Assembly: GCA_958296025.1 (NCBI GenBank)
Contig: OY282430.1
Span: 930,001 to 994,000, forward strand
Direction: 5' to 3'
Source of the DNA: an uncultured Pseudomonadales bacterium
Lineage (GTDB): Bacteria > Pseudomonadota > Gammaproteobacteria > Pseudomonadales > Azotimanducaceae
Length of the DNA stretch: 64,000 nt
Part shown: positions 1 to 64,000 of the stretch, in pieces
How positions within the stretch are numbered: position 1 is the stretch's first letter
Layout: every line of letters begins with the position of its first letter
Position numbers and translations under genes: made by a program
Notes under the pieces: generated by a model
Seen by the model: the letters and a program-made list of their open reading frames with translations, nothing else
Database searches by the model: none
What the model was told of the DNA's origin: nothing

Positions 1-1
1 G

Positions 2-874
2 CTGCTTAGCTACAACGCTTCCCACGCCACCATCATGACCCGGGTAGTGGCCAAATCCGGGCAAAAGGAATTGGTCGTCACCGGCGCTCAGCCGGGCGTG
101 CTCTATGTCAGCGGTCTTCCTGTTGAAAAGAACCTGTTCAGAGGCCTGCGCCGCAAGCTCGCCACGATCGCCAGCGCTTTCCGTCTCATTCATGGCCGCA
201 AGGGCCGTGTCGAGGTCCGGCAGCAATCCAGCTGTCAGGTTAACCGCCCAGCCCGCAGCATTGACTATGTTTTCACCGATCCGCCTTTCGGCGGCAACAT
301 CCCATACGCCGAGCTCAACTTCATCAACGAAGCTTGGCTGGGCCGCTACACCGACCGCACCGATGAAGCCATTGTCAGCAATAGCCAGAGCAAGACCTTG
401 GCCGACTATCAAGATCTGCTCACGAAGGCATTTTCCGAGGCGCGACGCCTCCTGAAGCCCAGCGGGAAAGCCACTGTGGTCTTTCATTCGGCCTCAGCGG
501 ATGTTTGGCGCACCTTGCAGTCGGCCTATGCCGATGCCGGCTTGCACGTTGAATGCGCCGGGGTGCTGGACAAGACCCAAGGCAGCTTCAAGCAAGTCAC
601 GGCCAACGGGGCGGTGCGCGGTGACCCGGTGCTTCTTCTCGGCCGGCAGGCCGGCAAGGCCGCGCAGACCATTGATTGCCCTTGGGCCCTTGCTGGGCGG
701 CTGCGGCAGGAGGCGATGCTCGCGCCCAACCCGGCGGAGCGAACCCCACAGCGGCTCTATTCGCGGTTGGTTGCGCACTATCTTGCGCATCATCAACAAG
801 TGCCTGTGGACGCCGAGTCCTTCTATAGGTGGCATGCAAGTCAACCGCATTTGGAAGGTTTTGCCGGTGTTTGA
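2..874 (+). CDS. DNA methylase, DPPF type, C-terminal part (5' end outside window)
   Basis: The reading frame is open from the left edge, so the start lies outside the window and only about 290 residues are visible. A clear catalytic motif IV of amino-methyltransferases, TDPPFGGNIPYAE, is followed by the usual KPSG...VVFHS strand. It should transfer a methyl group from S-adenosylmethionine to adenine or cytosine N in DNA. The SAM-binding motif is not seen in the visible part. The 3' end overlaps the next methylase gene by 41 nt, so the two are probably co-translated. With the PLD nuclease gene that follows it looks like part of a restriction-modification or related defence locus. The exact system type cannot be told from this fragment. 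Confidence 0.8.
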   Translation: MLSYNASHATIMTRVVAKSGQKELVVTGAQPGVLYVSGLPVEKNLFRGLRRKLATIASAFRLIHGRKGRVEVRQQSSCQVNRPARSIDYVFTDPPFGGNIPYAELNFINEAWLGRYTDRTDEAIVSNSQSKTLADYQDLLTKAFSEARRLLKPSGKATVVFHSASADVWRTLQSAYADAGLHVECAGVLDKTQGSFKQVTANGAVRGDPVLLLGRQAGKAAQTIDCPWALAGRLRQEAMLAPNPAERTPQRLYSRLVAHYLAHHQQVPVDAESFYRWHASQPHLEGFAGV

Positions 875-2996
875 AGCCGAGGGTTCCACCGCGGCTCGCA
901 GGGGGGTGGACAGCCTTGCGCAAACATCGCCAACCGACCGGCGCAAGGAGCTTGGCCAGTACTTTACGGGGCTGGCCCTCGGCAAGCTGCTTGCGCATCT
1001 GGCCTTGGACGGAAGCGTGCGCACGGTTCTCGACCCCATGGCTGGGGATGGCGATCTTCTCGAAGCGGCTTGGCAGGCGGCCACCGAGCGAGGTGTATCC
1101 GTTCGGCGGCTGGACGGCATGGAGATTGACGAAGCGATGGCCCAAGCCTGTCGAGACCGGCTGAATAAATTGGGCAAGGGCAGGTTGGCGCCGGCGGCGA
1201 AGATCCTTTCCGCCGACGCCTTCCATCCCGACACCTCGCAAGCGCTACCGGAACGTTCTTATGATCTAGTCATCGCCAACCCACCCTATGTTCGCTATCA
1301 AAGCCGCAACGGAAGCGGCCAGCGGGCGAAGGCGATTCGCTCTGGGCTGAGCGCCGTTGTCTCTGGGCGGGCGACCGGCGTCGAGGCGATGATCTGGCGC
1401 TGCTTGGTGGATGGCTATTCCGGCTTGGCCGACCTGTCCGTGCCGGCTTGGATTCTGGCCGCGGCGATGGTTCGGCCGGGCGGGCGCCTAGCGCTCGTCG
1501 TTTCTTCGACTTGGCGCTCTCGAAACTATGCCGACCCGGTTCGCTATCTCATGCTGCGGTGCTTTCGCATCGAATGTGTGGTCGAAGACCTGCATGCCGA
1601 TTGGTTTGCGGATGCGCAGGTACGCACCCATCTCGTCATTGCCCGGCGACTGTCAGCGGGGGAAACAGCTAAGTCCTTGCCGGCAAGGGATGAACGGCAT
1701 TCCGTTTGGGCGCGAATTGCCGCCGCGGCGGGCAACTGCGGCTCGCTCGTGGGTGCGGCCTTTGCCGGCGTTCACTCTGAAGGGCAGTTTGCGGCTTGGT
1801 TGCGCGACGGATGCGTGGGCGCAAAGCCCGGCATCGAGATTCGGTCATTCGGCTTGCAGCGCGAGAGGGTGCTTCTGGAACGGCGCCTGCGTGGCCATCG
1901 TTGGTATCGGGCGCTCAGCAGTCGGTCAGAGGCGCCGCCGGCTTCGAATGTGGGGCGGTCAACTGTTGCGGCGATGGTGCCTGAGGCGTTGGCGGACCTG
2001 CTGCCGGGTGGATGCTCGCTGCGGAGCCTTGGCGAAACGGGCATTGCCGTTGGGCAGGGGCTGCGCACCGGCTGCAACAGTTTCTTCTATGTTGCCGCAT
2101 TGGAAGCGGCTGGCCCCGGCGCAATCTTGGTTGAAGCTTCGGCGCTTTTTGCCCTTCGCCGCTTCGCCGTGCCGAACGCCGCATTGCGGCCGGTGCTCCG
2201 CAGGCAAGCCGAACTCCGCTTCTTCGCAAACGGCGATGCGTTGGCTGGGCGGGTATTGGACTTACGCAGGTTGGTTCTACCCGAAGACCAGGATGCGGCG
2301 ATGGCGGCAAAATCTGCCTATGCCCGCGACGGCGAAGAGCCGCCGCGCCTTATGCCCGTAGAGCTTGCCGCCCATGTCAGGTACGCCGCGGCTCAGCGCA
2401 TCGGGCACGAAGGGCAAGGCAAGCCCATTCCCATGCTGTCCGCCGTGCGCACCAATGGGCGTTCATCCCAAGGCGGTCGCCGCGCCCCGCGCTTTTGGTA
2501 CATGCTTCCCGATTTTGCGCCGCGGCATCTGCCGGCCGCCTTTGTGCCGCGGGTCAACCATCTTTTGCCTTGGGCGGAAGCCAACCGGAACCCCCCTCTC
2601 TTGATAGACGCGAATTTCTGCACGTTTTGGGCGCATGAAGGGGACTGGACGGGCCATGCCATCAAGGCGCTGCTGAACAGCATTTGGTGCCGGGCGGCCA
2701 TGGAGGCGCTTGGCACTCCGATGGGGGGTGGCGCATTGAAGCTTGAGGCCACCCATTTGCGAAACCTGCCAGTTCCCCAGGTTTCCGGCGCGGACAAGGC
2801 TGAACTGGACGTGGCTGGCAGACAGCTAGTCGGCAAACAGCCCGCCGTGCAACGTCGCATTGACGAAATCGTCTTGAGGGCGCTCTATGCCGGCCCTGCT
2901 AAGTCGCCGCCCATCGGGAAACTCGCCTCTGCCATCAAGGTGCGAGCCGAGTCCTTGGCGCAGTCCCGAAGAAGGCGGCAACCAGCGGCGCATTAG
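834..2996 (+). CDS. Eco57I-like N6-adenine DNA methyltransferase
   Basis: This 720-residue protein has the marks of a type II/IIG adenine methylase. These are a GQYFT motif near residue 41, SAM-binding DPMAGDGDLL at 67-76, and catalytic NPPY at 149-152. The C-terminal part resembles a target-recognition region, ending in GGGALKLEATHLRNLPVP, a phrase typical of this family. The frame is open further upstream, but the ATG at 834 is preceded by AGGTGG and matches where the family normally begins. It overlaps the upstream methylase by 41 nt and converges with the PLD nuclease 6 nt away. No nuclease motif is evident inside it, so cleavage, if any, would come from that neighbour. Confidence 0.85.
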   Translation: MQVNRIWKVLPVFEAEGSTAARRGVDSLAQTSPTDRRKELGQYFTGLALGKLLAHLALDGSVRTVLDPMAGDGDLLEAAWQAATERGVSVRRLDGMEIDEAMAQACRDRLNKLGKGRLAPAAKILSADAFHPDTSQALPERSYDLVIANPPYVRYQSRNGSGQRAKAIRSGLSAVVSGRATGVEAMIWRCLVDGYSGLADLSVPAWILAAAMVRPGGRLALVVSSTWRSRNYADPVRYLMLRCFRIECVVEDLHADWFADAQVRTHLVIARRLSAGETAKSLPARDERHSVWARIAAAAGNCGSLVGAAFAGVHSEGQFAAWLRDGCVGAKPGIEIRSFGLQRERVLLERRLRGHRWYRALSSRSEAPPASNVGRSTVAAMVPEALADLLPGGCSLRSLGETGIAVGQGLRTGCNSFFYVAALEAAGPGAILVEASALFALRRFAVPNAALRPVLRRQAELRFFANGDALAGRVLDLRRLVLPEDQDAAMAAKSAYARDGEEPPRLMPVELAAHVRYAAAQRIGHEGQGKPIPMLSAVRTNGRSSQGGRRAPRFWYMLPDFAPRHLPAAFVPRVNHLLPWAEANRNPPLLIDANFCTFWAHEGDWTGHAIKALLNSIWCRAAMEALGTPMGGGALKLEATHLRNLPVPQVSGADKAELDVAGRQLVGKQPAVQRRIDEIVLRALYAGPAKSPPIGKLASAIKVRAESLAQSRRRRQPAAH

Positions 2997-3002
2997 CCGT
3001 GG

Positions 3003-4091
3003 CTATGGAACAAGCCCGACGAGTCGGTCGCTATTTCGTCCCACCCGAAACAGCAGCCCCGCCTTGCGCGACGCCTCGAGATAAGCTCGGGCCGAATCTG
3101 AATCCCAAGGATGAGCGCGAAGCTCGAAGGCGTTGTCCGCAAGCCGCCGAAATAGGATCAGCGAGTGCTGGTAGCGGAATCCACCCATTGCCTGCGACGG
3201 AAGATTGATTCTCTCCATGCGGTTGTCGCCATGCCAAGTCAAAGGACGGTCACTCCAAGTTTGGCGTCCCGAAACCAGCCTCGGTTCCGCAATGCGGTCC
3301 ACCCTCTCGATTTGGTAGTCCTCGAAATTTGCACCGAAGAACCGATGTGCGCCCCGTGGCAACTCAAGCTGGGTTTTGGCCCCGCCTTGCATGCCGAGGG
3401 ACTGAATCCACAGTTGGCCAAATTCGCCGAGGTCCGCAGCAACGTCCCTAAACAGCGGGTAGTTGGCCGACCTTTCCAAGGTTGGTGTTGGGACTGGTAT
3501 CAGTTCTTCAATTCGTGGCGGACTTGGATCTCGGTCTCTGAGAACTTGGTACTGCTCAAGAATAGAGGCGGTAAGCGGAATGGCGGGCTGCACTGCGGCA
3601 TCCCAAGCGGCTTCCACTTTCTGCGGCGGCCAGTGCGCCCCGCTTAATCCGGACCAAGCCACCTCGCTGTTTATGGTCAGCCCTCGGTTGGTGAGGTTCG
3701 CCGACCCGACCAGTCCGGCTAGGGCCCCGTCCCGCTGGTTGAATACATAGAGCTTTGGGTGGAAAGCGGTTCTTGGAACGAGGCTGCCGCGCTCCAGCGA
3801 GGCAACGCCGGCCACCAGAACGTGGCAGTTGGCCTTCTCCTGCCAAAAGCGAAGGGCAGCGGGCTCAGTTGTTCCAAAGTCCAGGGAGGTCACGATGGTC
3901 TTGGGGATGCTTTCTTGATCGTCATCGGGTGTTGAGCGGCAAATGGCGTCGAACAGGATTTCGCTTCCCATTTTGGACATGTAGGCGCTGCACACCCGAA
4001 CCTGCGATAGCCCACTCCGCATAAGGTCAAGCAGCGCATTCTGAATCGCGCTTGGCCGAAGTTCGTTTTGGACCACGAGCATGACCGCCAT
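3003..4091 (-). CDS. Phospholipase D-fold nuclease (putative restriction endonuclease)
   Basis: This 362-residue protein carries one PLD active-site motif: HPKLY at residues 111-115, then GSANLT at 129-134. That is the HxK...GSxN pattern of the nuclease branch that includes R.BfiI and R.NgoFVII. Such enzymes usually act as dimers, each chain giving one half-site, and cut DNA without a metal ion (family knowledge). The region after about residue 190 has no motif I recognise and may bind the target. It converges on the two methylase genes with a 6-nt gap, which supports a role as the restriction partner. Helicase-linked PLD proteins such as DrmC of DISARM are an alternative, but no helicase gene is visible. 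Confidence 0.72.
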   Translation of the reverse strand: MAVMLVVQNELRPSAIQNALLDLMRSGLSQVRVCSAYMSKMGSEILFDAICRSTPDDDQESIPKTIVTSLDFGTTEPAALRFWQEKANCHVLVAGVASLERGSLVPRTAFHPKLYVFNQRDGALAGLVGSANLTNRGLTINSEVAWSGLSGAHWPPQKVEAAWDAAVQPAIPLTASILEQYQVLRDRDPSPPRIEELIPVPTPTLERSANYPLFRDVAADLGEFGQLWIQSLGMQGGAKTQLELPRGAHRFFGANFEDYQIERVDRIAEPRLVSGRQTWSDRPLTWHGDNRMERINLPSQAMGGFRYQHSLILFRRLADNAFELRAHPWDSDSARAYLEASRKAGLLFRVGRNSDRLVGLVP

Positions 4092-4243
4092 GATAGCTTG
4101 TTTGGCGGCAACTCAGGGATGGCGTTCCTGCATGCCTTTAGTCGGAGCTCGCCTAGAGGGCGTGGGCGAGTGCTTTGTGGTTTGCGCGGGAAGGCTGGTG
4201 AACGTGCGGGCTAGTCCCGGAAGTCCTAGATTGCAATTCCTAG

Positions 4244-4562
4244 CGCAACACCGCCTATGACGCTCAAGCCCGTCTCGTTCGCCGCCACCGCAGCGTGCCT
4301 CTCGGCGTCGCCACCCACACGCCCCAAGGCTTGAAGGTGCCCGTGGTGCGGAACGCGGACCGCTTGGCTTTTCGGGAACTGAGCGCCGCCATTGGCGAGG
4401 CCGCCCAAGCGGCCCGTGGTCGTCAACAACCAAGTCGCAGTGCGGCTGATGATGAATTTGTCGTCCTCCTTCGATCACCGCTTTGTTGACGGCCATGACG
4501 CTGCGGCGATGATCCAGGCCGTCAAGGCGTCCCTGGAGCATCCTGCAGCGCTGTTCGTCTAG
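4244..4562 (+). pseudogene. Remnant of 2-oxoacid dehydrogenase E2 (acyltransferase) gene
   Basis: Two frames together spell the end of a lipoamide acyltransferase catalytic domain. From 4247 the first frame reads GVATHTPQGLKVPVVRNADR. After a shift and a deletion near 4412 the other frame reads MMNLSSSFDHRFVDGHDAAA and ends LEHPAALFV with a stop at 4562. SFDHRFVDG contains the active-site His of the family. The wording is closest to branched-chain (bkdB-type) E2. The lipoyl and E3-binding domains are absent, so it is a dead fragment. Confidence 0.8.
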
Positions 4563-4574
4563 CCATTCGGCGGA

Positions 4575-5648
4575 CTAATATCCGGCCGCCTTATAAGGGC
4601 CGTGGCCGCGCCGATAGACCAACAGCACCCGCTCGTAGGACATCAGGGGATCGCCATCCGCGCCTGTGGCGGCGCTGGCAACCCGCAGGATTCCCTGGTC
4701 CGGTCTTGAGGCTGAATCGATCTTCTCCCGCACCGTCGTGCGGCAGCTGATGGGTTCCCCAGAGTGCGCCAGCCGATGCAGTATCAAGTCGCGCCACTCC
4801 AAGTTGGCCACAACCCGGCCAAGAGTACGGGTGGTGGCGGCGGTCACCGCGCTAATGGTATAAGCCTCGGTCAGGGGTGCGCTGGGGTCCGTAAAACAAT
4901 CGCGGCTGTAGCCGGGGTCGTTGAATCTGGGGTTCCAATCCAAGGAGCGCCGGGCGTGTTCAAGGGCCTCCGCTGGGCCGACGGACTTGGCTGGTCGATG
5001 ATGGAAGCAGTCGCCTACCGCAAAGTCGTCGAAATAGAGCCCGGTCTGCTCCACCAAGGCCCCTTCCTCATCTTGGCGATAGGCGGCAAAGCGGGCCTCC
5101 TTGGCGGGCTGGGCAAATTCGGGGCGGCCGTACAGGGGATGCCGACCCGCCCTGAACACCCGCAGCCGATAGGTCAAGATGGCCAGTGGCGCACCTTTCT
5201 CCGACAGGGCGCGGGTTTCAACGGTGACCAATCCGCAATGGTCGTCGGCGTCCTCCACGGCTAGTATCCGGCTCTCCGCATAGAGCGTTGCGCCATCGAA
5301 CACCGGTGCCGTCATCGAGATGTTGGGGAACTCAACAATCCTATCCTTGCGGGCAAAGGTCTTCCAAGCCATGCCCAAAGTCTTCTGCAAGGTGAGAGTG
5401 CTGACGCCTAGCCGCTGGCCGAACTCGGTGGCGGCGGCGTAGTGGGCGTCGTAATGCACCTGGGCGGCGTTCTGGGTGTCTAGGCACTCAGCGGTGTTTT
5501 CCTGGGCGCTGAGGCTGATGCCCGGCCGATGGCGGAATATCTGACCGGGCTGGAACTGCTCGAAATCCAGCCCGAACGCCTCAAGGTATTCAGATGCGCC
5601 GAGCGCGACGTAGGCGCTGAATGCCGGCGCGGCGTCGCTGTCAGCCAC
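4575..5648 (-). CDS. MaoC-like hydratase, mesaconyl-CoA hydratase type
   Basis: This 357-residue protein looks like a double hot-dog MaoC-family dehydratase. The N-terminal half contains QVHYDAHYA and the second half begins YFDDFAVGDCFHHRPAK, with NPRFNDPGYS close behind. The length and NAAQVHYD...LTLQKTLGM wording fit the mesaconyl-CoA hydratase (beta-methylmalyl-CoA dehydratase) group. These interconvert mesaconyl-CoA and beta-methylmalyl-CoA in C5 acid metabolism. A CitE-like lyase gene, which could act on methylmalyl- or citramalyl-CoA, lies 1.4 kb away on the other strand. Between them are remnants of a TonB receptor and a TRAP permease, so this is probably what is left of a C4/C5-dicarboxylate uptake and catabolism cluster. 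The substrate is inferred. Confidence 0.75.
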   Translation of the reverse strand: MADSDAAPAFSAYVALGASEYLEAFGLDFEQFQPGQIFRHRPGISLSAQENTAECLDTQNAAQVHYDAHYAAATEFGQRLGVSTLTLQKTLGMAWKTFARKDRIVEFPNISMTAPVFDGATLYAESRILAVEDADDHCGLVTVETRALSEKGAPLAILTYRLRVFRAGRHPLYGRPEFAQPAKEARFAAYRQDEEGALVEQTGLYFDDFAVGDCFHHRPAKSVGPAEALEHARRSLDWNPRFNDPGYSRDCFTDPSAPLTEAYTISAVTAATTRTLGRVVANLEWRDLILHRLAHSGEPISCRTTVREKIDSASRPDQGILRVASAATGADGDPLMSYERVLLVYRRGHGPYKAAGY

Positions 5649-5926
5649 CGAACCGTTTCGTGAAGGTCAGGCCCTGCATCCGGGTGGCTTCAATGGTTTC
5701 GGCGGAAAAAGCGGACACCGAAATGGGCACATCCTGGACGTTCTCCTCCCGCTTGCGGGCCGTGACGATGATTTCATCAATGAGCTTTCTTGGTGTCGAA
5801 GATGCGGATCGCGGTCTCTTCGGCCAACAGCCAATTGGGCGCCAAGAGACTGAAGACGCCGGTGAGCAGCCATTGGCTGCAAGACCGCCAGCAGAGCGGC
5901 ATGGTGAATCGTTTGGGGGTTTCCAT
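5641..5926 (-). pseudogene. Remnant of TonB-dependent receptor (N-terminus only)
   Basis: From the ATG at 5926 one frame gives a signal peptide (TMPLCWRSCSQWLLTGVFSL) and runs on to FDTKK. After a frameshift near 5785 another frame continues with EIIVTARKREENVQDVPISV, the standard start of a TonB-dependent receptor plug domain. The frame stops eight bases into the MaoC gene, so the plug remainder and the barrel (some 600-700 residues) are gone. Confidence 0.8.
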
Positions 5927-6104
5927 GTGCGCATATCTCCATGCGGATGACGGAAGAGCCGAGCTTATATAGATAATTGACATTTTTATCAATCAATTTG
6001 GTCAAATTTGTTAAGGACAAATAAAGTGTCCGCTCCTCCGAATTAACTGAAGAAATGTTCAGGAAGGCGCCAGTCAAGTTCATGCAACTCTCGCCGCCTT
6101 AGTC

Positions 6105-7004
6105 TTGGTGGGTGTCGGCATCGCCCTCGACAGCCGCCATCCAAGACCAAACGAACAGGCGCCGATAACCTTGGTCGCCAGCCTGGACACGGCGCCAAGC
6201 CACTTCCGCAATGAAGTGGTGCGGCGTTTCGCGCAACGACTAGCGGAAGCTTCAGCTGGGGCGCTGTTGCTGGCTGTACTGTTCATGGCTTGGGCGCTGC
6301 TGCACAGCAGGCGAGGCCACCTGCCGGCGGACGCCCCGCCACAGGGCGCTTGGCTGCGCCTACAGTTGCGCGGCCTGCCGGCGGCTTTGATTCCATTGGT
6401 GGCTTTGGGCGGCATCTACACCGGCATCCTCACCATCACGGAGGCGGCTGCCGCGGCGGCGCTGGCGGCGGTGCTCCTGAGCCTGTTCGTGTACAACCAG
6501 CAACGCATCAAATTGCTGGACACCCTCGCCGAAGCCATGGGGAAATCCGCCGCCATCATGATGATCGTCGCCTTCGCTTTTCCCTTCGCCCATGTTATTG
6601 CGGTGTCCGGCGCTCCAGTGCAGTTCGCCGCTTGGATTGGCGCCCTAGACGTGGCGCCAAGCACCTTCATGCTGCTGCTCAGCACCGTCATGCTAGTGCT
6701 GGGCACAGTGCTGGAGGTGGTGTCGGTGATCCTCATCACCCTGCCGGTGGTGCTGCCTGCGCTGCACAAGCTGCACATTGACCCCATCCACTACGCCGTG
6801 GTGGTGATCGTCAACCTCGGCATTGCCACCCTCACGCCGCCGATCGGCCTGTCCTTGTTTGTGCTTAGGTCGCTGTCGCCGGCGTCGTTTTCAGACATTG
6901 TTCGGGGGGTGGCGCCCTTTCTAGCGCTGATGCTGGTTTTGCTGCTTTTAGTGATATTTTTTCCGCAATTGTCGTTATGGTTGCCGAAAGCCGTTTACGG
7001 CTGA
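6105..7004 (+). pseudogene. TRAP transporter large permease (DctM), N-terminal half missing
   Basis: From about residue 48 the 299-residue frame matches the C-terminal half of DctM/YiaN large permeases: several membrane helices, GGIYTGILTITEAAAAAA, and ATLTPPIGLSLFVL near the end. Complete DctM proteins have about 430 residues. The first 45 or so residues do not look like a DctM N-terminus. The reading frame therefore probably joined an unrelated leader after a deletion, and no binding-protein (DctP) or small-permease (DctQ) gene is nearby. It is unlikely to transport anything. The 3' end lies 7 nt before the CitE-like gene, preserving an old operon arrangement. Confidence 0.72.
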
Positions 7005-7011
7005 GGTGGAA

Positions 7012-7854
7012 ATGAGCAATTCAAAGCAAAATTTGCGGTTAAGGGCGTTGCGTTCGCTGCTGTTCGTGCCCGGCAACCGGCCCGATCGGTTTCAGAAGGC
7101 GCTCAACTCCAGTGCCGACGCGGTCTGCTTCGACTTGGAGGACGCCGTGCCGATGGCGCAAAAGAGTGAGGCGCGGACCGTCATCGGCGGCTTTCCGATG
7201 AGGGGCCCCGCCAAGGTCGGGCGGTTCCTGCGCATAAACGGCTTGGCCACCATTGATGGCCTGCGCGACCTGCTGGCGCTGACCGAGGCCGACCATGCAC
7301 CGGACGCACTGCTCGTGCCTAAGGTCGCAGCGCCTAGGGAGATGGACCTGATCAGCACCTTGCTGAACGGCGCACCGCCGTTGATCGCCATTCTGGAAAC
7401 CGCCGCCGGCGTTGAAGCCGCCAGCGCCATCGCCGCCCATCCCCGTGTCGCCGCTCTGCTGTTCGGTTCAGCGGACTACTGCGCCGACACTGGTGCCGCC
7501 ATGCAGTGGGAGGGCTTGGCCTATGCGCGCGGGCGCATCATCGCCGCCGCCGCCGCCCACCATGTGCTGGCCATTGACGGCGTATGGTCCGACGTCCAAG
7601 ACGACGAAGGTGCCTTGGCCGACACCCTGCGCATCAGGCGCCTAGGCTTTCGCGCCCGGGCCGCCATCCATCCCCGCCAAGTGCCCTTCATTCACCAAGG
7701 ATTTGCGCCGCCGGCGGCGGAGCTGGCCAAGGCGCACAAGGTCGTCGCCGCCTTTGAGGCCGGCGGTGGCGCCGCCATTCTGGTGGATGGCGTAATGATC
7801 GACCAACCCCTATACGAATCGGCGTTGACGGTCATCCAACAGGCGGAGCTCTAA
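7012..7854 (+). CDS. HpcH/HpaI-CitE family CoA-ester lyase
   Basis: This is a 280-residue CitE-like protein. It opens with LRSLLFVPGNRPDRFQKAL and has the metal-site CFDLEDAVP typical of (3S)-malyl-CoA, methylmalyl-CoA or citramalyl-CoA lyases. These cleave a beta-hydroxyacyl-CoA into an acyl-CoA and glyoxylate or pyruvate. Later motifs, ILETAAGVEAA and IHPRQVPFIH, are family signatures. The ATG at 7012 follows GAGG at the right spacing; a GTG at 7006 in the same frame is an alternative. The MaoC-like hydratase across the TRAP and TonB remnants would catalyse the neighbouring step if the substrate is methylmalyl-CoA. The exact substrate is inferred. Confidence 0.83.
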   Translation: MSNSKQNLRLRALRSLLFVPGNRPDRFQKALNSSADAVCFDLEDAVPMAQKSEARTVIGGFPMRGPAKVGRFLRINGLATIDGLRDLLALTEADHAPDALLVPKVAAPREMDLISTLLNGAPPLIAILETAAGVEAASAIAAHPRVAALLFGSADYCADTGAAMQWEGLAYARGRIIAAAAAHHVLAIDGVWSDVQDDEGALADTLRIRRLGFRARAAIHPRQVPFIHQGFAPPAAELAKAHKVVAAFEAGGGAAILVDGVMIDQPLYESALTVIQQAEL

Positions 7855-7993
7855 GCAGTGACCTTATTGCCGCAGCGTCTGCCATGCCCTCGGCCGCGAG
7901 CGCACGTCGGCGCCAAAAGTCCAGTACGATCATTACGGCCATTGGTGGAGGGTGAGGGCCAGGGTTCGCTGCCTGCGGAACTAGGCTTTTAAA

Positions 7994-8755
7994 TCAACGC
8001 CGCCAGTTTTCGTGCGGCAGCGGCGCACGGTTCAGTTCGTCCCTATGCAAACGCCATTGTGGCATGAACCGATCCATCAACGCATGGAAGCGACGGTTGT
8101 GGCGCCGCTCCAGCAGATGCACCATTTCATGCACCAGAACGTAGTGCAGGCAGGAACTCGGCTTCTTGGCCAGTTCCAAGTTCAGCCAGATGCGCTTGGC
8201 GTTGCTGTTGCAGGAACCCCAGCGGGTCTTCATCCGCTTGATGCGCACCTCGTTGACCGTGACGCCGACTATCGGTTCCCAGTGGGCGACCAGCGCCGGC
8301 AACTGGGCGCGAAGCTGCTGGCGATACCAGCCGTGTAGGATGGCTTCGCGCTTGTCCCGCTCCGTGTTGGGACGAATGCGCAACTCCATTGTTCGATTGT
8401 TGCGCAGCCGCACGCTTGGCGGCCCCGCCCCTTCAATGACGTCCAGCCGGTAGCGCCGCCCTGCAAAGTAGTGGCTTTCTCCGGTCACGAACTCCCTTGG
8501 CGACTGCCGGCTTTGGCGTTGCAAGGCCGCTTGGTGCCGGCGAATCCAGTCCAGCCGGGCGATGACCGCCAAGCGCACCGCCGCATCGTCAAAGTAACGC
8601 GGCGCGGACACCCGCACCCGACCATCCGGCGGATAGACGCCCAGGTTCAGGTTCTTGATGTTCTTGCGCAGCACCTCCACGGCGATGCCGTTGACTTCCA
8701 GGCAACGCCGCTCAATAACGGTTTTGTTGGGCTTTGACGATCGCAAAAATCTCAT
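7994..8755 (-). CDS. YgjP-like zinc metallopeptidase (SprT/DUF45 family)
   Basis: This 253-residue protein has the DUF45/YgjP layout. It starts with a region containing EVLRKNIKNLNLGVYPPDG, followed by the conserved IKRMKTRWGSCNS. The zinc-binding helix YVLVHEMVHLLERRHN holds the HExxH pair with a further His four residues on. The family is found widely and is often encoded directly after hsdR of type I restriction systems. Here that context is still visible: the upstream side carries an hsdR fragment in another frame that overlaps this gene's 5' end. The first 20 or so residues may therefore be derived from the lost neighbour, and a later start is possible. Confidence 0.85.
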   Translation of the reverse strand: MRFLRSSKPNKTVIERRCLEVNGIAVEVLRKNIKNLNLGVYPPDGRVRVSAPRYFDDAAVRLAVIARLDWIRRHQAALQRQSRQSPREFVTGESHYFAGRRYRLDVIEGAGPPSVRLRNNRTMELRIRPNTERDKREAILHGWYRQQLRAQLPALVAHWEPIVGVTVNEVRIKRMKTRWGSCNSNAKRIWLNLELAKKPSSCLHYVLVHEMVHLLERRHNRRFHALMDRFMPQWRLHRDELNRAPLPHENWRR

Positions 8756-8914
8756 CGGTCAGCTTGCCGAAATGGGTTCGGTGGCATTCATCCACAAAGA
8801 CGAACAGTTCCCCCTTTGGCGTGAAAGCCTTCGGGCAAGTGGGCGTGGATGCTTGCTCAGCACAAAATCCACCGCGTGATCGATCAACTCGAACGCTGTG
8901 CCTCTCACCTCGCC
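8712..8914 (-). pseudogene. Remnant of a type I restriction HsdR-like helicase gene
   Basis: The minus strand reads KGELFVFVDECHRTHFGKLT between about 8830 and 8760. This is the Walker B/motif II segment (DECHRT) of HsdR-type DEAD helicases, and the frame then runs on to a stop at 8712 inside the YgjP-like gene. Just upstream, in another frame, AFELIDHAVDFVLSKHPRP appears to be the preceding stretch, so there is at least one frameshift. The nuclease domain and most of the motor are missing. This is a fragment of a protein that is normally about 1000 residues long. Confidence 0.7.
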
Positions 8915-8970
8915 TTAGCCCAAGGATGTTGGGGGCGTTGGCCTTGGCGGTTGGGGGGTTGTCGGGGCGA

Positions 8971-9453
8971 TCAGTCCCGGAAGTTATCGAACTGTAGCGG
9001 CACCTCCAGATCCGTTTCCTTCAGCAGGGCGATGATAGCCTGCAGGTCGTCCCGCTTCTTGCCGGTGACGCGCACTTTCTCGCCGTTGACTTGCGCCTGC
9101 ACCTTGCGCCGCGAGTCCCGCACCAGCTTGGTGATTTGCTTGGCGGAGTCCCGGTCTATGCCTTGCTTGAGGCGGAACAGTTGCCGCCGCTGCTTGCCGG
9201 CGCCCTCGCTGGGCTGCGCATCCAGGCTGGCCCCGTCCACCCCGCGGTTGGCCAGTTTGCCGCGCAGGATGTCCTCCAGCTGCTTGAGTTGAAAGTCTTC
9301 CGGGGCGGCGGTCTCGATGCCGCGCTCGGTCAGGGCAAAACTGGCGTCCACCCCGCGGAAGTCAAACCTTGAACGCAACTCGCGGGAGGCTTGATCTACA
9401 GCGTTGCGCACCTCCTGCAGATCTACTTCGGAGACCACATCGAATGCGGGCAT
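8971..9453 (-). CDS. yajQ: YajQ family nucleotide (c-di-GMP) binding protein
   Basis: The 160 residues cover the whole YajQ family. It begins MPAFDVVSEVDLQEVRNAVD, has the central RFDFRGVDASF, and ends with VRVTGKKRDDLQ and a short tail VPLQFDNFRD. It has two tandem RNP-like domains. Members bind nucleic acid, and some bind cyclic di-GMP and act with transcription factors in virulence control in Xanthomonas (family knowledge). It is transcribed divergently from the cobalamin adenosyltransferase gene. Confidence 0.95.
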   Translation of the reverse strand: MPAFDVVSEVDLQEVRNAVDQASRELRSRFDFRGVDASFALTERGIETAAPEDFQLKQLEDILRGKLANRGVDGASLDAQPSEGAGKQRRQLFRLKQGIDRDSAKQITKLVRDSRRKVQAQVNGEKVRVTGKKRDDLQAIIALLKETDLEVPLQFDNFRD

Positions 9454-9648
9454 GGCGAACCTCCTGTTCCTGACACTACCCGCGACGGGGAAGCCTCGGT
9501 AAGCGCTGGCCCATAATCACCGGATGCCATTATGGCACAATGCCGCCTACAGGCGTTCGGCGGTCGCCGGCAACGGAAGTGCGCCGGCCGCTCGCCTTAT
9601 GCGCCGCCTTTGGGTGCAGGTGGAATTGGCTGGATGGGGAATTAGCTG

Positions 9649-10188
9649 ATGAAGGACCGAAAACGCCGCGGCAATCGCATCACCCGGGTTACTACGCGGC
9701 AGGGGGATGGCGGCCTGAGCCGCTTGGCGGACGGTCAGCAACTGCCCAAGACCGCGCCTGTCTTCGTCGCCATGGGCGATGTCGATGAGCTCAACAGCCA
9801 AGTCGGTGCCCTGCTCACGGAAGTGGCTGATGACGGCTTGGCCGCGCTGCTGCGGGAGGTTCAGCAGCAACTCTTCGACCTCGGCGCCCATCTCGCCACT
9901 GGCGGCCAGACCGCTGCCCCGGTGCCGGAGCGGATTGAATCGCAAACGGAAGCGATGAACGCGGCGCTGCCGCCCCTCGCCGAGTTCGTGCTTCCCGGCG
10001 GCACTCGCGCCGGGGCCGCCGCCCATGTCTGCCGAGCGGTTTGCCGCCGCGCCGAACGCAGCCTGTGGGGCGCGGACAGCCAAGCCGGGGGCCGCTACCT
10101 CAACCGCTTGAGCGACTTCCTCTTCGTCCTGGCCCGGGCGCTCAACGCCGGCGAAGCACTGCCCGAAGACCTGTGGCGGGGGGTTTAG
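9649..10188 (+). CDS. Cob(I)alamin adenosyltransferase, PduO/MMAB type
   Basis: This 179-residue protein should transfer the adenosyl group of ATP to cob(I)alamin to make coenzyme B12. The N-terminal ATP site is TRQGDGGLSRL, a variant of the usual TRTGDxGxT. The C-terminal half has FVLPGGTRAGAA, VCRAVCRRAERSL and YLNRLSDFLFVLAR, all family hallmarks. The gene stands alone between yajQ and the M48 protease, and I see no cobalamin riboswitch in the 195 nt upstream. Confidence 0.92.
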   Translation: MKDRKRRGNRITRVTTRQGDGGLSRLADGQQLPKTAPVFVAMGDVDELNSQVGALLTEVADDGLAALLREVQQQLFDLGAHLATGGQTAAPVPERIESQTEAMNAALPPLAEFVLPGGTRAGAAAHVCRAVCRRAERSLWGADSQAGGRYLNRLSDFLFVLARALNAGEALPEDLWRGV

Positions 10189-10208
10189 GTGGTTCGTGGA
10201 CGGTGCAT

Positions 10209-11597
10209 CTAGCGCACGATTTTGATGTAGTCCCCTGCTCTCGGCTCGCCTCTAGGGTAGTGGCCGTTGATGACCCGCAGGGTTTCTTCGGGGAAGGACT
10301 TGATGGAGCTCTTCCGGGCCAGGGCGGCGTAGCTGTCGCCTGGGTTCGCCGTCACCACTTCAATGCGTTGACGGTTGGCGTCCTCTAAGTCGGCGGCGGT
10401 CATGGGCCGGAAGGAGGCCAAAGTTGCGCGGAACTGTTGCTCGAACTGCGCTGGGTCGCCGGTGGCGCCCAACTCCCCCTTGAATAGATAGACGGCGCCG
10501 TCCTTGAACACCACCGCGATCTTCCGCGCCTGGGCGTCCCCGGTCAGAATCTCCACATCGGCGACGAAGGCCTCGTAGCCGTTCACTTCAATGGCTTCGC
10601 CGCTTTCGATGTCGTCCCGCTTGAGGGTGTCCCGCAGGTAGTCCTCCGGCGTTTGCCGGCGGCCGGCGGGCTGCTGCCTCTGCACGGTGATGGAAGCGTC
10701 CGCCTGGCCGCTGATGTCCCGCCCGAACACCTCCGTGGGAGTGTTGTTCAAGTCCCAGCCGTCCGGGAAGCGCACCACGATGCGCAGGCCGCTGTGGTAG
10801 TAGGTGCTGCCCTTGATGAGGCCGGTGGCGGCCTCGTCGCCGAACACCAGGCCGCCAAGCATCTCCCAAAAATCCCGCTGCGGTGGCCTAGTGGTGGCGC
10901 GTTGGGCCAAGGGAACGGCGTTTTGCACGGCGTCGTGCAGCCGCCTGTCGTTGCGCGGATGGGTGCCGAACAAGCCATGGTAAACGCTCGGTCGGTTGGC
11001 CACGGACTTGGAGAACAGCTCGTGCTCCTTGAGCACGTAGATGACGTTGATCATGGCCAAGGGGTCGTAGCCGGCGCGGGCCAGGAAGTCCGCCCCGTAG
11101 GCGTCCGCCTGCAGTTCGTACTCCCGGGCCTCGCGGCTGACAGCGGTGGCGGTCAGGGTGTCTCCCATGTCCTTGATGCCGTAGCTGGCGGTGCCGATGA
11201 CGCCGAGCCAGCCCAGCAGCCCGCCCAGCCGGTTGAGGCCCTTGGCCCTCTGCACATGGCGGCCCACCACATGGCCGATCTCATGGCCGATGATGCCGGC
11301 CAGCTCGTCCTCGCTGCGGCAGTAGGCGATGATGCCGCGGTTGATGAAGATGTAGCCGTCCCGGGTGGCGGAGGCGTTGACCCCGGGATTGTCAACCACC
11401 ACGAAGTTGTAGTTGGCGCCGGCGTCCGGTGAGGCGGTCAGTAGCCGCTCGCCGACTTCGGTGACGTAGCTCTGCCAGTTCTCGTCCGGGTAGATGGCGT
11501 CCTTCTCGCGCAAGTCGTTGTACATCTTCTCCCCGTCTCCAGCGGCGGACGCTTGGACGGCGGTGAAGATCAGCGGGATGAGCCAAGGCGCCTTCAT
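10209..11597 (-). CDS. Periplasmic M48 metalloprotease (BepA/YfgC-like)
   Basis: This is a 462-residue protein with a signal peptide: MKAPWLIPLIFTAVQASAAG at residues 1-20. It has the zinc site HEIGH at 105-109 with upstream INRGIIAYCRSEDELAGI, and ELQADAYG as the third-ligand region. The frame extends further upstream, but only the ATG at 11597 places the signal peptide at the N-terminus. After the protease domain comes a region that may bind partners, and the last 50 residues resemble a LysM-like element (VTANPGDSYAALARKSSI). BepA-type proteases survey outer-membrane protein assembly in the periplasm (family knowledge). The nearest neighbour is the rpmE gene on the same strand. Confidence 0.85.
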   Translation of the reverse strand: MKAPWLIPLIFTAVQASAAGDGEKMYNDLREKDAIYPDENWQSYVTEVGERLLTASPDAGANYNFVVVDNPGVNASATRDGYIFINRGIIAYCRSEDELAGIIGHEIGHVVGRHVQRAKGLNRLGGLLGWLGVIGTASYGIKDMGDTLTATAVSREAREYELQADAYGADFLARAGYDPLAMINVIYVLKEHELFSKSVANRPSVYHGLFGTHPRNDRRLHDAVQNAVPLAQRATTRPPQRDFWEMLGGLVFGDEAATGLIKGSTYYHSGLRIVVRFPDGWDLNNTPTEVFGRDISGQADASITVQRQQPAGRRQTPEDYLRDTLKRDDIESGEAIEVNGYEAFVADVEILTGDAQARKIAVVFKDGAVYLFKGELGATGDPAQFEQQFRATLASFRPMTAADLEDANRQRIEVVTANPGDSYAALARKSSIKSFPEETLRVINGHYPRGEPRAGDYIKIVR

Positions 11598-11658
11598 GCC
11601 AGTTGCCAATGGGCGGAGTCTGCTTGCCCGGACGGGATGAGCGGCTGCGGCGGGCGCC

Positions 11659-11874
11659 TTACCGGACGACGGAGCGGTTGCCGAAGCGCCTGCGGAAGCG
11701 CTCCACCCGGCCCCGGGAATCCACAATCTTCTGCTTGCCGGTGTAGAAGGGATGGCAGGCGGAGCACACGTCGATGTGGATGTCCGCGCTCAGGGTGGAG
11801 CGGGTCTCAATGACGTTGCCGCAACTGCAAGTGGCCTTGATGTCTTGGTAGGGAGGATGAATGCCTTTTTTCAT
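11659..11874 (-). CDS. rpmE: 50S ribosomal protein L31
   Basis: The 71-residue sequence starts [20 protein letters not shown] and has four zinc-ligand cysteines at positions 16, 18, 37 and 40 (CSC ... CSAC). It is therefore the zinc-containing C+ form of L31, which binds the central protuberance of the large subunit and bridges to the small subunit. [17 protein letters not shown] is a standard family segment. It is transcribed divergently from priA, a common gammaproteobacterial arrangement. Confidence 0.97.
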
Positions 11875-12099
11875 GCGCGTTCGCCATCATGGAAAGCGGA
11901 GCCTAGTGTAGCAGAGGACCATGCCGATGCGACAAGCGTTGTGCGCAGCGGCAGACCGGCGTACCCTTGGCGCAAATGGGTGCGGACGCATTGCCGTTGA
12001 GCACCGCTTGGTCTGCAAGGCCGCCGGGTCGGGCTGGCCGCTCGCCCGGTGCCGCCATCGCCGCCGCAAGTAGCGAAGCGGCCTGCAAAGTTGGCGTAA

Positions 12100-14283
12100 A
12101 TGGTTCGCATCGCCCGCATCGCCGTTCCCGTGCCTTTGCCGCAGGCGTTTGACTACGCCGTGCCGGAGGACACCCCAGTGCCGCCCGTTGGGGCGCGGGT
12201 GCGGGTGCGGTTCGCTCATCGGACCTTGGTCGGGCTGTGCTTGGGCTTGGACCCTGACGACGCCTTTGCCGAACCGAAGCCATTGTTGGAAGTGTTGGAT
12301 GCCGCCAGCGCAGTGACTGAGGACCTGCTCGGCTTGGGGCATTGGCTGGCCGGCTACTACCACCATCCCATCGGCGAGGTCTTCGCCGCCATGCTGCCGA
12401 AAGCGGCCCTGCGCGGTGCGCCGCTCTCTTGGCGGGCGGTGGAAGTCTGGCTACGGGTGGAAGGGGTGGCGACGGACCTGTCCCGCGCCCCCCGGCAGCG
12501 GGCGCTGTTGGCGTTCATTGAAGGCAGGGGCGGCTGGGCCGGCGGCGCGGATTTGCGGGCGGCGGGATTTAGCGCCGCCATGATCGCGGCCTTGGCGCGC
12601 AAGGGCGCCATCCGAGCCGGTGAGCGGCCCATTGAGTTGGAGAAGCCGCTGCTGCTGACGGCGGATCAGGAGAGGGTGGTTCAGGCCTATCGGAACGCTC
12701 CCCGCGGCTTCTCCGCCAACCTGCTGGAGGGCGTCACCGGCAGCGGCAAGACGGAAGTTTATTTGCAGGTGCTTGGCGAGGTGCTGGCCCGGGGCGGGCA
12801 AGCCTTGGTGCTGGTGCCGGAGATCGCCCTGACGCCGCAGACGGTGGCGCGCTTTCGGCGGCGTTATGGCGCGGTCGATGTGCTGCACTCCGGTTTGAGC
12901 GACGGGGAGCGGCTCACGGCTTGGCTGCGCTGCCGGGATGGGGCGGCGCGGATTCTGATCGGCACCCGCTCGGCGGTGTTCACGCCGTTCAAGCGATTGG
13001 GGTTGATCGTGGTGGACGAGGAGCACGACGCCTCCTTCAAGCAGCAGGACCGGCTGCGCTATTCGGCCCGCGATGTCGCCGTCAAGCGCGCCAAGGACTT
13101 GGACATCCCGCTGATCTTGGGCAGCGCCACCCCTTCCTTGGAGTCCCTTGAAAATGTCCGCACCGGGCGCTACCGCCGTCAGCGCCTGGCCAAGCGGGCC
13201 ACCGGCGCCGCAATGCCGCGCATCCACATCCTCGACATCCGCGGCCAGCGGCTGCTGGATGGCCTGAGCCAGCCGCTGCTGCGGCGCATCAAGCGGCATT
13301 TAGAGGCCGGCGGCCAAGTGCTGGTGTTCCTCAATCGGCGCGGCTACGCGCCCGCCTATCTGTGCGCGGCTTGCGGTTGGCAGGCCGTTTGCGGCGCCTG
13401 CGACGCACGCCTCACCCTGCATCGCGGCCGCCGCCGGCTGGCCTGCCACCACTGCGGCACCGAATGGCCTGTGCCGGCGGCTTGCCCGGCCTGCGACGGC
13501 GCCGGCTTGGTGGCGGTGGGTGCCGGCACCGAGCGGGTGGACGAGGCTTTGCGCAGCGGCTTTCCCGATGTCTCCCTGATCCGCATCGACCGGGACACCA
13601 CCCGCAGCCAACGCCGCTTGGAGGCCGGCTTGGCGAAGATTGCGCAAGGCGGCCCAAGCATCCTGGTCGGCACCCAAATGCTGGCTAAGGGCCATCACTT
13701 CCCCAACATCACCTTGGTGGCTGCCGTCAATGCGGACGCCGGCTTCCTGAGCGCGGACTTCAAGGCGCCGGAACGCACCGCGCAGTTGCTTATCCAGGTC
13801 GCCGGGCGCGCGGGACGGGCGGACCGGCCGGGACATGTGTGGATTCAGACCCTGCAGCCGGACAATCCGGCCCTCAAGCGGCTGGTGGAGGCGGGCTACG
13901 CGGGCTTTGCCGAACACGAACTTGGCAGCCGCCATCGAGTGGGGCTGCCTCCAGCCCGACACATGGCCTTGCTGCGGGCGGCGGCGGCGGACCCAGACGC
14001 ACCAAGCAGGTTCCTTAAGGGAATTAAGACGCTGCTGGCCGGTGCAGCCAACCTCGACGCATCGGCCGAATTTCCCCGTCGGCGGGAACAGGCCCACCGG
14101 CTTGAGATTTTCGGGCCGGCTCCCGCGCCGATGCCCCGCCGCGCCAACCTACATCGCCGTCAACTCATGCTTTTGGCGGCCAGCCGGGAGGTTTTGCATC
14201 GCTCATTGAACCGCTTGGTTCGGGTGTCGGCACCCCGCGGTCTGCGCTGGGATATCGACGTTGACCCCATAGATGCGCTTTAA
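12100..14283 (+). CDS. priA: Primosomal replication restart helicase PriA
   Basis: At 727 residues this is a full-length PriA. It has the N-terminal DNA-binding domain (ARIAVPVPLPQAFDYAVP), Walker A GVTGSGKTEVYL and Walker B DEEHD. The cysteine-rich zinc-binding insertion is present (YLCAACGW, CGACDARL, LACHHCGTEW, CPACDGAGL), followed by GTQMLAKGHHFPNITLV and QVAGRAGRADRPG of the second helicase lobe. It reloads the replisome at stalled forks. The SPOR-domain gene starts inside its stop codon (TAATG), so the two are coupled, as is common in gammaproteobacteria. Confidence 0.97.
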   Translation: MVRIARIAVPVPLPQAFDYAVPEDTPVPPVGARVRVRFAHRTLVGLCLGLDPDDAFAEPKPLLEVLDAASAVTEDLLGLGHWLAGYYHHPIGEVFAAMLPKAALRGAPLSWRAVEVWLRVEGVATDLSRAPRQRALLAFIEGRGGWAGGADLRAAGFSAAMIAALARKGAIRAGERPIELEKPLLLTADQERVVQAYRNAPRGFSANLLEGVTGSGKTEVYLQVLGEVLARGGQALVLVPEIALTPQTVARFRRRYGAVDVLHSGLSDGERLTAWLRCRDGAARILIGTRSAVFTPFKRLGLIVVDEEHDASFKQQDRLRYSARDVAVKRAKDLDIPLILGSATPSLESLENVRTGRYRRQRLAKRATGAAMPRIHILDIRGQRLLDGLSQPLLRRIKRHLEAGGQVLVFLNRRGYAPAYLCAACGWQAVCGACDARLTLHRGRRRLACHHCGTEWPVPAACPACDGAGLVAVGAGTERVDEALRSGFPDVSLIRIDRDTTRSQRRLEAGLAKIAQGGPSILVGTQMLAKGHHFPNITLVAAVNADAGFLSADFKAPERTAQLLIQVAGRAGRADRPGHVWIQTLQPDNPALKRLVEAGYAGFAEHELGSRHRVGLPPARHMALLRAAAADPDAPSRFLKGIKTLLAGAANLDASAEFPRRREQAHRLEIFGPAPAPMPRRANLHRRQLMLLAASREVLHRSLNRLVRVSAPRGLRWDIDVDPIDAL

Positions 14284-14852
14284 TGCGCTCCATGGTCAGG
14301 AAAGCATCAAGAGTGAAGACCGGCAAACGCAGTAGTCGGGCATCCGCCGGCAAGGGCCGGGCTTGGCACTCCCCCAGCTTTTTGGTGGGCCTCATGCTTG
14401 GCGCCGGCGGGGCTTTGCTGGCCATCCAAGCGCCGGACTATGTTGCCGAGCAGGTGGCCAGCCTGCCGGACTCCGCCGCCTTCCTGCCCGGCGGCGGCGG
14501 GGAGCTGACCTTCACCTTCGATGAGCTGTTGAAGAACAGCGAAGTGCCGAGCGACCTGCCGCCGCCGCCCGATGCGGTTGACGAATCCGCGCAGCTCCAG
14601 CCGCCGCCCGCCGCCACGCCACAGAACTTCCAGATTCAGGCCGCTTCCTTTCGGCGCAAGGAGGATGCGGAGCAAATGCGGGCCAGGCTCATCCTGCAGG
14701 CCCTGCCGGCGCACACGGCCCAAGTGAAGCTCAGCAGCGGCGCTTGGCATCGGGTGATCGTCGGTCCCATCGCATCTCAGCCTGAGGCCAAGCGCGTCAT
14801 GAATCTGCTGCGCGAGCAGAAAATCGCCGCCATGTGGATAAAGCCCAGTTGA
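14283..14852 (+). CDS. SPOR-domain membrane protein (FtsN-like)
   Basis: This 189-residue protein has a basic cytoplasmic tail and a single membrane helix around residues 37-55 (SFLVGLMLGAGGALLAI). A proline-rich periplasmic linker leads to a C-terminal SPOR domain (FQIQAASFRRKEDAEQMRAR ... WHRVIVGPI). SPOR domains bind glycan strands lacking stem peptides at the division septum, and FtsN activates septal synthesis. The position between priA and hslV is the same as that of ftsN in many gammaproteobacteria, although the linker here is short. The start overlaps the priA stop by one base. Confidence 0.88.
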   Translation: MRSMVRKASRVKTGKRSSRASAGKGRAWHSPSFLVGLMLGAGGALLAIQAPDYVAEQVASLPDSAAFLPGGGGELTFTFDELLKNSEVPSDLPPPPDAVDESAQLQPPPAATPQNFQIQAASFRRKEDAEQMRARLILQALPAHTAQVKLSSGAWHRVIVGPIASQPEAKRVMNLLREQKIAAMWIKPS

Positions 14853-14893
14853 TGCCTTGAAAGTGGGCGCAATCATCCGCAACATGGCGCCCC

Positions 14894-15451
14894 ATGCAGC
14901 GGATTCTCGGAACGACCATCATTTGTGTGCGGCGCGGGGATCGGGTCGCCCTCGGTGGGGATGGCCAGGTCTCCGTCGGCCAAACCATCATGAAGGGCAA
15001 TGCGGTGAAGGTGCGCCGCCTATCCCAGGGCAAGGTGCTGGCCGGCTTCGCCGGGGGAACGGCGGACGCCTTCACCCTGTTCGAGCGTTTTGAGGCGGCG
15101 CTGGACAAGTATTCCGGCAATCTCACCCGGGCGGCGGTGGAGCTGGCCAAGGACTGGCGTTCCGACCGGGCGCTGCGGCGCTTGGAGGCCATGCTGGTCG
15201 TCGCCGACAGCCGCGCCACCCTGATGGTCAGTGGCACTGGCGACGTGGTGGAGCCTGAGGCGGGCCTGATCGCCATCGGCTCTGGCGGGCCCTATGCCCA
15301 GGCCGCCGGCCGGGCGCTTTTGGAGCACACCGAGCTCGGCGCTGCGGACATTGTCGAGGAGGCGCTGCGCATCGCCGCCGAGATCTGCGTTTACACCAAT
15401 CATCATCGCTGTATTGAGGTGCTTTCCGCCGCCGAAGGCACCTCTGGCTGA
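14894..15451 (+). CDS. hslV: ATP-dependent protease HslUV, peptidase subunit HslV
   Basis: This 185-residue peptidase forms the core of the HslUV complex. The N-terminus [20 protein letters not shown] places the catalytic threonine after a six-residue leader, at T7, which must be trimmed. [20 protein letters not shown] and [17 protein letters not shown] are standard segments, and SGTGDVVEP and GSGGPYA complete the fold. It assembles as a dodecamer capped by HslU, whose gene starts 64 nt downstream. Confidence 0.97.
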
Positions 15452-15515
15452 GGACCATGGACGAAACACCAAGCCGTCCCCATGTCCGGGTCGGCGAGCA
15501 ATCGATGAACACACC

Positions 15516-16841
15516 ATGATGACGCCCAGGGAAATCGTCCACGAGTTGGACAAGCACATCATCGGCCAGGAAGCGGCCAAGCGGGCGGTGGCCATCGCCC
15601 TGCGCAACCGCTGGCGGCGCATGCAGCTCGATGCGGAGATGCGCGATGAAATCACCCCCAAGAACATCCTGATGATCGGCCCCACCGGCGTTGGCAAAAC
15701 CGAAATCGCCCGCCGTTTGGCCAAGCTGGCCGGGGCGCCCTTCATCAAGGTGGAGGCCACCAAGTTCACCGAAGTGGGCTATGTGGGGCGGGACGTGGAA
15801 TCCATCGTGCGGGATTTGGCCGATGTGGCGGTCAAGCTGCGCCGGGAGGGGCAGTTGGCCAGGGTGCAGCCCCGGGCGGACGACGCCGCAGAGGACCGCA
15901 TTCTCGATGCCTTGCTGACGCCGCCGCGCAACAACCCCAAGCAGAATGCGGCGCCGCGCAGCACGGAAACTAGGCAGCTGTTCCGCAAAAAGCTGCGCGA
16001 GGGGGACCTGGACGACCAAGAAGTGGATGTCGAGGTCGATGCCGCCGTGCTGGGCGTGGAGATCATGGCGCCGCCGGGCATGGAGGAGATGACCCAACAG
16101 TTGCAAAGCATGTTCAGCAAAATGGGCAACCGTCGCACCCGCAACATGCGCCTGAAGATCAAGGACGCCTTTCGCCGCCTGCGCGAGCAGGAGGCCGGCA
16201 AGCTCATCAATGAAGACGAGGTGAAGGCCGAGGCCATCGACGCCGTGGAGCAGACTGGCATCGTCTTCCTCGACGAATTGGACAAGGTTACCCGCCGCAG
16301 CGAGACCGTCGGCGCCGACGTCTCCCGGGAGGGGGTGCAACGGGATCTGCTGCCTTTGATCGAAGGCAGCACCGTATCCACCAGGTACGGCATGGTGCGC
16401 ACGGACCACATTCTGTTCATCGCCTCCGGTGCCTTCCATCTGTCCAAACCATCGGACCTGATCCCGGAACTGCAGGGCCGCCTGCCCATCCGGGTGGAGC
16501 TCAGCGCCTTAACGGCGAAGGATTTCGAGCGCATATTGGTGGAGCCGGACGCCTCTCTCACGGAACAATACCAAGCCCTGCTGGCCACGGAGGGCTTGGA
16601 CCTCAAGTTTGAGAAGAAGGGCTTGGTGCGCATCGCCGAACTGGCCTGGCATGTCAACGAAACCACAGAGAACATCGGCGCCCGACGCCTGCACACGGTC
16701 ATGGAGCGGCTGCTTGACGAGATATCCTTCAGTTCCGATGCCGGCGGCGAAGGCCATTCCCTCACCATAGACGCCGCCTACGTCGATGGTCACTTGGAGG
16801 ACTTGGTGCAGGATCAGGACCTGTCCAGGTACATCCTTTGA
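15516..16841 (+). CDS. hslU: ATP-dependent protease HslUV, ATPase subunit HslU
   Basis: The 441-residue AAA+ unfoldase begins [20 protein letters not shown]. Walker A is GPTGVGKT at 55-62, and the family pore loop [10 protein letters not shown] follows. The I-domain runs through the middle, and Walker B is IVFLDELDK. The C-terminus YIL carries the tail that docks into HslV. Open frame exists upstream, but the ATG at 15516 fits the family N-terminus. It forms an operon with hslV and probably the DUF971 gene. Confidence 0.97.
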
Positions 16842-16980
16842 GCCCGTTTGACTGCCGGCGTGTTGCCCCGCGAAGCGACGCAATGCGGCGCCGATGCTTG
16901 GGTCCTTTGCAGGCCGGTCGCCGGAGCAATGCTTGACCCTTGTGGCAACCTTGCCCCACTCAGGAAAGTCAGCCCCGCAC

Positions 16981-17367
16981 ATGCGTCCGAAGAGCATTAC
17001 CTACCGCAAGGGCCCGCGCCTGCTGCGCCTGGAGTTTGCGGACAGCGCCGCCGAACTGCCGGCGGAGCTGCTGCGCGTGTATTCCCCGTCGGCGGAAGTG
17101 CGCGGCCATGGCGCGGACGAACGGCGCCTGCAAACCGGCAAGAAGCATGTGCGCATCGCCAGCATCGAGCCGGTGGGCAATTACGGCATCCGCCTGCAGT
17201 TTGACGATGGCCACGACACCGGCATCTACGCTTGGAGCTACCTGCGCGACCTGGCCGACAACCAGGAGCGCTATTGGCGGGACTACCTCGCTGAACTGAA
17301 GGCCGCCAACGCCTCCCGCCTGCCCGGCATCCCGGTACGGCAGTTCAGGCCTCAGCCGAACGCCTAG
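16981..17367 (+). CDS. DUF971 domain protein
   Basis: The 128 residues form one DUF971 domain, the small domain also found at the N-terminus of gamma-butyrobetaine hydroxylase. It has RLLRLEFADS, LRVYSPSAEVRGH, VGNYGIRLQFDDGHDTGIY and WSYLRDLADN. I chose the ATG at 16981 because it starts where family members do; open frame extends about 30 codons further. Free-standing DUF971 proteins commonly sit after hslVU, as here, and have been linked to iron-sulphur cluster or oxygenase chemistry without a settled role. Confidence 0.9.
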   Translation: MRPKSITYRKGPRLLRLEFADSAAELPAELLRVYSPSAEVRGHGADERRLQTGKKHVRIASIEPVGNYGIRLQFDDGHDTGIYAWSYLRDLADNQERYWRDYLAELKAANASRLPGIPVRQFRPQPNA

Positions 17368-17388
17368 GAGTGGGATAGTTCGCGCCTT

Positions 17389-17473
17389 GAGGGGTTCCCC
17401 CCTCGCGCTCCCCGGCTGAGGCTTTTTCATGCGAGGGGCGGGCCCCTCGCGCTCCCCTGCTGAAGGCTCTTTT
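17389..17473. repeat. Two direct repeats with nested hairpins after the hslVU-DUF971 block
   Basis: CCCCTCGCGCTCCCC begins two related units at 17399-17427 and 17443-17473, each followed by GGCTGAGGCTTTTT or a close variant ending in a run of T. Between them lies a near-perfect palindrome, GCGAGGGGC-GG-GCCCCTCGC (17431-17450). The first unit is also preceded by GAGGGG facing CCCCTC (17389-17404). The strong stems and T runs make this a candidate terminator pair for the upstream operon. Confidence 0.6.
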
Positions 17474-19141
17474 GACCTCGCTGCGGGAACAGGCTATGGT
17501 GTGCTGAAACCGAGGGAGGGAACCACGGCAAACCAAGTAACGACGCGCGGGCCGCCCGTTCGTGCGGAAACCGGGTGGTGGAAGGGGCTGCATCCCGGCA
17601 TGGCGTTGGCCTCCAAGGGCATGGTGTTGGCCTTTGTGGTCTTCACATTATGGAACGTGGAGCAGGCGGCGACGGTCTATGCCGGCGTCCGCGTTTGGAT
17701 CGAAGCCAGCTTGGACTGGTATTACATCCTGGCGGTGAGCCTGGCCCTGTTCGTGTGCCTGTTCCTGTTGTGCAGCCCCTACGGCAAGCTGCGCCTCGGC
17801 GATGATGCGTCGCGGCCGGAGTTCAGCAACTTTTCTTGGCTGGCGATGCTGTTCTCCGCTGGTGTAGGCATCGGGCTGTTGTTTTTCTCCATCGCCGAGC
17901 CCCTGTTCTACTTCGACAACGCACAGACCGCCGGCTATCCCAACAATCCCCACGCCGACCGAGTGGGCGCCCTGACGCCGGACCGGGACCGGGCGGTGGC
18001 CGCCATGCGCGTCACCTACTTCCATTGGGGCCTGCACGCCTGGTGCGTGTATGTCATCGTCGGCCTGTGCCTAGCCTACTTCGGCTACCGCAAAAAACTG
18101 CCCCTGACGTTGCGCTCCGCCCTGCATCCCGTGATAGGCGAGCGCATCTACGGTCCCGCCGGTCATGCGGTGGATCTGCTGGCGGTGTTCGGCACCGTGT
18201 TCGGGGTGGCCACCTCCTTGGGGTTGGGCGCCAAGCAGATGGCGGCCGGCCTGCACACACTCTTTGGGGTAGGAGAGGGCATCATGACGCAGATCCTGCT
18301 GATCGCCGCCGTTTCCACCGCGGCCACCCTTTCCGCCGTGTCCGGGGTAGGGCGGGGCATCCGCATCCTTTCCGAGTGGAACGTTTACTTCACCGCCGTG
18401 CTGCTGGCCTTCTTTCTATTCGCCGGCCCGTTCGAGTGGCTGGTCGGCTTCATCGCCGTGAGCGCTGGGGACTACCTCTGGCGCGTCCTGCCCATGGGTC
18501 TGTGGATGACGGGGCAGGCGGGAGAAGCCGATTGGCAGAGCGCTTGGACGATCTTCTATTGGGGCTGGTGGATTTCCTGGGCGCCCTTCGTCGGCACCTT
18601 CATCGCCCGCATCTCCCGCGGGCGCACTCTGCGGGCGTTCGTTGGCGGCACCCTGTTCGTGCCCAGCGGCCTCGGCCTGATCTGGATCGGCATCTTTGGC
18701 GGCAACGCCATCCACATGGAATTGAACGCCGGTGCCGAGGGTGCCGGCCTCCTGGATTTGGTGCGCAGCGGACACTTTGAGGCGGCCCTGTACGGCACTA
18801 TTGACCGCTTGAGCGATTCGGCTTGGTTGACTTGGAGCGTATCGGCCCTAGCCACCTTGCTGCTGGCCACTTGGTTCATCACCTCCTCGGATTCGGGCAC
18901 CTTGGTCATCACCACCATGCTTAGCATGGGCGACCGCCATCCGCCGCAGCGCTTCCGCGTCGTTTGGGGCTTGGGTCAAGGGTTGGTGGCTGCTGTCCTG
19001 CTCTTGGCCGGTGGGCTGCACGCCCTGCAAACCGCCTCCATCGCCGCCGCACTGCCGGTCAGCTTGGTGCTGTTGTTGATCACTTGGGGTCTGTTGAAGT
19101 CCCTGTGGCAGGACCCTTCGGCGGTGGCTTCGTCCCGCTGA
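17429..19141 (+). CDS. BCCT family transporter (betaine/choline/carnitine type)
   Basis: The frame gives up to 570 residues with 12 or so membrane helices typical of the BCCT family of compatible-solute importers. Signature pieces are WLAMLFSAGVGIGLLFFSIA, EPLFYF, and the tryptophan-rich WTIFYWGWWISWAPFVGTFI, part of the substrate-binding and sodium-site helices. TSSDSGTLVITTML follows near the end. The true start is uncertain: GTG at 17501 and ATG at 17600 are both possible, and the first 25 codons overlap the repeat and hairpin region. The substrate cannot be read from the sequence. The T2SS operon follows after 86 nt. Confidence 0.88.
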   Translation: MRGAGPSRSPAEGSFDLAAGTGYGVLKPREGTTANQVTTRGPPVRAETGWWKGLHPGMALASKGMVLAFVVFTLWNVEQAATVYAGVRVWIEASLDWYYILAVSLALFVCLFLLCSPYGKLRLGDDASRPEFSNFSWLAMLFSAGVGIGLLFFSIAEPLFYFDNAQTAGYPNNPHADRVGALTPDRDRAVAAMRVTYFHWGLHAWCVYVIVGLCLAYFGYRKKLPLTLRSALHPVIGERIYGPAGHAVDLLAVFGTVFGVATSLGLGAKQMAAGLHTLFGVGEGIMTQILLIAAVSTAATLSAVSGVGRGIRILSEWNVYFTAVLLAFFLFAGPFEWLVGFIAVSAGDYLWRVLPMGLWMTGQAGEADWQSAWTIFYWGWWISWAPFVGTFIARISRGRTLRAFVGGTLFVPSGLGLIWIGIFGGNAIHMELNAGAEGAGLLDLVRSGHFEAALYGTIDRLSDSAWLTWSVSALATLLLATWFITSSDSGTLVITTMLSMGDRHPPQRFRVVWGLGQGLVAAVLLLAGGLHALQTASIAAALPVSLVLLLITWGLLKSLWQDPSAVASSR

Positions 19142-19227
19142 GGAGCAATGGCGGCTTGACCTGCGGGCGATTTTCGCCAACAGTTCGCCTCACTGCGATT
19201 TGAGCGCAAGGAGCAGCGCTTCCGCCC

Positions 19228-20946
19228 ATGTCGGAAACAGCGGACAACTTGGTTGAACTGCCGCAGATGCGGGAGGCCATGCTGGCCGAGCGGGCGCTGG
19301 GCGATTGGCTGGTGCAAAACGGCCATGTGCAGGCGGAGGATCTGGATCGCGCCGTGCAGATCCAGCAGGCCGCCGGCGGGCGCCTGTGGCCGCTCCTGGT
19401 GCGCATCGGCGCCATTTCCGAGGACCTGCTGCTGCAAACCCTTTCCGAGCGGTTGGGCGTTCCCTATCTGCAGCAAAGCGCGGACCTGCCGGACAGCCTG
19501 GAGGTTTATCACTTCATGTCCGAGTCCCCCATCAAGCTGGAGTGGTTCATCGACCATGCCGCCTTGCTGTGGCGGGATGGGGAGGAACTGAAGTGCATCG
19601 CCCGGGATATCTTCGACGAGGTGTTGCTGGAGACCCTGGACTATTTCTATCCGCAGCAGAGCATCGGCTTCCACCTCGCCCCCGCCCATCAGATCGACCG
19701 CTTGGTCGATTTCGTGCGCAAGGAGCGGGCCATTGAGGGCCTGTTCGCCGGGGACAACGCCAAGCAACTGCGGGAGATGGCCGAGGAAGCGCCGGTGATC
19801 GAGCTGGTCAACAACTTGCTCTCTCAAGCGGTGGACATGGAGGCTTCCGACATCCATGTGGAGCCCAGCGAGGAAAACTTCGCCGTGCGCATGCGGGTGG
19901 ACGGGGTGCTGCACACGCGGCTGACCCAGCCGGTGGAGCGTTTCCCGGCGGTAGCCTCACGCATCAAGCTGATCTCCGCCATCGACATCGCCGAACGGCG
20001 CCTGCCCCAGGACGGGCGCATCACCGCCCGCATTTCCGGGCGGGAGATGGACATCCGCGTCTCCACCGTGCCCTGCGCCTTCGGCGAGTCCGTAGTGCTG
20101 CGCCTGCTGCCCAAGGAACGAGAGGACCTGAAGCTCAAGAACCTGGGCATGGCGCCGGACCACCTGCAAATGTTTCGCACTTGGCTGACCACCAGTAACG
20201 GCATCATCCTGGTGACCGGCCCCACTGGCTCCGGCAAGTCCACCACCCTCTACGCCGCCCTCGAGGAAACCGACGATGGCGTGCGCAAGATCATCACGGT
20301 GGAGGATCCGGTGGAGTACCAGATGCCGAACATCACCCAAATTCAAACCCATGCGGAGATCGGCTACACCTTCGCCCGGGCCTTGCGGGCCATCCTGCGG
20401 CAGGACCCGGACACCATCATGATCGGCGAAATTAGGGACTTGGAGACCGCCGAAATCGCCATTCAATCGGCGCTGACCGGGCACATCGTGTTGTCCACCG
20501 TGCATACCAACGACGCCATCTCCAGCTTCACCCGGCTGATCGACATGGGGGTGGAGCCCTTCCTGGTGGCCTCCCCCATCCGCGGTGTGCAGGCGCAGCG
20601 CTTGGTGCGCAGGCCCTGCGCCCGTTGCGCCCGGCCGGCGCCGCCGCCAAGTTTGCTGGCGGAACATCTGGCCGCCTTGCCGGAGGGAATGGTCGGCCAG
20701 CAGTGGGTGGAAGCGGTGGGCTGCGATGCCTGCCAGAAAACGGGCTACCGGGGGCGTCTCGGCATCTACGAATTGGTGCCCATGAGCGCCGAGCTGCAGG
20801 ACATGATCGTCGCCGGCGCCACCTTGAACGACATGAAGGCGTTCGCCCGACGGCAGCGGTGCCGCACCCTGTTCCAAGATGGGCTGATCAAGGCCTCCCA
20901 CGGCATGACCACCCTGGATGAGGTCACCCGCCTGACCCTGACCTAA
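19228..20946 (+). CDS. gspE: Type II secretion assembly ATPase GspE
   Basis: The 572-residue hexameric ATPase drives pseudopilus assembly. The N-terminal T2SSE domain (GDWLVQNGHVQAEDLDRAV) is followed by Walker A VTGPTGSGKSTTLYAAL and an Asp box (TIMIGEIRDLETAEIA). Downstream, STVHTNDAISSFTRL is the conserved His box. The zinc-binding C-terminal insertion is present: CARC, then CDACQKTGYRGRLGIYEL. It heads an operon with gspF 5 nt downstream. PilB is an alternative name for the same fold, but the gspFGHIJK order settles the assignment. Confidence 0.95.
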   Translation: MSETADNLVELPQMREAMLAERALGDWLVQNGHVQAEDLDRAVQIQQAAGGRLWPLLVRIGAISEDLLLQTLSERLGVPYLQQSADLPDSLEVYHFMSESPIKLEWFIDHAALLWRDGEELKCIARDIFDEVLLETLDYFYPQQSIGFHLAPAHQIDRLVDFVRKERAIEGLFAGDNAKQLREMAEEAPVIELVNNLLSQAVDMEASDIHVEPSEENFAVRMRVDGVLHTRLTQPVERFPAVASRIKLISAIDIAERRLPQDGRITARISGREMDIRVSTVPCAFGESVVLRLLPKEREDLKLKNLGMAPDHLQMFRTWLTTSNGIILVTGPTGSGKSTTLYAALEETDDGVRKIITVEDPVEYQMPNITQIQTHAEIGYTFARALRAILRQDPDTIMIGEIRDLETAEIAIQSALTGHIVLSTVHTNDAISSFTRLIDMGVEPFLVASPIRGVQAQRLVRRPCARCARPAPPPSLLAEHLAALPEGMVGQQWVEAVGCDACQKTGYRGRLGIYELVPMSAELQDMIVAGATLNDMKAFARRQRCRTLFQDGLIKASHGMTTLDEVTRLTLT

Positions 20947-20951
20947 GCACC

Positions 20952-22148
20952 ATGCCGGATTACGACTACGAGTGCGTTGACCGACAGGGCGGCCTGCACA
21001 GGGGGCAGGTGCGGGCGGATTCCCTGAACGACGCCATCCGTCGCCTACAGGACAACGGCCGCACCATCGTTGAGGTGACCGAACGGCGCCCATCCTCGCC
21101 GGGGCTGTTGCGGCGGCGGCTACGCGCCCAGGACGTGACGGTGGCCCTGCATGAACTGGCCACCCTGCTGGAGGCCGGAGTGTCCTTGGGCGATGCGGTG
21201 CTGACGCAGAGCCGCGGCAGCCACCATGCCCTGCTGGCCGAAGCCTTCGCCCGCATCGGTGTGGAACTGACCCGGGGCCGCAGCTTTCTGGATAGTTTGC
21301 GGGAAAGCCGCCTGCCACTGCCGGACTACGTCTTCCAGTTGGTGGCCGCCGGGGAGTTGAGCGGCCAGTTGGCGGAAGCCCTGCGCCAAGCCGTGTCGCA
21401 GTTGGAGTACGACCGCAAGGTAGCTGCCGACTTCCGCAGCGCCCTGACCTACCCGGCCATACTCATCACCGCCGGCTTGGCGGCGGTGCTGTTCGTGTTC
21501 ATCTTCGTCGTGCCGCGCTTCTCCAATCTACTTTCCGAAGGCAACGACCTGCCGTTGCTGGCGGAGGTCATCCTGCGCACGGGGCTTTGGTTCAACGACA
21601 ACAACCTGTGGGTGTTCATCGCCTTGGGCGGGGGCGCTGCCCTGGCGGCGCTGCTGCTGCGCCAAGCGGGGTTCCGGCAGCGCCTGCTGGATCTGGGTGC
21701 CCGTCTGCCCGTGCTGAAAGACTGGTTTTCCGAAGCGGACACCGCCCGCTGGGCCTCGGTGATGAGCGCCATGCTGTTCAGCCGGGTCGAGTTGATGGAT
21801 GCCCTGACCCTGGCCTTGCGTGGTGTGCGCGTGTCCCGCCGGCGGGCCGGTCTGGAGCGCACCGCCAGCGACCTGCGCAGCGGTGTGGCCCTGTCCGCCG
21901 CCTTGGAGCGGCAGGACGCGCTGACGCCGACGGGTTACAATCTGATCCGTGTTGGTGAGCAGTCTGGGCAGCTGGCCGAAATGCTGCGTTCGCTGGCGAA
22001 CCTCTACCGGGAGAACAGCAGCCGGCGCATGGCGCGGTTTCTGAACCTCGTGGAGCCAGTGGCGATCCTGTTGATCGGCGGCTTCTTGGGGTTGATCATG
22101 GTCGGCATCATCCTGGCGATCACCAGCATCAACGAAGGCATGCTTTGA
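20952..22148 (+). CDS. gspF: Type II secretion inner-membrane platform protein GspF
   Basis: This 398-residue protein has two homologous T2SSF domains. The first contains LATLLEAGVSLGDAV and the second VMSAMLFSRVELMDALT. There are three hydrophobic helices, with AILITAGLAAVLFVFIFVVP after the first domain and ILLIGGFLGLIMVGIILAIT at the end. It forms the inner-membrane platform on which pseudopilins are assembled. It lies 5 nt after gspE and 9 nt before gspG. Confidence 0.95.
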   Translation: MPDYDYECVDRQGGLHRGQVRADSLNDAIRRLQDNGRTIVEVTERRPSSPGLLRRRLRAQDVTVALHELATLLEAGVSLGDAVLTQSRGSHHALLAEAFARIGVELTRGRSFLDSLRESRLPLPDYVFQLVAAGELSGQLAEALRQAVSQLEYDRKVAADFRSALTYPAILITAGLAAVLFVFIFVVPRFSNLLSEGNDLPLLAEVILRTGLWFNDNNLWVFIALGGGAALAALLLRQAGFRQRLLDLGARLPVLKDWFSEADTARWASVMSAMLFSRVELMDALTLALRGVRVSRRRAGLERTASDLRSGVALSAALERQDALTPTGYNLIRVGEQSGQLAEMLRSLANLYRENSSRRMARFLNLVEPVAILLIGGFLGLIMVGIILAITSINEGML

Positions 22149-22157
22149 GGACGGGCC

Positions 22158-22712
22158 ATGCGGACGACACATCGACAAACCGCTTGTCGGCGAAGCGCAG
22201 CCGAACGCAAGGGCCGCACCCGCACAGTCGCACGGCGCCGCCGCCTCGCCGACCGTGCGTGGCTGCGCAAGCGTAGCGGCGGCGCACAGGCCGGGGCCAG
22301 CCGGGGCTTCTCCCTTATTGAACTGATGGTGGTGCTGGTCATCTTGGGGCTGCTGACCGGCTTGGTCGGCCCGCGCCTGTTCGGGCGGGTGGAGAGCTCC
22401 AAGGTCAAGACGGCGGAAACCCAAGTCAAGCTGTTGAAAGGCGCCTTGCAAACCTACCGCCTGGATGTGGGCCAATATCCTAACACCGCCCAAGGCTTGG
22501 CGGCGCTCATGGCGCCGCCGCCGGAGGTGGCTGACTATTGGGACGGCCCCTACTTGGAGGAGGAACTGCCCATGGATCCTTGGCGCACACCCTATGTTTA
22601 CCAGTTTCCCGCCAACAATCTGCAGGGCTTCGCCCTCTACTCCCTAGGCGCGGACTCCACCGAAGGCGGCGAGGGCATCAATGCCGAAGTGGGCTATTTG
22701 TCGGACGAGTAG
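22158..22712 (+). CDS. gspG: Major pseudopilin GspG
   Basis: The prepilin peptidase site and helix read RGFSLIELMVVLVILGLLTG. The C-terminal part has the calcium-site region and the GspG-specific ALQTYRLDVGQYPNTAQGL. The mature part, about 135 residues, is of normal size. The leader is unusual: from the ATG at 22158 there are about 49 residues before the cleavage site, very rich in Arg, while most GspG leaders are under 15. A non-ATG start nearer the cleavage site is possible, but I cannot place one. It overlaps gspH by 32 nt. Confidence 0.92.
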   Translation: MRTTHRQTACRRSAAERKGRTRTVARRRRLADRAWLRKRSGGAQAGASRGFSLIELMVVLVILGLLTGLVGPRLFGRVESSKVKTAETQVKLLKGALQTYRLDVGQYPNTAQGLAALMAPPPEVADYWDGPYLEEELPMDPWRTPYVYQFPANNLQGFALYSLGADSTEGGEGINAEVGYLSDE

Positions 22713-23136
22713 GCGGAACGCCGGCTTCACCCTGCTGGAGTTGATCGTCGTGCTCGCCATCCTCGGCGCCGCCGTGTCGCTGGCGATGCCGAACCTGCAA
22801 AGCTTCTACGCCACCCTGACGCGGCACACGGACTATGAGTTGGCGCTCGACGAGATCAACCGCTTAGGCGCCACCGCCATGCTGACCGGGCAGGATATCG
22901 TGGTTTGGCCGGCCGAGGCCGAAGGCGCCGCCGACGAGCAGGAAGACGCCGTGAACGGGTCGCTGGCTGGTTACGCCCGCCACGAACTTGGGCTGCCGCC
23001 GGATTGGCGCATCGAGCTGGATCGTCCCCTGGTTGTACGCGCCAACGGCGTCTGCCTGGGCGCCAAGCTAACCCTGACGGACGCGGCCGGGCGGCGCTTT
23101 GAACACGAGCTGCAGGCGCCCTTCTGCCATGTTTGA
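22681..23136 (+). CDS. gspH: Minor pseudopilin GspH
   Basis: This is a 151-residue type IV pilin-like protein with cleavage site and helix NAGFTLLELIVVLAILGAAV and a GspH-like C-terminal domain (ANGVCLGAKLTLTDAAGRRF). It starts inside gspG, overlapping it by 32 nt. GspH is a minor component near the tip of the pseudopilus. The identity rests on the order G-H-I-J-K and the pilin signature rather than on strong family motifs. Confidence 0.85.
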   Translation: MPKWAICRTSRRNAGFTLLELIVVLAILGAAVSLAMPNLQSFYATLTRHTDYELALDEINRLGATAMLTGQDIVVWPAEAEGAADEQEDAVNGSLAGYARHELGLPPDWRIELDRPLVVRANGVCLGAKLTLTDAAGRRFEHELQAPFCHV

Positions 23137-23309
23137 CAGCCCCGCATCGTTGAGCCGGCCGATCCCTCGCCGTGCGGGTTTGCTGGCCGTTTGCCTGTTC
23201 TGGAGACGGGGCGCTCTGCCAATGGGTCAAGCATCAGCCATGCCATGCTCCCTTGCGGCTCGGCGCGTCGTCCCGCTGGTCGTCGCGTTCGGACCCTAGG
23301 GGAGGCCTC

Positions 23310-23768
23310 ATGAGGTTGGAACCTGCGCGGACTCGGTGCCGTTCAATGCAGAAAGGCTTCACCATGCTGGAGGCGGTCGTCGCCTTGGCGGTGTTCGCCG
23401 GTGGCGCCATCGCCCTGTACAGTCTCTACGCCAACAACATCAGCACCCTCATCAGGGCCGGCGACGTCATCCGCCAGGAACCCGTGGTGCGCCAAGCCAT
23501 TGAGCGTCTTTCGGCCATGAACCTCAGGGAAGAGGGCAGCGGCGAATTTGAGGTGGAGGGGTTGCGCTTCACTTGGACAGCGCGGCAGCTGGGGCCCTAC
23601 CGCCAAGGGCAGAACCAAACGGGGCTCATTGGCGGCTTTCAGCTGGGTCTCTATGCCGTTGACTTTAGCGCCAGCGAGAGGGGCCGCACCCTCGGCCAAT
23701 ACCGGATGCGATTGGTCGGGCACCAGTTGGTCCGTCCGTCGTTCGCGGACGACGACCCCAACCCATGA
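23310..23768 (+). CDS. gspI: Minor pseudopilin GspI
   Basis: A 152-residue pseudopilin with cleavage site QKGFTMLEAVVALAVFAGGA about 14 residues from the start. The ATG at 23310 follows GGGGAGG, a strong ribosome site, so I take it over the longer open frame that begins at 23172. GspI nucleates the tip complex with GspJ and GspK. The stop overlaps the gspJ start codon (ATGA). Confidence 0.87.
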   Translation: MRLEPARTRCRSMQKGFTMLEAVVALAVFAGGAIALYSLYANNISTLIRAGDVIRQEPVVRQAIERLSAMNLREEGSGEFEVEGLRFTWTARQLGPYRQGQNQTGLIGGFQLGLYAVDFSASERGRTLGQYRMRLVGHQLVRPSFADDDPNP

Positions 23769-24565
23769 ACGCCAATCCTATCGTCAACAAGCGCTTTGGC
23801 GCTGGCGGCCGGGTTGGGCGAGGCGGTCCTCGATGGCCGCGCTGGTTGGCTCTCTCCCCTCGGTCAAACGCCGTCAAGCCGGCGGGATGGCGAAGACCTT
23901 TCTTGAATGGCGGCAAAGAAGATCGTCGCAGGGAACTTCCGGCTGGAATGCGGGGGTTTGGCGCATTCAGGAAAACCGGCCATGTGGGCTGGCGCCTCAA
24001 TTCGGGTCTCTCCCTGCTGGAAATGCTGGTGGTGCTGGTGCTGACCGCCTTGCTCAGCACCCTGCTCATTCAGGGCTTGGGCCTTTTCCTCTCTGGTACG
24101 GAGAGCGTTCGCCGACACAGCGGAACCGCCGCCGCGGCCACCCTGCCGCAGCGCTGGTTCACCGCAACCGTCTCCGGCATGATGCCCTATCTTGACCCGG
24201 AGCGGGCCTTTACCGGCGATGGCAGCGCCTTCGAGGGCCTTACCCTGGCGTCCTTGACGGACGAGCCCGGCCTGCCGCGCAGAATCCGCTGGTCTATCAC
24301 GGCGGACGGGTTGGTGCGCTACGCGGAGATCGGCGAGCTGGGGGACGAGGGCTTGGAGTGGACCATTCTGCGCGCGCCGGACACCGCCTTGGCCTTTGAG
24401 TACGCCGGCCGAAATGGCGGATGGCGCAATCTTTGGCGGGCTTCGCCGAACGAGCGTCAGTGGATTCCCAGCCAAGTGCGCTTGGTGGCGGACGGCGGGC
24501 GGGTGCTTTGGCTGGCCCGTCTGTCCCTGCATCCGGTGCCGGTGCTCAATTTCCGGAGGTCCTGA
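23765..24565 (+). CDS. gspJ: Minor pseudopilin GspJ
   Basis: The pilin helix reads NSGLSLLEMLVVLVLTALLS and is followed by a GspJ-like domain (ILRAPDTALAFEYAGRNGGW, then WIPSQVRLVA). The ATG at 23765 overlaps the gspI stop (ATGA), which favours coupling, but it puts about 80 residues before the cleavage site. The ATG at 23948 would leave a more ordinary leader of about 19 residues. I keep the first as the outer limit. The stop overlaps the gspK ATG. Confidence 0.87.
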   Translation: MNANPIVNKRFGAGGRVGRGGPRWPRWLALSPRSNAVKPAGWRRPFLNGGKEDRRRELPAGMRGFGAFRKTGHVGWRLNSGLSLLEMLVVLVLTALLSTLLIQGLGLFLSGTESVRRHSGTAAAATLPQRWFTATVSGMMPYLDPERAFTGDGSAFEGLTLASLTDEPGLPRRIRWSITADGLVRYAEIGELGDEGLEWTILRAPDTALAFEYAGRNGGWRNLWRASPNERQWIPSQVRLVADGGRVLWLARLSLHPVPVLNFRRS

Positions 24566-25590
24566 TGAAGGCCGGCGGCTTCATCTTGGTGGCCACTCTT
24601 TGGGTGCTGGCTGGTTTGGCCTTGCTGGCGGCCTACGTCGATTCCGTGGTCAGCGCCAATGTGGAGCAGGCCATTCGCATCAAGGACGGCATTGACGAAG
24701 ACTTGGACCGGCGCAGCACCGAAGCCACTCTTTTGTACTTGCTGGCCACCAACCGCACCAACTACCGGGGCCTGCTGCTGGAGCAAGAGCAACGCTTCAC
24801 GGATCCGTTTGACGAACCCTTGTCCGGAGGCGGGGATGGCGAACTCTGGGCCAACGGGGAGGCGTATCAAGGGTTGGGCGAATGGCGCTTCTCGTTGCAG
24901 GACGAATTCGGTCTGGTCTCCGTGAACGAGCCGCAAACCTGGCTGTTCAGGGCGTTGCTGAAACGGTTTGGCGTGGAGGCACCGGATCGGGTCAGATTGG
25001 TCGCCCGCATCTTGGACTATATTGACGTGAATCATTTGTTGACTTTGAACGGTGCCGAACAGTGGGACTATCGACGCCGCCGCTTGCCGCCGCCACCCAA
25101 TTGGATCATGGCGACGCCGGCGGAAATTCGCCGGGTCATCGGCTTCGATGCGCTGATTGACCCGCAGCAGTGGCGCTCGCTCAAGCCCCTGCTGACGGTG
25201 CGCCCCCCCGCCGGTTACAATTTCAACACGATGCCCTTGGAAGTGGCGGCGGCGGCGCTGGAGGTGGACGACAAGGTCGCCGTGCGGCTTGTGCAGGCGC
25301 GCCAGGACGGTCCCGTTACGCACCTGGGGCGAATCAGCGAGCTGACCGGAACCGTCACCTCCAACATCGACGTGGATGAAGTGCTGCTGAGCCCTTCCCG
25401 CTTCCTGCGCTTGGCCTTTTGGCGTTTGGACCGGGGGCGACGCTTGGTGATGGGCATCGAAATGACGCCTTTCGGGGAATATGCGCCTTGGCGCAAGGAC
25501 TATCAATACTGGGAGCGGATTTCCGAACATGCCGAACATGATCCGACAACGCCTGCAAGACCTACGACGCCGCTTTTCCAGGAGTCCTAA
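24565..25590 (+). CDS. gspK: Minor pseudopilin GspK
   Basis: The 341-residue protein is the large tip pseudopilin. The cleavage site and helix, KAGGFILVATLWVLAGLALL, lie near the start. The globular part has DEFGLVSVNEPQTWLFRALL and ILDYIDVNHLLTLNGAE, followed by NFNTMPLEVAAAALEV of the SAM-like domain. The ATG at 24565 overlaps the gspJ stop. As usual for GspK, the residue at +5 is not Glu. The 3' end overlaps the following gene by 62 nt. Confidence 0.88.
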   Translation: MKAGGFILVATLWVLAGLALLAAYVDSVVSANVEQAIRIKDGIDEDLDRRSTEATLLYLLATNRTNYRGLLLEQEQRFTDPFDEPLSGGGDGELWANGEAYQGLGEWRFSLQDEFGLVSVNEPQTWLFRALLKRFGVEAPDRVRLVARILDYIDVNHLLTLNGAEQWDYRRRRLPPPPNWIMATPAEIRRVIGFDALIDPQQWRSLKPLLTVRPPAGYNFNTMPLEVAAAALEVDDKVAVRLVQARQDGPVTHLGRISELTGTVTSNIDVDEVLLSPSRFLRLAFWRLDRGRRLVMGIEMTPFGEYAPWRKDYQYWERISEHAEHDPTTPARPTTPLFQES

Positions 25591-26599
25591 CCTCATGCAG
25601 ACCCGGGGCGGCGTGACGCCGCTGCCCTTGCAGTCCCTGCGTCCGCATTGGATTCTCGGCCGCGGCCTGTGCCTGTATCGTTGCGAGGGCTTCGACCATG
25701 TGCCCCGCGCCAAACGGGAAGCGGCCTTGGTCTTTCAGGTGCAGAGCTGGAGCCCATTTGACCGCACCGGCCACTTCGCCGTGTGGTCCGGCGGCAGCGC
25801 CATGGTTTGGTATTGGGACGCGGACGCCTCGGCGTTGCCGGACGGCCATCCCGCCTTGGCCAGTGCCGGGGTGGAGCCCGCCCAATGCCTCGTGCTGCCG
25901 GAAACCCTGTTTCGCCCACGCCACGAGCATGGCGTTTGCCTGCAGCGCTGCACGGAGGGTTATGAGATTCAGCATTGGCGCGATGGCCTGTTGCGGGGTT
26001 CCTATTGGTCCATGCAGCCGCCTTCGGCGCAACGCTTGGCTTGGTTTGCGGACCGTCAGAACATTGAGGAAGTCGCTGATCCGCCGCTGCTCGATGCATT
26101 GCTGGCTGAGCCTTGGTCCTCGGACACCAGACCCCGAGAGTGGCTGCTGCACAACGAGCTGCGCTTGGCGGCGGGCGTGGCCCTGATTTTCTCCATCGTG
26201 CTGATCTGGCAGGAGGCGCGGTATTGGAAGTATGGCTGGGTTGGCAACGGGTTTGACGGCTCCTTCGCTGAAATTCAAGAGCAGGTGGCCCCGTTCATGG
26301 CTGCGCGGGACGGGCATCGCAACCTGAGCGGCATCAACCAAGTCTTGGACGATCTGCTGCGGGCGCCCTCCCAGGCCTATCTGATGGGGCAGGTGGATCA
26401 GACGCTCCCGAGCCCAGAGGCCAAGTTTGTCGAGTGGCGCTACCAGCAAGGTGAACTGAAGGTGGTGGTGGAGGATGCCGCGGCCAGCCCGGTGGAGTAT
26501 GTGCAGCGGATTGAAGCGCAGCCCATTTTCCGCGAGGTGCGGGTGGAGCAGGGCCGCCGCCCCAACCAGCTGGATCTGACCATGAAGGTGGTCCGGTGA
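25529..26599 (+). CDS. GspL-like T2SS protein
   Basis: This 356-residue protein occupies the gspL position. The N-terminal region has the pattern of an actin-like cytoplasmic domain (GRGLCLYRCEGFDHVPRAKR). A single membrane helix lies near residue 205 (LRLAAGVALIFSIVLIW), and a short periplasmic ferredoxin-like domain follows (FVEWRYQQGELKVVVEDAAA). GspL anchors GspE to the inner membrane. Sequence similarity to classic GspL is not obvious by eye, so the call rests on topology and gene order. The ATG at 25529 follows GGGAGCGG. Confidence 0.7.
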   Translation: MPNMIRQRLQDLRRRFSRSPNLMQTRGGVTPLPLQSLRPHWILGRGLCLYRCEGFDHVPRAKREAALVFQVQSWSPFDRTGHFAVWSGGSAMVWYWDADASALPDGHPALASAGVEPAQCLVLPETLFRPRHEHGVCLQRCTEGYEIQHWRDGLLRGSYWSMQPPSAQRLAWFADRQNIEEVADPPLLDALLAEPWSSDTRPREWLLHNELRLAAGVALIFSIVLIWQEARYWKYGWVGNGFDGSFAEIQEQVAPFMAARDGHRNLSGINQVLDDLLRAPSQAYLMGQVDQTLPSPEAKFVEWRYQQGELKVVVEDAAASPVEYVQRIEAQPIFREVRVEQGRRPNQLDLTMKVVR

Positions 26600-27180
26600 A
26601 CGCCCTCAAGGCCCTTTGGCGGCAGTTGCGGGCGGAGCTCAGCGCCAACCACCGCCTGCGCCTCGGCGTTTGGGGCATCGCCTTCACCCTGTTGCTGTTC
26701 CTGACGTTGCTGCAGGGAGACCGCTTGGTGGCAGCCTATGAGGGTTACGCCGGCGCCGCAGACCGCTTGGCGCGGGCGGAGCGTCTGCTGGAGGGCCATG
26801 ATTGGACCGCCGCCAAGGATCTGGAGCAGCAGCGCAACGCTCAGTTGGCCGCCGCCTTTTGGCGGGCGGAGACCCAAGGGGTGGCGGAGGCCAGCCTGCA
26901 GGCGGCTTTGACGCAGTTGCTGACCAGCCTGGAGTTTTTCAACGTCCGCGTCCGCCCAGGCGTCAGCCAGCCCGTGCCGGATGTGCCGGGGCTGTGGCAA
27001 ATCCAAGCTCAGGTCAACGCCGGCTACCGGAAAGGGGCGGAACTGCAACTGCTGTACGCGTTGGCCAACTCGGAGAAAAAGATCATCGTGGATCGGATGG
27101 ACATGGCCAGCCAAAACGCCCGCTTGCTGTTGATCGTATCCGCCTACTTCACCGGCATTGCGGAGGATCCGCAGGCGTAA
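26596..27180 (+). CDS. GspM-like T2SS protein
   Basis: A 194-residue protein with one membrane helix near residues 24-42 (LGVWGIAFTLLLFLTLLQG) and a periplasmic domain, matching the plan of GspM, the partner of GspL. The GTG start at 26596 overlaps the upstream stop (GTGA), pointing to coupled translation. No gspN or gspD follows. The next 200 nt hold only a direct repeat, so the outer-membrane secretin must be encoded elsewhere. Confidence 0.65.
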   Translation: MNALKALWRQLRAELSANHRLRLGVWGIAFTLLLFLTLLQGDRLVAAYEGYAGAADRLARAERLLEGHDWTAAKDLEQQRNAQLAAAFWRAETQGVAEASLQAALTQLLTSLEFFNVRVRPGVSQPVPDVPGLWQIQAQVNAGYRKGAELQLLYALANSEKKIIVDRMDMASQNARLLLIVSAYFTGIAEDPQA

Positions 27181-27203
27181 CTTTGGCCCACCGGACCTCG
27201 AGG

Positions 27204-27385
27204 CCCTCGTCAACAGGCGTTACGGCGGCGTTGCCGCCCCTGCGGCGGCTTTCATGCAAGGTGCGTAGCCCGTCCACCGCCGGGCCTTCGCAAATTTTGG
27301 GGGTGGCCCGTCGTCAATGGGCGTTGCGGCGGCGTGGCTGTTTCATGCAAGGTGTGTGCCCGTCCACCGCCGAGCCTTTGCAAAT
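27204..27385. repeat. Imperfect direct repeat (two units of about 80-90 bp)
   Basis: Unit 1 (27204-27295) and unit 2 (27307-27385) share, in order, CGTCAA.xGGCGTTxCGGCGGCG, TTTCATGCAAGGTG, GCCCGTCCACCGCCG and CCTTxGCAAAT. The array lies between the end of the T2SS operon and the convergent glutaredoxin gene. It may be a dispersed intergenic element of this genome. Confidence 0.7.
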
Positions 27386-27389
27386 GGGG

Positions 27390-27956
27390 TCAGGCCGCCT
27401 TGTTCAGCACCGTTTGCAGCGCATCGGCACCGCCTACATAGCAGCCGTCCAACCACACTTGCGGCACTGTCACCGGCGTCTTGGGGCCGATGATGGGTTT
27501 GACCCTGGCGATCATTTCGTACAGCGCCCGGGTGTCCTTGATGACATCGTAATATTGGTGAGCCACCCCGGCCTCCTGCAAGTACGCCTTGGCCCGCTTG
27601 CAGTGGGGGCAGCCCTCCTTGCCGAAGACATGATTGCCTTCCAGCGGCGCCTGGTCGGCGGCGGCTTCAATGACCGCCTGCACCAACAAGCCCCGGTTCA
27701 GCGCCAAGCCTTGCGAGACGACCTTGCCATCGACCATGACGATGGGCGCATGCCAACCGCCCTTGGGCAGCGGCTTCCACCACTCCGTCAGCCAATCATG
27801 GGTGTCCACATCCACGTTGACCCCAGCCAACTCATTGGCCAGGCAGTCCTGAATGATGTCCCCGGTCAAGGCGCACTCCCCGCAGGGAATGCTGACCTTG
27901 AAAGGCCCCCAGGCCCCGGCCCAACGAAAAACGGTGATCTTGACGGAATCGCTCAT
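27390..27956 (-). CDS. Two-domain thioredoxin-fold protein with C-terminal glutaredoxin
   Basis: The 188 residues contain two redox-fold halves. The first has a CGEC pair in VSIPCGECALTGDII and an APIVMVDGKVVSQGLALNRG segment of glutaredoxin-like type. The second is a clear glutaredoxin: KEGCPHCKRAKAYLQEAG with CPHC, then TPVTVPQVWLDGCYVGGADAL, the glutathione-binding TVP and GG region. It probably reduces disulphides or glutathione mixed disulphides. The gene converges with the T2SS operon across a repeat. Confidence 0.8.
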   Translation of the reverse strand: MSDSVKITVFRWAGAWGPFKVSIPCGECALTGDIIQDCLANELAGVNVDVDTHDWLTEWWKPLPKGGWHAPIVMVDGKVVSQGLALNRGLLVQAVIEAAADQAPLEGNHVFGKEGCPHCKRAKAYLQEAGVAHQYYDVIKDTRALYEMIARVKPIIGPKTPVTVPQVWLDGCYVGGADALQTVLNKAA

Positions 27957-28270
27957 GACGTTGCTTACCTCGCGTTCTGGATGGGCGCTAGATTGTGCCC
28001 GTTCAGCCTAGCTGTCAACGTGGCGGCGCATCCGCATCCTCCCGCTCGCCGTCTGTCAGGAACACTCTATTTGTTCGTAACAGGCCGCGGTATGCTAGTG
28101 TCCTGTCCCGTAAGTAAGTGTGACTGTCTGCTGCCCTTGCGCTCCCCGGCCGCGTTGCTCACTGGGAATGGGGCCTGCCGTGCGGCGTTGTCGCGCCTTG
28201 CTGGGAAACGGAAGTGCCGCGCAAAAACCCACTTGTTTGCGGGATGGCGCACTAGGGATGCACTCGACAA
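27957..28270. other. Divergent intergenic region (314 nt)
   Basis: This region separates the divergent glutaredoxin and PHP phosphatase genes. It is GC-rich with a few short AT patches such as CTATTTGTTCGTAAC near 28068, which could carry a promoter. A TATGCT lies at about 28092, but I cannot pair it confidently with a -35 box. No open frame here looks coding. Confidence 0.4.
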
Positions 28271-29164
28271 GTGAGCCAAGCTGTTAACCCAAACGCGCCT
28301 TTCTCCAGCCTTGAGGCTGCGCCGCCCTTGGCGAACGTTGATCGCGTTTCCGTGCATGGCGGCCACAGCGGCCAGTACTGCTGCCACGCCCAGGACGACT
28401 TGGCCGCCGTGGTGGCCGAGTACGCCCGGCAGGGCTTCAAGTGGGTGGGGTTGACGGAGCATATGGCGGCCAGCGCCCGGTACTTGCCGGCGGAGGAGCG
28501 CAGGGCGGGCTTGGGTGCTGAGGCGGTGTGGGAGCGCTTCGCCGGCTACTTTGCCGAGGCGCGGCGTTTGCAGGCGGCCTATGCCGACCGGCTGGAGTTG
28601 TTCGTTGCCTTTGAGACCGAGGCCTACAGCGGCTGTCTGGCGGAGGTTGAGGCGATGGTGGAGCGCTTTGCCCCGCAATATCTGGTGGGGTCCGTGCATC
28701 ACGTCAACGACGTGCCCTTCGATGCATCCGAGCAGGACTATCGCCGTGCGGTCGCCGAGGCCGGCGGGACGGCCGCCTTGTACTGTGACTACTTCGACTT
28801 GCAGTTACAGCTGATCGAAGCGCTCCGGCCGGCGGTGGTGGGGCACTTCGATCTAGTGCGCGTCCACGATGCGGACTACCTCAATACCCTGCGTCAGCCA
28901 GAGGTTTGGCGGCGGGCGGAGCGCAACATGAAGCGCATCGCCGCCCTTGACCTCATCGTCGATTTCAACGTGCGCGCCCTCGCCAAGGGACAGCCGGAGC
29001 CCTATGTCGCAGCGCCTCTGCTGCGCTTGGCCAAGAGCCTCGGTGTGCGGGTGGCGCCTGGGGATGACTCTCACGGGGTGGCGACGGTGGGCCTTGGCCT
29101 CGACCGAGGCATCGCCCGGCTGGTGGAATTCGGCTTCAGCACGGACTGGCCTAGGCCATGTTAA
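28271..29164 (+). CDS. PHP-family histidinol-phosphatase-like phosphoesterase
   Basis: This 297-residue protein is a PHP-domain hydrolase of the HisK/HisJ type. Metal-binding motifs are VHGGHSGQYC in place of the usual DxHxH, LTEHM, the central FETEAY, VGSVHH, and near the end APGDDSHG. It would remove phosphate from histidinol phosphate or a similar monoester. The start is a GTG at 28271, which directly precedes SQAVNPNAPFSS. His at the first metal position looks altered relative to the usual DYHTHTxxS, so activity should be judged with care. It stands alone upstream of the LolA-like operon. Confidence 0.8.
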   Translation: MSQAVNPNAPFSSLEAAPPLANVDRVSVHGGHSGQYCCHAQDDLAAVVAEYARQGFKWVGLTEHMAASARYLPAEERRAGLGAEAVWERFAGYFAEARRLQAAYADRLELFVAFETEAYSGCLAEVEAMVERFAPQYLVGSVHHVNDVPFDASEQDYRRAVAEAGGTAALYCDYFDLQLQLIEALRPAVVGHFDLVRVHDADYLNTLRQPEVWRRAERNMKRIAALDLIVDFNVRALAKGQPEPYVAAPLLRLAKSLGVRVAPGDDSHGVATVGLGLDRGIARLVEFGFSTDWPRPC

Positions 29165-29354
29165 GGCGCTCCCCCACAGGCGTCCCGCTGCGAGGAAAAC
29201 CGGTGGCGGCAAGGGCGCTTTGCCGCCGGCAAGCCGCAACTGCGTTGCGCAGCTGAACCTTGGGCGGCATTGGCGTGAATGGCAAATCGCTAAGGTACCC
29301 CGTTTGCATAGTGGCGCTTGGGCAACGCCTAGCGGCGCCCGGTGGGGCAGGGGC

Positions 29355-30146
29355 ATGAAACGGTTGCTCGGCTCGATTTTGGCGTTGGCCGCTTCGTCCT
29401 TGGCGGACGCGGCTGTTCCGGCTGCCGCCGCCGATGCTTCGCCTGCCCCACTGCCGGACCCCTACGCCTTGGTCGCCGCCGCCATCGACCACAACCGCGG
29501 CCTGACCTCCTATGTGGAGATGGCCATGCTGGTGCATCGCCCGGATTGGCGGCGCCGCTCCGCCTTGGAGGCTTGGACCCGGGGCCGCACCGACGCCCTG
29601 GTCAGGTTCACCGCCCCGCCTCGGGACGCCGGCAACGCCACCCTGCGCAACGGCGAGCGCATGTGGACCTACACCCCCAAGCTGAACCGAGTGGTGCGCC
29701 TGCCGTTCAGCCTGATGTCGCAAAGCTGGGCGGGGTCGGACTTCTCCTACACCGACCTGTCGCGCACCGACGATCTGTTGAACTTTTACCGATTGGTTCT
29801 TGCCGAGGTTGGCGAGGTCGAAGGGCGGCGGGTTTACCGCATCGACGCCTTTCCCTTGGACAACGCACCGGTGGTTTGGGGCAAGGAGGAGTGGCTGCTG
29901 CGCGACGACCATGTGCTGCTCTCGCAAACCTTCTTCGACCAGGAAATGCAGCCGCTGAAGCGGTTGGAAGCGTTGGACATCCGTGAGCTTGGCGGCCGGC
30001 AGATGGGCGTCCGAGTGCGCATGAGCAAGTTGGACGAAGCCGATCACTACACGGAGATCGAGTATCTCAACGCACAGTTCGATCTGGCGCTGCCGGACAG
30101 CCTGTTCACCACCTTCAGCCTGCAAAGCGGAGGGCGCGGTGGCTAG
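29355..30146 (+). CDS. LolA-like outer-membrane lipoprotein-sorting protein
   Basis: The 263-residue precursor has a signal peptide (MKRLLGSILALAASSLADAA). Its mature part has the LolA_like fold, with GNATLRNGERMWTYTPKLNR, FSLMSQSWAGSDFSYTDLSR and ADHYTEIEYLNAQ. These proteins are encoded with MacB/LolCDE-type ABC transporters and are thought to carry a lipid or lipoprotein cargo across the periplasm. The ATG at 29355 follows GGGGCAGGGGC. The 3' end overlaps the first permease gene by 8 nt, so all four genes here probably form one transcript. Confidence 0.82.
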   Translation: MKRLLGSILALAASSLADAAVPAAAADASPAPLPDPYALVAAAIDHNRGLTSYVEMAMLVHRPDWRRRSALEAWTRGRTDALVRFTAPPRDAGNATLRNGERMWTYTPKLNRVVRLPFSLMSQSWAGSDFSYTDLSRTDDLLNFYRLVLAEVGEVEGRRVYRIDAFPLDNAPVVWGKEEWLLRDDHVLLSQTFFDQEMQPLKRLEALDIRELGGRQMGVRVRMSKLDEADHYTEIEYLNAQFDLALPDSLFTTFSLQSGGRGG

Positions 30147-31605
30147 GGGTTGGGGGGCGCCAACGGCCCGGTTCGTTTCGGGGGATTGCACAAGCGGCAT
30201 GAAGTTTGCTGAAGGCAAGGGCGCCAGATCCCAAGATGCGCGGCACGGTCCGCCATGCGGCCTCGCCGGGGCCGTGGCTTGGCGCAATCTGTGGCGCAAC
30301 CGCCGCCGCACTTGGCTGGCCGCCGGCGGCGTCGCCTTCGCCACCGGGCTGATCCTGTTTTCGATGTCCATGCAGGTGGGCGGCTACGCGACGCAAATCG
30401 AAACCGCCACGGCCTTTTTCGCCGGGCATGTGCAGATTCAACGCCGGGACTACATCGACAGGGCGCGGTTTGAACATACGATCCAGGAGGCCACGCCCCT
30501 GCTCCGCGCCTTGGAGGCGCACCCGGAGGTTCTGGTGGCGGCGCCCAGAGTGCAGGCGTTCGCCCTTGCTTCGGTGGATGAGCGCAGTTTCGGTGTGCAG
30601 TTGCTCGGCGTTGATGCGCAGCGTGAACGGCGGGCGGTGCGTTGGCTGGACCGCATTTCCCGAGGGCGGATGGCGACGGCAGCGGATGAGGCGGTGCTTG
30701 GTGCGCCCTTGGCCCGCAATCTTGGCGCCGATTTGGGTGGCGAGGTGGTGGTGCTGGGCGCCGGCAAGCAGGGCGGCGTTGCCGCCATGGCGGTTAGGGT
30801 AACGGGCCTGTTCGACTCCGGCATTGCGGAACTGGACCGCAGCCTGATGCTGGTGCCGCTGGAGGCCGTGCAAGGGGCCTTCGGCCTTGGCGACGAGGTT
30901 CATGCCTTGGTTCTGCGCAGCGCCGAGGCGGTGCGGAGCGGCGAATTGGCGCAAGCCCTGAACGCTGAACTGCTGCAACCGCTGACGAAGCCGTTGCCGA
31001 AACGGCCGCGGAGCCCATTGCCGGATGAAAGCCCTCAGCCCGAAGCCGACAGTTGGTTGGGCGAAACCGATCTTGGCGCTCCCAATGGCATCCCTGCGCA
31101 GGCGGGGGAACTACTGGCGCGTGATTGGCGGGCGGTGCTGCCCGAACTTCGCCAAAGCATCGAACTGGACCGTTGGGGCAGCCTGTTCATGTACGGCATC
31201 ATCGTCATCGTGGTGACCTTCAGCGTGGTCAACACCTTTATCATGACGGTGTTCGAGCGCACCCGGGAGTTCGGCATGCTGCGTGCCATTGGCATGAGGC
31301 CAGGCGCCATCATGGGCATGGTGCAGCTGGAGGCCCTGTGCGTTTGGCTGCTTGGCGTTGGCCTAGCCTTCGCCCTTCTGGTTCCGCTTATCGGCTGGAC
31401 GGCGGCCTACGGCATCCCGTTGGGCGAAGACATCCAAGCGCTGGCCCAAGACCTGTTCATGCCCGACCGCCTGTACCCCAAGCTGTCGCTTGTGGTGTTG
31501 TTGACCGCTCCCTTGATCATGTTGGTTGGCGTGCAGTTGGCGGCCTTCGCGCCTTCGCTGAGGATCAGGCGTTTGACGCCCGTCACCGCGTTGAGGACGG
31601 AGTGA
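30139..31605 (+). CDS. ABC transporter permease, FtsX/MacB-LolCE family (1)
   Basis: This 488-residue permease has a first helix after WRNLWRNRRRTWLAA, a large periplasmic domain, and three helices at the C-terminal end (SLFMYGIIVIVVTFSVVNTF, the FtsX core). TREFGMLRAIGMRPGAIMGM is a family signature for the coupling region. The start is a GTG at 30139 overlapping the LolA-like gene; an ATG at 30199 is also possible. It should pair with the next permease as a heterodimer, like LolC and LolE, energised by the ATPase two genes on. Confidence 0.88.
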   Translation: MARGWGAPTARFVSGDCTSGMKFAEGKGARSQDARHGPPCGLAGAVAWRNLWRNRRRTWLAAGGVAFATGLILFSMSMQVGGYATQIETATAFFAGHVQIQRRDYIDRARFEHTIQEATPLLRALEAHPEVLVAAPRVQAFALASVDERSFGVQLLGVDAQRERRAVRWLDRISRGRMATAADEAVLGAPLARNLGADLGGEVVVLGAGKQGGVAAMAVRVTGLFDSGIAELDRSLMLVPLEAVQGAFGLGDEVHALVLRSAEAVRSGELAQALNAELLQPLTKPLPKRPRSPLPDESPQPEADSWLGETDLGAPNGIPAQAGELLARDWRAVLPELRQSIELDRWGSLFMYGIIVIVVTFSVVNTFIMTVFERTREFGMLRAIGMRPGAIMGMVQLEALCVWLLGVGLAFALLVPLIGWTAAYGIPLGEDIQALAQDLFMPDRLYPKLSLVVLLTAPLIMLVGVQLAAFAPSLRIRRLTPVTALRTE

Positions 31606-31621
31606 TGCTGGGTGCGGCCTC

Positions 31622-32833
31622 ATGCCCTTGAAGCTGCTGCTGCAGCTGTCCGGTCGCAACATCCTGCGCCATCGGCGGCGCAACGGCATGATGCTGGCGG
31701 CTTTGGTGGTGGCGGTGGCCTCCGTGGTGCTGATGAACGGCCTGATTCGCGGGATGCAGCGCGACATGGCCGATATGGCGGTGGACAACTTGGTGGGCCA
31801 CGTCAAGGTGTTGGCGCCGGGCTACCGGGACGATCCGGGCGTGCAGAGGAGCTTCGCGCTGGCCGCCGATTGGCGCTCGGCATTGGCGCCCGGCTTGCTG
31901 GAGGGCTGGGCGGCCCGGCTGCAGGTGCCGGCGGTGGTGATAAGCGAGCGTGGCACCCGGGGCGTGCGGTTGGTGGGGGTGCATCCCGTCCGGGAGGCCG
32001 TCTCCTTTCTCGGCGACGTGGAAATGGCGGGCGAGTTTCTACAAGATGCCGGCGACGGCCGCATCCTCGTGGGCCGCGCATTGGCTGAGCAGCTGGAAAC
32101 CGCTGTGGGAAGGCGCTTGGTCATCATCACCGAGGGCGTGGACGGACGCAGCCGGGAGGCCGGCTTTCGCATCGCCGGCCTCTACGACGCCGACGGAACG
32201 GCGCTGGAAAGGGCCTTCGTCTTCACCGGCGTCGAGGCGTTGCAGAAGATGCTGGGGACCGAGGCGGTCACGGAACTGTCGATGCGCCTGCACGAGGAAT
32301 CGCAGCTGCCGCAGGTGAAGGCGGCGCTGGCCGCCTCCTTCGCCGGGCTGGACGTTCTGGATTGGCGGGAACTGCAGCCGCAAGCGGCGGCGATGTTCGT
32401 TTACGCGGACGCCGCCATCTTCATCTGGTTTTTGGTGATGATGGGCGCCTTGGCGTTCGGCTTGATGAACACCCTCATCACTTCCATCATGGAGCGGGTG
32501 CGGGAGCTGGGCATGCTGCGCGCCTTGGGCCTCAGGGGCCGCAGCGTGGTGGCGCAGGTGGTCCTGGAATCCAGCCTGCTGATGCTGATTGGCGTGGCCG
32601 CTGGGGTGGTCCTAGGCTGGTTGTTGGCGCAAGCGCTGGGCGAAGGCATCGATCTTTCGCTATGGGCGGAGGGCGTGGAGAGTTTCGGGATGCGGGCGGT
32701 GCTTAGGCCCATTCTGCTAGTGGAGGACGTGGTCTTGATCGCCGCTCTCAGCCTAGTCCTCGGCGTGGCCGCCAGCCTCTATCCAGCGTGGCGGGTGGTC
32801 AGAATCAAGCCTTTGGAGGCGCTGGGACGATGA
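31622..32833 (+). CDS. ABC transporter permease, FtsX/MacB-LolCE family (2)
   Basis: A 403-residue relative of the preceding permease with the same topology. It has LLLQLSGRNILRHRRRNGMM at the N-terminus, a periplasmic domain, then three C-terminal helices with FLVMMGALAFGLMNTLITSI and ERVRELGMLRALGLRGRSVV. It lies 16 nt after permease 1, and its stop overlaps the ATPase start (ATGA). Confidence 0.88.
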   Translation: MPLKLLLQLSGRNILRHRRRNGMMLAALVVAVASVVLMNGLIRGMQRDMADMAVDNLVGHVKVLAPGYRDDPGVQRSFALAADWRSALAPGLLEGWAARLQVPAVVISERGTRGVRLVGVHPVREAVSFLGDVEMAGEFLQDAGDGRILVGRALAEQLETAVGRRLVIITEGVDGRSREAGFRIAGLYDADGTALERAFVFTGVEALQKMLGTEAVTELSMRLHEESQLPQVKAALAASFAGLDVLDWRELQPQAAAMFVYADAAIFIWFLVMMGALAFGLMNTLITSIMERVRELGMLRALGLRGRSVVAQVVLESSLLMLIGVAAGVVLGWLLAQALGEGIDLSLWAEGVESFGMRAVLRPILLVEDVVLIAALSLVLGVAASLYPAWRVVRIKPLEALGR

Positions 32834-33558
32834 GCGGCGAAGAACAAAGCGTCGTGCGCTGCGTCGGCGTCAGCCGCATCTACGAGCAGGCGGCGGCGCC
32901 GGTTCGGGCGCTGCGCAACCTGGATTTCGAGATGGCGCGGGGCGATTTTGTCAGCTTGGTGGGACCTTCCGGCTCCGGCAAATCGACGCTTCTGAACCTC
33001 ATCGGCGGGTTGGACCAAGCCACCGAGGGTGAGGTCTTTGTGGATGGCGTGGCCTTGACAGGCCTGAACCAAACCCGGCTGGCGGACATGCGCCTGCACA
33101 AGATCGGCTTCGTATTCCAGTCCTACAACCTCATTCCGGTGCTTTCCGCCCGGGAGAATGTGGAGTTCATCCTGCAGCTGCAAGGGGTGCGTTCGGCCGT
33201 CCGAACGCAGCGGACCTCGGAAGCCTTGGCGGCTTTGGCCATCGAAGCCTTGGCCCACCGCCGCCCTGCCGAACTTTCCGGCGGCCAGCAGCAGCGGGTG
33301 GCCATCGCCCGAGCCATCGTCACCAACCCGGTGCTGCTGTTGGCGGACGAACCGAGCGCCAACTTGGATTCGGCCGCCACGGGGGAACTGTTGAAGCTGC
33401 TGCGCCGGCTCAACGACGAGCGGGGCTTGTCCATTCTCACCGCCACCCATGACCCCTTGGTGATGCGCTACGCCAAGCGGCGGATGCGGTTGCGCGACGG
33501 CGCCATCGTTAAGGACTCGGCCCTATCCCCGGGAACGGCAACGGACCCGATGCCGTAG
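32830..33558 (+). CDS. ABC transporter ATP-binding protein, LolD/MacB type
   Basis: The 242-residue ATPase has Walker A GPSGSGKSTLL and Q-loop FVFQSYNLIPVLS. The signature is AELSGGQQQRVAIARAIV, Walker B is LLLADEPSANLDS, and the switch region is TATHDP. FQSYNL and ENVEF are characteristic of the LolD/MacB/FtsE branch, which works by mechanotransmission rather than classical translocation. The ATG at 32830 overlaps the permease stop. It completes the LolA-like/permease/permease/ATPase export operon. Confidence 0.92.
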   Translation: MSGEEQSVVRCVGVSRIYEQAAAPVRALRNLDFEMARGDFVSLVGPSGSGKSTLLNLIGGLDQATEGEVFVDGVALTGLNQTRLADMRLHKIGFVFQSYNLIPVLSARENVEFILQLQGVRSAVRTQRTSEALAALAIEALAHRRPAELSGGQQQRVAIARAIVTNPVLLLADEPSANLDSAATGELLKLLRRLNDERGLSILTATHDPLVMRYAKRRMRLRDGAIVKDSALSPGTATDPMP

Positions 33559-33652
33559 TTCAGCGCATCCCGGATGGACACGAAGCCCCAGCGACGGCGT
33601 TGCCGATGGCCATCGGCGAGAGCCTTCCGTTCACCGGAACCTTGGTGAAGAC

Positions 33653-34888
33653 ATGACCGTCATCCAAGCCATTTCCATCCTTTTGGTTTTCACCGCGGTG
33701 CTGCTTTACGTCAACCATCGTTGGGTGGGGCTGCCGGCCGCCATCGGCGTCATGCTGCTGAGCTCCCTGTTTTCCCTTTGCTTGCTCATCAGCCACCACT
33801 TGGGGTTCGGCATCGCCGAATACGCCGAACAGATTCTGGCCCGCATGGATTTCAGCAAACTGCTGGTCGATGGGGTGCTTTGCTTCCTGTTGTTCGCCGG
33901 AGCCTTCCATGTGGATCTGTCGGACCTGCTGAAGAGCAAGTGGATCGTTGGCATTTTGGCGACCTTCGGCGTGCTGGCCTCCACCCTGTTGGTCGGCTTG
34001 GCGTTGTGGCTTAGCCTTGGCCTTTTCGGCATTGAGTTGCCGCTGATCTTCTGTTTTCTGTTCGGCGCCTTGATTTCGCCGACGGATCCGATAGCGGTGC
34101 TGTCCGTCATGCGCGACCTAGGGATGCCGAAGCCCCTTGAAACCGAGATCGTTTCGGAGTCTCTGTTCAACGACGGGGTGGGCGTGGTGGCCTTCATCGT
34201 CGTTTCCAGCATGGCCTTCGCGCAAACGGAGGTCGGGCTGCCGGCGGCGTCGCTGCTGTTCCTCAAGGAAGTGCTTGGCGGTGCCCTGCTCGGCGTCGGC
34301 ATGGGCTACGTCGGCTGTCGCCTACTCAGTGAAATCGATGACTATCAGGTCGAAATCCTGCTGACCCTAGCCTTGGTCATGGGCGGCTATAGCTTGGGCA
34401 GCGCTGTTGAAGTGTCCGCCCCCATAGCCGTGGTTGTTGCCGGGCTGATCATCGGCCACAGCGGGCGGACGTTCGCCATCAAGCAAAGCACACGAACCCG
34501 TTTGGACACTTTCTGGTCCCTGTTGGACAAGAGCCTCAACTCGGTTCTATTCGCGCTGATCGGGCTGGAGCTCCTGCTGATCCCCTTCCACGGCCCGTCG
34601 GTGGCGGTGGGGTTGTTCGCCATCCTTTTGGTGTTGGGCGTTCGCCTAATCGGCGTCAGCCTGCCGGTGCTGGCGCTGAAGCCCTTGGGGGCGTTCAGCC
34701 CGCACAGCATCAAGATCATGACCTGGGGCGGACTGCGCGGCGGCATCTCCATCGCCTTGGCCCTGTCCCTGCCGGCCGGCGCGGAGCGGGACTTCATTCT
34801 AACCGCCACCTACATCATCGTGCTGTTCTCCGTCTTGGTGCAGGGCCTGACCATGCGCCGGCTGATCGCTTGGACGAAGGCGACCTAA
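33653..34888 (+). CDS. Sodium/proton antiporter, CPA1 (NhaP) family
   Basis: This 411-residue protein has about 12 hydrophobic helices. CPA1 marks include ALISPTDPIAVLSVMRDLG and ETEIVSESLFNDGVGVVAFI, with the ND pair that binds the ion. The C-terminal core reads MTWGGLRGGISIALALSLP. It should exchange Na+ (or K+) for H+ across the inner membrane. There is no long cytoplasmic tail, as in bacterial NhaP. It stands alone after the export operon. Confidence 0.92.
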   Translation: MTVIQAISILLVFTAVLLYVNHRWVGLPAAIGVMLLSSLFSLCLLISHHLGFGIAEYAEQILARMDFSKLLVDGVLCFLLFAGAFHVDLSDLLKSKWIVGILATFGVLASTLLVGLALWLSLGLFGIELPLIFCFLFGALISPTDPIAVLSVMRDLGMPKPLETEIVSESLFNDGVGVVAFIVVSSMAFAQTEVGLPAASLLFLKEVLGGALLGVGMGYVGCRLLSEIDDYQVEILLTLALVMGGYSLGSAVEVSAPIAVVVAGLIIGHSGRTFAIKQSTRTRLDTFWSLLDKSLNSVLFALIGLELLLIPFHGPSVAVGLFAILLVLGVRLIGVSLPVLALKPLGAFSPHSIKIMTWGGLRGGISIALALSLPAGAERDFILTATYIIVLFSVLVQGLTMRRLIAWTKAT

Positions 34889-34969
34889 GGCGAAGGCTTG
34901 CGGCCGCCCGCACCCGTTCGCCGATTCGTTGCATTCCAACCGGAGTTTGCACAAAGCCGCTTGTCCTCC

Positions 34970-35884
34970 TCAGTAGAGCCCGGTTTCCCCCGGCGGGCGC
35001 GTCTTGAAGCGCCTGTGCAGCCATAGGTACTGCTCAGGGTGCTGACGCACCGCCGCTTCCACGGCCTGATTGAGGGCGGCGGCGTCCCGCTGTGCGTCCC
35101 CGGACGGAAAGCCTGGCGGGGCGGGTTCGAATTTCAGCGTCCAAGTTTTAGTGGCGTCGTCTCGATGTTGGGTGACCATCAACACCGGCGATTGGTTGGC
35201 CCGGGCCAGCCGGGCGGCGCCGGTGATGGTGGCGGCCTGGACGCCGAAGAAGGGCGCAAACACGGAGTGCTTGGGACCGTAGTCCTGATCCGCCGCGTAC
35301 CAGAGGGCGCGGCCAGCCTTGAGGCTGCGCAGCGCCCCCCGCACATCCTTGCGTTCCAACACGTCTTGGAAGTAATGCCGCCGTCCACGCACTTGCAGCC
35401 ACTCCCAAACCGGGTTGCGGTTTCTGCGGTACATGACGTCCACCGGTCCCAAGTCGGCCAGAGACCGGGAAACAACGTCCATGACGGCGAAGTGCCCCCC
35501 CAACAGCACCAAGCCCCGGCCTTGGGCGACGGCGTTCTGAAAGAGCTCCGCCCCCTGCACCCGAGTTCGGGTCCTCAGGTCCCGCTTGGGATTCAGCCAG
35601 GCGACGCAGATCTCGAAGGCGCCCAAGGCCACGGATTCAAACACCCGCCGGGCCAGCGCATCGATGCCGTCCTCCCCCAAATCAGGAAAGCAGAGGCGCA
35701 GGTTGATTGCCGTGATTCGCCGCCGCCTGCCGCCAAAGCGGAACAACAGACGGCCAAGCCGCTTGCCCGTCGGGAACAGCAGCGGCAGCGGCAAACGGGC
35801 GACCAGCCAGCCGCATCCCACCAACGCCCATGTGCCCCATAGCTTCGGCGAGGCGATATGTGGTGGTGGTGGGCGGGTGGGCAT
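34970..35884 (-). CDS. Lipid A biosynthesis acyltransferase, LpxL/HtrB family
   Basis: The 304-residue enzyme has the HxxxxD acyltransferase motif in LLGGHFAVMDVVSRSLAD. It also has the PVDVMYRRNRNPVWEWLQ region, the DQDYGPKHSVFAPFFGV block typical of LpxL/LpxM/LpxP, and an N-terminal hydrophobic anchor (WALVGCGWLVARLPLPLLFP). It transfers a fatty acyl group from acyl-ACP to the lipid A precursor at the inner membrane. The frame is open further upstream, but the ATG at 35884 puts the anchor in the usual place. The longer frame would overlap the amidohydrolase gene. Confidence 0.9.
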   Translation of the reverse strand: MPTRPPPPHIASPKLWGTWALVGCGWLVARLPLPLLFPTGKRLGRLLFRFGGRRRRITAINLRLCFPDLGEDGIDALARRVFESVALGAFEICVAWLNPKRDLRTRTRVQGAELFQNAVAQGRGLVLLGGHFAVMDVVSRSLADLGPVDVMYRRNRNPVWEWLQVRGRRHYFQDVLERKDVRGALRSLKAGRALWYAADQDYGPKHSVFAPFFGVQAATITGAARLARANQSPVLMVTQHRDDATKTWTLKFEPAPPGFPSGDAQRDAAALNQAVEAAVRQHPEQYLWLHRRFKTRPPGETGLY

Positions 35885-35906
35885 TTGTGGGCGTGGAAGG
35901 TCAGCG

Positions 35907-37091
35907 TCATGCCGGCAACTGAACGTCCCTTCCCCTCGCCCACACCGCTGCCGGTTGCGCAAGCGCGGCTAGGTCGGTCAGCGGATCTCCCTGCACAAGG
36001 ATCAAGTCCGCGGCAAGGCCCGGCTGCAGGCGGCCCGTCACCTTGCCGAGGCCCAGCGCATCGGCGGCGTTGCTGGTGGCGGAACGCAGGGCTTGGGCAG
36101 GCGTCAGGCCGGCGATTTGCGCAAACACCGGCAGCGCCACCGGCAGCTGGTGGTGATAGACGCCGGGAATGCCGGCGTCCGTGGATGCGATGAGCGGAAC
36201 CTTGCGGGCCAGCATGTCGCCGAACGCGCCTTGCAGGCGGCCTAGAGTCTCCGCGTTGCGTTTGTCCAGAAAGCGCCGCCAGCCACGGCTGATGGTGGGT
36301 GAAACCCAGGCGCCCTTTTCCGCAATGGCCGCCGCCACCTCCGGCCGGTAGTCGCTGGCCCAGCCTTCCCTCCCCACCCAGGAGCAGTGCTCGATGGTGC
36401 GCACCCCGGCTTCGGCGGCGATGCGGATGCCTTCCGTGCCGTGGCAGTGGGCGGCCACGGACAGGCCCTGCTCATCAGCCAGTTCAACAATTGCGGCAAG
36501 GGTGGGTAAGTCGAACTGCGGCTGCAGGGGGCTGCTGCCCGGCGTCATGACCCCGCCAGTGGCCATCACCTTGATGAGATCCACCTTGTGGGCCAGTTGG
36601 CGCCGCAGCACCGCTTCGGCCTGCCGCGCATCCGCCGCCTCGCCGCCCCAAAAATGGCAGTGCCCGCCCACGCTGGTGATGGGTTGCCCGGCGCACAGCA
36701 GACGCGGCCCAAGCAACTCCCCGGCATTCACCCGGTCGCGGATCTTCAGTTCCCGCCAAGCGCCGCCGCCCAGATCCCGCCCGGTGGTGATGCCGGCCCG
36801 CACCATCGCCTCGGCCCGCTCCGCCATCCGCGCCAGCCGCTCCTTGCCAACCCACTTCCTTTCCGGCGCCTTCCTGTTGTCCGGGTTCAGTTCCAGATGC
36901 ACATGGGCGTCGATCAATCCCGGAATGGCGGTCAACCCCCCACAGTCCATTCGCCGGCCTTGGCCGTGTGCATCAAGTTCCGCCCCATCCCCCATTGCCC
37001 TGATGCGTCCGTCCCGAAAACACAGCGCATCGGCCGGGGAGAGGTCCTCCCCGTCCCAGATGCGCAGATTGGTGAGCAAGGTGGCGGTCAC
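35907..37091 (-). CDS. Amidohydrolase (imidazolonepropionase/dipeptidase-like)
   Basis: This 394-residue metal-dependent hydrolase has the subtype I motifs in order. They are DAHVHLELN, then the bridging lysine in DLIKVMATGG, LSVAAHCHGTEG, VRTIEHCSWVG and IASTDAGIPGVYH. The C-terminus has GRLQPGLAADLILVQGDPL, standard for the family. The substrate is unknown; relatives act on cyclic amides, imidazolonepropionate and dipeptides. It sits 22 nt upstream of the acyltransferase gene on the same strand. Confidence 0.88.
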   Translation of the reverse strand: MTATLLTNLRIWDGEDLSPADALCFRDGRIRAMGDGAELDAHGQGRRMDCGGLTAIPGLIDAHVHLELNPDNRKAPERKWVGKERLARMAERAEAMVRAGITTGRDLGGGAWRELKIRDRVNAGELLGPRLLCAGQPITSVGGHCHFWGGEAADARQAEAVLRRQLAHKVDLIKVMATGGVMTPGSSPLQPQFDLPTLAAIVELADEQGLSVAAHCHGTEGIRIAAEAGVRTIEHCSWVGREGWASDYRPEVAAAIAEKGAWVSPTISRGWRRFLDKRNAETLGRLQGAFGDMLARKVPLIASTDAGIPGVYHHQLPVALPVFAQIAGLTPAQALRSATSNAADALGLGKVTGRLQPGLAADLILVQGDPLTDLAALAQPAAVWARGRDVQLPA

Positions 37092-37248
37092 GGTCGTGGA
37101 AGTCTAGCAGTTCAGGCTGGAGCGGCGCATCGACAACCGTCGATCCGAAGCCATGCGCCAGCCTCATGTCGCCGTCGTCAGACGCTCTGCCGTTTACGGC
37201 AGCCGCCCCTGCCGGAGTCGCTGTCGCCGACCGGATGGAGTGGGCAAA

Positions 37249-37911
37249 TCAAGTGTTTTTGATGATGCGGTAGGCCCGTTGCGTGACGGCCTTAAGACCT
37301 TGCTCCTGGAAATGGGGCGGCAGGTCGCCGGTGGCTTCGGCGTCCAGTTGCTTAAGGCCGCAGCGGGTGCCGTAAAGGGCCTGCACTTCCTCGACGGGGA
37401 CGGAAAACGGCGGGCCGGGCGCCTTGGCTTGGTCGTACTCCAAAGTCAGCAACAGCACTTGGGCGCCGTCCGGCAGGATGCGCTGCATGTGGTCGGCGTA
37501 CACAGCCCGCTGCTCCGGCGGCAGGGCGATTAGGGCGCCCCGGTCAAAGCAGCCGGGGGCGGCCTCTAGGTGGGCGGCGCTGAGCTCAAGGTAGTCGCCG
37601 CAGTAGATGTGAATGCCGCCGCCGCTGAAGCGGGGCAGATTGTTGGGCGTGTTCACCACCTTGAAGAGGCGGTCCCGCCCCTTGAAGAAGCTGCGCACTG
37701 CGGTTTCCACCAATTCCACGCCGATGACTCGATGCCCCGCTTGGCGCAGCCAGATCATATCCTGGGACTTCCCGCACAGGGGCACGAACACCGGGGAGCT
37801 TGTCGGCAGGTCCAGAGCCGGCCAATGCTTCTTCAACCAAGGGTTGACGGTTTCCTGATGCCAGCCCGTGCATCCGCTGCGCCATCTCTCCCGCCAGAAC
37901 TCCGCTTCCAT
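37249..37911 (-). CDS. tpm: Thiopurine S-methyltransferase
   Basis: The 220-residue protein begins MEAEFWRERWRSGCTGWHQE and has the SAM-site PVFVPLCGKSQDMIWLRQAG, typical of bacterial TPMT. HRVIGVELVETAVRSFF and CFDRGALIALPPEQRAVYAD follow. Bacterial TPMT methylates tellurite or selenite and thiol-bearing purines. Only 1 nt separates it from the end of the gamma-glutamyltransferase gene, so the two are probably in one operon. Confidence 0.95.
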   Translation of the reverse strand: MEAEFWRERWRSGCTGWHQETVNPWLKKHWPALDLPTSSPVFVPLCGKSQDMIWLRQAGHRVIGVELVETAVRSFFKGRDRLFKVVNTPNNLPRFSGGGIHIYCGDYLELSAAHLEAAPGCFDRGALIALPPEQRAVYADHMQRILPDGAQVLLLTLEYDQAKAPGPPFSVPVEEVQALYGTRCGLKQLDAEATGDLPPHFQEQGLKAVTQRAYRIIKNT

Positions 37912-37912
37912 G

Positions 37913-39685
37913 TCAACCGCCGTGCGCAGCCTTCAGCCGGGGCAAGTTGAGGCCGACGGCGCCGCCGGCGTTGCGCGGGTCGGACATGCCGTAGAACCCA
38001 TCCGCGCCGCGCAGGGCCGAATTGGCGTCACCGATGCCCCGGCCATAGGTGAAGGGCGCCAGGTTTTCATGGCCCATCGCCTTGAGCTTGGCCAGCGTGT
38101 CCGGAGAAAAGCCCGGCGCCTCGTAAACCACGGCGTCTGGCAGCCACTGGTGATGGAAGCGCGGCTGCCCCACCGCATCGGACAGGCTCATGCCGTGGTC
38201 GATGAGGTTGACAATGACCTGCAGGGTGGTGGTGATGATGGTGCTGCCGCCGGGGGAGCCGGTGGCCAAGAGGATGCGCCCATCCTTGACCACCAGGGTC
38301 GGCGTCATCGAGCTCAACATGCGTTTGCCCGGAGCGATGGCGTTGGCGCCGCGCCCGATCAGGCCGTAGGCGTTGGGGGTGTTGTCCTTGGCGGAGAAGT
38401 CGTCCATTTCGTTGTTCAGCAGGATGCCGGTTCCCTCGGCCGTTATTTTTGAGCCGTAGGACAGGTTCAGGGTGGTGGTGAAGGCCACTGCGTTGCCGTC
38501 TCCGTCGATCACGGACAAATGGGTGGTGTCCGGGCTTTCCGACGGCGGCATGGCGCCGGCGCCGATGTCGGCCGAGCGGCTGGCCCGCTGCGGGTCGAAA
38601 TCTGCAAGGCGCTCCCGGGCGTAGGCTTTGTCGATCAGCCGCGCCACCGGAACGGGGGTGAAGTCCGGATCCCCCAAATGCTCCGCTCGGTCCGCGTAGG
38701 CGCGGCGCTCCGCCTCGATCATGTGGTGCATGGCGGCGGCGCTGCCGAAGCCCATGCCGCTGAGGTCGAAGGCTTCCAGCATGTTGAGCATTTGCACCAG
38801 AAGAACGCCGCCGGAGGAAGGCGGCGGCATGGAGATGATGTCGAAGCCCCGGTAGCTGCCAAGGATGGGCTGGCGCCAGACGCTGCGGTAGTTCGCCAAG
38901 TCCTCATGGTTGATGAGGCCGCCGCCCCGAACCATTTCAGCCACCAGCAAGTCGGCCGTTTCGCCGGCGTAGAAGCCGGCCCGCCCTTGCCGCTGAATGC
39001 GCTCCAGGCTGGCTGCCAGCTCCGGCTGCCGGAAAGTCTCGCCAGCGGCATAGGCGGCGCCCTCCTCCTTGAAGAAGGTGCGCAGGCTGCCTGAATGGGG
39101 GGCGAAGTCCTCCCGCCGTTCGGCCAACGATTGGGCTACGTCCCTAGGCAGGGGGAAGCCGTTGCGCGCCAAGTCCACGGCCGGCTGCATCAGTTCCCGC
39201 CGCTGCATGGTGCCGTATTTCTCCAAAACGGCCAGCAGGCCGTCAACCGAGCCCGGCACGCCCACCGCCAAGTGGGAAGCCGTGGACAGCCCTGCAATCA
39301 CCTCGCCGGCGTCATCTTGGTACATTTCCCGAAAGGCGGCGGCCGGGGCGGTTTCCCGATGGTCGTTGACGGCCACTGTGCCGTCGGCCAAGCGAATGAC
39401 CATGAAGCCGCCGCCGCCGAGATTGCCCGCCGACGGATAGGCCACCGCCAAGGCGAACCCGGTGGCCACCGCGGCGTCCACCGCGTTGCCGCCTTGACGC
39501 AGAACGTCCGCGCCAATCTCGGAGGCGATGGCGGACCTGGACGCGACGACGCCTTCGGCTCCAAACACCGCCTCCGGGCTGACCGCTTCGGCCAAGGCTG
39601 GCCAAGCGAGAACCGCCGCCGCAACCAAGCGCCGCCACCGAATGCACCGCCAGCGACCTGCAAAGCGGCTATGCCCCAAGCCCAT
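37913..39685 (-). CDS. ggt: Gamma-glutamyltransferase
   Basis: This 590-residue precursor has a signal peptide (RRLVAAAVLAWPALAEAV) and the GGT large-subunit start ASEIGADVLRQGGNAVDAAV. The autocatalytic cleavage site is in ESPDTTHLSVIDGDGNAVAF, where the Thr becomes the nucleophile of the small subunit. SMTPTLVVKDGRILLATGSP and GGSTIITTTLQVIVNLIDHG complete the family pattern. It transfers or hydrolyses the gamma-glutamyl group of glutathione in the periplasm. The frame also allows a TTG start at 39727; the ATG at 39685 is preferred. Confidence 0.93.
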   Translation of the reverse strand: MGLGHSRFAGRWRCIRWRRLVAAAVLAWPALAEAVSPEAVFGAEGVVASRSAIASEIGADVLRQGGNAVDAAVATGFALAVAYPSAGNLGGGGFMVIRLADGTVAVNDHRETAPAAAFREMYQDDAGEVIAGLSTASHLAVGVPGSVDGLLAVLEKYGTMQRRELMQPAVDLARNGFPLPRDVAQSLAERREDFAPHSGSLRTFFKEEGAAYAAGETFRQPELAASLERIQRQGRAGFYAGETADLLVAEMVRGGGLINHEDLANYRSVWRQPILGSYRGFDIISMPPPSSGGVLLVQMLNMLEAFDLSGMGFGSAAAMHHMIEAERRAYADRAEHLGDPDFTPVPVARLIDKAYARERLADFDPQRASRSADIGAGAMPPSESPDTTHLSVIDGDGNAVAFTTTLNLSYGSKITAEGTGILLNNEMDDFSAKDNTPNAYGLIGRGANAIAPGKRMLSSMTPTLVVKDGRILLATGSPGGSTIITTTLQVIVNLIDHGMSLSDAVGQPRFHHQWLPDAVVYEAPGFSPDTLAKLKAMGHENLAPFTYGRGIGDANSALRGADGFYGMSDPRNAGGAVGLNLPRLKAAHGG

Positions 39686-40152
39686 GCGAAAACCGCCGGC
39701 AGGCGCCGGCCCCGGCCCCTTGACCAAACCAAAGTCCTAGTTAGTGAAGTGCGCAGGCTAGGGTAACAGATCGAACCAGTTTGCGCCGTGCAGCCAATCT
39801 TCATGAATTTGATCTACTGCTGCACTGCCCCCGTTCCGAACTTCATTGCTGCCGTTCTTCGAAATGGCCCTGGCACACTCCCAACACCCGCTTGGCACCA
39901 AAGCCAACCCGCCGACTCGACTGGCAAGGCCCGCGCCTAGTTGCGATGCCGACAGCGTGGGGTGTGCTGACGTCAGCAAGCTCTTGCAGCCCGTAGTTTT
40001 TCTGTTGAGCTGGGCTATTGGCAGATCCATAGCGGGCTAAACAGCCATTCATGTTGAAAAAAGCATACATTTTTCAACACAGATCGTTCGATTATGTATA
40101 GTTTTTGCCCATAGTCGCTTATGGTGGCCTCGCCCGCCAATCAGGAGCAACC
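39686..40152. other. Intergenic region with a perfect inverted repeat
   Basis: 467 nt lie between the divergent ggt and DUF4143 ATPase genes. Base composition is lower in GC than nearby. Apart from the palindrome at 40052-40079 and AT-rich sequence around it (TCGATTATGTATAGT follows, a plausible -10 region), I see no gene. Short open frames on both strands here have no family look. Confidence 0.5.
40052..40079. promoter_or_regulatory. Inverted repeat, probable operator upstream of a DUF4143 ATPase gene
   Basis: TGTTGAAAAA and TTTTTCAACA form perfect 10-bp arms with an 8-nt centre. It lies 74 nt before the ATPase start and just upstream of a candidate -10 sequence (TATGTATAG). With no G/C-rich stem it is more likely a protein-binding site than a terminator. 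Confidence 0.5.
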
Positions 40153-41550
40153 ATGAAGCAGGGTGAAATCCAACAGATGTTGGTGGCGACCAACCGTTGG
40201 TGGCGTCACCCCCATGATTGGATGCGCGATGACCCGGACTTGCGCGAAGCCAACGATGCGCCGTTTCGTTATTCGGCCGGCGTCCTCAAGGGCTTGGCAC
40301 CCGGCGGCCTCCATATTTTGCGTGGACCCCGGCGGGTGGGCAAGTCCGTGGAGATTAAGCACGCCATTGGGCGTCTGATCGCTGATGGCGTCGAGTCAAG
40401 GCGCATCCTGCACGCCTCGGTGGATGGCTGGCGCGCCGCCGACCTAGGCCGGCTGGTCAACGCCGCCCGACAGTTGACGCCCGGCGACAGCCAGCGGTTT
40501 TGGTTCATCGACGAGGTAACCGGTATCACGGACGGTTGGCCGGAGCGCATCAAGTGGCTGCGCGACAACGACGGGCAATTCCGCAGAGACACGGTGGTGC
40601 TCACCGGCTCGTCGGCGGCCGACCTAACCGGTTCGGTGAAGGCGCTTGCCGGACGCCGCGGCCCGGTATCCCACGCGGACCGGGTGATGCTGCCAATGGG
40701 GTTCAGAACTTGGGCGGCGCTGACGGGGGAGCGTCCTCCGCCCGCCGACATCGGCCCATACCGCGTGGCCGATTTAACCCTAAGGCGGCTTGTCGAAACC
40801 GCGCACGAGCTGGTTCCTTGGCTGGATTGGCTGGTCTTGGCCTGGGACGCCTACTTGCAGGTGGGCGGCTTCCCCACCGCGGTTGCCAACCACATCCGGT
40901 TACATGAACCCGCGCCGCCGTTCCTGGACAGTTTGCTTGACGTCATTCACGGGGATGCGTTTCGGCGGGCCGATTGGTCTCGGGTGCAGACCACCGCGTT
41001 CCTCCGCCGAGCGGTGCGGGGGCTCTGTTCTCCGGTGAACTACGCGGCCCTGGCCGATGACCTCGACATTTCCCAACCAACCGTTCGGCGGCGATTTGAT
41101 GAACTTCGGGAGGCGTTCGTGGTCTGGCCGTGCCACCGGGAGGCGGGCTTGCGTCCCAAGCTGAACGCCCGCGCCAAGGTCTATTTCGTTGACCCGGTTT
41201 ACATACACCTCGCCGGGCCGCCGCCCGATGACAGCCTGATTTCCGAGCAACAGCTAGGCATGGCGTTGCTGCGCAGCTTCGAGCGCGAACAACCCGGCAG
41301 TTTCATGGAGTTCGACCAAGTGTTGCACCATCGCTCGAATACGCGCAGGGAAATCGATTTTGTCGGTTGCAACTTCGGTGGCGTCGCCATCGAATCCAAG
41401 CATGTTGACGGCCGCTGGCGCCGAGACGCACAGACGTTGCGGGCGTCCGGTTGGCGGGGAATCGTCGCCACCCGCTCGGAGCTTGATTTGGACGACGCCG
41501 AACTAATCGCCATGCCAACGGCTATGCTGGCTTGGCTGGTGGATGGCTGA
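40153..41550 (+). CDS. AAA ATPase with DUF4143 (putative PD-(D/E)xK tail)
   Basis: This 465-residue protein has an N-terminal AAA_14-type ATPase with Walker A GPRRVGKS at 58-65 and Walker B FWFIDEVTG near 116-124. A winged-helix-like segment follows (YAALADDLDISQPTVRRRFD). The C-terminal DUF4143 region reads RREIDFVGCNFGGVAIESKH, with the D...ExK arrangement of restriction-fold nucleases. The ATG at 40153 follows CAGGAG. The role of DUF4143 ATPases is not established; they are common in islands and expand in numbers. It is distantly related to the two ATPases at 45.6 and 53.6 kb. Confidence 0.78.
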   Translation: MKQGEIQQMLVATNRWWRHPHDWMRDDPDLREANDAPFRYSAGVLKGLAPGGLHILRGPRRVGKSVEIKHAIGRLIADGVESRRILHASVDGWRAADLGRLVNAARQLTPGDSQRFWFIDEVTGITDGWPERIKWLRDNDGQFRRDTVVLTGSSAADLTGSVKALAGRRGPVSHADRVMLPMGFRTWAALTGERPPPADIGPYRVADLTLRRLVETAHELVPWLDWLVLAWDAYLQVGGFPTAVANHIRLHEPAPPFLDSLLDVIHGDAFRRADWSRVQTTAFLRRAVRGLCSPVNYAALADDLDISQPTVRRRFDELREAFVVWPCHREAGLRPKLNARAKVYFVDPVYIHLAGPPPDDSLISEQQLGMALLRSFEREQPGSFMEFDQVLHHRSNTRREIDFVGCNFGGVAIESKHVDGRWRRDAQTLRASGWRGIVATRSELDLDDAELIAMPTAMLAWLVDG

Positions 41551-41615
41551 AGGGGTTGTCCTTATTGGTGCTCAAGGCATCTTTGCGCTGCTCTCCGTAT
41601 TGGCTGCGCTACAGA

Positions 41616-42209
41616 TTACCCCGACCGCACCCCAAGCAATTCCACCTCGAAGATCAACGTCTCATCCGGCCCGATAACGCCGCCGGCCCCGCGCTTGCCG
41701 TAGGCCAGTTCCGGGGGGATGTAGAGCTTCCACCGGTCGCCCACCCGCATGAGTTGCAAGGCTTCGGTCCAACCGCTGATCACGCCGTTCACCGGGAACT
41801 CGATGGGCTCGCCGCGCTGCATGGAGCTGTCGAATACCCGCCCGTCGATCAGCGTGCCGTGGTAGTGGGTCGTGACGCGGTCGGTGGGGCCGGGGGTGAG
41901 GCCGTCGCCGGAGGTGAGCACTTCGTACTGTAGTCCCGAAGCGGTGGTGACCACGCCGGCCCGGTTGCCGTTTTCAGCCAAGAAGGCTCGCCCCGCATCG
42001 GCGGGGGCGGTGGGGGCCGCGGGCACCGAGGCGGGCGGTGCCCCCGAATCGGCCGATGCATCCGGCCCGGACGATTCGCCATCCGCAGCCTCGGTCGCCG
42101 CATCGCCAGCCGCGGCGTCGCTGTGGGGCGCTTCCCGCCCGCAACCGCTCAGCCACAACGCCGAAGTGACGCACCACAGAACCGCCCAGTGAGTTAGCTT
42201 GCCGTTCAT
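41616..42209 (-). CDS. FKBP-type peptidyl-prolyl isomerase lipoprotein
   Basis: The 197-residue precursor has a lipoprotein signal ending LWLSGCG and a long Ala/Pro/Asp-rich linker of low complexity. A C-terminal FKBP domain follows ([57 protein letters not shown]). It catalyses cis-trans isomerisation at prolines in periplasmic proteins from a membrane anchor. The ATG at 42209 is preceded by AGGAGTT and puts the lipobox at the normal distance. The longer frame starting at 42248 lacks this. Confidence 0.92.
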
Positions 42210-42496
42210 AACTCCTCTCATTGCCGGACATCGCCGAAACAAGCGCATTATAGAGAGAAGTGGTCCTACTTTTTGAGATAGTCAGCTAAGGTTTATTCCA
42301 CACCTTGAAGTAGGCAAGGAATGATGGGAGGGCGGCGTGAGCAAGGCGTTGACACGGCCCATCCATGGGCTACGCCACCAACAACAGAGGGCGGTTTTAA
42401 CCGCAGGAGTGGACTCTATTTCGGTCCTCTACCTGTAACGGGGATCGGACTCACCTCTAGACGCTGCGTTTGAAGCCCACGCATGGACGGGCTAAA

Positions 42497-44020
42497 ATGC
42501 CCGGCATGTCCAAGGAGCTGACAGAGGCGCGGGGGCGTCGCCCAACTCAAACGACCAGCGTCTTCGCCCGCATGCGGGATTGCGTGGCCCGCATGGAGCG
42601 CGAATCCCCGCCAGTGTTCGTGGGCCGGCGAGAAGAAATGCAATCCCTCAAGGAGTGCGTCGGGCAGGTCGGCGACGCCAACCCGAAGGGCATGATGCGC
42701 ATCGTGCAGGGCGTTCCGGGCACGGGAAAGACCTCGCTGTGCGAGGAGTTCAGTCGCCGGACGCACGGCTCATACACCGCGACCGGCAAAATGGTGATGT
42801 GCGTCAAAATGCACCCGGCTGCGTTGGACCGAGCGCCCATCCACGTCGTCCGCGCCGCCCACAACCAAATGGTCGACTTCCAAACCGAACTGCCGGGGCT
42901 CGGCTGGAGCCGCGAGCACGTGAACCGGGTCGGGAACACCCTAGCCATCGTTTTCAACCGCCAAACCGAGCACCAGGCCAAGGCGAGCATGCTCGCCTTG
43001 GGCGAACACTCGACCTTGGACGAGTGCCTGAAAGCCTACCGCGACGATTGCTGGGGCGACGACATCGTGGTGGCGCTGTGCATTGATGAGGCGCAGAACA
43101 TCCCGACGGAGAGACATGCGGGGATCAACGTGACCTCCCTGCACAACCGCGACCATGGGGGGCGCATTGCGCCATTGTTCTTCGGCCTGCCCAACACCTT
43201 GGACGTACTGGCGAAGCTGGGCGTAAGCCGGCCCAACAAAGACGCCATTTTGAACATTGAGGGGCTTCTGCCAGCCCGCCCCGATCCCGAAGGCGGCGCC
43301 GACCTGCCCAGCGAAGCCCGCCAGGCCATCGAGGGCGCTCTGGACTATTTCGGACTCTTCTGGGAGCACGAGGAGTGGCGGGCGCACCTCCGCCAAGCGG
43401 AATTCGACCGGGCTGGCTGGTCCGAGTGGCGGGCGAAGCTGGTGGACTCTCTGGAACGGGGCAGCAGCGACTTTCCGCAGCACGTCACGGCCGGCCTCAT
43501 CGCCGCCTGCAGGACGCTGCTCAAACGCCGCGGGGACTTCTCGCCGGCGATGGCGGACGCCGCGCTGGCCGACATCGAGGCGGGACACCGGCAAGGACGG
43601 GAAGCCTACTACGGCTTCCGGCTCAGCGGGCCGCTGGCGAAACACAGCCTGTCGCTCGGTGCCATCTGCCTGATGGCGAAGGCGTCGCCGCTTGGGTCCG
43701 TCAATGCCGAAGACGCCTTGTCGGCACTCAATGCGGGGTGCCGAAGGGCGACCGATGCGCCAAGCGACGCGCAAGCGGAGGAGGCCCTTGATCTGGCCTT
43801 GGCGAAAGGCGCCTTGAGCCGGTGGGCGGATGACTCCGACATGCTGCGCCTGCCGGCCATCCCGGCCATGGCGACGCACTTGATTGAACGGCTGGAGTGC
43901 GCCGAGGCGCGGCGGAGTCCGTTCGCCCTGCGTCTGCGCGAAATGCTTCGCGAGCGCGGCTTTGAGACCGCCGAAGAAGCGCTTGATCCAAGCGCGGAGG
44001 ACGAGGGGCCTTCGCCCTAA
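42497..44020 (+). CDS. AAA-type ATP-binding protein of unknown function
   Basis: The 507-residue protein has Walker A GVPGTGKTSLCEEFSRR and Walker B VVALCIDEAQNIP, a P-loop ATPase of AAA_22 type. PPVFVGRREEMQSLKECV before the loop resembles the entry to STAND/ORC-like modules. The C-terminal 250 residues are helical and carry no motif I can name, apart from charged segments (FDRAGWSEWRAKLVDSLERG). The first ATG is at 42497, with another at 42506. It neighbours the DUF4143 ATPase and the PLD-like membrane module and could be a mobile-element or defence regulator. Confidence 0.6.
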   Translation: MPGMSKELTEARGRRPTQTTSVFARMRDCVARMERESPPVFVGRREEMQSLKECVGQVGDANPKGMMRIVQGVPGTGKTSLCEEFSRRTHGSYTATGKMVMCVKMHPAALDRAPIHVVRAAHNQMVDFQTELPGLGWSREHVNRVGNTLAIVFNRQTEHQAKASMLALGEHSTLDECLKAYRDDCWGDDIVVALCIDEAQNIPTERHAGINVTSLHNRDHGGRIAPLFFGLPNTLDVLAKLGVSRPNKDAILNIEGLLPARPDPEGGADLPSEARQAIEGALDYFGLFWEHEEWRAHLRQAEFDRAGWSEWRAKLVDSLERGSSDFPQHVTAGLIAACRTLLKRRGDFSPAMADAALADIEAGHRQGREAYYGFRLSGPLAKHSLSLGAICLMAKASPLGSVNAEDALSALNAGCRRATDAPSDAQAEEALDLALAKGALSRWADDSDMLRLPAIPAMATHLIERLECAEARRSPFALRLREMLRERGFETAEEALDPSAEDEGPSP

Positions 44021-44326
44021 GGCTAAGGAGCAGCGTCGAAGTTTGGGTTCCTACTAACTTTGAACCTCTTCGGTACGGTTTTGTAGTTTACGGCTTCACC
44101 AAGCTGCACAAAACCCTTGCGGCAACTCAAACCGCCGCGAAACTCGCCACGCACCGGCAGCCGAACCCCTATCAAGGGATTAGGGGGTTGTAGCCACCCT
44201 TCATCGCGTTACACTACGTCAGTGCATGCTGGCAACGGGACCCAATGTGCAGGCGGTTTACCGCCATGGAAGAGGCCGTCGCTGTGTCAGACTTGGAGCC
44301 TTAAACCTTAGGCAAGGGAGGCGTCA
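44021..44326. other. Intergenic region (306 nt)
   Basis: Nothing that looks like a gene is seen on either strand between the AAA protein and the membrane module. GC content is lower than in the flanking genes. The right end supplies the strong ribosome site AAGGGAGG for the next gene. Confidence 0.5.
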
Positions 44327-44890
44327 ATGGGAATCGTAATAGTCGCGTTCATCGGCGGGGTGCTCTACGTCCTCATCTGGATGACGTGCAACTTGCTGAC
44401 GGCGCGAAAAGTCCGTATCCGGAACGACGATGACGTGGCGAAGGCCACATTCCTTGAAATCCTGAATAGCGCCCAGAGGACGCTCCTGGTGCGTGATGAC
44501 GGCGATGAATCGTCCACGCTCTACTACGATGACGACATCGTTAAGCAGGTTCGGTCCCGCTTGGAGGGCAACTGTCGGCTCTCGATACAAGTGTTGTTCA
44601 ACTACCGTCAGGAAGGCAATAAGCTGGCTGCTCTGCAAGCGGAAGAGGCGTACAAGCACCATGATCGTCTGGACGTACGCTACCTGCCGTCGGAACAACG
44701 GCCGTTCAAGGAAGTCCACAGCAAAATCGCCGACAATGGCAGGAGAGGATGCCTTTCCGCCCACGAAAGCGGGGCGCAGGAACGAGACTTGGAGAAATTC
44801 GACTGCTCCAAATCCTGGCTGGCGAGACAATTCGTATTTAGGCAGCATATCGCCAACTTCAACCGCCTGTTCCAGAACGCCGCGACATGA
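44327..44890 (+). CDS. Membrane-anchored protein with a degenerate PLD-like domain
   Basis: This is a 187-residue protein with one N-terminal membrane helix (IVIVAFIGGVLYVLIWMTC). The soluble domain includes RTLLVRDDGDESSTLYYDDD and LDVRYLPSEQRPFKEVHSKI followed by ADNG. VHSKIADNG looks like the HxK...D core of phospholipase D/cardiolipin synthase-type enzymes, but no second motif or GSxN is seen, so it may be inactive or a half-enzyme. The ribosome site AAGGGAGG is strong. Its stop overlaps the next start (ATGA). I do not recognise a named family. Confidence 0.6.
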   Translation: MGIVIVAFIGGVLYVLIWMTCNLLTARKVRIRNDDDVAKATFLEILNSAQRTLLVRDDGDESSTLYYDDDIVKQVRSRLEGNCRLSIQVLFNYRQEGNKLAALQAEEAYKHHDRLDVRYLPSEQRPFKEVHSKIADNGRRGCLSAHESGAQERDLEKFDCSKSWLARQFVFRQHIANFNRLFQNAAT

Positions 44891-45120
44891 GAATGAGCGA
44901 TTTTCCGCCTACGCAGCTCTATGCGTCTTTGGCGTTCGTTCTTTCCGTGGTGACGCTATGGCTTAACCGCCTGAAGGACGACGAAGACGTACGCCAGTTC
45001 ATACAAGGCCTTAACCGCCATGCCGTAAATCACACCGTTTCCTTCCTCCTAGTGCTGCCAATCGCGCATGTGCTCTATGTCCTCGCGCTCTCGCCGGCGA
45101 GTGCCGGGCATCGGGCATAA
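44887..45120 (+). CDS. Small two-helix membrane protein
   Basis: The 77-residue protein has two hydrophobic stretches, LYASLAFVLSVVTLWLN and VSFLLVLPIAHVLYVLALS, joined by a charged loop (RLKDDEDVRQFIQGLNRH). It begins inside the stop of the PLD-like gene (ATGA), so the two are translated together. Function unknown. A pair of membrane-anchored effector and small membrane partner is a plan seen in toxin and defence modules; that is inference. Confidence 0.6.
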   Translation: MRMSDFPPTQLYASLAFVLSVVTLWLNRLKDDEDVRQFIQGLNRHAVNHTVSFLLVLPIAHVLYVLALSPASAGHRA

Positions 45121-45411
45121 GATAGCCCACGCCATCCCTCTGGTAGGGGGAATGTTGTCGCTCATTGCATGGTGGATGCGGACTATCGCCGTCACCTCCA
45201 CCGTTGAAAAGTAAGGCGGCTGTTGGGTCAGCGTCACGCACCCTAACTGCAAGGCCACCGGGCGCTGGTGCCTGGACTTCGCCCCCCGACATAGGCCGGA
45301 TTGGGAGTTCGCAAGGGCTCCCGGCCTGCTCGATGCCTAGCCCGCCGTCCCTAGGCGTGAGACGCAGCGCTCAGCGAACCTCAATGCGCGTCCCAAACGC
45401 CCCGAGGTTCG

Positions 45412-45560
45412 CCAAATGTAGAACCACGACCACATCGCCCTGCTTGGGGAGCACCCAGACGCCTGATGGCAGTGAGCCAACACCACCGATCACAAAAATA
45501 CACCCATAAAACCATAATCAAAGATTGCTTTTTGGCGTCAATGACGCTACTTTCCTGCCC
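45412..45560 (+). repeat. Upstream repeat of the ATPase cassette, copy A (FkbM tail remnant)
   Basis: This stretch and the one at 53462-53612 are near-identical. Each begins with a remnant of the 3' end of an FkbM gene: ACATCGCCCTGC...CCAGACGCCTGA, compare the end of the gene at 51762. It continues through an AT-rich segment to the ATPase start, ending in the palindrome GCGTC-AAT-GACGC (45535-45547). It probably carries the promoter of the ATPase. Confidence 0.75.
45535..45547. promoter_or_regulatory. Palindrome GCGTC-AAT-GACGC before ATPase copy A
   Basis: A perfect 5-bp-arm palindrome lies 13 nt upstream of the ATPase ATG, at the end of an AT-rich tract (CATAAAACCATAATCAAAGA). It also occurs at 53587-53599, at the same distance from the second ATPase. 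A repressor site or a hairpin in the leader are both possible. Confidence 0.5.
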
Positions 45561-47000
45561 ATGCACCGCCATCAGCTACAGAATCTACGGAATTGGCTGC
45601 AAGGCACCCGACGCAAGCCCTTGGTCATCCGGGGGGCGCGGCAGGTGGGCAAGTCCACGCTGGTGGAGCTGTTCTGCCAGTCCGCCGGCCTGGAACTCGT
45701 GGCCGTCAACCTGGAGCGGCATCCCGACCTCGCCGGGGCGTTCGCCGAATCCCAGCCGGGCCGCAACGACCCGGCCGCCCTCCTGAACCTCATCGGCGCT
45801 GTGGCCGACCGGCCCCTGTCGGGCGGGAGCCTGCTGTTTCTGGACGAAATCCAAGCCGCCCCCCATGCCCTCGCCTCGCTCCGGTACTTCCTGGAGGAAT
45901 TGCCGGAGCGTCCCGTCATCGCCGCCGGGTCCCTCATGGAGTTTGCGTTGGCCGAGCACAGCTTCCCCATGCCGGTGGGCCGCATCGAATACCTGCACCT
46001 TGGGCCGATGACGTTCACCGAATTCTTGAAGGGCATCGGCAAGGAGGGCCTCGCCGAGGCAATCGAAACCTTCGCATGGGGCGGAGACGGTGCGCCGCCA
46101 ACGCTGCATCCCTTGGTTCACGGGCGGCTGTTGGAGGCACTGCGCCTGTACCGCTTCATCGGCGGAATGCCGGAGGCCGTCAGAACCTACGCCGAATCGG
46201 GAGACCTGCTGGCCGTCAGCGCCGTTCAGGCCGGCATCATCGAAACCTACCGGGACGACTTCCCCAAATACGCCGCCCGCCGCGACCTCGCCAGAATGCT
46301 GCGCGTGTTCAACTTCGCGGCCCGCCAAGTGGGGCGCAAAGTGAAGTACAGCAACGTCTCTCGTGACGACCAAAGCGCGACCATCCGCCGGGACATCGAC
46401 CTGCTGGCCATGGCGCGGGTGGTCGCCAAGGTCACCCACAGCCACTGCTCGGGGCTGCCGCTGCAGGCCGAATTGAAGGAGGCGGCCTTCAAGCTCATCT
46501 TCCTGGACATCGGCTTGATGAACGCCCTGTGTGGCTTCAACTGGCAGACCATCAGAGCGCAGACCGAGTTGGAACTGATCAACGCCGGCCCGGCGGCGGA
46601 GCAATTCGTCGGCCAGCACCTGCTGCATCTCCTTGCCGAACGGCCAAACCGGGAACTGACCTACTGGCTGCGCGAAGGGCGCTCCAACAACGCGGAGGTG
46701 GACTATGTGGCCGAATTCAGCGGCCACATCCTGCCCATTGAAGTGAAGGCGGGCAAAGCCGGCGCCCTGAAGTCCCTGCATCAGTTCGTTGCCGAAAGGC
46801 AAGCGCCCCTAGCTGTCCGCTTCGACGCCAACCCACCAGCGCTGCAAACGGTGCAGGCGGAGGTGCGGCGGCGCAGCGGCGTCGAGCGGGTACGCTACCA
46901 ACTGCTGTCCCTGCCGCTCTATCTGGTGGAGCGGCTGCCGCAGATCATTGCTGGGCTGACGCCGTCGGTCCGATCCTCTCCGCGGACCTCTCGCCGCTGA
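45561..47000 (+). CDS. AAA ATPase with DUF4143, copy A
   Basis: The 479-residue protein has Walker A GARQVGKST at 25-33 and Walker B LLFLDEIQ at 91-98. The AAA_14 segments PERPVIAAGSLMEFAL and GRIEYLHLGPMTFTEFL follow. The C-terminal DUF4143 region ends with AEVDYV...LPIEVK at 378-396, the D...ExK layout of PD-(D/E)xK folds. The ATG at 45561 is chosen because both copies share it, though the frame stays open 12 codons upstream. The protein is about 96% identical to copy B at 53.6 kb by eye, and the last 640 nt match exactly. The role is unknown. Confidence 0.85.
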   Translation: MHRHQLQNLRNWLQGTRRKPLVIRGARQVGKSTLVELFCQSAGLELVAVNLERHPDLAGAFAESQPGRNDPAALLNLIGAVADRPLSGGSLLFLDEIQAAPHALASLRYFLEELPERPVIAAGSLMEFALAEHSFPMPVGRIEYLHLGPMTFTEFLKGIGKEGLAEAIETFAWGGDGAPPTLHPLVHGRLLEALRLYRFIGGMPEAVRTYAESGDLLAVSAVQAGIIETYRDDFPKYAARRDLARMLRVFNFAARQVGRKVKYSNVSRDDQSATIRRDIDLLAMARVVAKVTHSHCSGLPLQAELKEAAFKLIFLDIGLMNALCGFNWQTIRAQTELELINAGPAAEQFVGQHLLHLLAERPNRELTYWLREGRSNNAEVDYVAEFSGHILPIEVKAGKAGALKSLHQFVAERQAPLAVRFDANPPALQTVQAEVRRRSGVERVRYQLLSLPLYLVERLPQIIAGLTPSVRSSPRTSRR

Positions 47001-47049
47001 ACACGGCGCCTTGCAGCCCTTGGCTGCCGGTCCCCTTGGGGTGTCTTTC

Positions 47050-47163
47050 GCCGCCGTATTGGTCAAGGGCTAAATGTCTTGGGTAAGGCAGTCCGTAGGC
47101 AAGCCATCCAATAGGGGTGTGAAAATCCACATGGGGCGATTGGCCCACGCGCCTGCGGTGCAT
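47050..47163 (-). pseudogene. Fragment of the large membrane-protein family (N-terminal part)
   Basis: The minus strand reads GQSPHVDFHTPIGWLAYGLP and then LALDQYGG. This matches residues about 50-95 of the full-length family member at 59.3-61.0 kb. Everything between this piece and the ATPase copy A end has been deleted, so ATPase A sits next to an internal fragment of its usual downstream neighbour. Confidence 0.75.
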
Positions 47164-47241
47164 GGCGTCTCCTGGGACGACCTGCCGCTTGCGGAGTTGG
47201 TGCGCCGCCGCAGTGGCGGGAATTGACGGTTCGTCAGAGCC

Positions 47242-47646
47242 TTATGCAGGTGTTATGCGTTTTCCGAACCACTCGACCAGATCGTCGAACAAAAGCCGCT
47301 TCTGAGCGACGTCCATTATCATGTTCTCCACTTCGACCTGAATCGACCCGTTCTTTACGGGAGGCACCAACCGATAGCCGCTTCTCTCCAGCAGCAGGTT
47401 TAGGAGAATGAGGGTCGTGCGTTTGTTCCCGTCCGCGAAACCATGGTTTCCCACCATCGACTCGACAAGAGCCGCTGCCTTGCGACGGATGGCACGGTAG
47501 TAACCGGAGTAGGGACGGGCGATGGCGGATTCGATCGAACCGAGGTTGATGACGCCCGGTAGTCCGCCGAAACCCAAGGCCTGCTCGTGCGCGGCCAGCG
47601 CGTCGTCGAGCGTCAGCCGGTAGTGGTGCCGCCTACCTTTCGGCAA
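47242..47646 (-). CDS. Doc (death-on-curing) family toxin
   Basis: This 134-residue Fic/Doc-fold protein has the motif HGFADGNKRT at 68-77, the HxFxx(D/G)NKR core that phosphorylates or otherwise modifies a target in Doc toxins. LPGVINLGSIESAIARPYSG and RKAAALVESMVGNHGF are family segments. Doc of phage P1 inactivates EF-Tu. A partner antitoxin is not obvious: the only upstream gene, overlapping by 14 nt, is UDG-like rather than a Phd or AbrB-type protein. Its C-terminal tail might serve, but that is speculation. Confidence 0.85.
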   Translation of the reverse strand: MPKGRRHHYRLTLDDALAAHEQALGFGGLPGVINLGSIESAIARPYSGYYRAIRRKAAALVESMVGNHGFADGNKRTTLILLNLLLERSGYRLVPPVKNGSIQVEVENMIMDVAQKRLLFDDLVEWFGKRITPA

Positions 47647-48718
47647 GTTGCCTCAGGGTCGTACGGTATTTGCCGACCGTGCGAGCCATGATCGCGGCGG
47701 AGTGCGCCGCAGACGCGCCAGCCGCCAATCGGTCGGAGGTTCGTACCGTCGGCGTCCCTGCCCTGCCGCGAGTACGTTGAGGGGCCGTTGAGAGGTGCGT
47801 CGAGTGATTAGCCGCTGTTCGCCCCGCGGCAGGACCGCACCAGTCGATGGGATCGGTCAATGCGTCGTTGATCCGCCCAAGGGGATTCCGCCCAACGGGA
47901 TTTTCGGAGCAGAAAAAATATCGAGGCATGGACGGGTGCCCGCTCTCCACGAAGCGAAGGTTCTCCTCCGGAACGCACAGAGATCTCCCGCGGGCTTCGA
48001 TCCATCTCCGGAGGTTTTTGGCCTCACCGCCGAACAACGCGAAGACGACAGGTCTCGTCGCCGCCTCCTGCACCAACAAGGAAACGATGGCTCTTGTGAC
48101 TGGACGCCATAGCGCCCGGTGCAGCTTTCGCTGTCTTTCGATCGCTTGCCACCGCCCGCCGGCGTCGCACGCGACGCTTATGGTGGGGGTGCGGTTGATC
48201 CAAAGCACGCCTTGCCCTGTCAGGCTCTCAAACATGGACCTAGGGGGCGGTAGCACGACCTGGCCGTTTTGCAACCCGCGCCGAAGTTTTCCTCGACGGT
48301 CGCGGAGACGGTCGCGATCCAGCCCAAGCCCCTCCGCGTTTGGGAGCAGCGCGGCGGCAGCGCAGACCAGACTCAGCAGACTGGGCGTGACGCGACCGGG
48401 CTGCGCCAAATCGTCCATCCATGCGGTCAGGTTGCCTTGCTCGAAAGAGCGACCAGTGGCCCGGTGCGGGTCGGGATACGGATCGTTGCCGATTACGACG
48501 ACTTGCACATCGGGAGGATCGATGCCTTCCAACGCATAGAAAACTCCGCCCGGCCTATGCCGATCCGGCACGATCCGCGCATCCCGATGGAGCAATGCAT
48601 CTCCGGGGACAGCGTCGAAATCCGGCCCCACGCCATGCAGCCTTTCGCGCCAAGCCGCGGAAAGATTGTCCCGCCATCGGTGCAGATACCGCTTCAATTC
48701 GTAGAGCAGACTGGGCAT
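47633..48718 (-). CDS. Uracil-DNA glycosylase superfamily protein with C-terminal extension
   Basis: Within 361 residues the catalytic A motif is VVVIGNDPYPDPHRATGRSF (GNDPYP at 77-82, compare GQDPYH of family 1). VTPSLLSL resembles the substrate loop, LWINRTPTISV the LNxxLTV strand, and SGHPSM near 259-264 holds the catalytic His. Most family-1 active residues are kept but the pattern is divergent. The last 60 or so residues are a low-complexity extension not found in UDGs. It overlaps the Doc toxin gene by 14 nt, an unusual pairing. The substrate could be uracil or a modified base, as some UDG relatives act in phage defence. Confidence 0.75.
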   Translation of the reverse strand: MPSLLYELKRYLHRWRDNLSAAWRERLHGVGPDFDAVPGDALLHRDARIVPDRHRPGGVFYALEGIDPPDVQVVVIGNDPYPDPHRATGRSFEQGNLTAWMDDLAQPGRVTPSLLSLVCAAAALLPNAEGLGLDRDRLRDRRGKLRRGLQNGQVVLPPPRSMFESLTGQGVLWINRTPTISVACDAGGRWQAIERQRKLHRALWRPVTRAIVSLLVQEAATRPVVFALFGGEAKNLRRWIEARGRSLCVPEENLRFVESGHPSMPRYFFCSENPVGRNPLGRINDALTDPIDWCGPAAGRTAANHSTHLSTAPQRTRGRAGTPTVRTSDRLAAGASAAHSAAIMARTVGKYRTTLRQLAER

Positions 48719-49224
48719 CGTCCATATCCTCGCCGTTCGGTCGATATTTTACACGACTCGGAGGAATTGCGTCGTGAACTCGCGTGGCTCAATGGAAGCC
48801 GCCCGCACATTGACGGAATCCGGCCGCGGGCGGCCCACGCGAGCAGGGCAAGGGCCGGATGGCGGAAAAAACACAGCGCTAGTCCCCGTGTAGCTGAATG
48901 GCCGCGCCTAAGCCGCCTGCTTTGGTCGTCAATCCCCGCCTGAATCAGCATCTTGAACATTGCCGGGTGCCGACGCCTCGGCGGGCGCGGGGCAGGGGCA
49001 GCCCTTCGGCTGCGTTGGCGGGTAATGGCCTCCTGGGTTTTCCTCCGGTTCCAAGTGTAGGCACCGCTTGCCCAGTGGCGCGTAAAGGTAGCATGAATGG
49101 GAACGACTGCCTGTTGCCGGCTGCTGCTGGTGGAGGTGGGCGGGCGCCTTTCACAGACCTTGCGAAAGCAGCGGGGCTGTACAATGGGTGCCCTTAGCCA
49201 ACTGGCAGGCCGAAGGACCCAAGC
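48719..49224. other. Intergenic region with copy R1 of a dispersed repeat
   Basis: 506 nt separate the divergent UDG-like and glycosyltransferase genes. Positions 49001-49100 hold repeat copy R1, ending AAAGGTAGCAT. The remainder contains no convincing reading frame and no tRNA, although GTGTAGCTGAATGG at 48889 faintly resembles the start of one. Confidence 0.5.
49001..49100. repeat. Dispersed repeat R, copy R1
   Basis: This copy shares with R2-R4 the order GGCGGGxAxTGGCCTC, GGTTCC, a GC-rich middle, and AAAGGTAGCAT, but is the most diverged. Like the others it lies upstream of a minus-strand gene, here the UDG-like gene about 280 nt away. Confidence 0.55.
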
Positions 49225-51762
49225 ATGGTGCGCCTTTCAGCGATTCCGTATCCAAAAGTTGCGGTGCTTCTCGCATTTGGGTTCTTTGCGCTGGTGGGGG
49301 TTCTGGTTGTCGATGACTACGGGGTGGCCTATGACGAATCCGTGCAGCGGGCATTGGCCGCCGTAACCGCCGCCTACATGATCGGGGCCGATGACGCCCT
49401 GCTGCAGCATCGTGACCGAACCTATGGCGTGGCGTTCGAACTGCCGCTGCTGTTCTTCGAACTCATGCTGGGCTTGGAGGATTCAAGAAGGGTCTGGCTC
49501 ACCCGCCATCTCCTAAGCCATCTGTTCTTTTTGGTGGGCGGGTTGTTCTGCTATTTGCTGGTGCGCCGGATGTGTGGAAGCCGGCTCCTGGCGCTGGTCG
49601 CCATGCTCCTGTTCCTGCTGCATCCGCGCCTGTATGCGCACTCCTTCTTCAACACCAAGGACGTGCCTTTCCTCAGCATGTTCATGATCGTCCTGTTCCT
49701 GATTCATCGGGCGTTTAGAAAGGACGATTTTGCTGCCTTCATCTCCTGCGGCATGGCCGTTGGGGTTCTCACCAACATCCGCATTCTGGGCGTGGTGCTG
49801 TTCGCCGCCGTCCTCGGCCTGCGTTTGCTCGACCTGCTCCAAGCCGCCGATTGGCGCGAAAGGAAACGCATCCTGGCCACTGCCGGGCTATTCACTGCGG
49901 CAAGCACGCTCATGCTTTACGCCACTTGGCCTTACCTTTGGAGCGACCCGTTTGGACACTTCGCCGAAGCCTTTTCGCGCATGGCGGACCATCCGGAAAT
50001 GATCCCTTCCCTGTTCCAAGGGGAACCAGTTGTCGGCAAAGAGGTGCCGCCCCACTACGTTCCGGTTTGGCTTTCCATCACCACTCCACCCGTCACGCTT
50101 CTGCTCGGCGGCATCGGCTTGTTGGCCGTCCTCCGCCGAACCTTCGCGCAGCCCAGAGCCGCCCTGAGCAACGGCGCACTGAGATTCGAGCTGCTTCTAA
50201 TAGCCTGCTTCGCGCTTCCTGTGGTTGCCGTCGTTGTTTTCGACTCCAACCTCTACAACGGCTGGCGGCAGCTGTACTTTCTCCATGCGCCGCTTGTCCT
50301 GCTGGCGAGCATTGGACTTCACCGGCTGGCCGGTGCCCAAGGAAACGCGGCGTTGCGAATAGGATCATGCGGCTTGGCTGCCGTGGGCTTGGTCTCCACC
50401 GCTGCATCAATGGCGTTCCTGCATCCCAACCAAGCCATCTACTTCAATTTTCTGGTGGATAGAAAGACGCCGGAGCGCCTTCGCACGCAATATGCCATGG
50501 ATTACTATGAGACGACGTTTCGTCAGGGGCTTGAACACTTGCTTGAGCGCCACCCTTCGTCCCCTGTTTACGTCGATATGGCCTTTAATGAATTGAATTC
50601 AAGCATTCTGCCGCAAGCGGACCGGCAAAGAGTGCATGTGAGTTTCGATCAGCACGCGGACTTCCACATCACCAACCACCGTCCACATACGGCCTCCGGC
50701 GCAGTGCTGAAGACCTTGGCACCGCTCATTTACGATCTCAAAATTTACAACAACACCGTCATGAGCGTGGCGGCGCTTGATCTTTCTTTGGTGCCCGAGG
50801 TTGCCATTGAGCCGTATCGGGACCTCTACCGATCGGCAATGGCTGGCCCGCTTGTCGTCCGCTCCAACTACAACGTCCACCTCAAAGAACGCTTGCTGAC
50901 TTACGCGAAGGATCAATGCCGCCCGATGGACACGAGGCCACTGTTCATCCTGCACATCGAACCGGCCGACCGGGATGATCTTCCCGATCATCGCAAACCG
51001 CTCGGTTTTGAGGACTGGGAATTTCGTTTCGGTGCCCGCGGGGTGCGGTTTGACGGCAAGTGCCTAGCGACCATGCCCCTGCCGGATTACGCTATCGCCC
51101 GCATCACTATTGGCCAAGCCATCTCCAGCACCGACAAGTTCGGCAGCCGCAACCGCTGCAACCTTTGGAGGGAAGTCATCCTGTTCAACGAGCAACAGGA
51201 AGCCCGGCAATGCGCGACGGGTTCGCCCGCCTGCGCCGGCCACCCGCCGATGCCGCCGTGCCGCCGAGGCGAATTGTCCAAGGTCTATCGGGAACTGCGC
51301 CACAACATTGCGCTCAATGATCTGAATAACATCGTCCCTCTAAGGTATGCAATTGGACCGGAGGTTGGAGTCGTGGAAATGAGCCCTCCCCTATACGGGT
51401 ACTACGAGGGCGGCGTGCAAATTGGCACCGGCGGGGAGCAAGCGGAACTTCGGACCTTGGACAGCTTCGGGTTCGAGAACGTTTCGCTGATCAAGATCGA
51501 TGTTGAGCAGCATGAGAACCAAGTGCTGGCCGGGGCCGCGAACCTCATTCGCGCAAGCAAGCCCGCCATCTTGATCGAGATACTGGGCGGAAAGTCTTAT
51601 CCGGGCGCACCGAATTGGTGGTACCACAACCCGCCGGCTTCACCGCAGGATTTGGAGAGGGTCCACGCCACTTGGAGAGTGATCGAGGCGTTCGGCTACA
51701 AGGTTCGCCCGGTGTCGAGCCACGACTGCATCGCCCTGCCTGTGGAGCGCCCAGACGCCTGA
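49225..51762 (+). CDS. GT-C glycosyltransferase fused to a truncated FkbM methyltransferase
   Basis: The 845-residue frame joins two parts. Residues 1 to about 665 are a GT-39/ArnT-like membrane glycosyltransferase. It has an N-terminal helix, then DDYGVAYDESVQRALA with the acidic pair, about ten helices, HSFFNTKDVPFLSMFM, and a soluble tail ending SRNRCNLWREVILFNE. From about 684 it becomes the second half of an FkbM methyltransferase (LSKVYRELRHNIALNDLNN, SLIKIDVEQHENQVLAGAAN, ILIEILGG). The SAM-binding VDVGAxxG part that should precede it is missing. A deletion between two genes would give exactly this, so the methylase half is probably inactive. Confidence 0.75.
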   Translation: MVRLSAIPYPKVAVLLAFGFFALVGVLVVDDYGVAYDESVQRALAAVTAAYMIGADDALLQHRDRTYGVAFELPLLFFELMLGLEDSRRVWLTRHLLSHLFFLVGGLFCYLLVRRMCGSRLLALVAMLLFLLHPRLYAHSFFNTKDVPFLSMFMIVLFLIHRAFRKDDFAAFISCGMAVGVLTNIRILGVVLFAAVLGLRLLDLLQAADWRERKRILATAGLFTAASTLMLYATWPYLWSDPFGHFAEAFSRMADHPEMIPSLFQGEPVVGKEVPPHYVPVWLSITTPPVTLLLGGIGLLAVLRRTFAQPRAALSNGALRFELLLIACFALPVVAVVVFDSNLYNGWRQLYFLHAPLVLLASIGLHRLAGAQGNAALRIGSCGLAAVGLVSTAASMAFLHPNQAIYFNFLVDRKTPERLRTQYAMDYYETTFRQGLEHLLERHPSSPVYVDMAFNELNSSILPQADRQRVHVSFDQHADFHITNHRPHTASGAVLKTLAPLIYDLKIYNNTVMSVAALDLSLVPEVAIEPYRDLYRSAMAGPLVVRSNYNVHLKERLLTYAKDQCRPMDTRPLFILHIEPADRDDLPDHRKPLGFEDWEFRFGARGVRFDGKCLATMPLPDYAIARITIGQAISSTDKFGSRNRCNLWREVILFNEQQEARQCATGSPACAGHPPMPPCRRGELSKVYRELRHNIALNDLNNIVPLRYAIGPEVGVVEMSPPLYGYYEGGVQIGTGGEQAELRTLDSFGFENVSLIKIDVEQHENQVLAGAANLIRASKPAILIEILGGKSYPGAPNWWYHNPPASPQDLERVHATWRVIEAFGYKVRPVSSHDCIALPVERPDA

Positions 51763-51771
51763 TCAATGATA

Positions 51772-52110
51772 TCTGCCGTTTCCTGCTTGGTGGGAAACTT
51801 GGGAACCATCAACCACTTTGCATCCCGGAACGCCAGACTCCGTTCTGCCGCAGTGTGGCGGTTGATGTGTCTTCCCACATGAAAAATGGACAATACACTT
51901 TTAGGCGATGGTGCGCCAAGAAGCATCGAAAAGGGGTTGGCATAATCCGCCGTCGAAACGACTTCATTGCCGGCACCGGCCTCCTTGAGCAGCGCCAAGC
52001 CCGTTCTCAGGGTGCGCAGGTATTCGGTGTTGGAAAGGTCCATGTGGCTGTGTAGAGGATTGCGTCGCGACCACAGGAGGACTTCCGATGGAGGTGACAT
52101 GTGCGGATTT
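51772..52110 (-). pseudogene. C-terminal fragment of the large membrane-protein family
   Basis: The minus strand reads SPPSEVLLWSRRNPLHSHMD, then LGAPSPKSVLSIFHVGRHIN and AKWLMVPKFPTKQET. This matches the soluble tail of the family members at 55.2-56.9 and 59.3-61.0 kb almost word for word. The membrane part and the last 30 or so residues are missing. It abuts the 3' end of the FkbM fusion, where the cassette would normally have an ATPase gene. Confidence 0.85.
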
Positions 52111-52265
52111 TGCTGAACAATTACCTCGCACAGCGGCATGTGCAGCACTTATTCCCGCCAATTCCCAAGGCCGCATGGTAAAACGGGCTTGCGGCGTCGG
52201 CCTCCGATGAGTCTCTCAACAGCCTCGGACGGGAACGTACTGGCGACGCCAGAGATGGGAAAAGG

Positions 52266-52781
52266 TCACAAATCTATTGGCTTGAACTCTGCCCAGCCTT
52301 GTTTGTAGAGCAGGACGCGGGCGACTGCCGAAATCGGCAAGTCGCCGAGATGGGCTGCCTCAATGATGGGCATCAGGGTGTGCTTATGGAGTTTGTCTTC
52401 GTTCCACGTCTTCAAGAGTTTTTCCCCTGAAATGAACGCATCCGAAACCTTTTCTCTGTCGATTTCGAGCCACACGGCAGAGTCCCACCCACATTGGCTG
52501 CAGATTGGCACGAAAGTCTGCCATGTGCTAAGCGTATACTCATGATCGTATGTGTCGGGGCAGAAATCATGGAAATCAAACAAACTGACTCCGCCCAAAT
52601 GACGCACACAAGGATACTTGATCGGTCCTTCCCCAGTATGCCATCGCTCACCATTGGGGACAAAGTTTTCGGGAGGGTTCACCAAAATCGAGCCATATTC
52701 CCGAATCCCCTCGAACCGGGATTTCGATGTGGTGTGCCACAATTTTCCTTGCAGTGTTTTGAGAGCATCTGTCGGCGTCAA
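52266..52781 (-). CDS. Hypothetical protein, TTG start
   Basis: This 171-residue protein begins at TTG 52781, with TAGGAGG six bases before it and an in-frame stop just upstream, so the start is well supported. GKLWHTTSKSRFEGIREYGS near the N-terminus resembles the opening of DarT/ART-like ADP-ribosyltransferases (xHTTxxxNLxxIxxxG). HLGGVSLFDFHDF follows. No Glu catalytic motif is certain. The tail has SAVWLEIDREKVSDAFISGE. Local GC is nearer 50%, below the rest of the window, which suggests recent arrival. I do not recognise the family. Confidence 0.6.
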   Translation of the reverse strand: MTPTDALKTLQGKLWHTTSKSRFEGIREYGSILVNPPENFVPNGERWHTGEGPIKYPCVRHLGGVSLFDFHDFCPDTYDHEYTLSTWQTFVPICSQCGWDSAVWLEIDREKVSDAFISGEKLLKTWNEDKLHKHTLMPIIEAAHLGDLPISAVARVLLYKQGWAEFKPIDL

Positions 52782-53461
52782 GCTCTGCCTCCTAGTCGAA
52801 ACATTCCCTCTTGGATTACGGGAACAAGTGCAGTTTCGTGAAACGCATTGTAAATCACTTGGATTTGTGCCGCATCACCTGTAAGGGACCACCACCTTTC
52901 GGAAATTTGAAGAAGAGTGCGTCCCGATTGGGCAGTGTGCGTGTTCGGAAAGCCCATGTGGTTAGTTAGTCAACTATGGTAAACCGAACATGCGTATCTC
53001 CGCAAAGGACCGGGCCTTTTGTCGCGAGATTCGGGAGGATAAGAACGACCGCCCCACCGTTGAGCGGACCCACAGAGGGCAAGCGAGCGCCCATGCACCC
53101 TCAGCGGCAGGCCACTGGGACAAATCCGCACTATCAAGGTAGAATACCTGCTTCATGGCATGGGCCAACCATCAAGTGCGCCTATTCTCAGCAAACGCAA
53201 GCAAAAGGGCAGTATTCCCAGCGGGCTTATTTATGGTCGTCTTCCCGACGCCGCCCTTCATATTGATGAGACTTACTGCAACCGTCACTTCCGCGACCCA
53301 CTGCATCTGTAGCGCCCATTAAACGCCGCTATGTTCAGGCGGTCAAGAAATTTGACCGAGGTGCGGTCCGGAAAGTGTCGCACTTGCCCCTAGGGGCTAT
53401 ATTCGGGATTTCGGTCCGTTCGTGGCAATCCGCGATATAGGCCGGATTGAGAGTTTGCAAT
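52782..53461. other. Gene-poor AT-richer stretch with a ParA remnant
   Basis: No intact gene is seen here. An open frame without an ATG, GTG or TTG start runs from about 52967 down to a stop at 52778 and would overlap the TTG gene start, but it cannot be supported as a gene. The only recognisable piece is the ParA fragment at 53172-53306. The stretch up to 53461 contains short sequences shared with the upstream side of ATPase copy A. Confidence 0.45.
53172..53306 (-). pseudogene. ParA-type ATPase remnant (Walker A segment)
   Basis: A 44-codon frame reads VAVSLINMKGGVGKTTINKP, carrying the deviant Walker A (KGGVGKTT) of ParA/MinD/Soj proteins at the normal distance from the start. After TALLLAFAEN it stops at 53172. 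A complete ParA would continue for more than 200 residues. It is probably a leftover of a plasmid- or phage-like element. Confidence 0.7.
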
Positions 53462-53612
53462 CGCCAAGTGTAGAGCCACGACTACATCGCCCTGCCTGTG
53501 GCGCGCCCAGACGCCTGATGGCAGTGAGTCAACATGAACGATCACTAAAACATACCCATAAAATCATAATTAAAGATTGATTTTTGGCGTCAATGACGCT
53601 ACTTTCCTGGCC
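53462..53612 (+). repeat. Upstream repeat of the ATPase cassette, copy B (FkbM tail remnant)
   Basis: This matches copy A at 45412-45560. It opens with the 3' remnant of an FkbM gene (GAGCCACGACTACATCGCCC ... GACGCCTGATGGCAGTGAG) and ends with the palindrome GCGTC-AAT-GACGC at 53587-53599, just ahead of the ATPase. Confidence 0.75.
53587..53599. promoter_or_regulatory. Palindrome GCGTC-AAT-GACGC before ATPase copy B
   Basis: It is the same 13-bp palindrome, at the same 13-nt distance from the ATG, as at copy A. The flanking AT-rich tract differs at several bases between the copies, while the palindrome is unchanged. Confidence 0.5.
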
Positions 53613-55052
53613 ATGCACCGCCATCAGCTACAGCATCTACGGAATTGGCTGCAAAGCGCCCGGCGCAAGCCCTTGGTCATCCGGGGGGCGCGGCAGGTCG
53701 GCAAGTCCACCTTGGTGGAGCTGTTCTGCGAGGCCGCCGGCCTGGACCTCGTGGCCGTCAACCTGGAGCGGCATCCCGACCTCGCCGGGGCGTTCGCCGA
53801 ATCCCAGCCGGGCCGCAACGACCCGGCGGCCCTCCTGAACCTCATCGGCGCCGTGGTGGACCGGCCGCTGTCGGGCGGGAGCCTGCTGTTTCTGGACGAA
53901 ATCCAAGCCGCCCCACATGCCCTCGCCTCGCTTCGGTACTTCCGGGAGGAATTGCCGGAGCGCCCCGTCGTCGCCGCCGGGTCCCTCATGGAGTTTGCGT
54001 TGGCCGAGCACAGCTTCCCCATGCCGGTGGGCCGCATCGAATACCTGCATCTAGGGCCGATGACGTTCACCGAGTTCTTGAAGGGCATCGGCAAGGAGGG
54101 CCTCGCCGAGGCAATCGAAACCTTCGCATGGGATGGAGAAGGCGCGCCGCCAAGGCCGCATCCCTTGGTTCACGGGCGGCTGTTGGAGGCACTGCGCCTG
54201 TACCGCTTCATCGGCGGAATGCCGGAGGCCGTCGGAACCTACGCCGAATCGGGAGACCTGCGGGCCGTCAGCGCCGTTCAGGCTGGCATCGTCGAAACCT
54301 ACCGGGACGACTTCCCCAAATACGCCGCCCGCCGCGACCTCGCCAGAATGCTGCGCGTGTTCAACTTCGCCGCCCGCCAAGTGGGGCGCAAAGTGAAGTA
54401 CAGCAACGTCTCTCGTGACGACCAAAGCGCGACCATCCGCCGGGACATCGACCTGCTGGCCATGGCGCGGGTGGTCGCCAAGGTCACCCACAGCCACTGC
54501 TCGGGGCTGCCGCTGCAGGCCGAATTGAAGGAGGCGGCCTTCAAGCTCATCTTCCTGGACATCGGCTTGATGAACGCCCTGTGTGGCTTCAACTGGCAGA
54601 CCATCAGAGCGCAGACCGAGTTGGAACTGATCAACGCCGGCCCGGCGGCGGAGCAATTCGTCGGCCAGCACCTGCTGCATCTCCTTGCCGAACGGCCAAA
54701 CCGGGAACTGACCTACTGGCTGCGCGAAGGGCGCTCCAACAACGCGGAGGTGGACTATGTGGCCGAATTCAGCGGCCACATCCTGCCCATTGAAGTGAAG
54801 GCGGGCAAAGCCGGCGCCCTGAAGTCCCTGCATCAGTTCGTTGCCGAAAGGCAAGCGCCCCTAGCTGTCCGCTTCGACGCCAACCCACCAGCGCTGCAAA
54901 CGGTGCAGGCGGAGGTGCGGCGGCGCAGCGGCGTCGAGCGGGTACGCTACCAACTGCTGTCCCTGCCGCTCTATCTGGTGGAGCGGCTGCCGCAGATCAT
55001 TGCTGGGCTGGCGCCGTTGATCCGATCCTCTCCGAGCTCCTCTCGCCGCTAA
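53613..55052 (+). CDS. AAA ATPase with DUF4143, copy B
   Basis: The 479-residue protein is the near-twin of copy A, with the same Walker A (GARQVGKST), Walker B (LLFLDEIQ) and C-terminal EVDYV...IEVK. The first half differs at scattered positions (for example LFCEAAGLDLV against LFCQSAGLELV), while the last 640 nt are identical to copy A. This is a pattern expected of gene conversion or a recent exchange. The cassette is intact here: upstream repeat, ATPase, then a convergent membrane-protein gene. Confidence 0.85.
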   Translation: MHRHQLQHLRNWLQSARRKPLVIRGARQVGKSTLVELFCEAAGLDLVAVNLERHPDLAGAFAESQPGRNDPAALLNLIGAVVDRPLSGGSLLFLDEIQAAPHALASLRYFREELPERPVVAAGSLMEFALAEHSFPMPVGRIEYLHLGPMTFTEFLKGIGKEGLAEAIETFAWDGEGAPPRPHPLVHGRLLEALRLYRFIGGMPEAVGTYAESGDLRAVSAVQAGIVETYRDDFPKYAARRDLARMLRVFNFAARQVGRKVKYSNVSRDDQSATIRRDIDLLAMARVVAKVTHSHCSGLPLQAELKEAAFKLIFLDIGLMNALCGFNWQTIRAQTELELINAGPAAEQFVGQHLLHLLAERPNRELTYWLREGRSNNAEVDYVAEFSGHILPIEVKAGKAGALKSLHQFVAERQAPLAVRFDANPPALQTVQAEVRRRSGVERVRYQLLSLPLYLVERLPQIIAGLAPLIRSSPSSSRR

Positions 55053-55193
55053 AAGCGGAGCCTTGCAGCCCTTGGCCGCCGGCCCCCCCCCTGGAGTGTC
55101 TTGCGCCGCCGCCCCGGTCGGACCTGGGCGCCGTTCGACTTCGGCGGGAAGCTGGCATCAAAGAGTGCGGACTATTTTCAGATGGCTATCTTC

Positions 55194-56903
55194 TCACTTC
55201 CCATGAAATTGTCGGTTCAGCGGTTCATCGACGCGCCGCAGAAGCCGCCAGTGCTCGTTCTCCGCTGTCTGCTCCCAAGCGGCTTCTAGATGGGCGGCCT
55301 GCACCTCCAAAACGAGCGCCGTCGTTTCCTGCTTTGTAGGGAACTTGGGAATCATCAGCCACTTTGCATCGCCGAACACCAGACTCCGGTCTGCCGCGGT
55401 GCGGCGGTTGATGTGTCTTCCCACATGAAAAATAGACAATACACCTTTAGGCGATGGCGCACCAAGAAGCATCGGAAAGGGGTTAGCATAATCCGGTGTC
55501 GAAACGACGTCATTTCCTGCGCCGGCCTCCTTGAGCAGCGCCAAGCCGCTTCTCAGTGTGTGCAGGTATTCGGCGTTGGAAAGGTCCATGTGGCTGTGTA
55601 GAGGATTGCGTCGCGACCACAGGAGGACTTCCGGTGGAGATGACATGTGCAGAACTCCCTCCTCAAAAGCGTTGGCGCCGCCCAAGCCCCCGAACCAAGC
55701 CCCTTCCATACGCGGCAGCCCGGATGCGCAGCTAGGACAAGCGCCTTGTGAGGCCATGAGGAACAGCACTGCCGCCAACAGTTGACGTAGGAAAGAGGGA
55801 AGCAGAAAGAGGCACATCGCCGCCATGATCAGCCGTCGATGACCGGATCTGCGAGGACAGACGGTGGCCATCCAAACGAAAAGGACTGCGAGGGCAAATA
55901 GAAAGGACGGATTGTTTGAGTCTTGGCTTGCCAAGACAACGCTGGTTGCCGCCACATATGCTATCAGCAGCATGTCATGCAGCCGGGGGCGTTGGTGCAG
56001 CGTAGCAACTCCGCAGGCCATCCCGGCCAAAACGAGACCATTGAGTGCCGTGATAAAGACGTCTAGGATGCCGGGCCTTTCATCGTGGGCCTCGCTGCCC
56101 GGCTCAGCCGCCATCTTGAGGGTGTGCAGCAGGTCCCCGAGGTAGTCGTCCACCCAACCGCCCGCCGCTTGGACCCCTAGGACCGCAAGAAGGAAGACAG
56201 CCACTCCCCAAGAGCCTGTGCGCCGAAAGCGTCCCATCGCCACGCCGAACGTCAGAACGAAGACAAAGCCAGCCGCGAAGTAGGTTGCCTTCACAAAGAA
56301 CAGCAGGGATAACAGAGTCCCAATGGCTGCTGAGTCCAGCTTCCCTTGGAAGGCACCCTGCACTTTCCCATCCGACTTCGCCGCTGGCAAACCAAACAGA
56401 AATAGTGCCGCTAACAGCGCCGGCCCCCATCGGTTGTAGAGCATGACTTGGGAAACGGCGAAGCCCGAATCGCCAAATGGCCAAGGCACGACGACCACGG
56501 CAAACAGCGCCGAGAGCATCAGCAGGCCCATGCTAGCGGGAGTGCGCCCATGCAGCGCCACCGCCGCCAACGGCAGCAGGATTGCGAGCATTGCGACGCT
56601 TCCAAACTCGATGGCACCGCCGAATTGGCCGAGGGCTAGGTATCCCAAGTAAGGCAGCCCATAGGCGAGCCAACCGAAGGGAGTGTGGAAATCCACATAG
56701 GGCGACTGACCCATGTACAGGCGATGCATCCCGTCAAAAAAAGTGAAGATGTCGTGTGGGGCTTGAGCAGTGTAAGTAGCCTTGGGCAGCACGAACAGGA
56801 CGATGGCTAAGGCGAGCAGACAGCCTGTCGCTATTAAAAGCATCGGCCAAGGACAATCACCTCCTAAGTGAGTGGTTGGTTTAGGCACAGCTAGGGAGCT
56901 CAT
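55194..56903 (-). CDS. Large membrane protein, GT-C-like (family member 1)
   Basis: The 569-residue protein has 10 or so membrane helices and a C-terminal soluble part. Near the start is GQSPYVDFHTPFGWLAYGLP, an acidic extracytoplasmic loop resembling the DF...P motif of GT-C glycosyltransferases. GGWVDDYLGDLLHTL follows, and the tail has YANPFPMLLGAPSPKGVLSI and ENEHWRLLRR. GT-C enzymes use lipid-linked sugars; the family here is unnamed. The ATG at 56903 overlaps the stop of the upstream relative (ATGA), so the two are translated together. Confidence 0.7.
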   Translation of the reverse strand: MSSLAVPKPTTHLGGDCPWPMLLIATGCLLALAIVLFVLPKATYTAQAPHDIFTFFDGMHRLYMGQSPYVDFHTPFGWLAYGLPYLGYLALGQFGGAIEFGSVAMLAILLPLAAVALHGRTPASMGLLMLSALFAVVVVPWPFGDSGFAVSQVMLYNRWGPALLAALFLFGLPAAKSDGKVQGAFQGKLDSAAIGTLLSLLFFVKATYFAAGFVFVLTFGVAMGRFRRTGSWGVAVFLLAVLGVQAAGGWVDDYLGDLLHTLKMAAEPGSEAHDERPGILDVFITALNGLVLAGMACGVATLHQRPRLHDMLLIAYVAATSVVLASQDSNNPSFLFALAVLFVWMATVCPRRSGHRRLIMAAMCLFLLPSFLRQLLAAVLFLMASQGACPSCASGLPRMEGAWFGGLGGANAFEEGVLHMSSPPEVLLWSRRNPLHSHMDLSNAEYLHTLRSGLALLKEAGAGNDVVSTPDYANPFPMLLGAPSPKGVLSIFHVGRHINRRTAADRSLVFGDAKWLMIPKFPTKQETTALVLEVQAAHLEAAWEQTAENEHWRLLRRVDEPLNRQFHGK

Positions 56904-58690
56904 GATTGCGACCGGCCGCTTGTGGACCCGTCGGAACGACGCAGCAGCAGCCAGTGTTCGTTCTCCGCCACTTGCTTCCACTCAGAGGCAAGGCGCTCGG
57001 ACTGAACGTCCGCAAGCAGGCGGTTCGACTCCTGCTTGTATGGAAAGCGGGGCACCATAAGCCATTGCGCGTCGCCGAAGACCAGATTCGGGTCGGCCGC
57101 GGTTCTGCGGTCCACCTGCCGGTTGACGTAGAAGCTAAATAGAACGCCTTTGGGTGACGGAGCACCGAGGAGGGCTGGAAAGGGATTGGCAAAGTCGAGC
57201 GTCATGACGCGACCTTCTTCAGCGCCCTCGGCTTGCAGCAGCGCAATTCCCGTTCGCAGGGTTTCGAGATACTCTGATGTTGAAAGGTGCGCGGAGTTCA
57301 GCGATCCATGTTTGCGCGACCAATTAAACACGTCCGCTGGGCTTCTCCACCGCGGGACACCCTCGGCGAAGGCGTTTACCATACGGCTCGGCCCCCCGAA
57401 CCAAACGCCTTCCATCCTTGGCAGATCCGCGGCGAACTGGGGAAACCCGCCAGACGTCCCCAATGCGAAGACGACGCTTGCCAAGGCTTGCCGCAACAGC
57501 GTGGGAAGCAAGTGCATCACCATTGCGAGCAAAGCCAGCCGCCTAACGGTGGACTTGGGGGGACACTCGGCGGCCAACCGAACAAAGAAAGCGGTAAAGA
57601 CGAACATAACTGATGGATAGGCGGCGTTCTGCGTCATGACCGCCGTGCAGGCAACGGTGCTATACGCTGCATAGAGCGCACTGCGCGGAGACAGCCGCCC
57701 CGAAAATGCGGCAGCGGCACAGACCACGGCGACCAAGGCGATGTCGCCATATGCAGCGAAGATAACGTCGGAAGCAGCCAGGGAGGTGAACCCTCCGTCC
57801 TCTGGATTCGCGAAGCGGGCGACTTCGATGGTGCGAAAGATGTCCAAAGCGTAGTCATCCACCCAGCCGCCGATAGCCTGCACCCCCAGAATGCAGGCCA
57901 TGCAGATGGCCAGCCCCACACAAGCTGCCCGCCTAAACTCCCCCAGCGCAGCCCCGAATAGAACAACGAAGCCCAAGCCCACGACGAAGTGGGTAATCTT
58001 TACGAAGAACAGCATGGAGAGCAGAGCGCCGATGGCGGTGGCGTCAAGGAGGAGCCGCCGACCGCCTTCGGTCGCCTTGGGCAGCCCGAACAGCAGGATG
58101 ACCAAAAGAAACCCCCACCCCCAATGGTTGTAGTGGAGGCCTGGATCCGCATACCAGCCCGGCTCTCCCATCCTCCAAGGTGCGGCCACGATTCCGAAGA
58201 GTGCCAATAAAACGAAAACGGATGCGCCAGTGGGCGCCCGGCGCGAGAGAGCAGTGACAGCCAACGGTAGAAGTGCCCCAAGCATGAGCATGTCAGCGCA
58301 CTCCAAGGCACCGGCGAACCCGCCTTGCGCCATGCGCCCAACGTGCGGGAGCCAAAAGGCCAGCCATCCCATGGGCGCATGGAAGTCAACATGGAGCGTC
58401 TGGCCTCCGTCCATGCGGTGCATCAGGTCCGCGAACTGGAAAAAATCCCCTGGTGCGATGGTGACGTAAGTTGCTCCCGGTCGGACGAAGACCACCCAAT
58501 CCAGAGCGAGAAGCGCAACGGACAGCAGCGCCAAGAGAAGCGGGGAGCTTGCCGTCGGCGGCAAGGCTGACGCTGAGGCTTGCTTTAGAGTGCGCCGGCG
58601 GGACTCCGCGTCTCCGAACCACTCACGGGCAGTCAGGCCGTCGATCGCCGCTGAAATCAGCGTTTTGACCATCGCAGGGCGTTGCAGCAT
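56900..58690 (-). CDS. Large membrane protein, GT-C-like (family member 2)
   Basis: The 596-residue protein is a more distant member of the same family, with GQTLHVDFHAPMGWLAFWLP, GGWVDDYALDIFRTI, FANPFPALLGAPSPKGVLFS and ENEHWLLLRRSD. The frame stays open to 59038, but the extra 116 codons are Pro/Arg-rich and cover repeat R2, so the ATG at 58690 is preferred. It fits the size of the other members; MVKTL at 58672 is possible. It is the first gene of a pair with member 1. Confidence 0.7.
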   Translation of the reverse strand: MLQRPAMVKTLISAAIDGLTAREWFGDAESRRRTLKQASASALPPTASSPLLLALLSVALLALDWVVFVRPGATYVTIAPGDFFQFADLMHRMDGGQTLHVDFHAPMGWLAFWLPHVGRMAQGGFAGALECADMLMLGALLPLAVTALSRRAPTGASVFVLLALFGIVAAPWRMGEPGWYADPGLHYNHWGWGFLLVILLFGLPKATEGGRRLLLDATAIGALLSMLFFVKITHFVVGLGFVVLFGAALGEFRRAACVGLAICMACILGVQAIGGWVDDYALDIFRTIEVARFANPEDGGFTSLAASDVIFAAYGDIALVAVVCAAAAFSGRLSPRSALYAAYSTVACTAVMTQNAAYPSVMFVFTAFFVRLAAECPPKSTVRRLALLAMVMHLLPTLLRQALASVVFALGTSGGFPQFAADLPRMEGVWFGGPSRMVNAFAEGVPRWRSPADVFNWSRKHGSLNSAHLSTSEYLETLRTGIALLQAEGAEEGRVMTLDFANPFPALLGAPSPKGVLFSFYVNRQVDRRTAADPNLVFGDAQWLMVPRFPYKQESNRLLADVQSERLASEWKQVAENEHWLLLRRSDGSTSGRSQS

Positions 58691-58859
58691 CGTTGGGAGT
58701 GGCAACTGACCCTTTGCGTTCGGATGCCAATTGGGCCGCCAAGGCCCGGACCCAAGCCTCCAATTCCGCGGTGCGGGCCGGTGCTTACCGATTGGCGGCT
58801 TCCGCTCGTTGGCGGGCGGTGCCGGGTGACAGGGGCCAAGGACGCCGCGGGCGGGCTGG

Positions 58860-58980
58860 GAGTGCCGCTTCGTTTGGAATGGGCGGGCTGTGACTTCATG
58901 GCTGGTTCCTGAGGTTTGGGGCGCGGGTGCCGCTTGCCTTGCTGCGGGAAAAGATAGCATAGCTGAAGGGGAGCAGGCCT
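58860..58980. repeat. Dispersed repeat R, copy R2
   Basis: Aligned with R3 at 62321-62434 it shares GGCTGGTTCCT, GCGCGGGTGCCGCTT, CTTGCTGCGGG, TAGCATA and TGAAGGGGAG with few differences. It lies upstream of the minus-strand member 2 gene. On that strand it contains TATGCTA, a possible -10 box. Confidence 0.7.
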
Positions 58981-59026
58981 TCCTGCTGCCAGTCAAGGGC
59001 ATGGTAGCCGGCACGGTCGCGTCGAT

Positions 59027-59240
59027 TGTACCTGCCACTCTATCTGGTGGAGCGGCTGCCGCAGATCATTGCTGGGCTGGCGCCATCGGTCTGATCGTCT
59101 CCGCGGTCCTCTCGCCGCTGAAAGCGGCGCCTTGCAGCCCTTGGCTGCCGGTCCCCCTGGAGTGCCTTGCGCTGTCGCCCCGGTCAGACCCAGGTGCCGT
59201 TCGACTTTGGCGGGAAGCTGGCATCAAAGAGTGCGGACGA
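59027..59240 (+). pseudogene. 3' remnant of a third DUF4143 ATPase plus its downstream spacer
   Basis: The frame reads LPLYLVERLPQIIAGLAPSV and stops, exactly as at the ends of ATPases A and B. It is followed by GCCGCTGAAAGCGGC (a hairpin) and about 150 nt nearly identical to the spacer after copy B (55040-55190). The rest of the ATPase is gone. Confidence 0.85.
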
Positions 59241-59259
59241 TTTTGAGATGGCCCTCTTC

Positions 59260-60981
59260 TCACTTCCCATGAGCTTGGCGGTTCAGCGGTTCATTGACGC
59301 GCCGCAGCAGCCGCCAATGCTCGTTCTCCGCGGCTCGCTCCCAAGCAGCTTTCAGGTGGGCTGCCTGCACCTCCAAAATAAGCGCCGTGGTTTCGTGCGC
59401 AATGGGGAATTTGGGGATCATCAGCCAATTTGCGTCCCCAAACACAAACACTTGGTTTGCCGCAGAGTGGCGGTTGATGAACCTTCCCACATGCAAAACG
59501 AGCATCGCGCCTTTGGGCGATGGGGCGTCAAGCAGCACCGGGAAAGCGTTCATGTAATCCGCTGTCGCCACGGCGTCGTTTCCGTGGCCGGCCGCATCGA
59601 GCAGCGTCAAGCCTGTTCTCAGGGTGTGCAGGTATTCTGCGTTGGACAGGTCCATGTGGCTGTGGAGGGTGTTGCGGCGCGACCACAGGAAGGCGTCCCG
59701 CGGAGATGGCATTTGTGGAACCCCGGCTTCAAAAGCGTTGGCGGCCCCCAGCCCGCCGAACCAAGCTCCTTCCATGCGCGGCAGCCCGGATGCGCAGCCA
59801 GGGCAGGCGCCATGGGCGGCCATGAGGAACACCGCGGTCGCCAGCAACTGGCGGGAGAATGCGGGCAGCAGGAATATCCACAAACCGGCCATGACCAGCC
59901 GCCGATGGGTGGAGCCGCGGGGACAAAGAGCCGCCATCCAAATAAATAGGGCCAACAGAGCGAATAGGACGTTCGGAGCGCTGGAGTTTTGGGTTGCCAA
60001 GAGGACGCAGGATGCCAAGATGTATGCGGCAAACAGCAGGTCCTGCAACTGCAGCCGCTTGGCCAGCCCCGCTACTCCGCAGGCCATGACGGTCAAACCA
60101 AGCGTGCTGAACGTCGCGTACAGAACACCTTGGATGCTGGGCGGCTCATCTTGGGCTTCCGCGCCAGGTTCAGCCACCACAGCAAAGGTGCGCAGCAAGT
60201 CCCTAAGGTAGTCGTCCACCCAACCACCGGCCCCTTGGACCCCCAGAACCACAAAAAGAAAAACAACCAATCCCCAAGCGCCTGTTCGCCGAAAGTGCCC
60301 TAAAGCCACGCCGAACAACAGGACGAAGACAAGGCCAACGGCGAAACAAGTCGCTTTTACAAAGAACAGCAAGGACAGCAGGGCGGCGATGGTCGCTGAG
60401 TCCAGCTTCCGCCGGAAGGCGCCTTGCCCTTTCCCATCCCTCCCCGTCAGCGGCAGGCCAAATAGCAACAGCGCAGTCAACAGCGCCCAGCCCCATCGGT
60501 TGTAATGCCCAACTGGGGTGGAGACCAGGCCAGATTGTTCTAGCGGCCAAGGCACGGTGACCAAGGCGAACAGCGCACAAAGCAGCAGGAGACCCAGCCC
60601 GGTAGGGGCGCGGCCATGCAGCGCCACGGCCGCCAACGGCAGCAGGATTGCGAGCATTGCGGCGCTGCCGAACTCCAAGGCGCCGCCGAACTGGTCAAGG
60701 GCCAGATATCCTAGGTAGGGCAGTCCGTAGGCCAGCCCTCCAATAGGGGTGTGGAAGTCCACATGGGGCGACTGGCCCATGCCCATGCGGTGCATGGCGT
60801 CAAAATAGCTAAAGACGTCGTGCGAGAACTTGGCGGTATAGGTGGCCGCCGGCAGCACGAACAGGACGATGGCCAAGGCGAGCAGGCAACCTGTGGCCAC
60901 CGCCAGCGTCGGCCACGGGCAATCGCCTCGGCCCGCGGTTCCTAACTTGGACATTTCTTCAATGACTCCCCCCAAGCCCAT
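59260..60981 (-). CDS. Large membrane protein, GT-C-like (family member 3)
   Basis: The 573-residue protein is closest to member 1, with GQSPHVDFHTPIGGLAYGLP, GGWVDDYLRDLLRTF, SHMDLSNAEYLHTLRTGL and ENEHWRLLRR. Both share the N-terminal CPWPxL...ATGCLLALAIVLFVLP helix. The frame extends to 61038; ATGs at 60981 and 60954 are the sensible starts. Upstream lie a Uma2 remnant and repeat R4. The family may add or modify a sugar on a surface polymer; this is inferred from topology only. Confidence 0.7.
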   Translation of the reverse strand: MGLGGVIEEMSKLGTAGRGDCPWPTLAVATGCLLALAIVLFVLPAATYTAKFSHDVFSYFDAMHRMGMGQSPHVDFHTPIGGLAYGLPYLGYLALDQFGGALEFGSAAMLAILLPLAAVALHGRAPTGLGLLLLCALFALVTVPWPLEQSGLVSTPVGHYNRWGWALLTALLLFGLPLTGRDGKGQGAFRRKLDSATIAALLSLLFFVKATCFAVGLVFVLLFGVALGHFRRTGAWGLVVFLFVVLGVQGAGGWVDDYLRDLLRTFAVVAEPGAEAQDEPPSIQGVLYATFSTLGLTVMACGVAGLAKRLQLQDLLFAAYILASCVLLATQNSSAPNVLFALLALFIWMAALCPRGSTHRRLVMAGLWIFLLPAFSRQLLATAVFLMAAHGACPGCASGLPRMEGAWFGGLGAANAFEAGVPQMPSPRDAFLWSRRNTLHSHMDLSNAEYLHTLRTGLTLLDAAGHGNDAVATADYMNAFPVLLDAPSPKGAMLVLHVGRFINRHSAANQVFVFGDANWLMIPKFPIAHETTALILEVQAAHLKAAWERAAENEHWRLLRRVNEPLNRQAHGK

Positions 60982-60999
60982 GCTTGCGCCCCAAACTCT

Positions 61000-61090
61000 C
61001 CCGCCAAGTGAACTCCGACAACACCCGCATCTGCCCAAGAGTATCAGCCATGGGGGAGCCGTCCGAGCTGAGATGGGCGGATCCTCCGCC
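61000..61090 (-). pseudogene. Uma2-family remnant (N-terminal piece)
   Basis: The minus strand reads GGSAHLSSDGSPMADTLGQM and then RVLSEFTW. SSDGxPMAxxxxQ is the opening signature of Uma2 (DUF820) restriction-fold proteins, seen again in the remnant at 62030-62240. Only about 30 residues remain. Confidence 0.5.
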
Positions 61091-61149
61091 TAGCTGTCCG
61101 GCGGGAGCAGAGGGCATTGCGACCGGACAGGTCGGGAGCACCGTTATGT

Positions 61150-61255
61150 CTGTTAGCGGGCTGGAGCCTCGTGGGCAGGTTCTCCGATCGCGAGCGCGGA
61201 CGTCTGCTGGGCCGCTGTTGGCAAAGGTAGCATAGTTGAGGGGGCTGCTTCCCCA
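61150..61255. repeat. Dispersed repeat R, copy R4
   Basis: This shorter, diverged copy contains GCCTCGTGGGCAGGTTCTCC and CAAAGGTAGCATAGTTGAGG. It is placed upstream of a minus-strand Uma2 remnant, as is R3. Confidence 0.55.
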
Positions 61256-61343
61256 CACCTCGTTGTTCGGGCCACGGGCGAAGCGCTGCCTTTCAGGAGC
61301 AAGCAGGGCAAACAGCAGGGAAGAGTCATGAAGGAGGGGGCGC

Positions 61344-61475
61344 GTGATTGAGGTTCGAGAATACCAAGACCAAAAGACGAAAAGGCGTCAGCAGGCGGAC
61401 ATCGCCAAGGCGCAGGTTCTTTGGGGCGAGTATAGACAACGCAAAAAAGCGGAACAGAGGGAAAGAGCGCTGTGA
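61344..61475 (+). CDS. Possible small charged protein, GTG start
   Basis: A 43-codon frame begins at GTG 61344, behind AAGGAGGGGG, a very strong ribosome site. The predicted product is a basic helix (QKTKRRQQADIAKAQVLWGE, then YRQRKKAEQRERAL). It faces the orphan antitoxin gene. No family is recognised, and it may be a fragment of a longer lost gene. Confidence 0.3.
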   Translation: MIEVREYQDQKTKRRQQADIAKAQVLWGEYRQRKKAEQRERAL

Positions 61476-61543
61476 CGCCGTTTCCCCAGCAAAGCGCCGT
61501 TGGCTCCGAGGGCTTCGGCTGCCGCCGCGATGCTGTCGATGCG

Positions 61544-61861
61544 CTACCGAACGGCTTGCACCTGGAGCCGAATGCCCTCGTGCCGCTGGATGTGGCCGAT
61601 GATCTCGAAGAGGTTGCGGGCTTGCGGGTTTCCGGTTGGGCCGAACATGCGCATCAGGCTCTTGGCCGGCTTGTTGGCGCAACCACCAAGCTCCTTGAAG
61701 CCGATGGTCGCGTTGATGTAGTCACGCAGCACGGCTTTGCCCACATCCACCTCGCCAGCCAACATCGCGTCAACCGCTTCTTTCAGCAGCGCGTCTCTAA
61801 ACTCCGGGTCGGTTCGAGTGCGTGCTTGGACCGTTTCGTTGAATTCTCTTGTGAGGGCCAA
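61544..61861 (-). CDS. HigA/Xre-type addiction module antitoxin
   Basis: This 105-residue protein starts at TTG 61861 (reading MALTREFNETVQAR, the usual family N-terminus) with GGAGG upstream. LLKEAVDAMLAGEVDVGKAV and KSLMRMFGPTGNPQARNLFE are the family signature, a DNA-binding helix-turn-helix antitoxin that pairs with a RelE/HigB-like toxin. Such toxins are normally encoded just upstream. Here only a poor trace (LLVAGRPTH...ERASEWLEW) of a toxin C-terminus precedes it, so the antitoxin is probably an orphan. Confidence 0.85.
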   Translation of the reverse strand: MALTREFNETVQARTRTDPEFRDALLKEAVDAMLAGEVDVGKAVLRDYINATIGFKELGGCANKPAKSLMRMFGPTGNPQARNLFEIIGHIQRHEGIRLQVQAVR

Positions 61862-62029
61862 CCGCCTAAACCTCCATTCGAGCCATTCACTTGCCCTTTC
61901 CAAGCGTTCCCAGCAATGAGTTGGCCTGCCGGCGACCAACAGAGGCATGAACCGACATGCTGGTTGTAGATGCCAAAAGTAACTCAAATGGCACCATAGG
62001 GCAACTCTCTCGTTGCTGAATCGGCGCAA

Positions 62030-62240
62030 CTAGGATTCGTTTGCTGTGTGGGTGGGATTCCCCTTCTCGCAGTACATCAGCAAGTCGACGCCCACGAACA
62101 CGTCCGGATTGTGCCGGTAGCGGGCGCGGAGGGCCGTGGCGCTGTCCACCATCGCCCCGAACTGCCAAGTGTTCTCAGCCATGGGCTGGCCGTCCGAACT
62201 GGGGTAGAGCGGATCCTCCACTTGGCTGGTCGGCGCGGGG
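62030..62240 (-). pseudogene. Uma2-family endonuclease-fold remnant
   Basis: The minus strand reads YPSSDGQPMAENTWQFGAMV, then YRHNPDVFVGVDLLMYCEKG and NPTHTANES before a stop at 62030. It is the N-terminal third of a Uma2 (DUF820) protein. Full members run on to about 190 residues and carry PD-(D/E)xK catalytic residues after VAPDVFVV, which is lost here. The open frame upstream of about 62240 is not Uma2-like. Confidence 0.75.
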
Positions 62241-62320
62241 CGACAGGCAATAAGGGCACAGCAACCGACCGGGGCGGGGAGGTGGCGGGCGACAAGGGCG
62301 CTGCGGCCGGCCGGGCCGGT

Positions 62321-62434
62321 AGCGGCACTTCGCTTGGCGGGCAGTGGCCTCGTGGGTGGTTCCTCTGGTTCCCGGCGCGGGTGCCGCTTCTCTTGCTGCG
62401 GGGAAAGGTAGCATATTTGAAGGGGAGGGTGCCT
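62321..62434. repeat. Dispersed repeat R, copy R3
   Basis: The best-preserved copy. In order it has GGCGGGCAGTGGCCTCGTGG, GGTTCCTCTGGTTCCCGG, GCGCGGGTGCCGCTT, CTTGCTGCGGGGAAAGGTAG and CATATTTGAAGGGGAG. It lies directly upstream of the Uma2 remnant on the minus strand, where it offers TATGCTACC as a -10-like sequence. Confidence 0.7.
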
Positions 62435-62621
62435 CCCCGCTCCCGTGCGTTCGGGCGATGGGCCGCAGGTTGCGGCATCGTCAAGGGCCTTGTCTGTAGG
62501 AAATCTCTGCAATTGCAGCTACAGCGAGCATTGCTTGCTTCACTCTCGGCAGAGCCGCATTTGTAGCACCGACATTGTGGGCGCTGCCGCGTATCCGATA
62601 GTGGCAACTCCAACCTGCGTC

Positions 62622-63074
62622 TCACATCGAGAGCGACTCCGTCCAGGGGTTGACGAGGGAAACACCGGTGTTCCTGAACTCCCGCTCGTTTCTGGTCATT
62701 ACCGTGAGGCGGCGATTGAGCGCCGCGGCAGCGATCATCGCGTCCGGCAGGTGTCCGTCAAGGGGTTCGCCTCGGTGTCGCTTGATCTCCATGATCTTCG
62801 CGCACGCTTGCGCGTCTTCGAGCGTCCAATCGAATACTCGGCCTTCGGTCAAGTCCTCCAGAAAGTGGAGAAAACGCTGGCGGAGGTCCTCCCGGCGTTG
62901 GCTGGCGGGCAATCTCCCGATGCCGTTCAGTATCTCCCACGCGGTTACGGAGGCGATGCCGAGTCCAGCGTCAGACGCCGCGTCCACATACTCCACAACC
63001 CGTGCCAGCGGAGCGGGGCGCATCATCTCCGAAACGACGTTGGTGTCGAGAAGGTACGCAACGGACGGGCTCAC
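62622..63074 (-). CDS. PIN-domain toxin, VapC/FitB type
   Basis: The 150-residue PIN ribonuclease has its first acidic residue in YLLDTNVVSEMM (D10), then VTAWEILNGIGRLP, and PLDGHLPDAMIAAAA with the second acidic group. TRNEREFRNTGVSLVNPW is the usual end. FitB/VapC toxins cleave RNA in a Mg2+-dependent way and are blocked by the partner antitoxin. Its start overlaps the end of the antitoxin gene by 4 nt (ATGA). Confidence 0.93.
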   Translation of the reverse strand: MSPSVAYLLDTNVVSEMMRPAPLARVVEYVDAASDAGLGIASVTAWEILNGIGRLPASQRREDLRQRFLHFLEDLTEGRVFDWTLEDAQACAKIMEIKRHRGEPLDGHLPDAMIAAAALNRRLTVMTRNEREFRNTGVSLVNPWTESLSM

Positions 63075-63328
63075 TCATCCTCTCCGGCCGGGAACTCCAC
63101 CTGTCGGTAGCCGTAACCGCGGTGCAAGCAGAGTTCAATGCCGTGGCTCGGCCCAAAATGCCGTCTCGCCACGTCCGATGGCGCCATGCGGCGCTGCGCT
63201 TGCTCCCTCTTGTCCCGGATGATCCGGCGAACCAGCGCCTCCATCGACACACCGAGCTGGCGTGCCTCGCGCTGCAGCCAAGACTTGTCGTCAGGCGGCA
63301 AGTCACGAACGGTAATGGTGGAACCCAC
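63071..63328 (-). CDS. FitA-like ribbon-helix-helix antitoxin
   Basis: The 85-residue protein starts STITVRDLPPDDKSWLQREA and has LGVSMEALVRRIIRD, a FitA/VapB-like DNA-binding N-terminus. The acidic C-terminus (QVEFPAGEDE) should wrap the toxin. It precedes and overlaps the VapC/FitB gene, the usual order of a toxin-antitoxin operon. Confidence 0.88.
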   Translation of the reverse strand: MGSTITVRDLPPDDKSWLQREARQLGVSMEALVRRIIRDKREQAQRRMAPSDVARRHFGPSHGIELCLHRGYGYRQVEFPAGEDE

Positions 63329-63522
63329 GGCGTGTCTCCCTATAGGCGATGACAGGACCCAAGGCTGATGCTAGCAGAAATTGCTTGCAGGCGCACACCA
63401 AGTGATCTGATCCAGCCTTGGTCCCCGCTTAAGAAATCGTTGAAGTGGGCTGAAAGGCGCATAGAGCAAGGGTTCTTCTGGCGAAATGCCAGTTAAATAA
63501 AGACCACGCGGTAGGTGTGCCG

Positions 63523-64000
63523 ATGGCAAGCACAACACCCCGCCCGCTGAAGGCTGAGCACGAATTCACGAACGCCCGGATGACGGGGTTCGGGGGCTGG
63601 TTCGCCTTGGCCTTGACGGCGGAACGTCTGGGCCTTTTTGGGGATTTGGCGGAGGGCGTGTCGGTCAAGGTTCGGCGGCGCGGGGCGTCGGGCGGCGGGG
63701 CGCTGTCCGATCTGGACGAGTTGCGGGCGGACCCGGCGGCGTGTCGGCTGCTGGGGGGCGGAGCGGGCCTTGGTGCTGCACGGCGCGTTCGTCGGCGGGC
63801 TGTGGGCGTCCGGGCGTCTGCATCCGGGCGGGGTCCATCCCGCGCACGGCTGGCAGGAGCGGATGGAGTCGGACGTGGTTGCGCTGCTACCCGAGGGGAC
63901 GCCCGTTTGGATTCGGGCGGACAACGCCTACTACCCTCCGACTCGACTGGATCTACGCGGCCGCGGTTCAACTGGAGTGAGCCGAAACGCTCGGCGAACC
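63523..64000 (+). pseudogene. IS1380-like transposase remnant, running off the right edge
   Basis: From ATG 63523 the frame reads ARMTGFGGWFALALTAERLG and LSDLDELRADPAACRLLGGG, the N-terminal part of IS1380-family DDE transposases (GxDxxDDxxxLRxDPA). Near 63770 it shifts to the next frame, which continues LLPEGTPVWIRADNAYYPP, the second catalytic region (RADNA(Y/F)). At least one frameshift and an internal deletion are needed to explain it. The window ends before the third acidic residue. Confidence 0.7.

Follow-up and report, generated by a model that had tools for sequence, protein, structure and literature searches.

Recurring ATPase and membrane-protein genes in an uncultured Azotimanducaceae bacterium: a locus resembling a local hot spot of recombination

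Within the window, which was the whole 64,000-nucleotide stretch of DNA analysed here, an FkbM 3' end, an ATPase gene and a convergent gene for a membrane protein (MP) recur between 45.4 and 61.0 kb. The question raised by this locus was whether such a repeated order reflects a mobile cassette, a functional system, or the history of neighbouring paralogues.

Layout of the repeated region

The repeats reported by the first-pass annotation were real, as was established by self-BLAST. Four copies were delimited and named A (45.4-47.2 kb), B (51.70-52.11 kb), C (53.5-56.98 kb) and D (59.03-61.04 kb). Positions 45409-47056 of copy A matched 53461-55111 of copy C at 95.8% over 1,651 columns, and 54958-56863 of copy C matched 59027-60929 of copy D at 77.2% over 1,909 columns. 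Shorter matches were found between copy B and the MP2 gene (51777-52107 and 55323-55653, 90.6%, 331 columns), between two FkbM ends (51705-51763 and 53461-53519, 91.5%, 59 columns), and between the ATPase tail and spacer of copies A and D (46906-47051 and 59027-59172, 91.1%, 146 columns). The repeats overlapped, but their edges failed to coincide between copies.

Copy A consisted of a 31-bp upstream remnant (45284-45314) and an FkbM 3'-end remnant (45405-45467), both on the plus strand, an intact AAA_14/DUF4143 ATPase ORF (45561-47000, plus strand) and an MP remnant (47049-47169, minus strand; residues about 80-120) that a deletion had fused to the spacer. The likely ATPase start was the Met at 45561, as in relatives, and the mechanical ORF began at 45525. 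Hence, the proposal that the same three parts occur twice in one order and orientation was not right, because copy A retained just 121 bp of the MP 5' part. Likewise, the FkbM 3' end was present in both copies, but only as a remnant of 59-63 bp.

Copy C comprised an upstream block and FkbM 3'-end remnant (53252-53519, unstranded), an intact ATPase gene (53613-55052, plus strand), a spacer (55053-55193, unstranded) and the intact, convergent MP2 gene (55194-56867, minus strand; the mechanical ORF ran to 56981). The upstream block was common to the sister species G005, and a ParA-like Walker A motif was noticed in it by eye on the minus strand. The partial copies claimed at B and D were also recovered: copy B was an FkbM end fused to an MP tail corresponding to residues 441-557 of MP4, with no ATPase (51701-52107, unstranded), and copy D carried an ATPase tail with one in-frame TGA and the spacer (59027-59172, plus strand), followed by the intact MP4 gene (59260-61038, minus strand). 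Copy B was not favoured as a clean empty site, because the MP end (about 35-38 codons) and the spacer were missing there as well. Between copies C and D lay an additional membrane gene that was also intact, MP3 (56900 to roughly 58570, minus strand); its product was 45-47% identical to MP4 and MP2, and beyond this approximate upstream limit the extended ORF held a Uma2-type repeat.

The spacer between ATPase and MP genes had been described as conserved together with a hairpin. The sequence was indeed kept in copy D, but the fold was no better than that of dinucleotide shuffles (z = +1.06 for C, -0.31 for A and -1.26 for D), and the hairpin was rejected as a functional element since the shuffles folded equally well. 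An RNA element was rejected too, as Rfam models had 0 matches in the window when gathering scores were applied. Promoter and terminator scans gave counts close to those of chance, 6 (mean 4.0) and 16 (17.6), respectively.

Other ORFs were interspersed with the copies. A Fic-domain ORF (47242-47646, minus strand) adjoined copy A, and just its residues 1-75 were matched in G005. The next ORF (47633-48718, minus strand) was uracil-DNA-glycosylase-like (UDG-like), with matches under the curated cut-offs, and was syntenic with G005. It was followed by a fusion ORF encoding PMT_2, an unnamed domain of ~100 residues and FkbM (49225-51762, plus strand). The FkbM part was short at its N-end, the NCBIfam match beginning at model position 33 of 143, and the 3' end of this ORF was the FkbM piece repeated in copies A and C. 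Remnants of the 5' region of a Uma2 gene abutted the ATPase tail of copy D (58726-59035, minus strand) and lay upstream of MP4 (61035-61258, minus strand). The surroundings are thus decaying too, as seen from these Uma2 5' fragments and from MP fragments in G005. An open frame taken by eye for an insertion-sequence transposase has a partial copy that begins at 63.4 kb, the nearest transposase-like copy. The literature search yielded nothing that was used on the locus, and a 13-letter peptide was found in none of the papers searched.

The 44-64 kb region contained 8.4 kb of self-repeat, when 0 and 0.2 kb were found in window positions 1-20 kb and 20-40 kb, respectively. Two of 18 other 20-kb genome stretches were higher (12.0 and 14.4 kb, both with 71% GC) and 16 were lower (at most 4.3 kb); therefore, the region was repeat-rich yet not unique. 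Three stretches chosen for holding relatives (L022, L023 and L025, the last overlapping the studied region by 4 kb) contained 6.6-8.1 kb, and L021 contained 1.2 kb.

The ATPase and the membrane-protein family

Both intact ATPases matched the Pfam families AAA_14 and DUF4143 (73.1 and 99.4 bits for copy A, 70.7 and 99.4 bits for copy C; cut-offs 27 and 28.1). The copy C protein also matched the PADLOC model of PDC-S01 (PDLC04788) at full length, with 481 bits over residues 13-476. PDC-S01 is described as the fusion of an ATPase with a PD-(D/E)-X-K member, and validation is pending for most defence candidates of its sort (PMC12988326). Walker A, Walker B and an E-x-D...EVK motif were found in all ten aligned ATPase proteins, with E379, D381, E394 and K396 invariant; the suggested nuclease-like tail, still putative, was thus supported at the motif level. 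The fold model was weak (pLDDT 56), and the 50 best-listed PDB matches in the fold search were AAA+ type chains, none at E<=0.001. The dN/dS ratios of three ATPase pairs were 0.16-0.43, a sign of constraint. The present case differs from PDC-S01 in that two near-identical copies, with a candidate defence role, are separated by 8 kb and belong to a cluster that is decaying.

The ATPase was matched at E<=0.001 in 40 of 200 genomes of the family, and 21 had a place of at least 57% identity, three through partial matches only. For 15 further ATPase loci, about 11 of them distinct, similarity at the DNA level was limited to copy A coordinates 45490-46953, that is, the gene and a leader of ~70 bp, and no MP or FkbM relatives occurred in the examined flanks. 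On the evidence of these loci, the ATPase is apparently independent of MP and FkbM. Distant relatives were present in 11 phage records (at most 33% identity among the 8 matches listed), and a plasmid DNA search with 45405-47200 gave no match.

The MP family was matched in four of the 200 genomes, all single-contig, with several whole copies in G000, which carries the locus, and in G432. No Pfam family was matched at E<=0.01; at E<=10 the matches were weak, none at cut-off, the best across members being Sec31 (E 0.077, two of nine members). Scanning of three MPs with NCBIfam gave one match far below cut-off, the PDB search gave one match at E 0.95, and the structure model was too poor to use (pLDDT 36). 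Plasmids searched with the MP4 protein and viral contigs scanned with two short MP patterns gave no matches. The dN/dS ratios of nine MP pairs were 0.20-0.40, rough values because dS was near or above 1 for most pairs. Among nine members, D74, R84 and D94 were invariant after the first hydrophobic stretch, loop residues which we take to recall GT-C proteins. The MP resembles GT-C glycosyltransferases and PMT-like envelope proteins in these residues and in its FkbM neighbours in G471, where two FkbM matches stood beside an MP in the same orientation; unlike GT-C glycosyltransferases, it reached no recognised GT-C family profile. MP2-MP4 would be constrained multi-pass membrane proteins, possibly GT-C-like.

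Exchange between copies A and C

Copies A and C were identical over 639 bp (46320-46958, plus strand; 54372-55010 in C, an offset of 8,052 bp) in the 3' half of the ATPase gene, within a more divergent context. Among 135 sites polymorphic between A, C and G005, 30 consecutive sites with A equal to C (46328-46888) were observed, a run never reached in 100,000 shuffles (p <= 1e-5). Comparable runs were absent for A and G005 (p 0.20) and for C and G005 (p 0.09) in the same permutation test. It was shown, at the level of sequence, that a recent conversion or crossover between A and C left the identical tract, in agreement with the earlier suggestion of recombining units.

The nearest relatives of copy A conflicted along its length. 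Its tail and spacer (93 nt) were nearest to D (88.2%, against 83.9% to both C and G005), its FkbM end was nearest to G005 (93.0%, 57 nt), and its MP piece was nearest to G005 (95.9%, with MP4 at 86.8%). Because the FkbM and spacer blocks were of 57-93 nt, with all blocks outside the tract being short (57-121 nt) and weak as evidence, and because the FkbM end of copy C was almost equally near to B (91.5%) and G005 (91.2%), the 639-bp tract is the main support for the mosaic.

One close ATPase copy was found in G005, with the 5' flank of copy C and the 3' flank of copy A, including the same MP deletion. By eye, this deletion falls within a CGCCGCCG-N4-GGTC word, which is present also in the spacer and in MP. 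The order in G000 was the gene at 44327, ATPase (A), MP remnant, UDG-like gene, intervening sequence, flank u, ATPase (C) and MP2, and that in G005 at 4.24 Mb was u, ATPase, MP remnant and UDG-like gene. The G005 counterpart of the 44327 gene (PLD-like by eye, with no NCBIfam match) was at 1.09 Mb, adjoining an MP3-like fragment without ATPase. MP fragments were present at four G005 places apart from those of its own unit.

Origin of the cluster

We considered it probable that duplicated, converting and decaying paralogues, rather than a functional cassette, make up the cluster in this region. An ancestral order of FkbM 3' end, ATPase and convergent MP would have been duplicated, after which copy A may have lost most of MP, copy B the ATPase, copy C the FkbM body and copy D all but the ATPase tail. 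Homologous recombination among copies, by gene conversion or crossover, would keep the units mosaic. The ATPases would then act as stand-alone PDC-S01-type ATPases and putative nucleases, candidates for defence, and MP2-MP4 as membrane proteins in separate roles. In bacterial genomes, gene conversion and unequal recombination between adjacent paralogues form a general process. The locus resembles it in the identical tract amid divergence, the partly mosaic copies, the remnants and the deletion in a short repeated word; no specific difference was seen, but the genes here are unusual. Against the paralogue cluster, the convergent order and conserved spacer are kept as expected of a functional pair, two ATPases and three MPs are all intact, and the order of events comes from few genomes with no clean outgroup for the locus.

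That conserved arrangement would suit an ATPase and MP working together, e.g., in defence with MP as the membrane partner, as would their convergent position in C, the remnants in A and D, and the 481-bit PDC-S01 score. However, just four of 200 genomes matched MP when 40 matched the ATPase, the two were far apart in both genomes beyond the genus that matched MP (G432 and G471), and convergent genes do not make an operon, so that such a pair appeared very unlikely. No conserved ATPase-MP cassette was found outside the genus in G432, G471 or the 15 other ATPase loci; this separation and the non-coincident repeat edges are what the first-pass annotation had named as grounds for abandoning its cassette. 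A mobile cassette of some kind, such as a transposon or an integron cassette, carrying the FkbM end, ATPase and MP would account for the repeated order and orientation, and the partial copy of the transposase-like frame at 63.4 kb could be counted in its favour. Nevertheless, it was judged highly improbable: the edges varied among copies, and the unit as such was found nowhere else examined. Target-site duplications at nine edge pairs did not exceed chance, the longest common word being 4-8 bp against a random 95% point of 7 bp (8 bp was reached by 4% of random pairs). None of the inverted pairs listed (25 of 31) had its two arms at the borders of a single unit; the search covered arms of at least 14 nt separated by no more than 2.5 kb, less than the 3.5 kb spanned by C with MP2. 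No transposase family was found among 10 proteins scanned. A transposon was rejected on these results, and the claimed mobility was left without support.

A Campbell-type insertion would explain the flanks differently. An 8,052-bp circle with flank u, ATPase, MP remnant, UDG-like gene and further sequence would have entered a chromosomal target with the 44.3-kb gene, ATPase, MP2, MP3 and further genes by a single homologous crossover, or, in reverse, would have been excised in G005. One crossover in the ATPase predicts the observed flank exchange between G000 and G005, and the 639-bp tract is located at the expected place. However, the circle was not seen, and 49.2-53.2 kb had no counterpart in the 20-kb G005 stretch compared, except 47 bp of the FkbM end. 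Towards the 5' end of the ATPase unit, across bins 45400-46300, private changes were similarly frequent in A (24), C (27) and G005 (41) and gave no sign of the predicted pairing of C with G005, and plain conversion accounts for the tract as well. The insertion was thus regarded as unlikely. A homing-like role of the ATPase, in which the putative nuclease cuts or primes paralogue recombination, its own gene being converted and the MP genes reshuffled, seemed far-fetched; if true, it would give the bacterium a slow generator of surface or glycan diversity.

Under the paralogue-cluster reading, paralogues that are duplicated, converted and deleted can give rise to a puzzling repeated "cassette", which cautions that local gene order should not be taken for a system. 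In appearance, the region is a local hot spot of recombination that includes one unnamed family of membrane proteins rather than a new mobile cassette. It may offer a natural pair of recombining copies of PDC-S01, a very common defence candidate, and it brings up an unnamed, selectively constrained MP family, seen in four single-contig genomes of one family.

Repeat units and exchange between copies

The window occupies 930001-994000 of G000, a genome in one contig of 3.9 Mb. By self-comparison, the unit at 45409-47056 (copy A) was found to match 53461-55111 of copy C with 95.8% identity, 54958-56863 of C matched 59027-60929 of copy D with 77.2% identity, and 51777-52107 of copy B matched the membrane-protein (MP) gene MP2 (55194..56867, minus strand) with 90.6% identity. 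Short FkbM-end matches linked A, B and C, and a further large MP paralogue, MP3 (56900..58570, minus strand), was located between C and D. The repeats of an FkbM 3' end, a DUF4143 ATPase and a convergent membrane protein described in the first-pass annotation were thus confirmed, but their composition had been over-read, since the FkbM part of A and C was only 59-63 bp and the MP part of A only 121 bp, from the 5' portion of the gene.

Self-repeat at 44-64 kb amounted to 8.4 kb, and to 0-14.4 kb in 18 other 20-kb stretches of the same genome (G000), 2 of which lay above 8.4 kb and 16 below. Elsewhere in the window it was 0 (1-20 kb) and 0.2 kb (20-40 kb), and five stretches of G005, a sister species of the same genus, gave 0-1.9 kb. 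Stretches chosen for holding relatives gave 6.6-8.1 kb (L022, L023 and L025, the last overlapping the region by 4 kb) and 1.2 kb (L021). The stretches L091 and L094 (G000, 2.10 and 2.90 Mb) had 71% GC, and internal repeats took up 12-14 kb of their 20 kb.

A and C were identical over 639 bp, in a run ending at 46958, along which each 100-bp bin had 2-11 sites where G005 departed from the two copies. The three sequences A, C and G005 had 135 polymorphic sites; 30 consecutive ones (46328-46888) were alike in A and C, a run length that none of 100,000 shuffles attained (p = 0.20 and 0.09 for the other two pairs), which supports the suggestion of a recombining unit. In the ATPase tail and spacer the nearest relative of A was D (88.2%, against 83.9% for both C and G005); in the FkbM end (93.0%) and the MP piece (95.9%) it was G005. 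The FkbM end of C lay almost equally near to B (91.5%) and G005 (91.2%). As these blocks measured only 57-121 nt, the case for recombination rests mainly on the 639-bp tract.

The ATPase and membrane-protein families

Both window ATPases (45561..47000 and 53613..55052, plus strand) contained AAA_14 and DUF4143 domains (Pfam). Walker A, Walker B and E-x-D...EVK motifs were conserved in all 10 aligned proteins. Other close ATPase loci came from MAGs titled Gammaproteobacteria, Acidobacteria, Pseudomonadales or Candidatus Azophilus, whose bin names may point to sponge metagenomes. The copy C ATPase scored 481 bits against the PADLOC candidate PDC-S01. PMC12988326 describes PDC-S01 as a fusion of an ATPase with a PD-(D/E)-X-K member and ranks it as the fourth most common defence over all prokaryotes; most such candidates are said there to await experimental validation.

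At 745-785 kb of G000, more ATPase fragments lay next to surface-type genes (types by eye). The paralogues at L022:18253-18720 and L023:11966-12880 were shortened in frame; one fused residues about 13-102 to 392-467, and another carried the ATPase tail after a different N-terminal part.

The three intact window MPs had no credible match in Pfam, NCBIfam or PDB, and no plasmid record or viral contig matched the family. Of 200 genomes from the bacterial family, 4 had MP relatives, all of them single-contig: G000, G005, and G432 and G471 from outside the genus. G005 held only fragments, at five places, one being its ATPase unit's own remnant. Several other genus genomes are fragmented assemblies, so MP repeats may be missed there; at least three single-contig family genomes from the ATPase search (G434, G456, G473) were absent from the matches, their membership in the 200-genome sample being uncertain. 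At class level, 1 of 369 genomes matched, namely G000 itself. The dN/dS values were 0.16-0.43 for 3 ATPase pairs and 0.20-0.40 for 9 MP pairs, the latter rough because dS was near or above 1 in most; judged by these ratios, both genes look maintained.

Cassette, mobile unit or crossover

At 15 other ATPase loci (about 11 distinct, four pairs with identical or near-identical alignment figures being probably the same genomes twice), DNA similarity was confined to A coordinates 45490-46953, the gene together with some 70 bp ahead of its likely start; neither an FkbM nor an MP relative was found in the flanks (about 0.6-8 kb). The closest ATPase of G471 (70%) was at 4.54 Mb and its MP matches at 0.22, 2.81 and 3.46 Mb; the sole ATPase match of G432 (39% identical) was at 3.52 Mb and its MPs at 0.93-0.96, 2.13, 2.29 and 4.14 Mb. 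In the loci and genomes compared, this gene-only similarity and separation speak against the cassette of the first-pass annotation. Its mobility was not borne out either: target duplications at unit edges were not above chance, no inverted repeat bounded a unit among the pairs listed, and no transposase family was found among 10 proteins scanned. The inverted-repeat search reached over at most 2.5 kb, less than the longest unit; a mobile cassette was retained as a rival, at very low probability.

The single close ATPase unit of G005 combined a 5' flank as in C with a 3' flank as in A, and one crossover of a circle with the chromosome could account for such an exchange. However, private changes in the 5' part of the unit were similar (A 24, C 27, G005 41; summed bins) and added no support, so this crossover was kept as a rival only. 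The G005 unit also shared the MP deletion junction of A, which by eye sits in CGCCGCCG-N4-GGTC; since this word occurs both in the spacer of C and in MP4 (59260..61038, minus strand), the deletion looks like one of short-repeat type.

Surroundings of the cluster

The PMT_2-FkbM fusion (49225-51762, plus strand) carried at aa about 531-638 an unnamed domain of about 100 aa (...PC...FFLHV.P.D..DLP...GFDNLDF...LPDY.IARIRTGQ...), also seen at 745-796 kb of G000 (L022, L023 and beyond) in the C-terminal part of unlike proteins, mostly envelope-type by eye. In three relatives the whole protein gave 31, 34 and 21 matches, of which most covered this domain alone. G000 held at least 12 copies (12 of 47 candidates scored) and was the only match among 369 class genomes; for four examples, Pfam gave nothing at E<=10. 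The domain has the look of a sorting or binding domain that is specific to this lineage and has expanded there.

The 5' regions of Uma2 genes formed a local repeat family, with at least 12 matches in G000 (query included) and at least 4 in G005 (scoring covered 40 of 45 candidates in G000 and 40 of 47 in G005); PF05685 matches overlapped four of these places. In the window they were placed at 62052-62542, 58726-59035, 61035-61258 and 48960-49094, and outside it in L025. Remnants adjoined the truncated ATPase of D, and others lay upstream of MP3 and MP4. Fragments were dispersed over G000 at about 979-1017 kb and over the corresponding part of G005, and a VapC-like PIN gene, itself duplicated, adjoined them (matches below NCBIfam cut-offs). 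Positions 63422-64000 belonged to an insertion-sequence-like copy; pieces of it were 79-94% identical to a copy in L022, whose open frame was taken by eye for a transposase.

The surroundings give a picture of recurrent duplication and decay. With confidence tempered by the thin mosaic evidence outside the 639-bp tract, we proposed that the region is quite probably a cluster of duplicated paralogues undergoing conversion and decay, with an unnamed MP family and a common defence candidate present in two copies.
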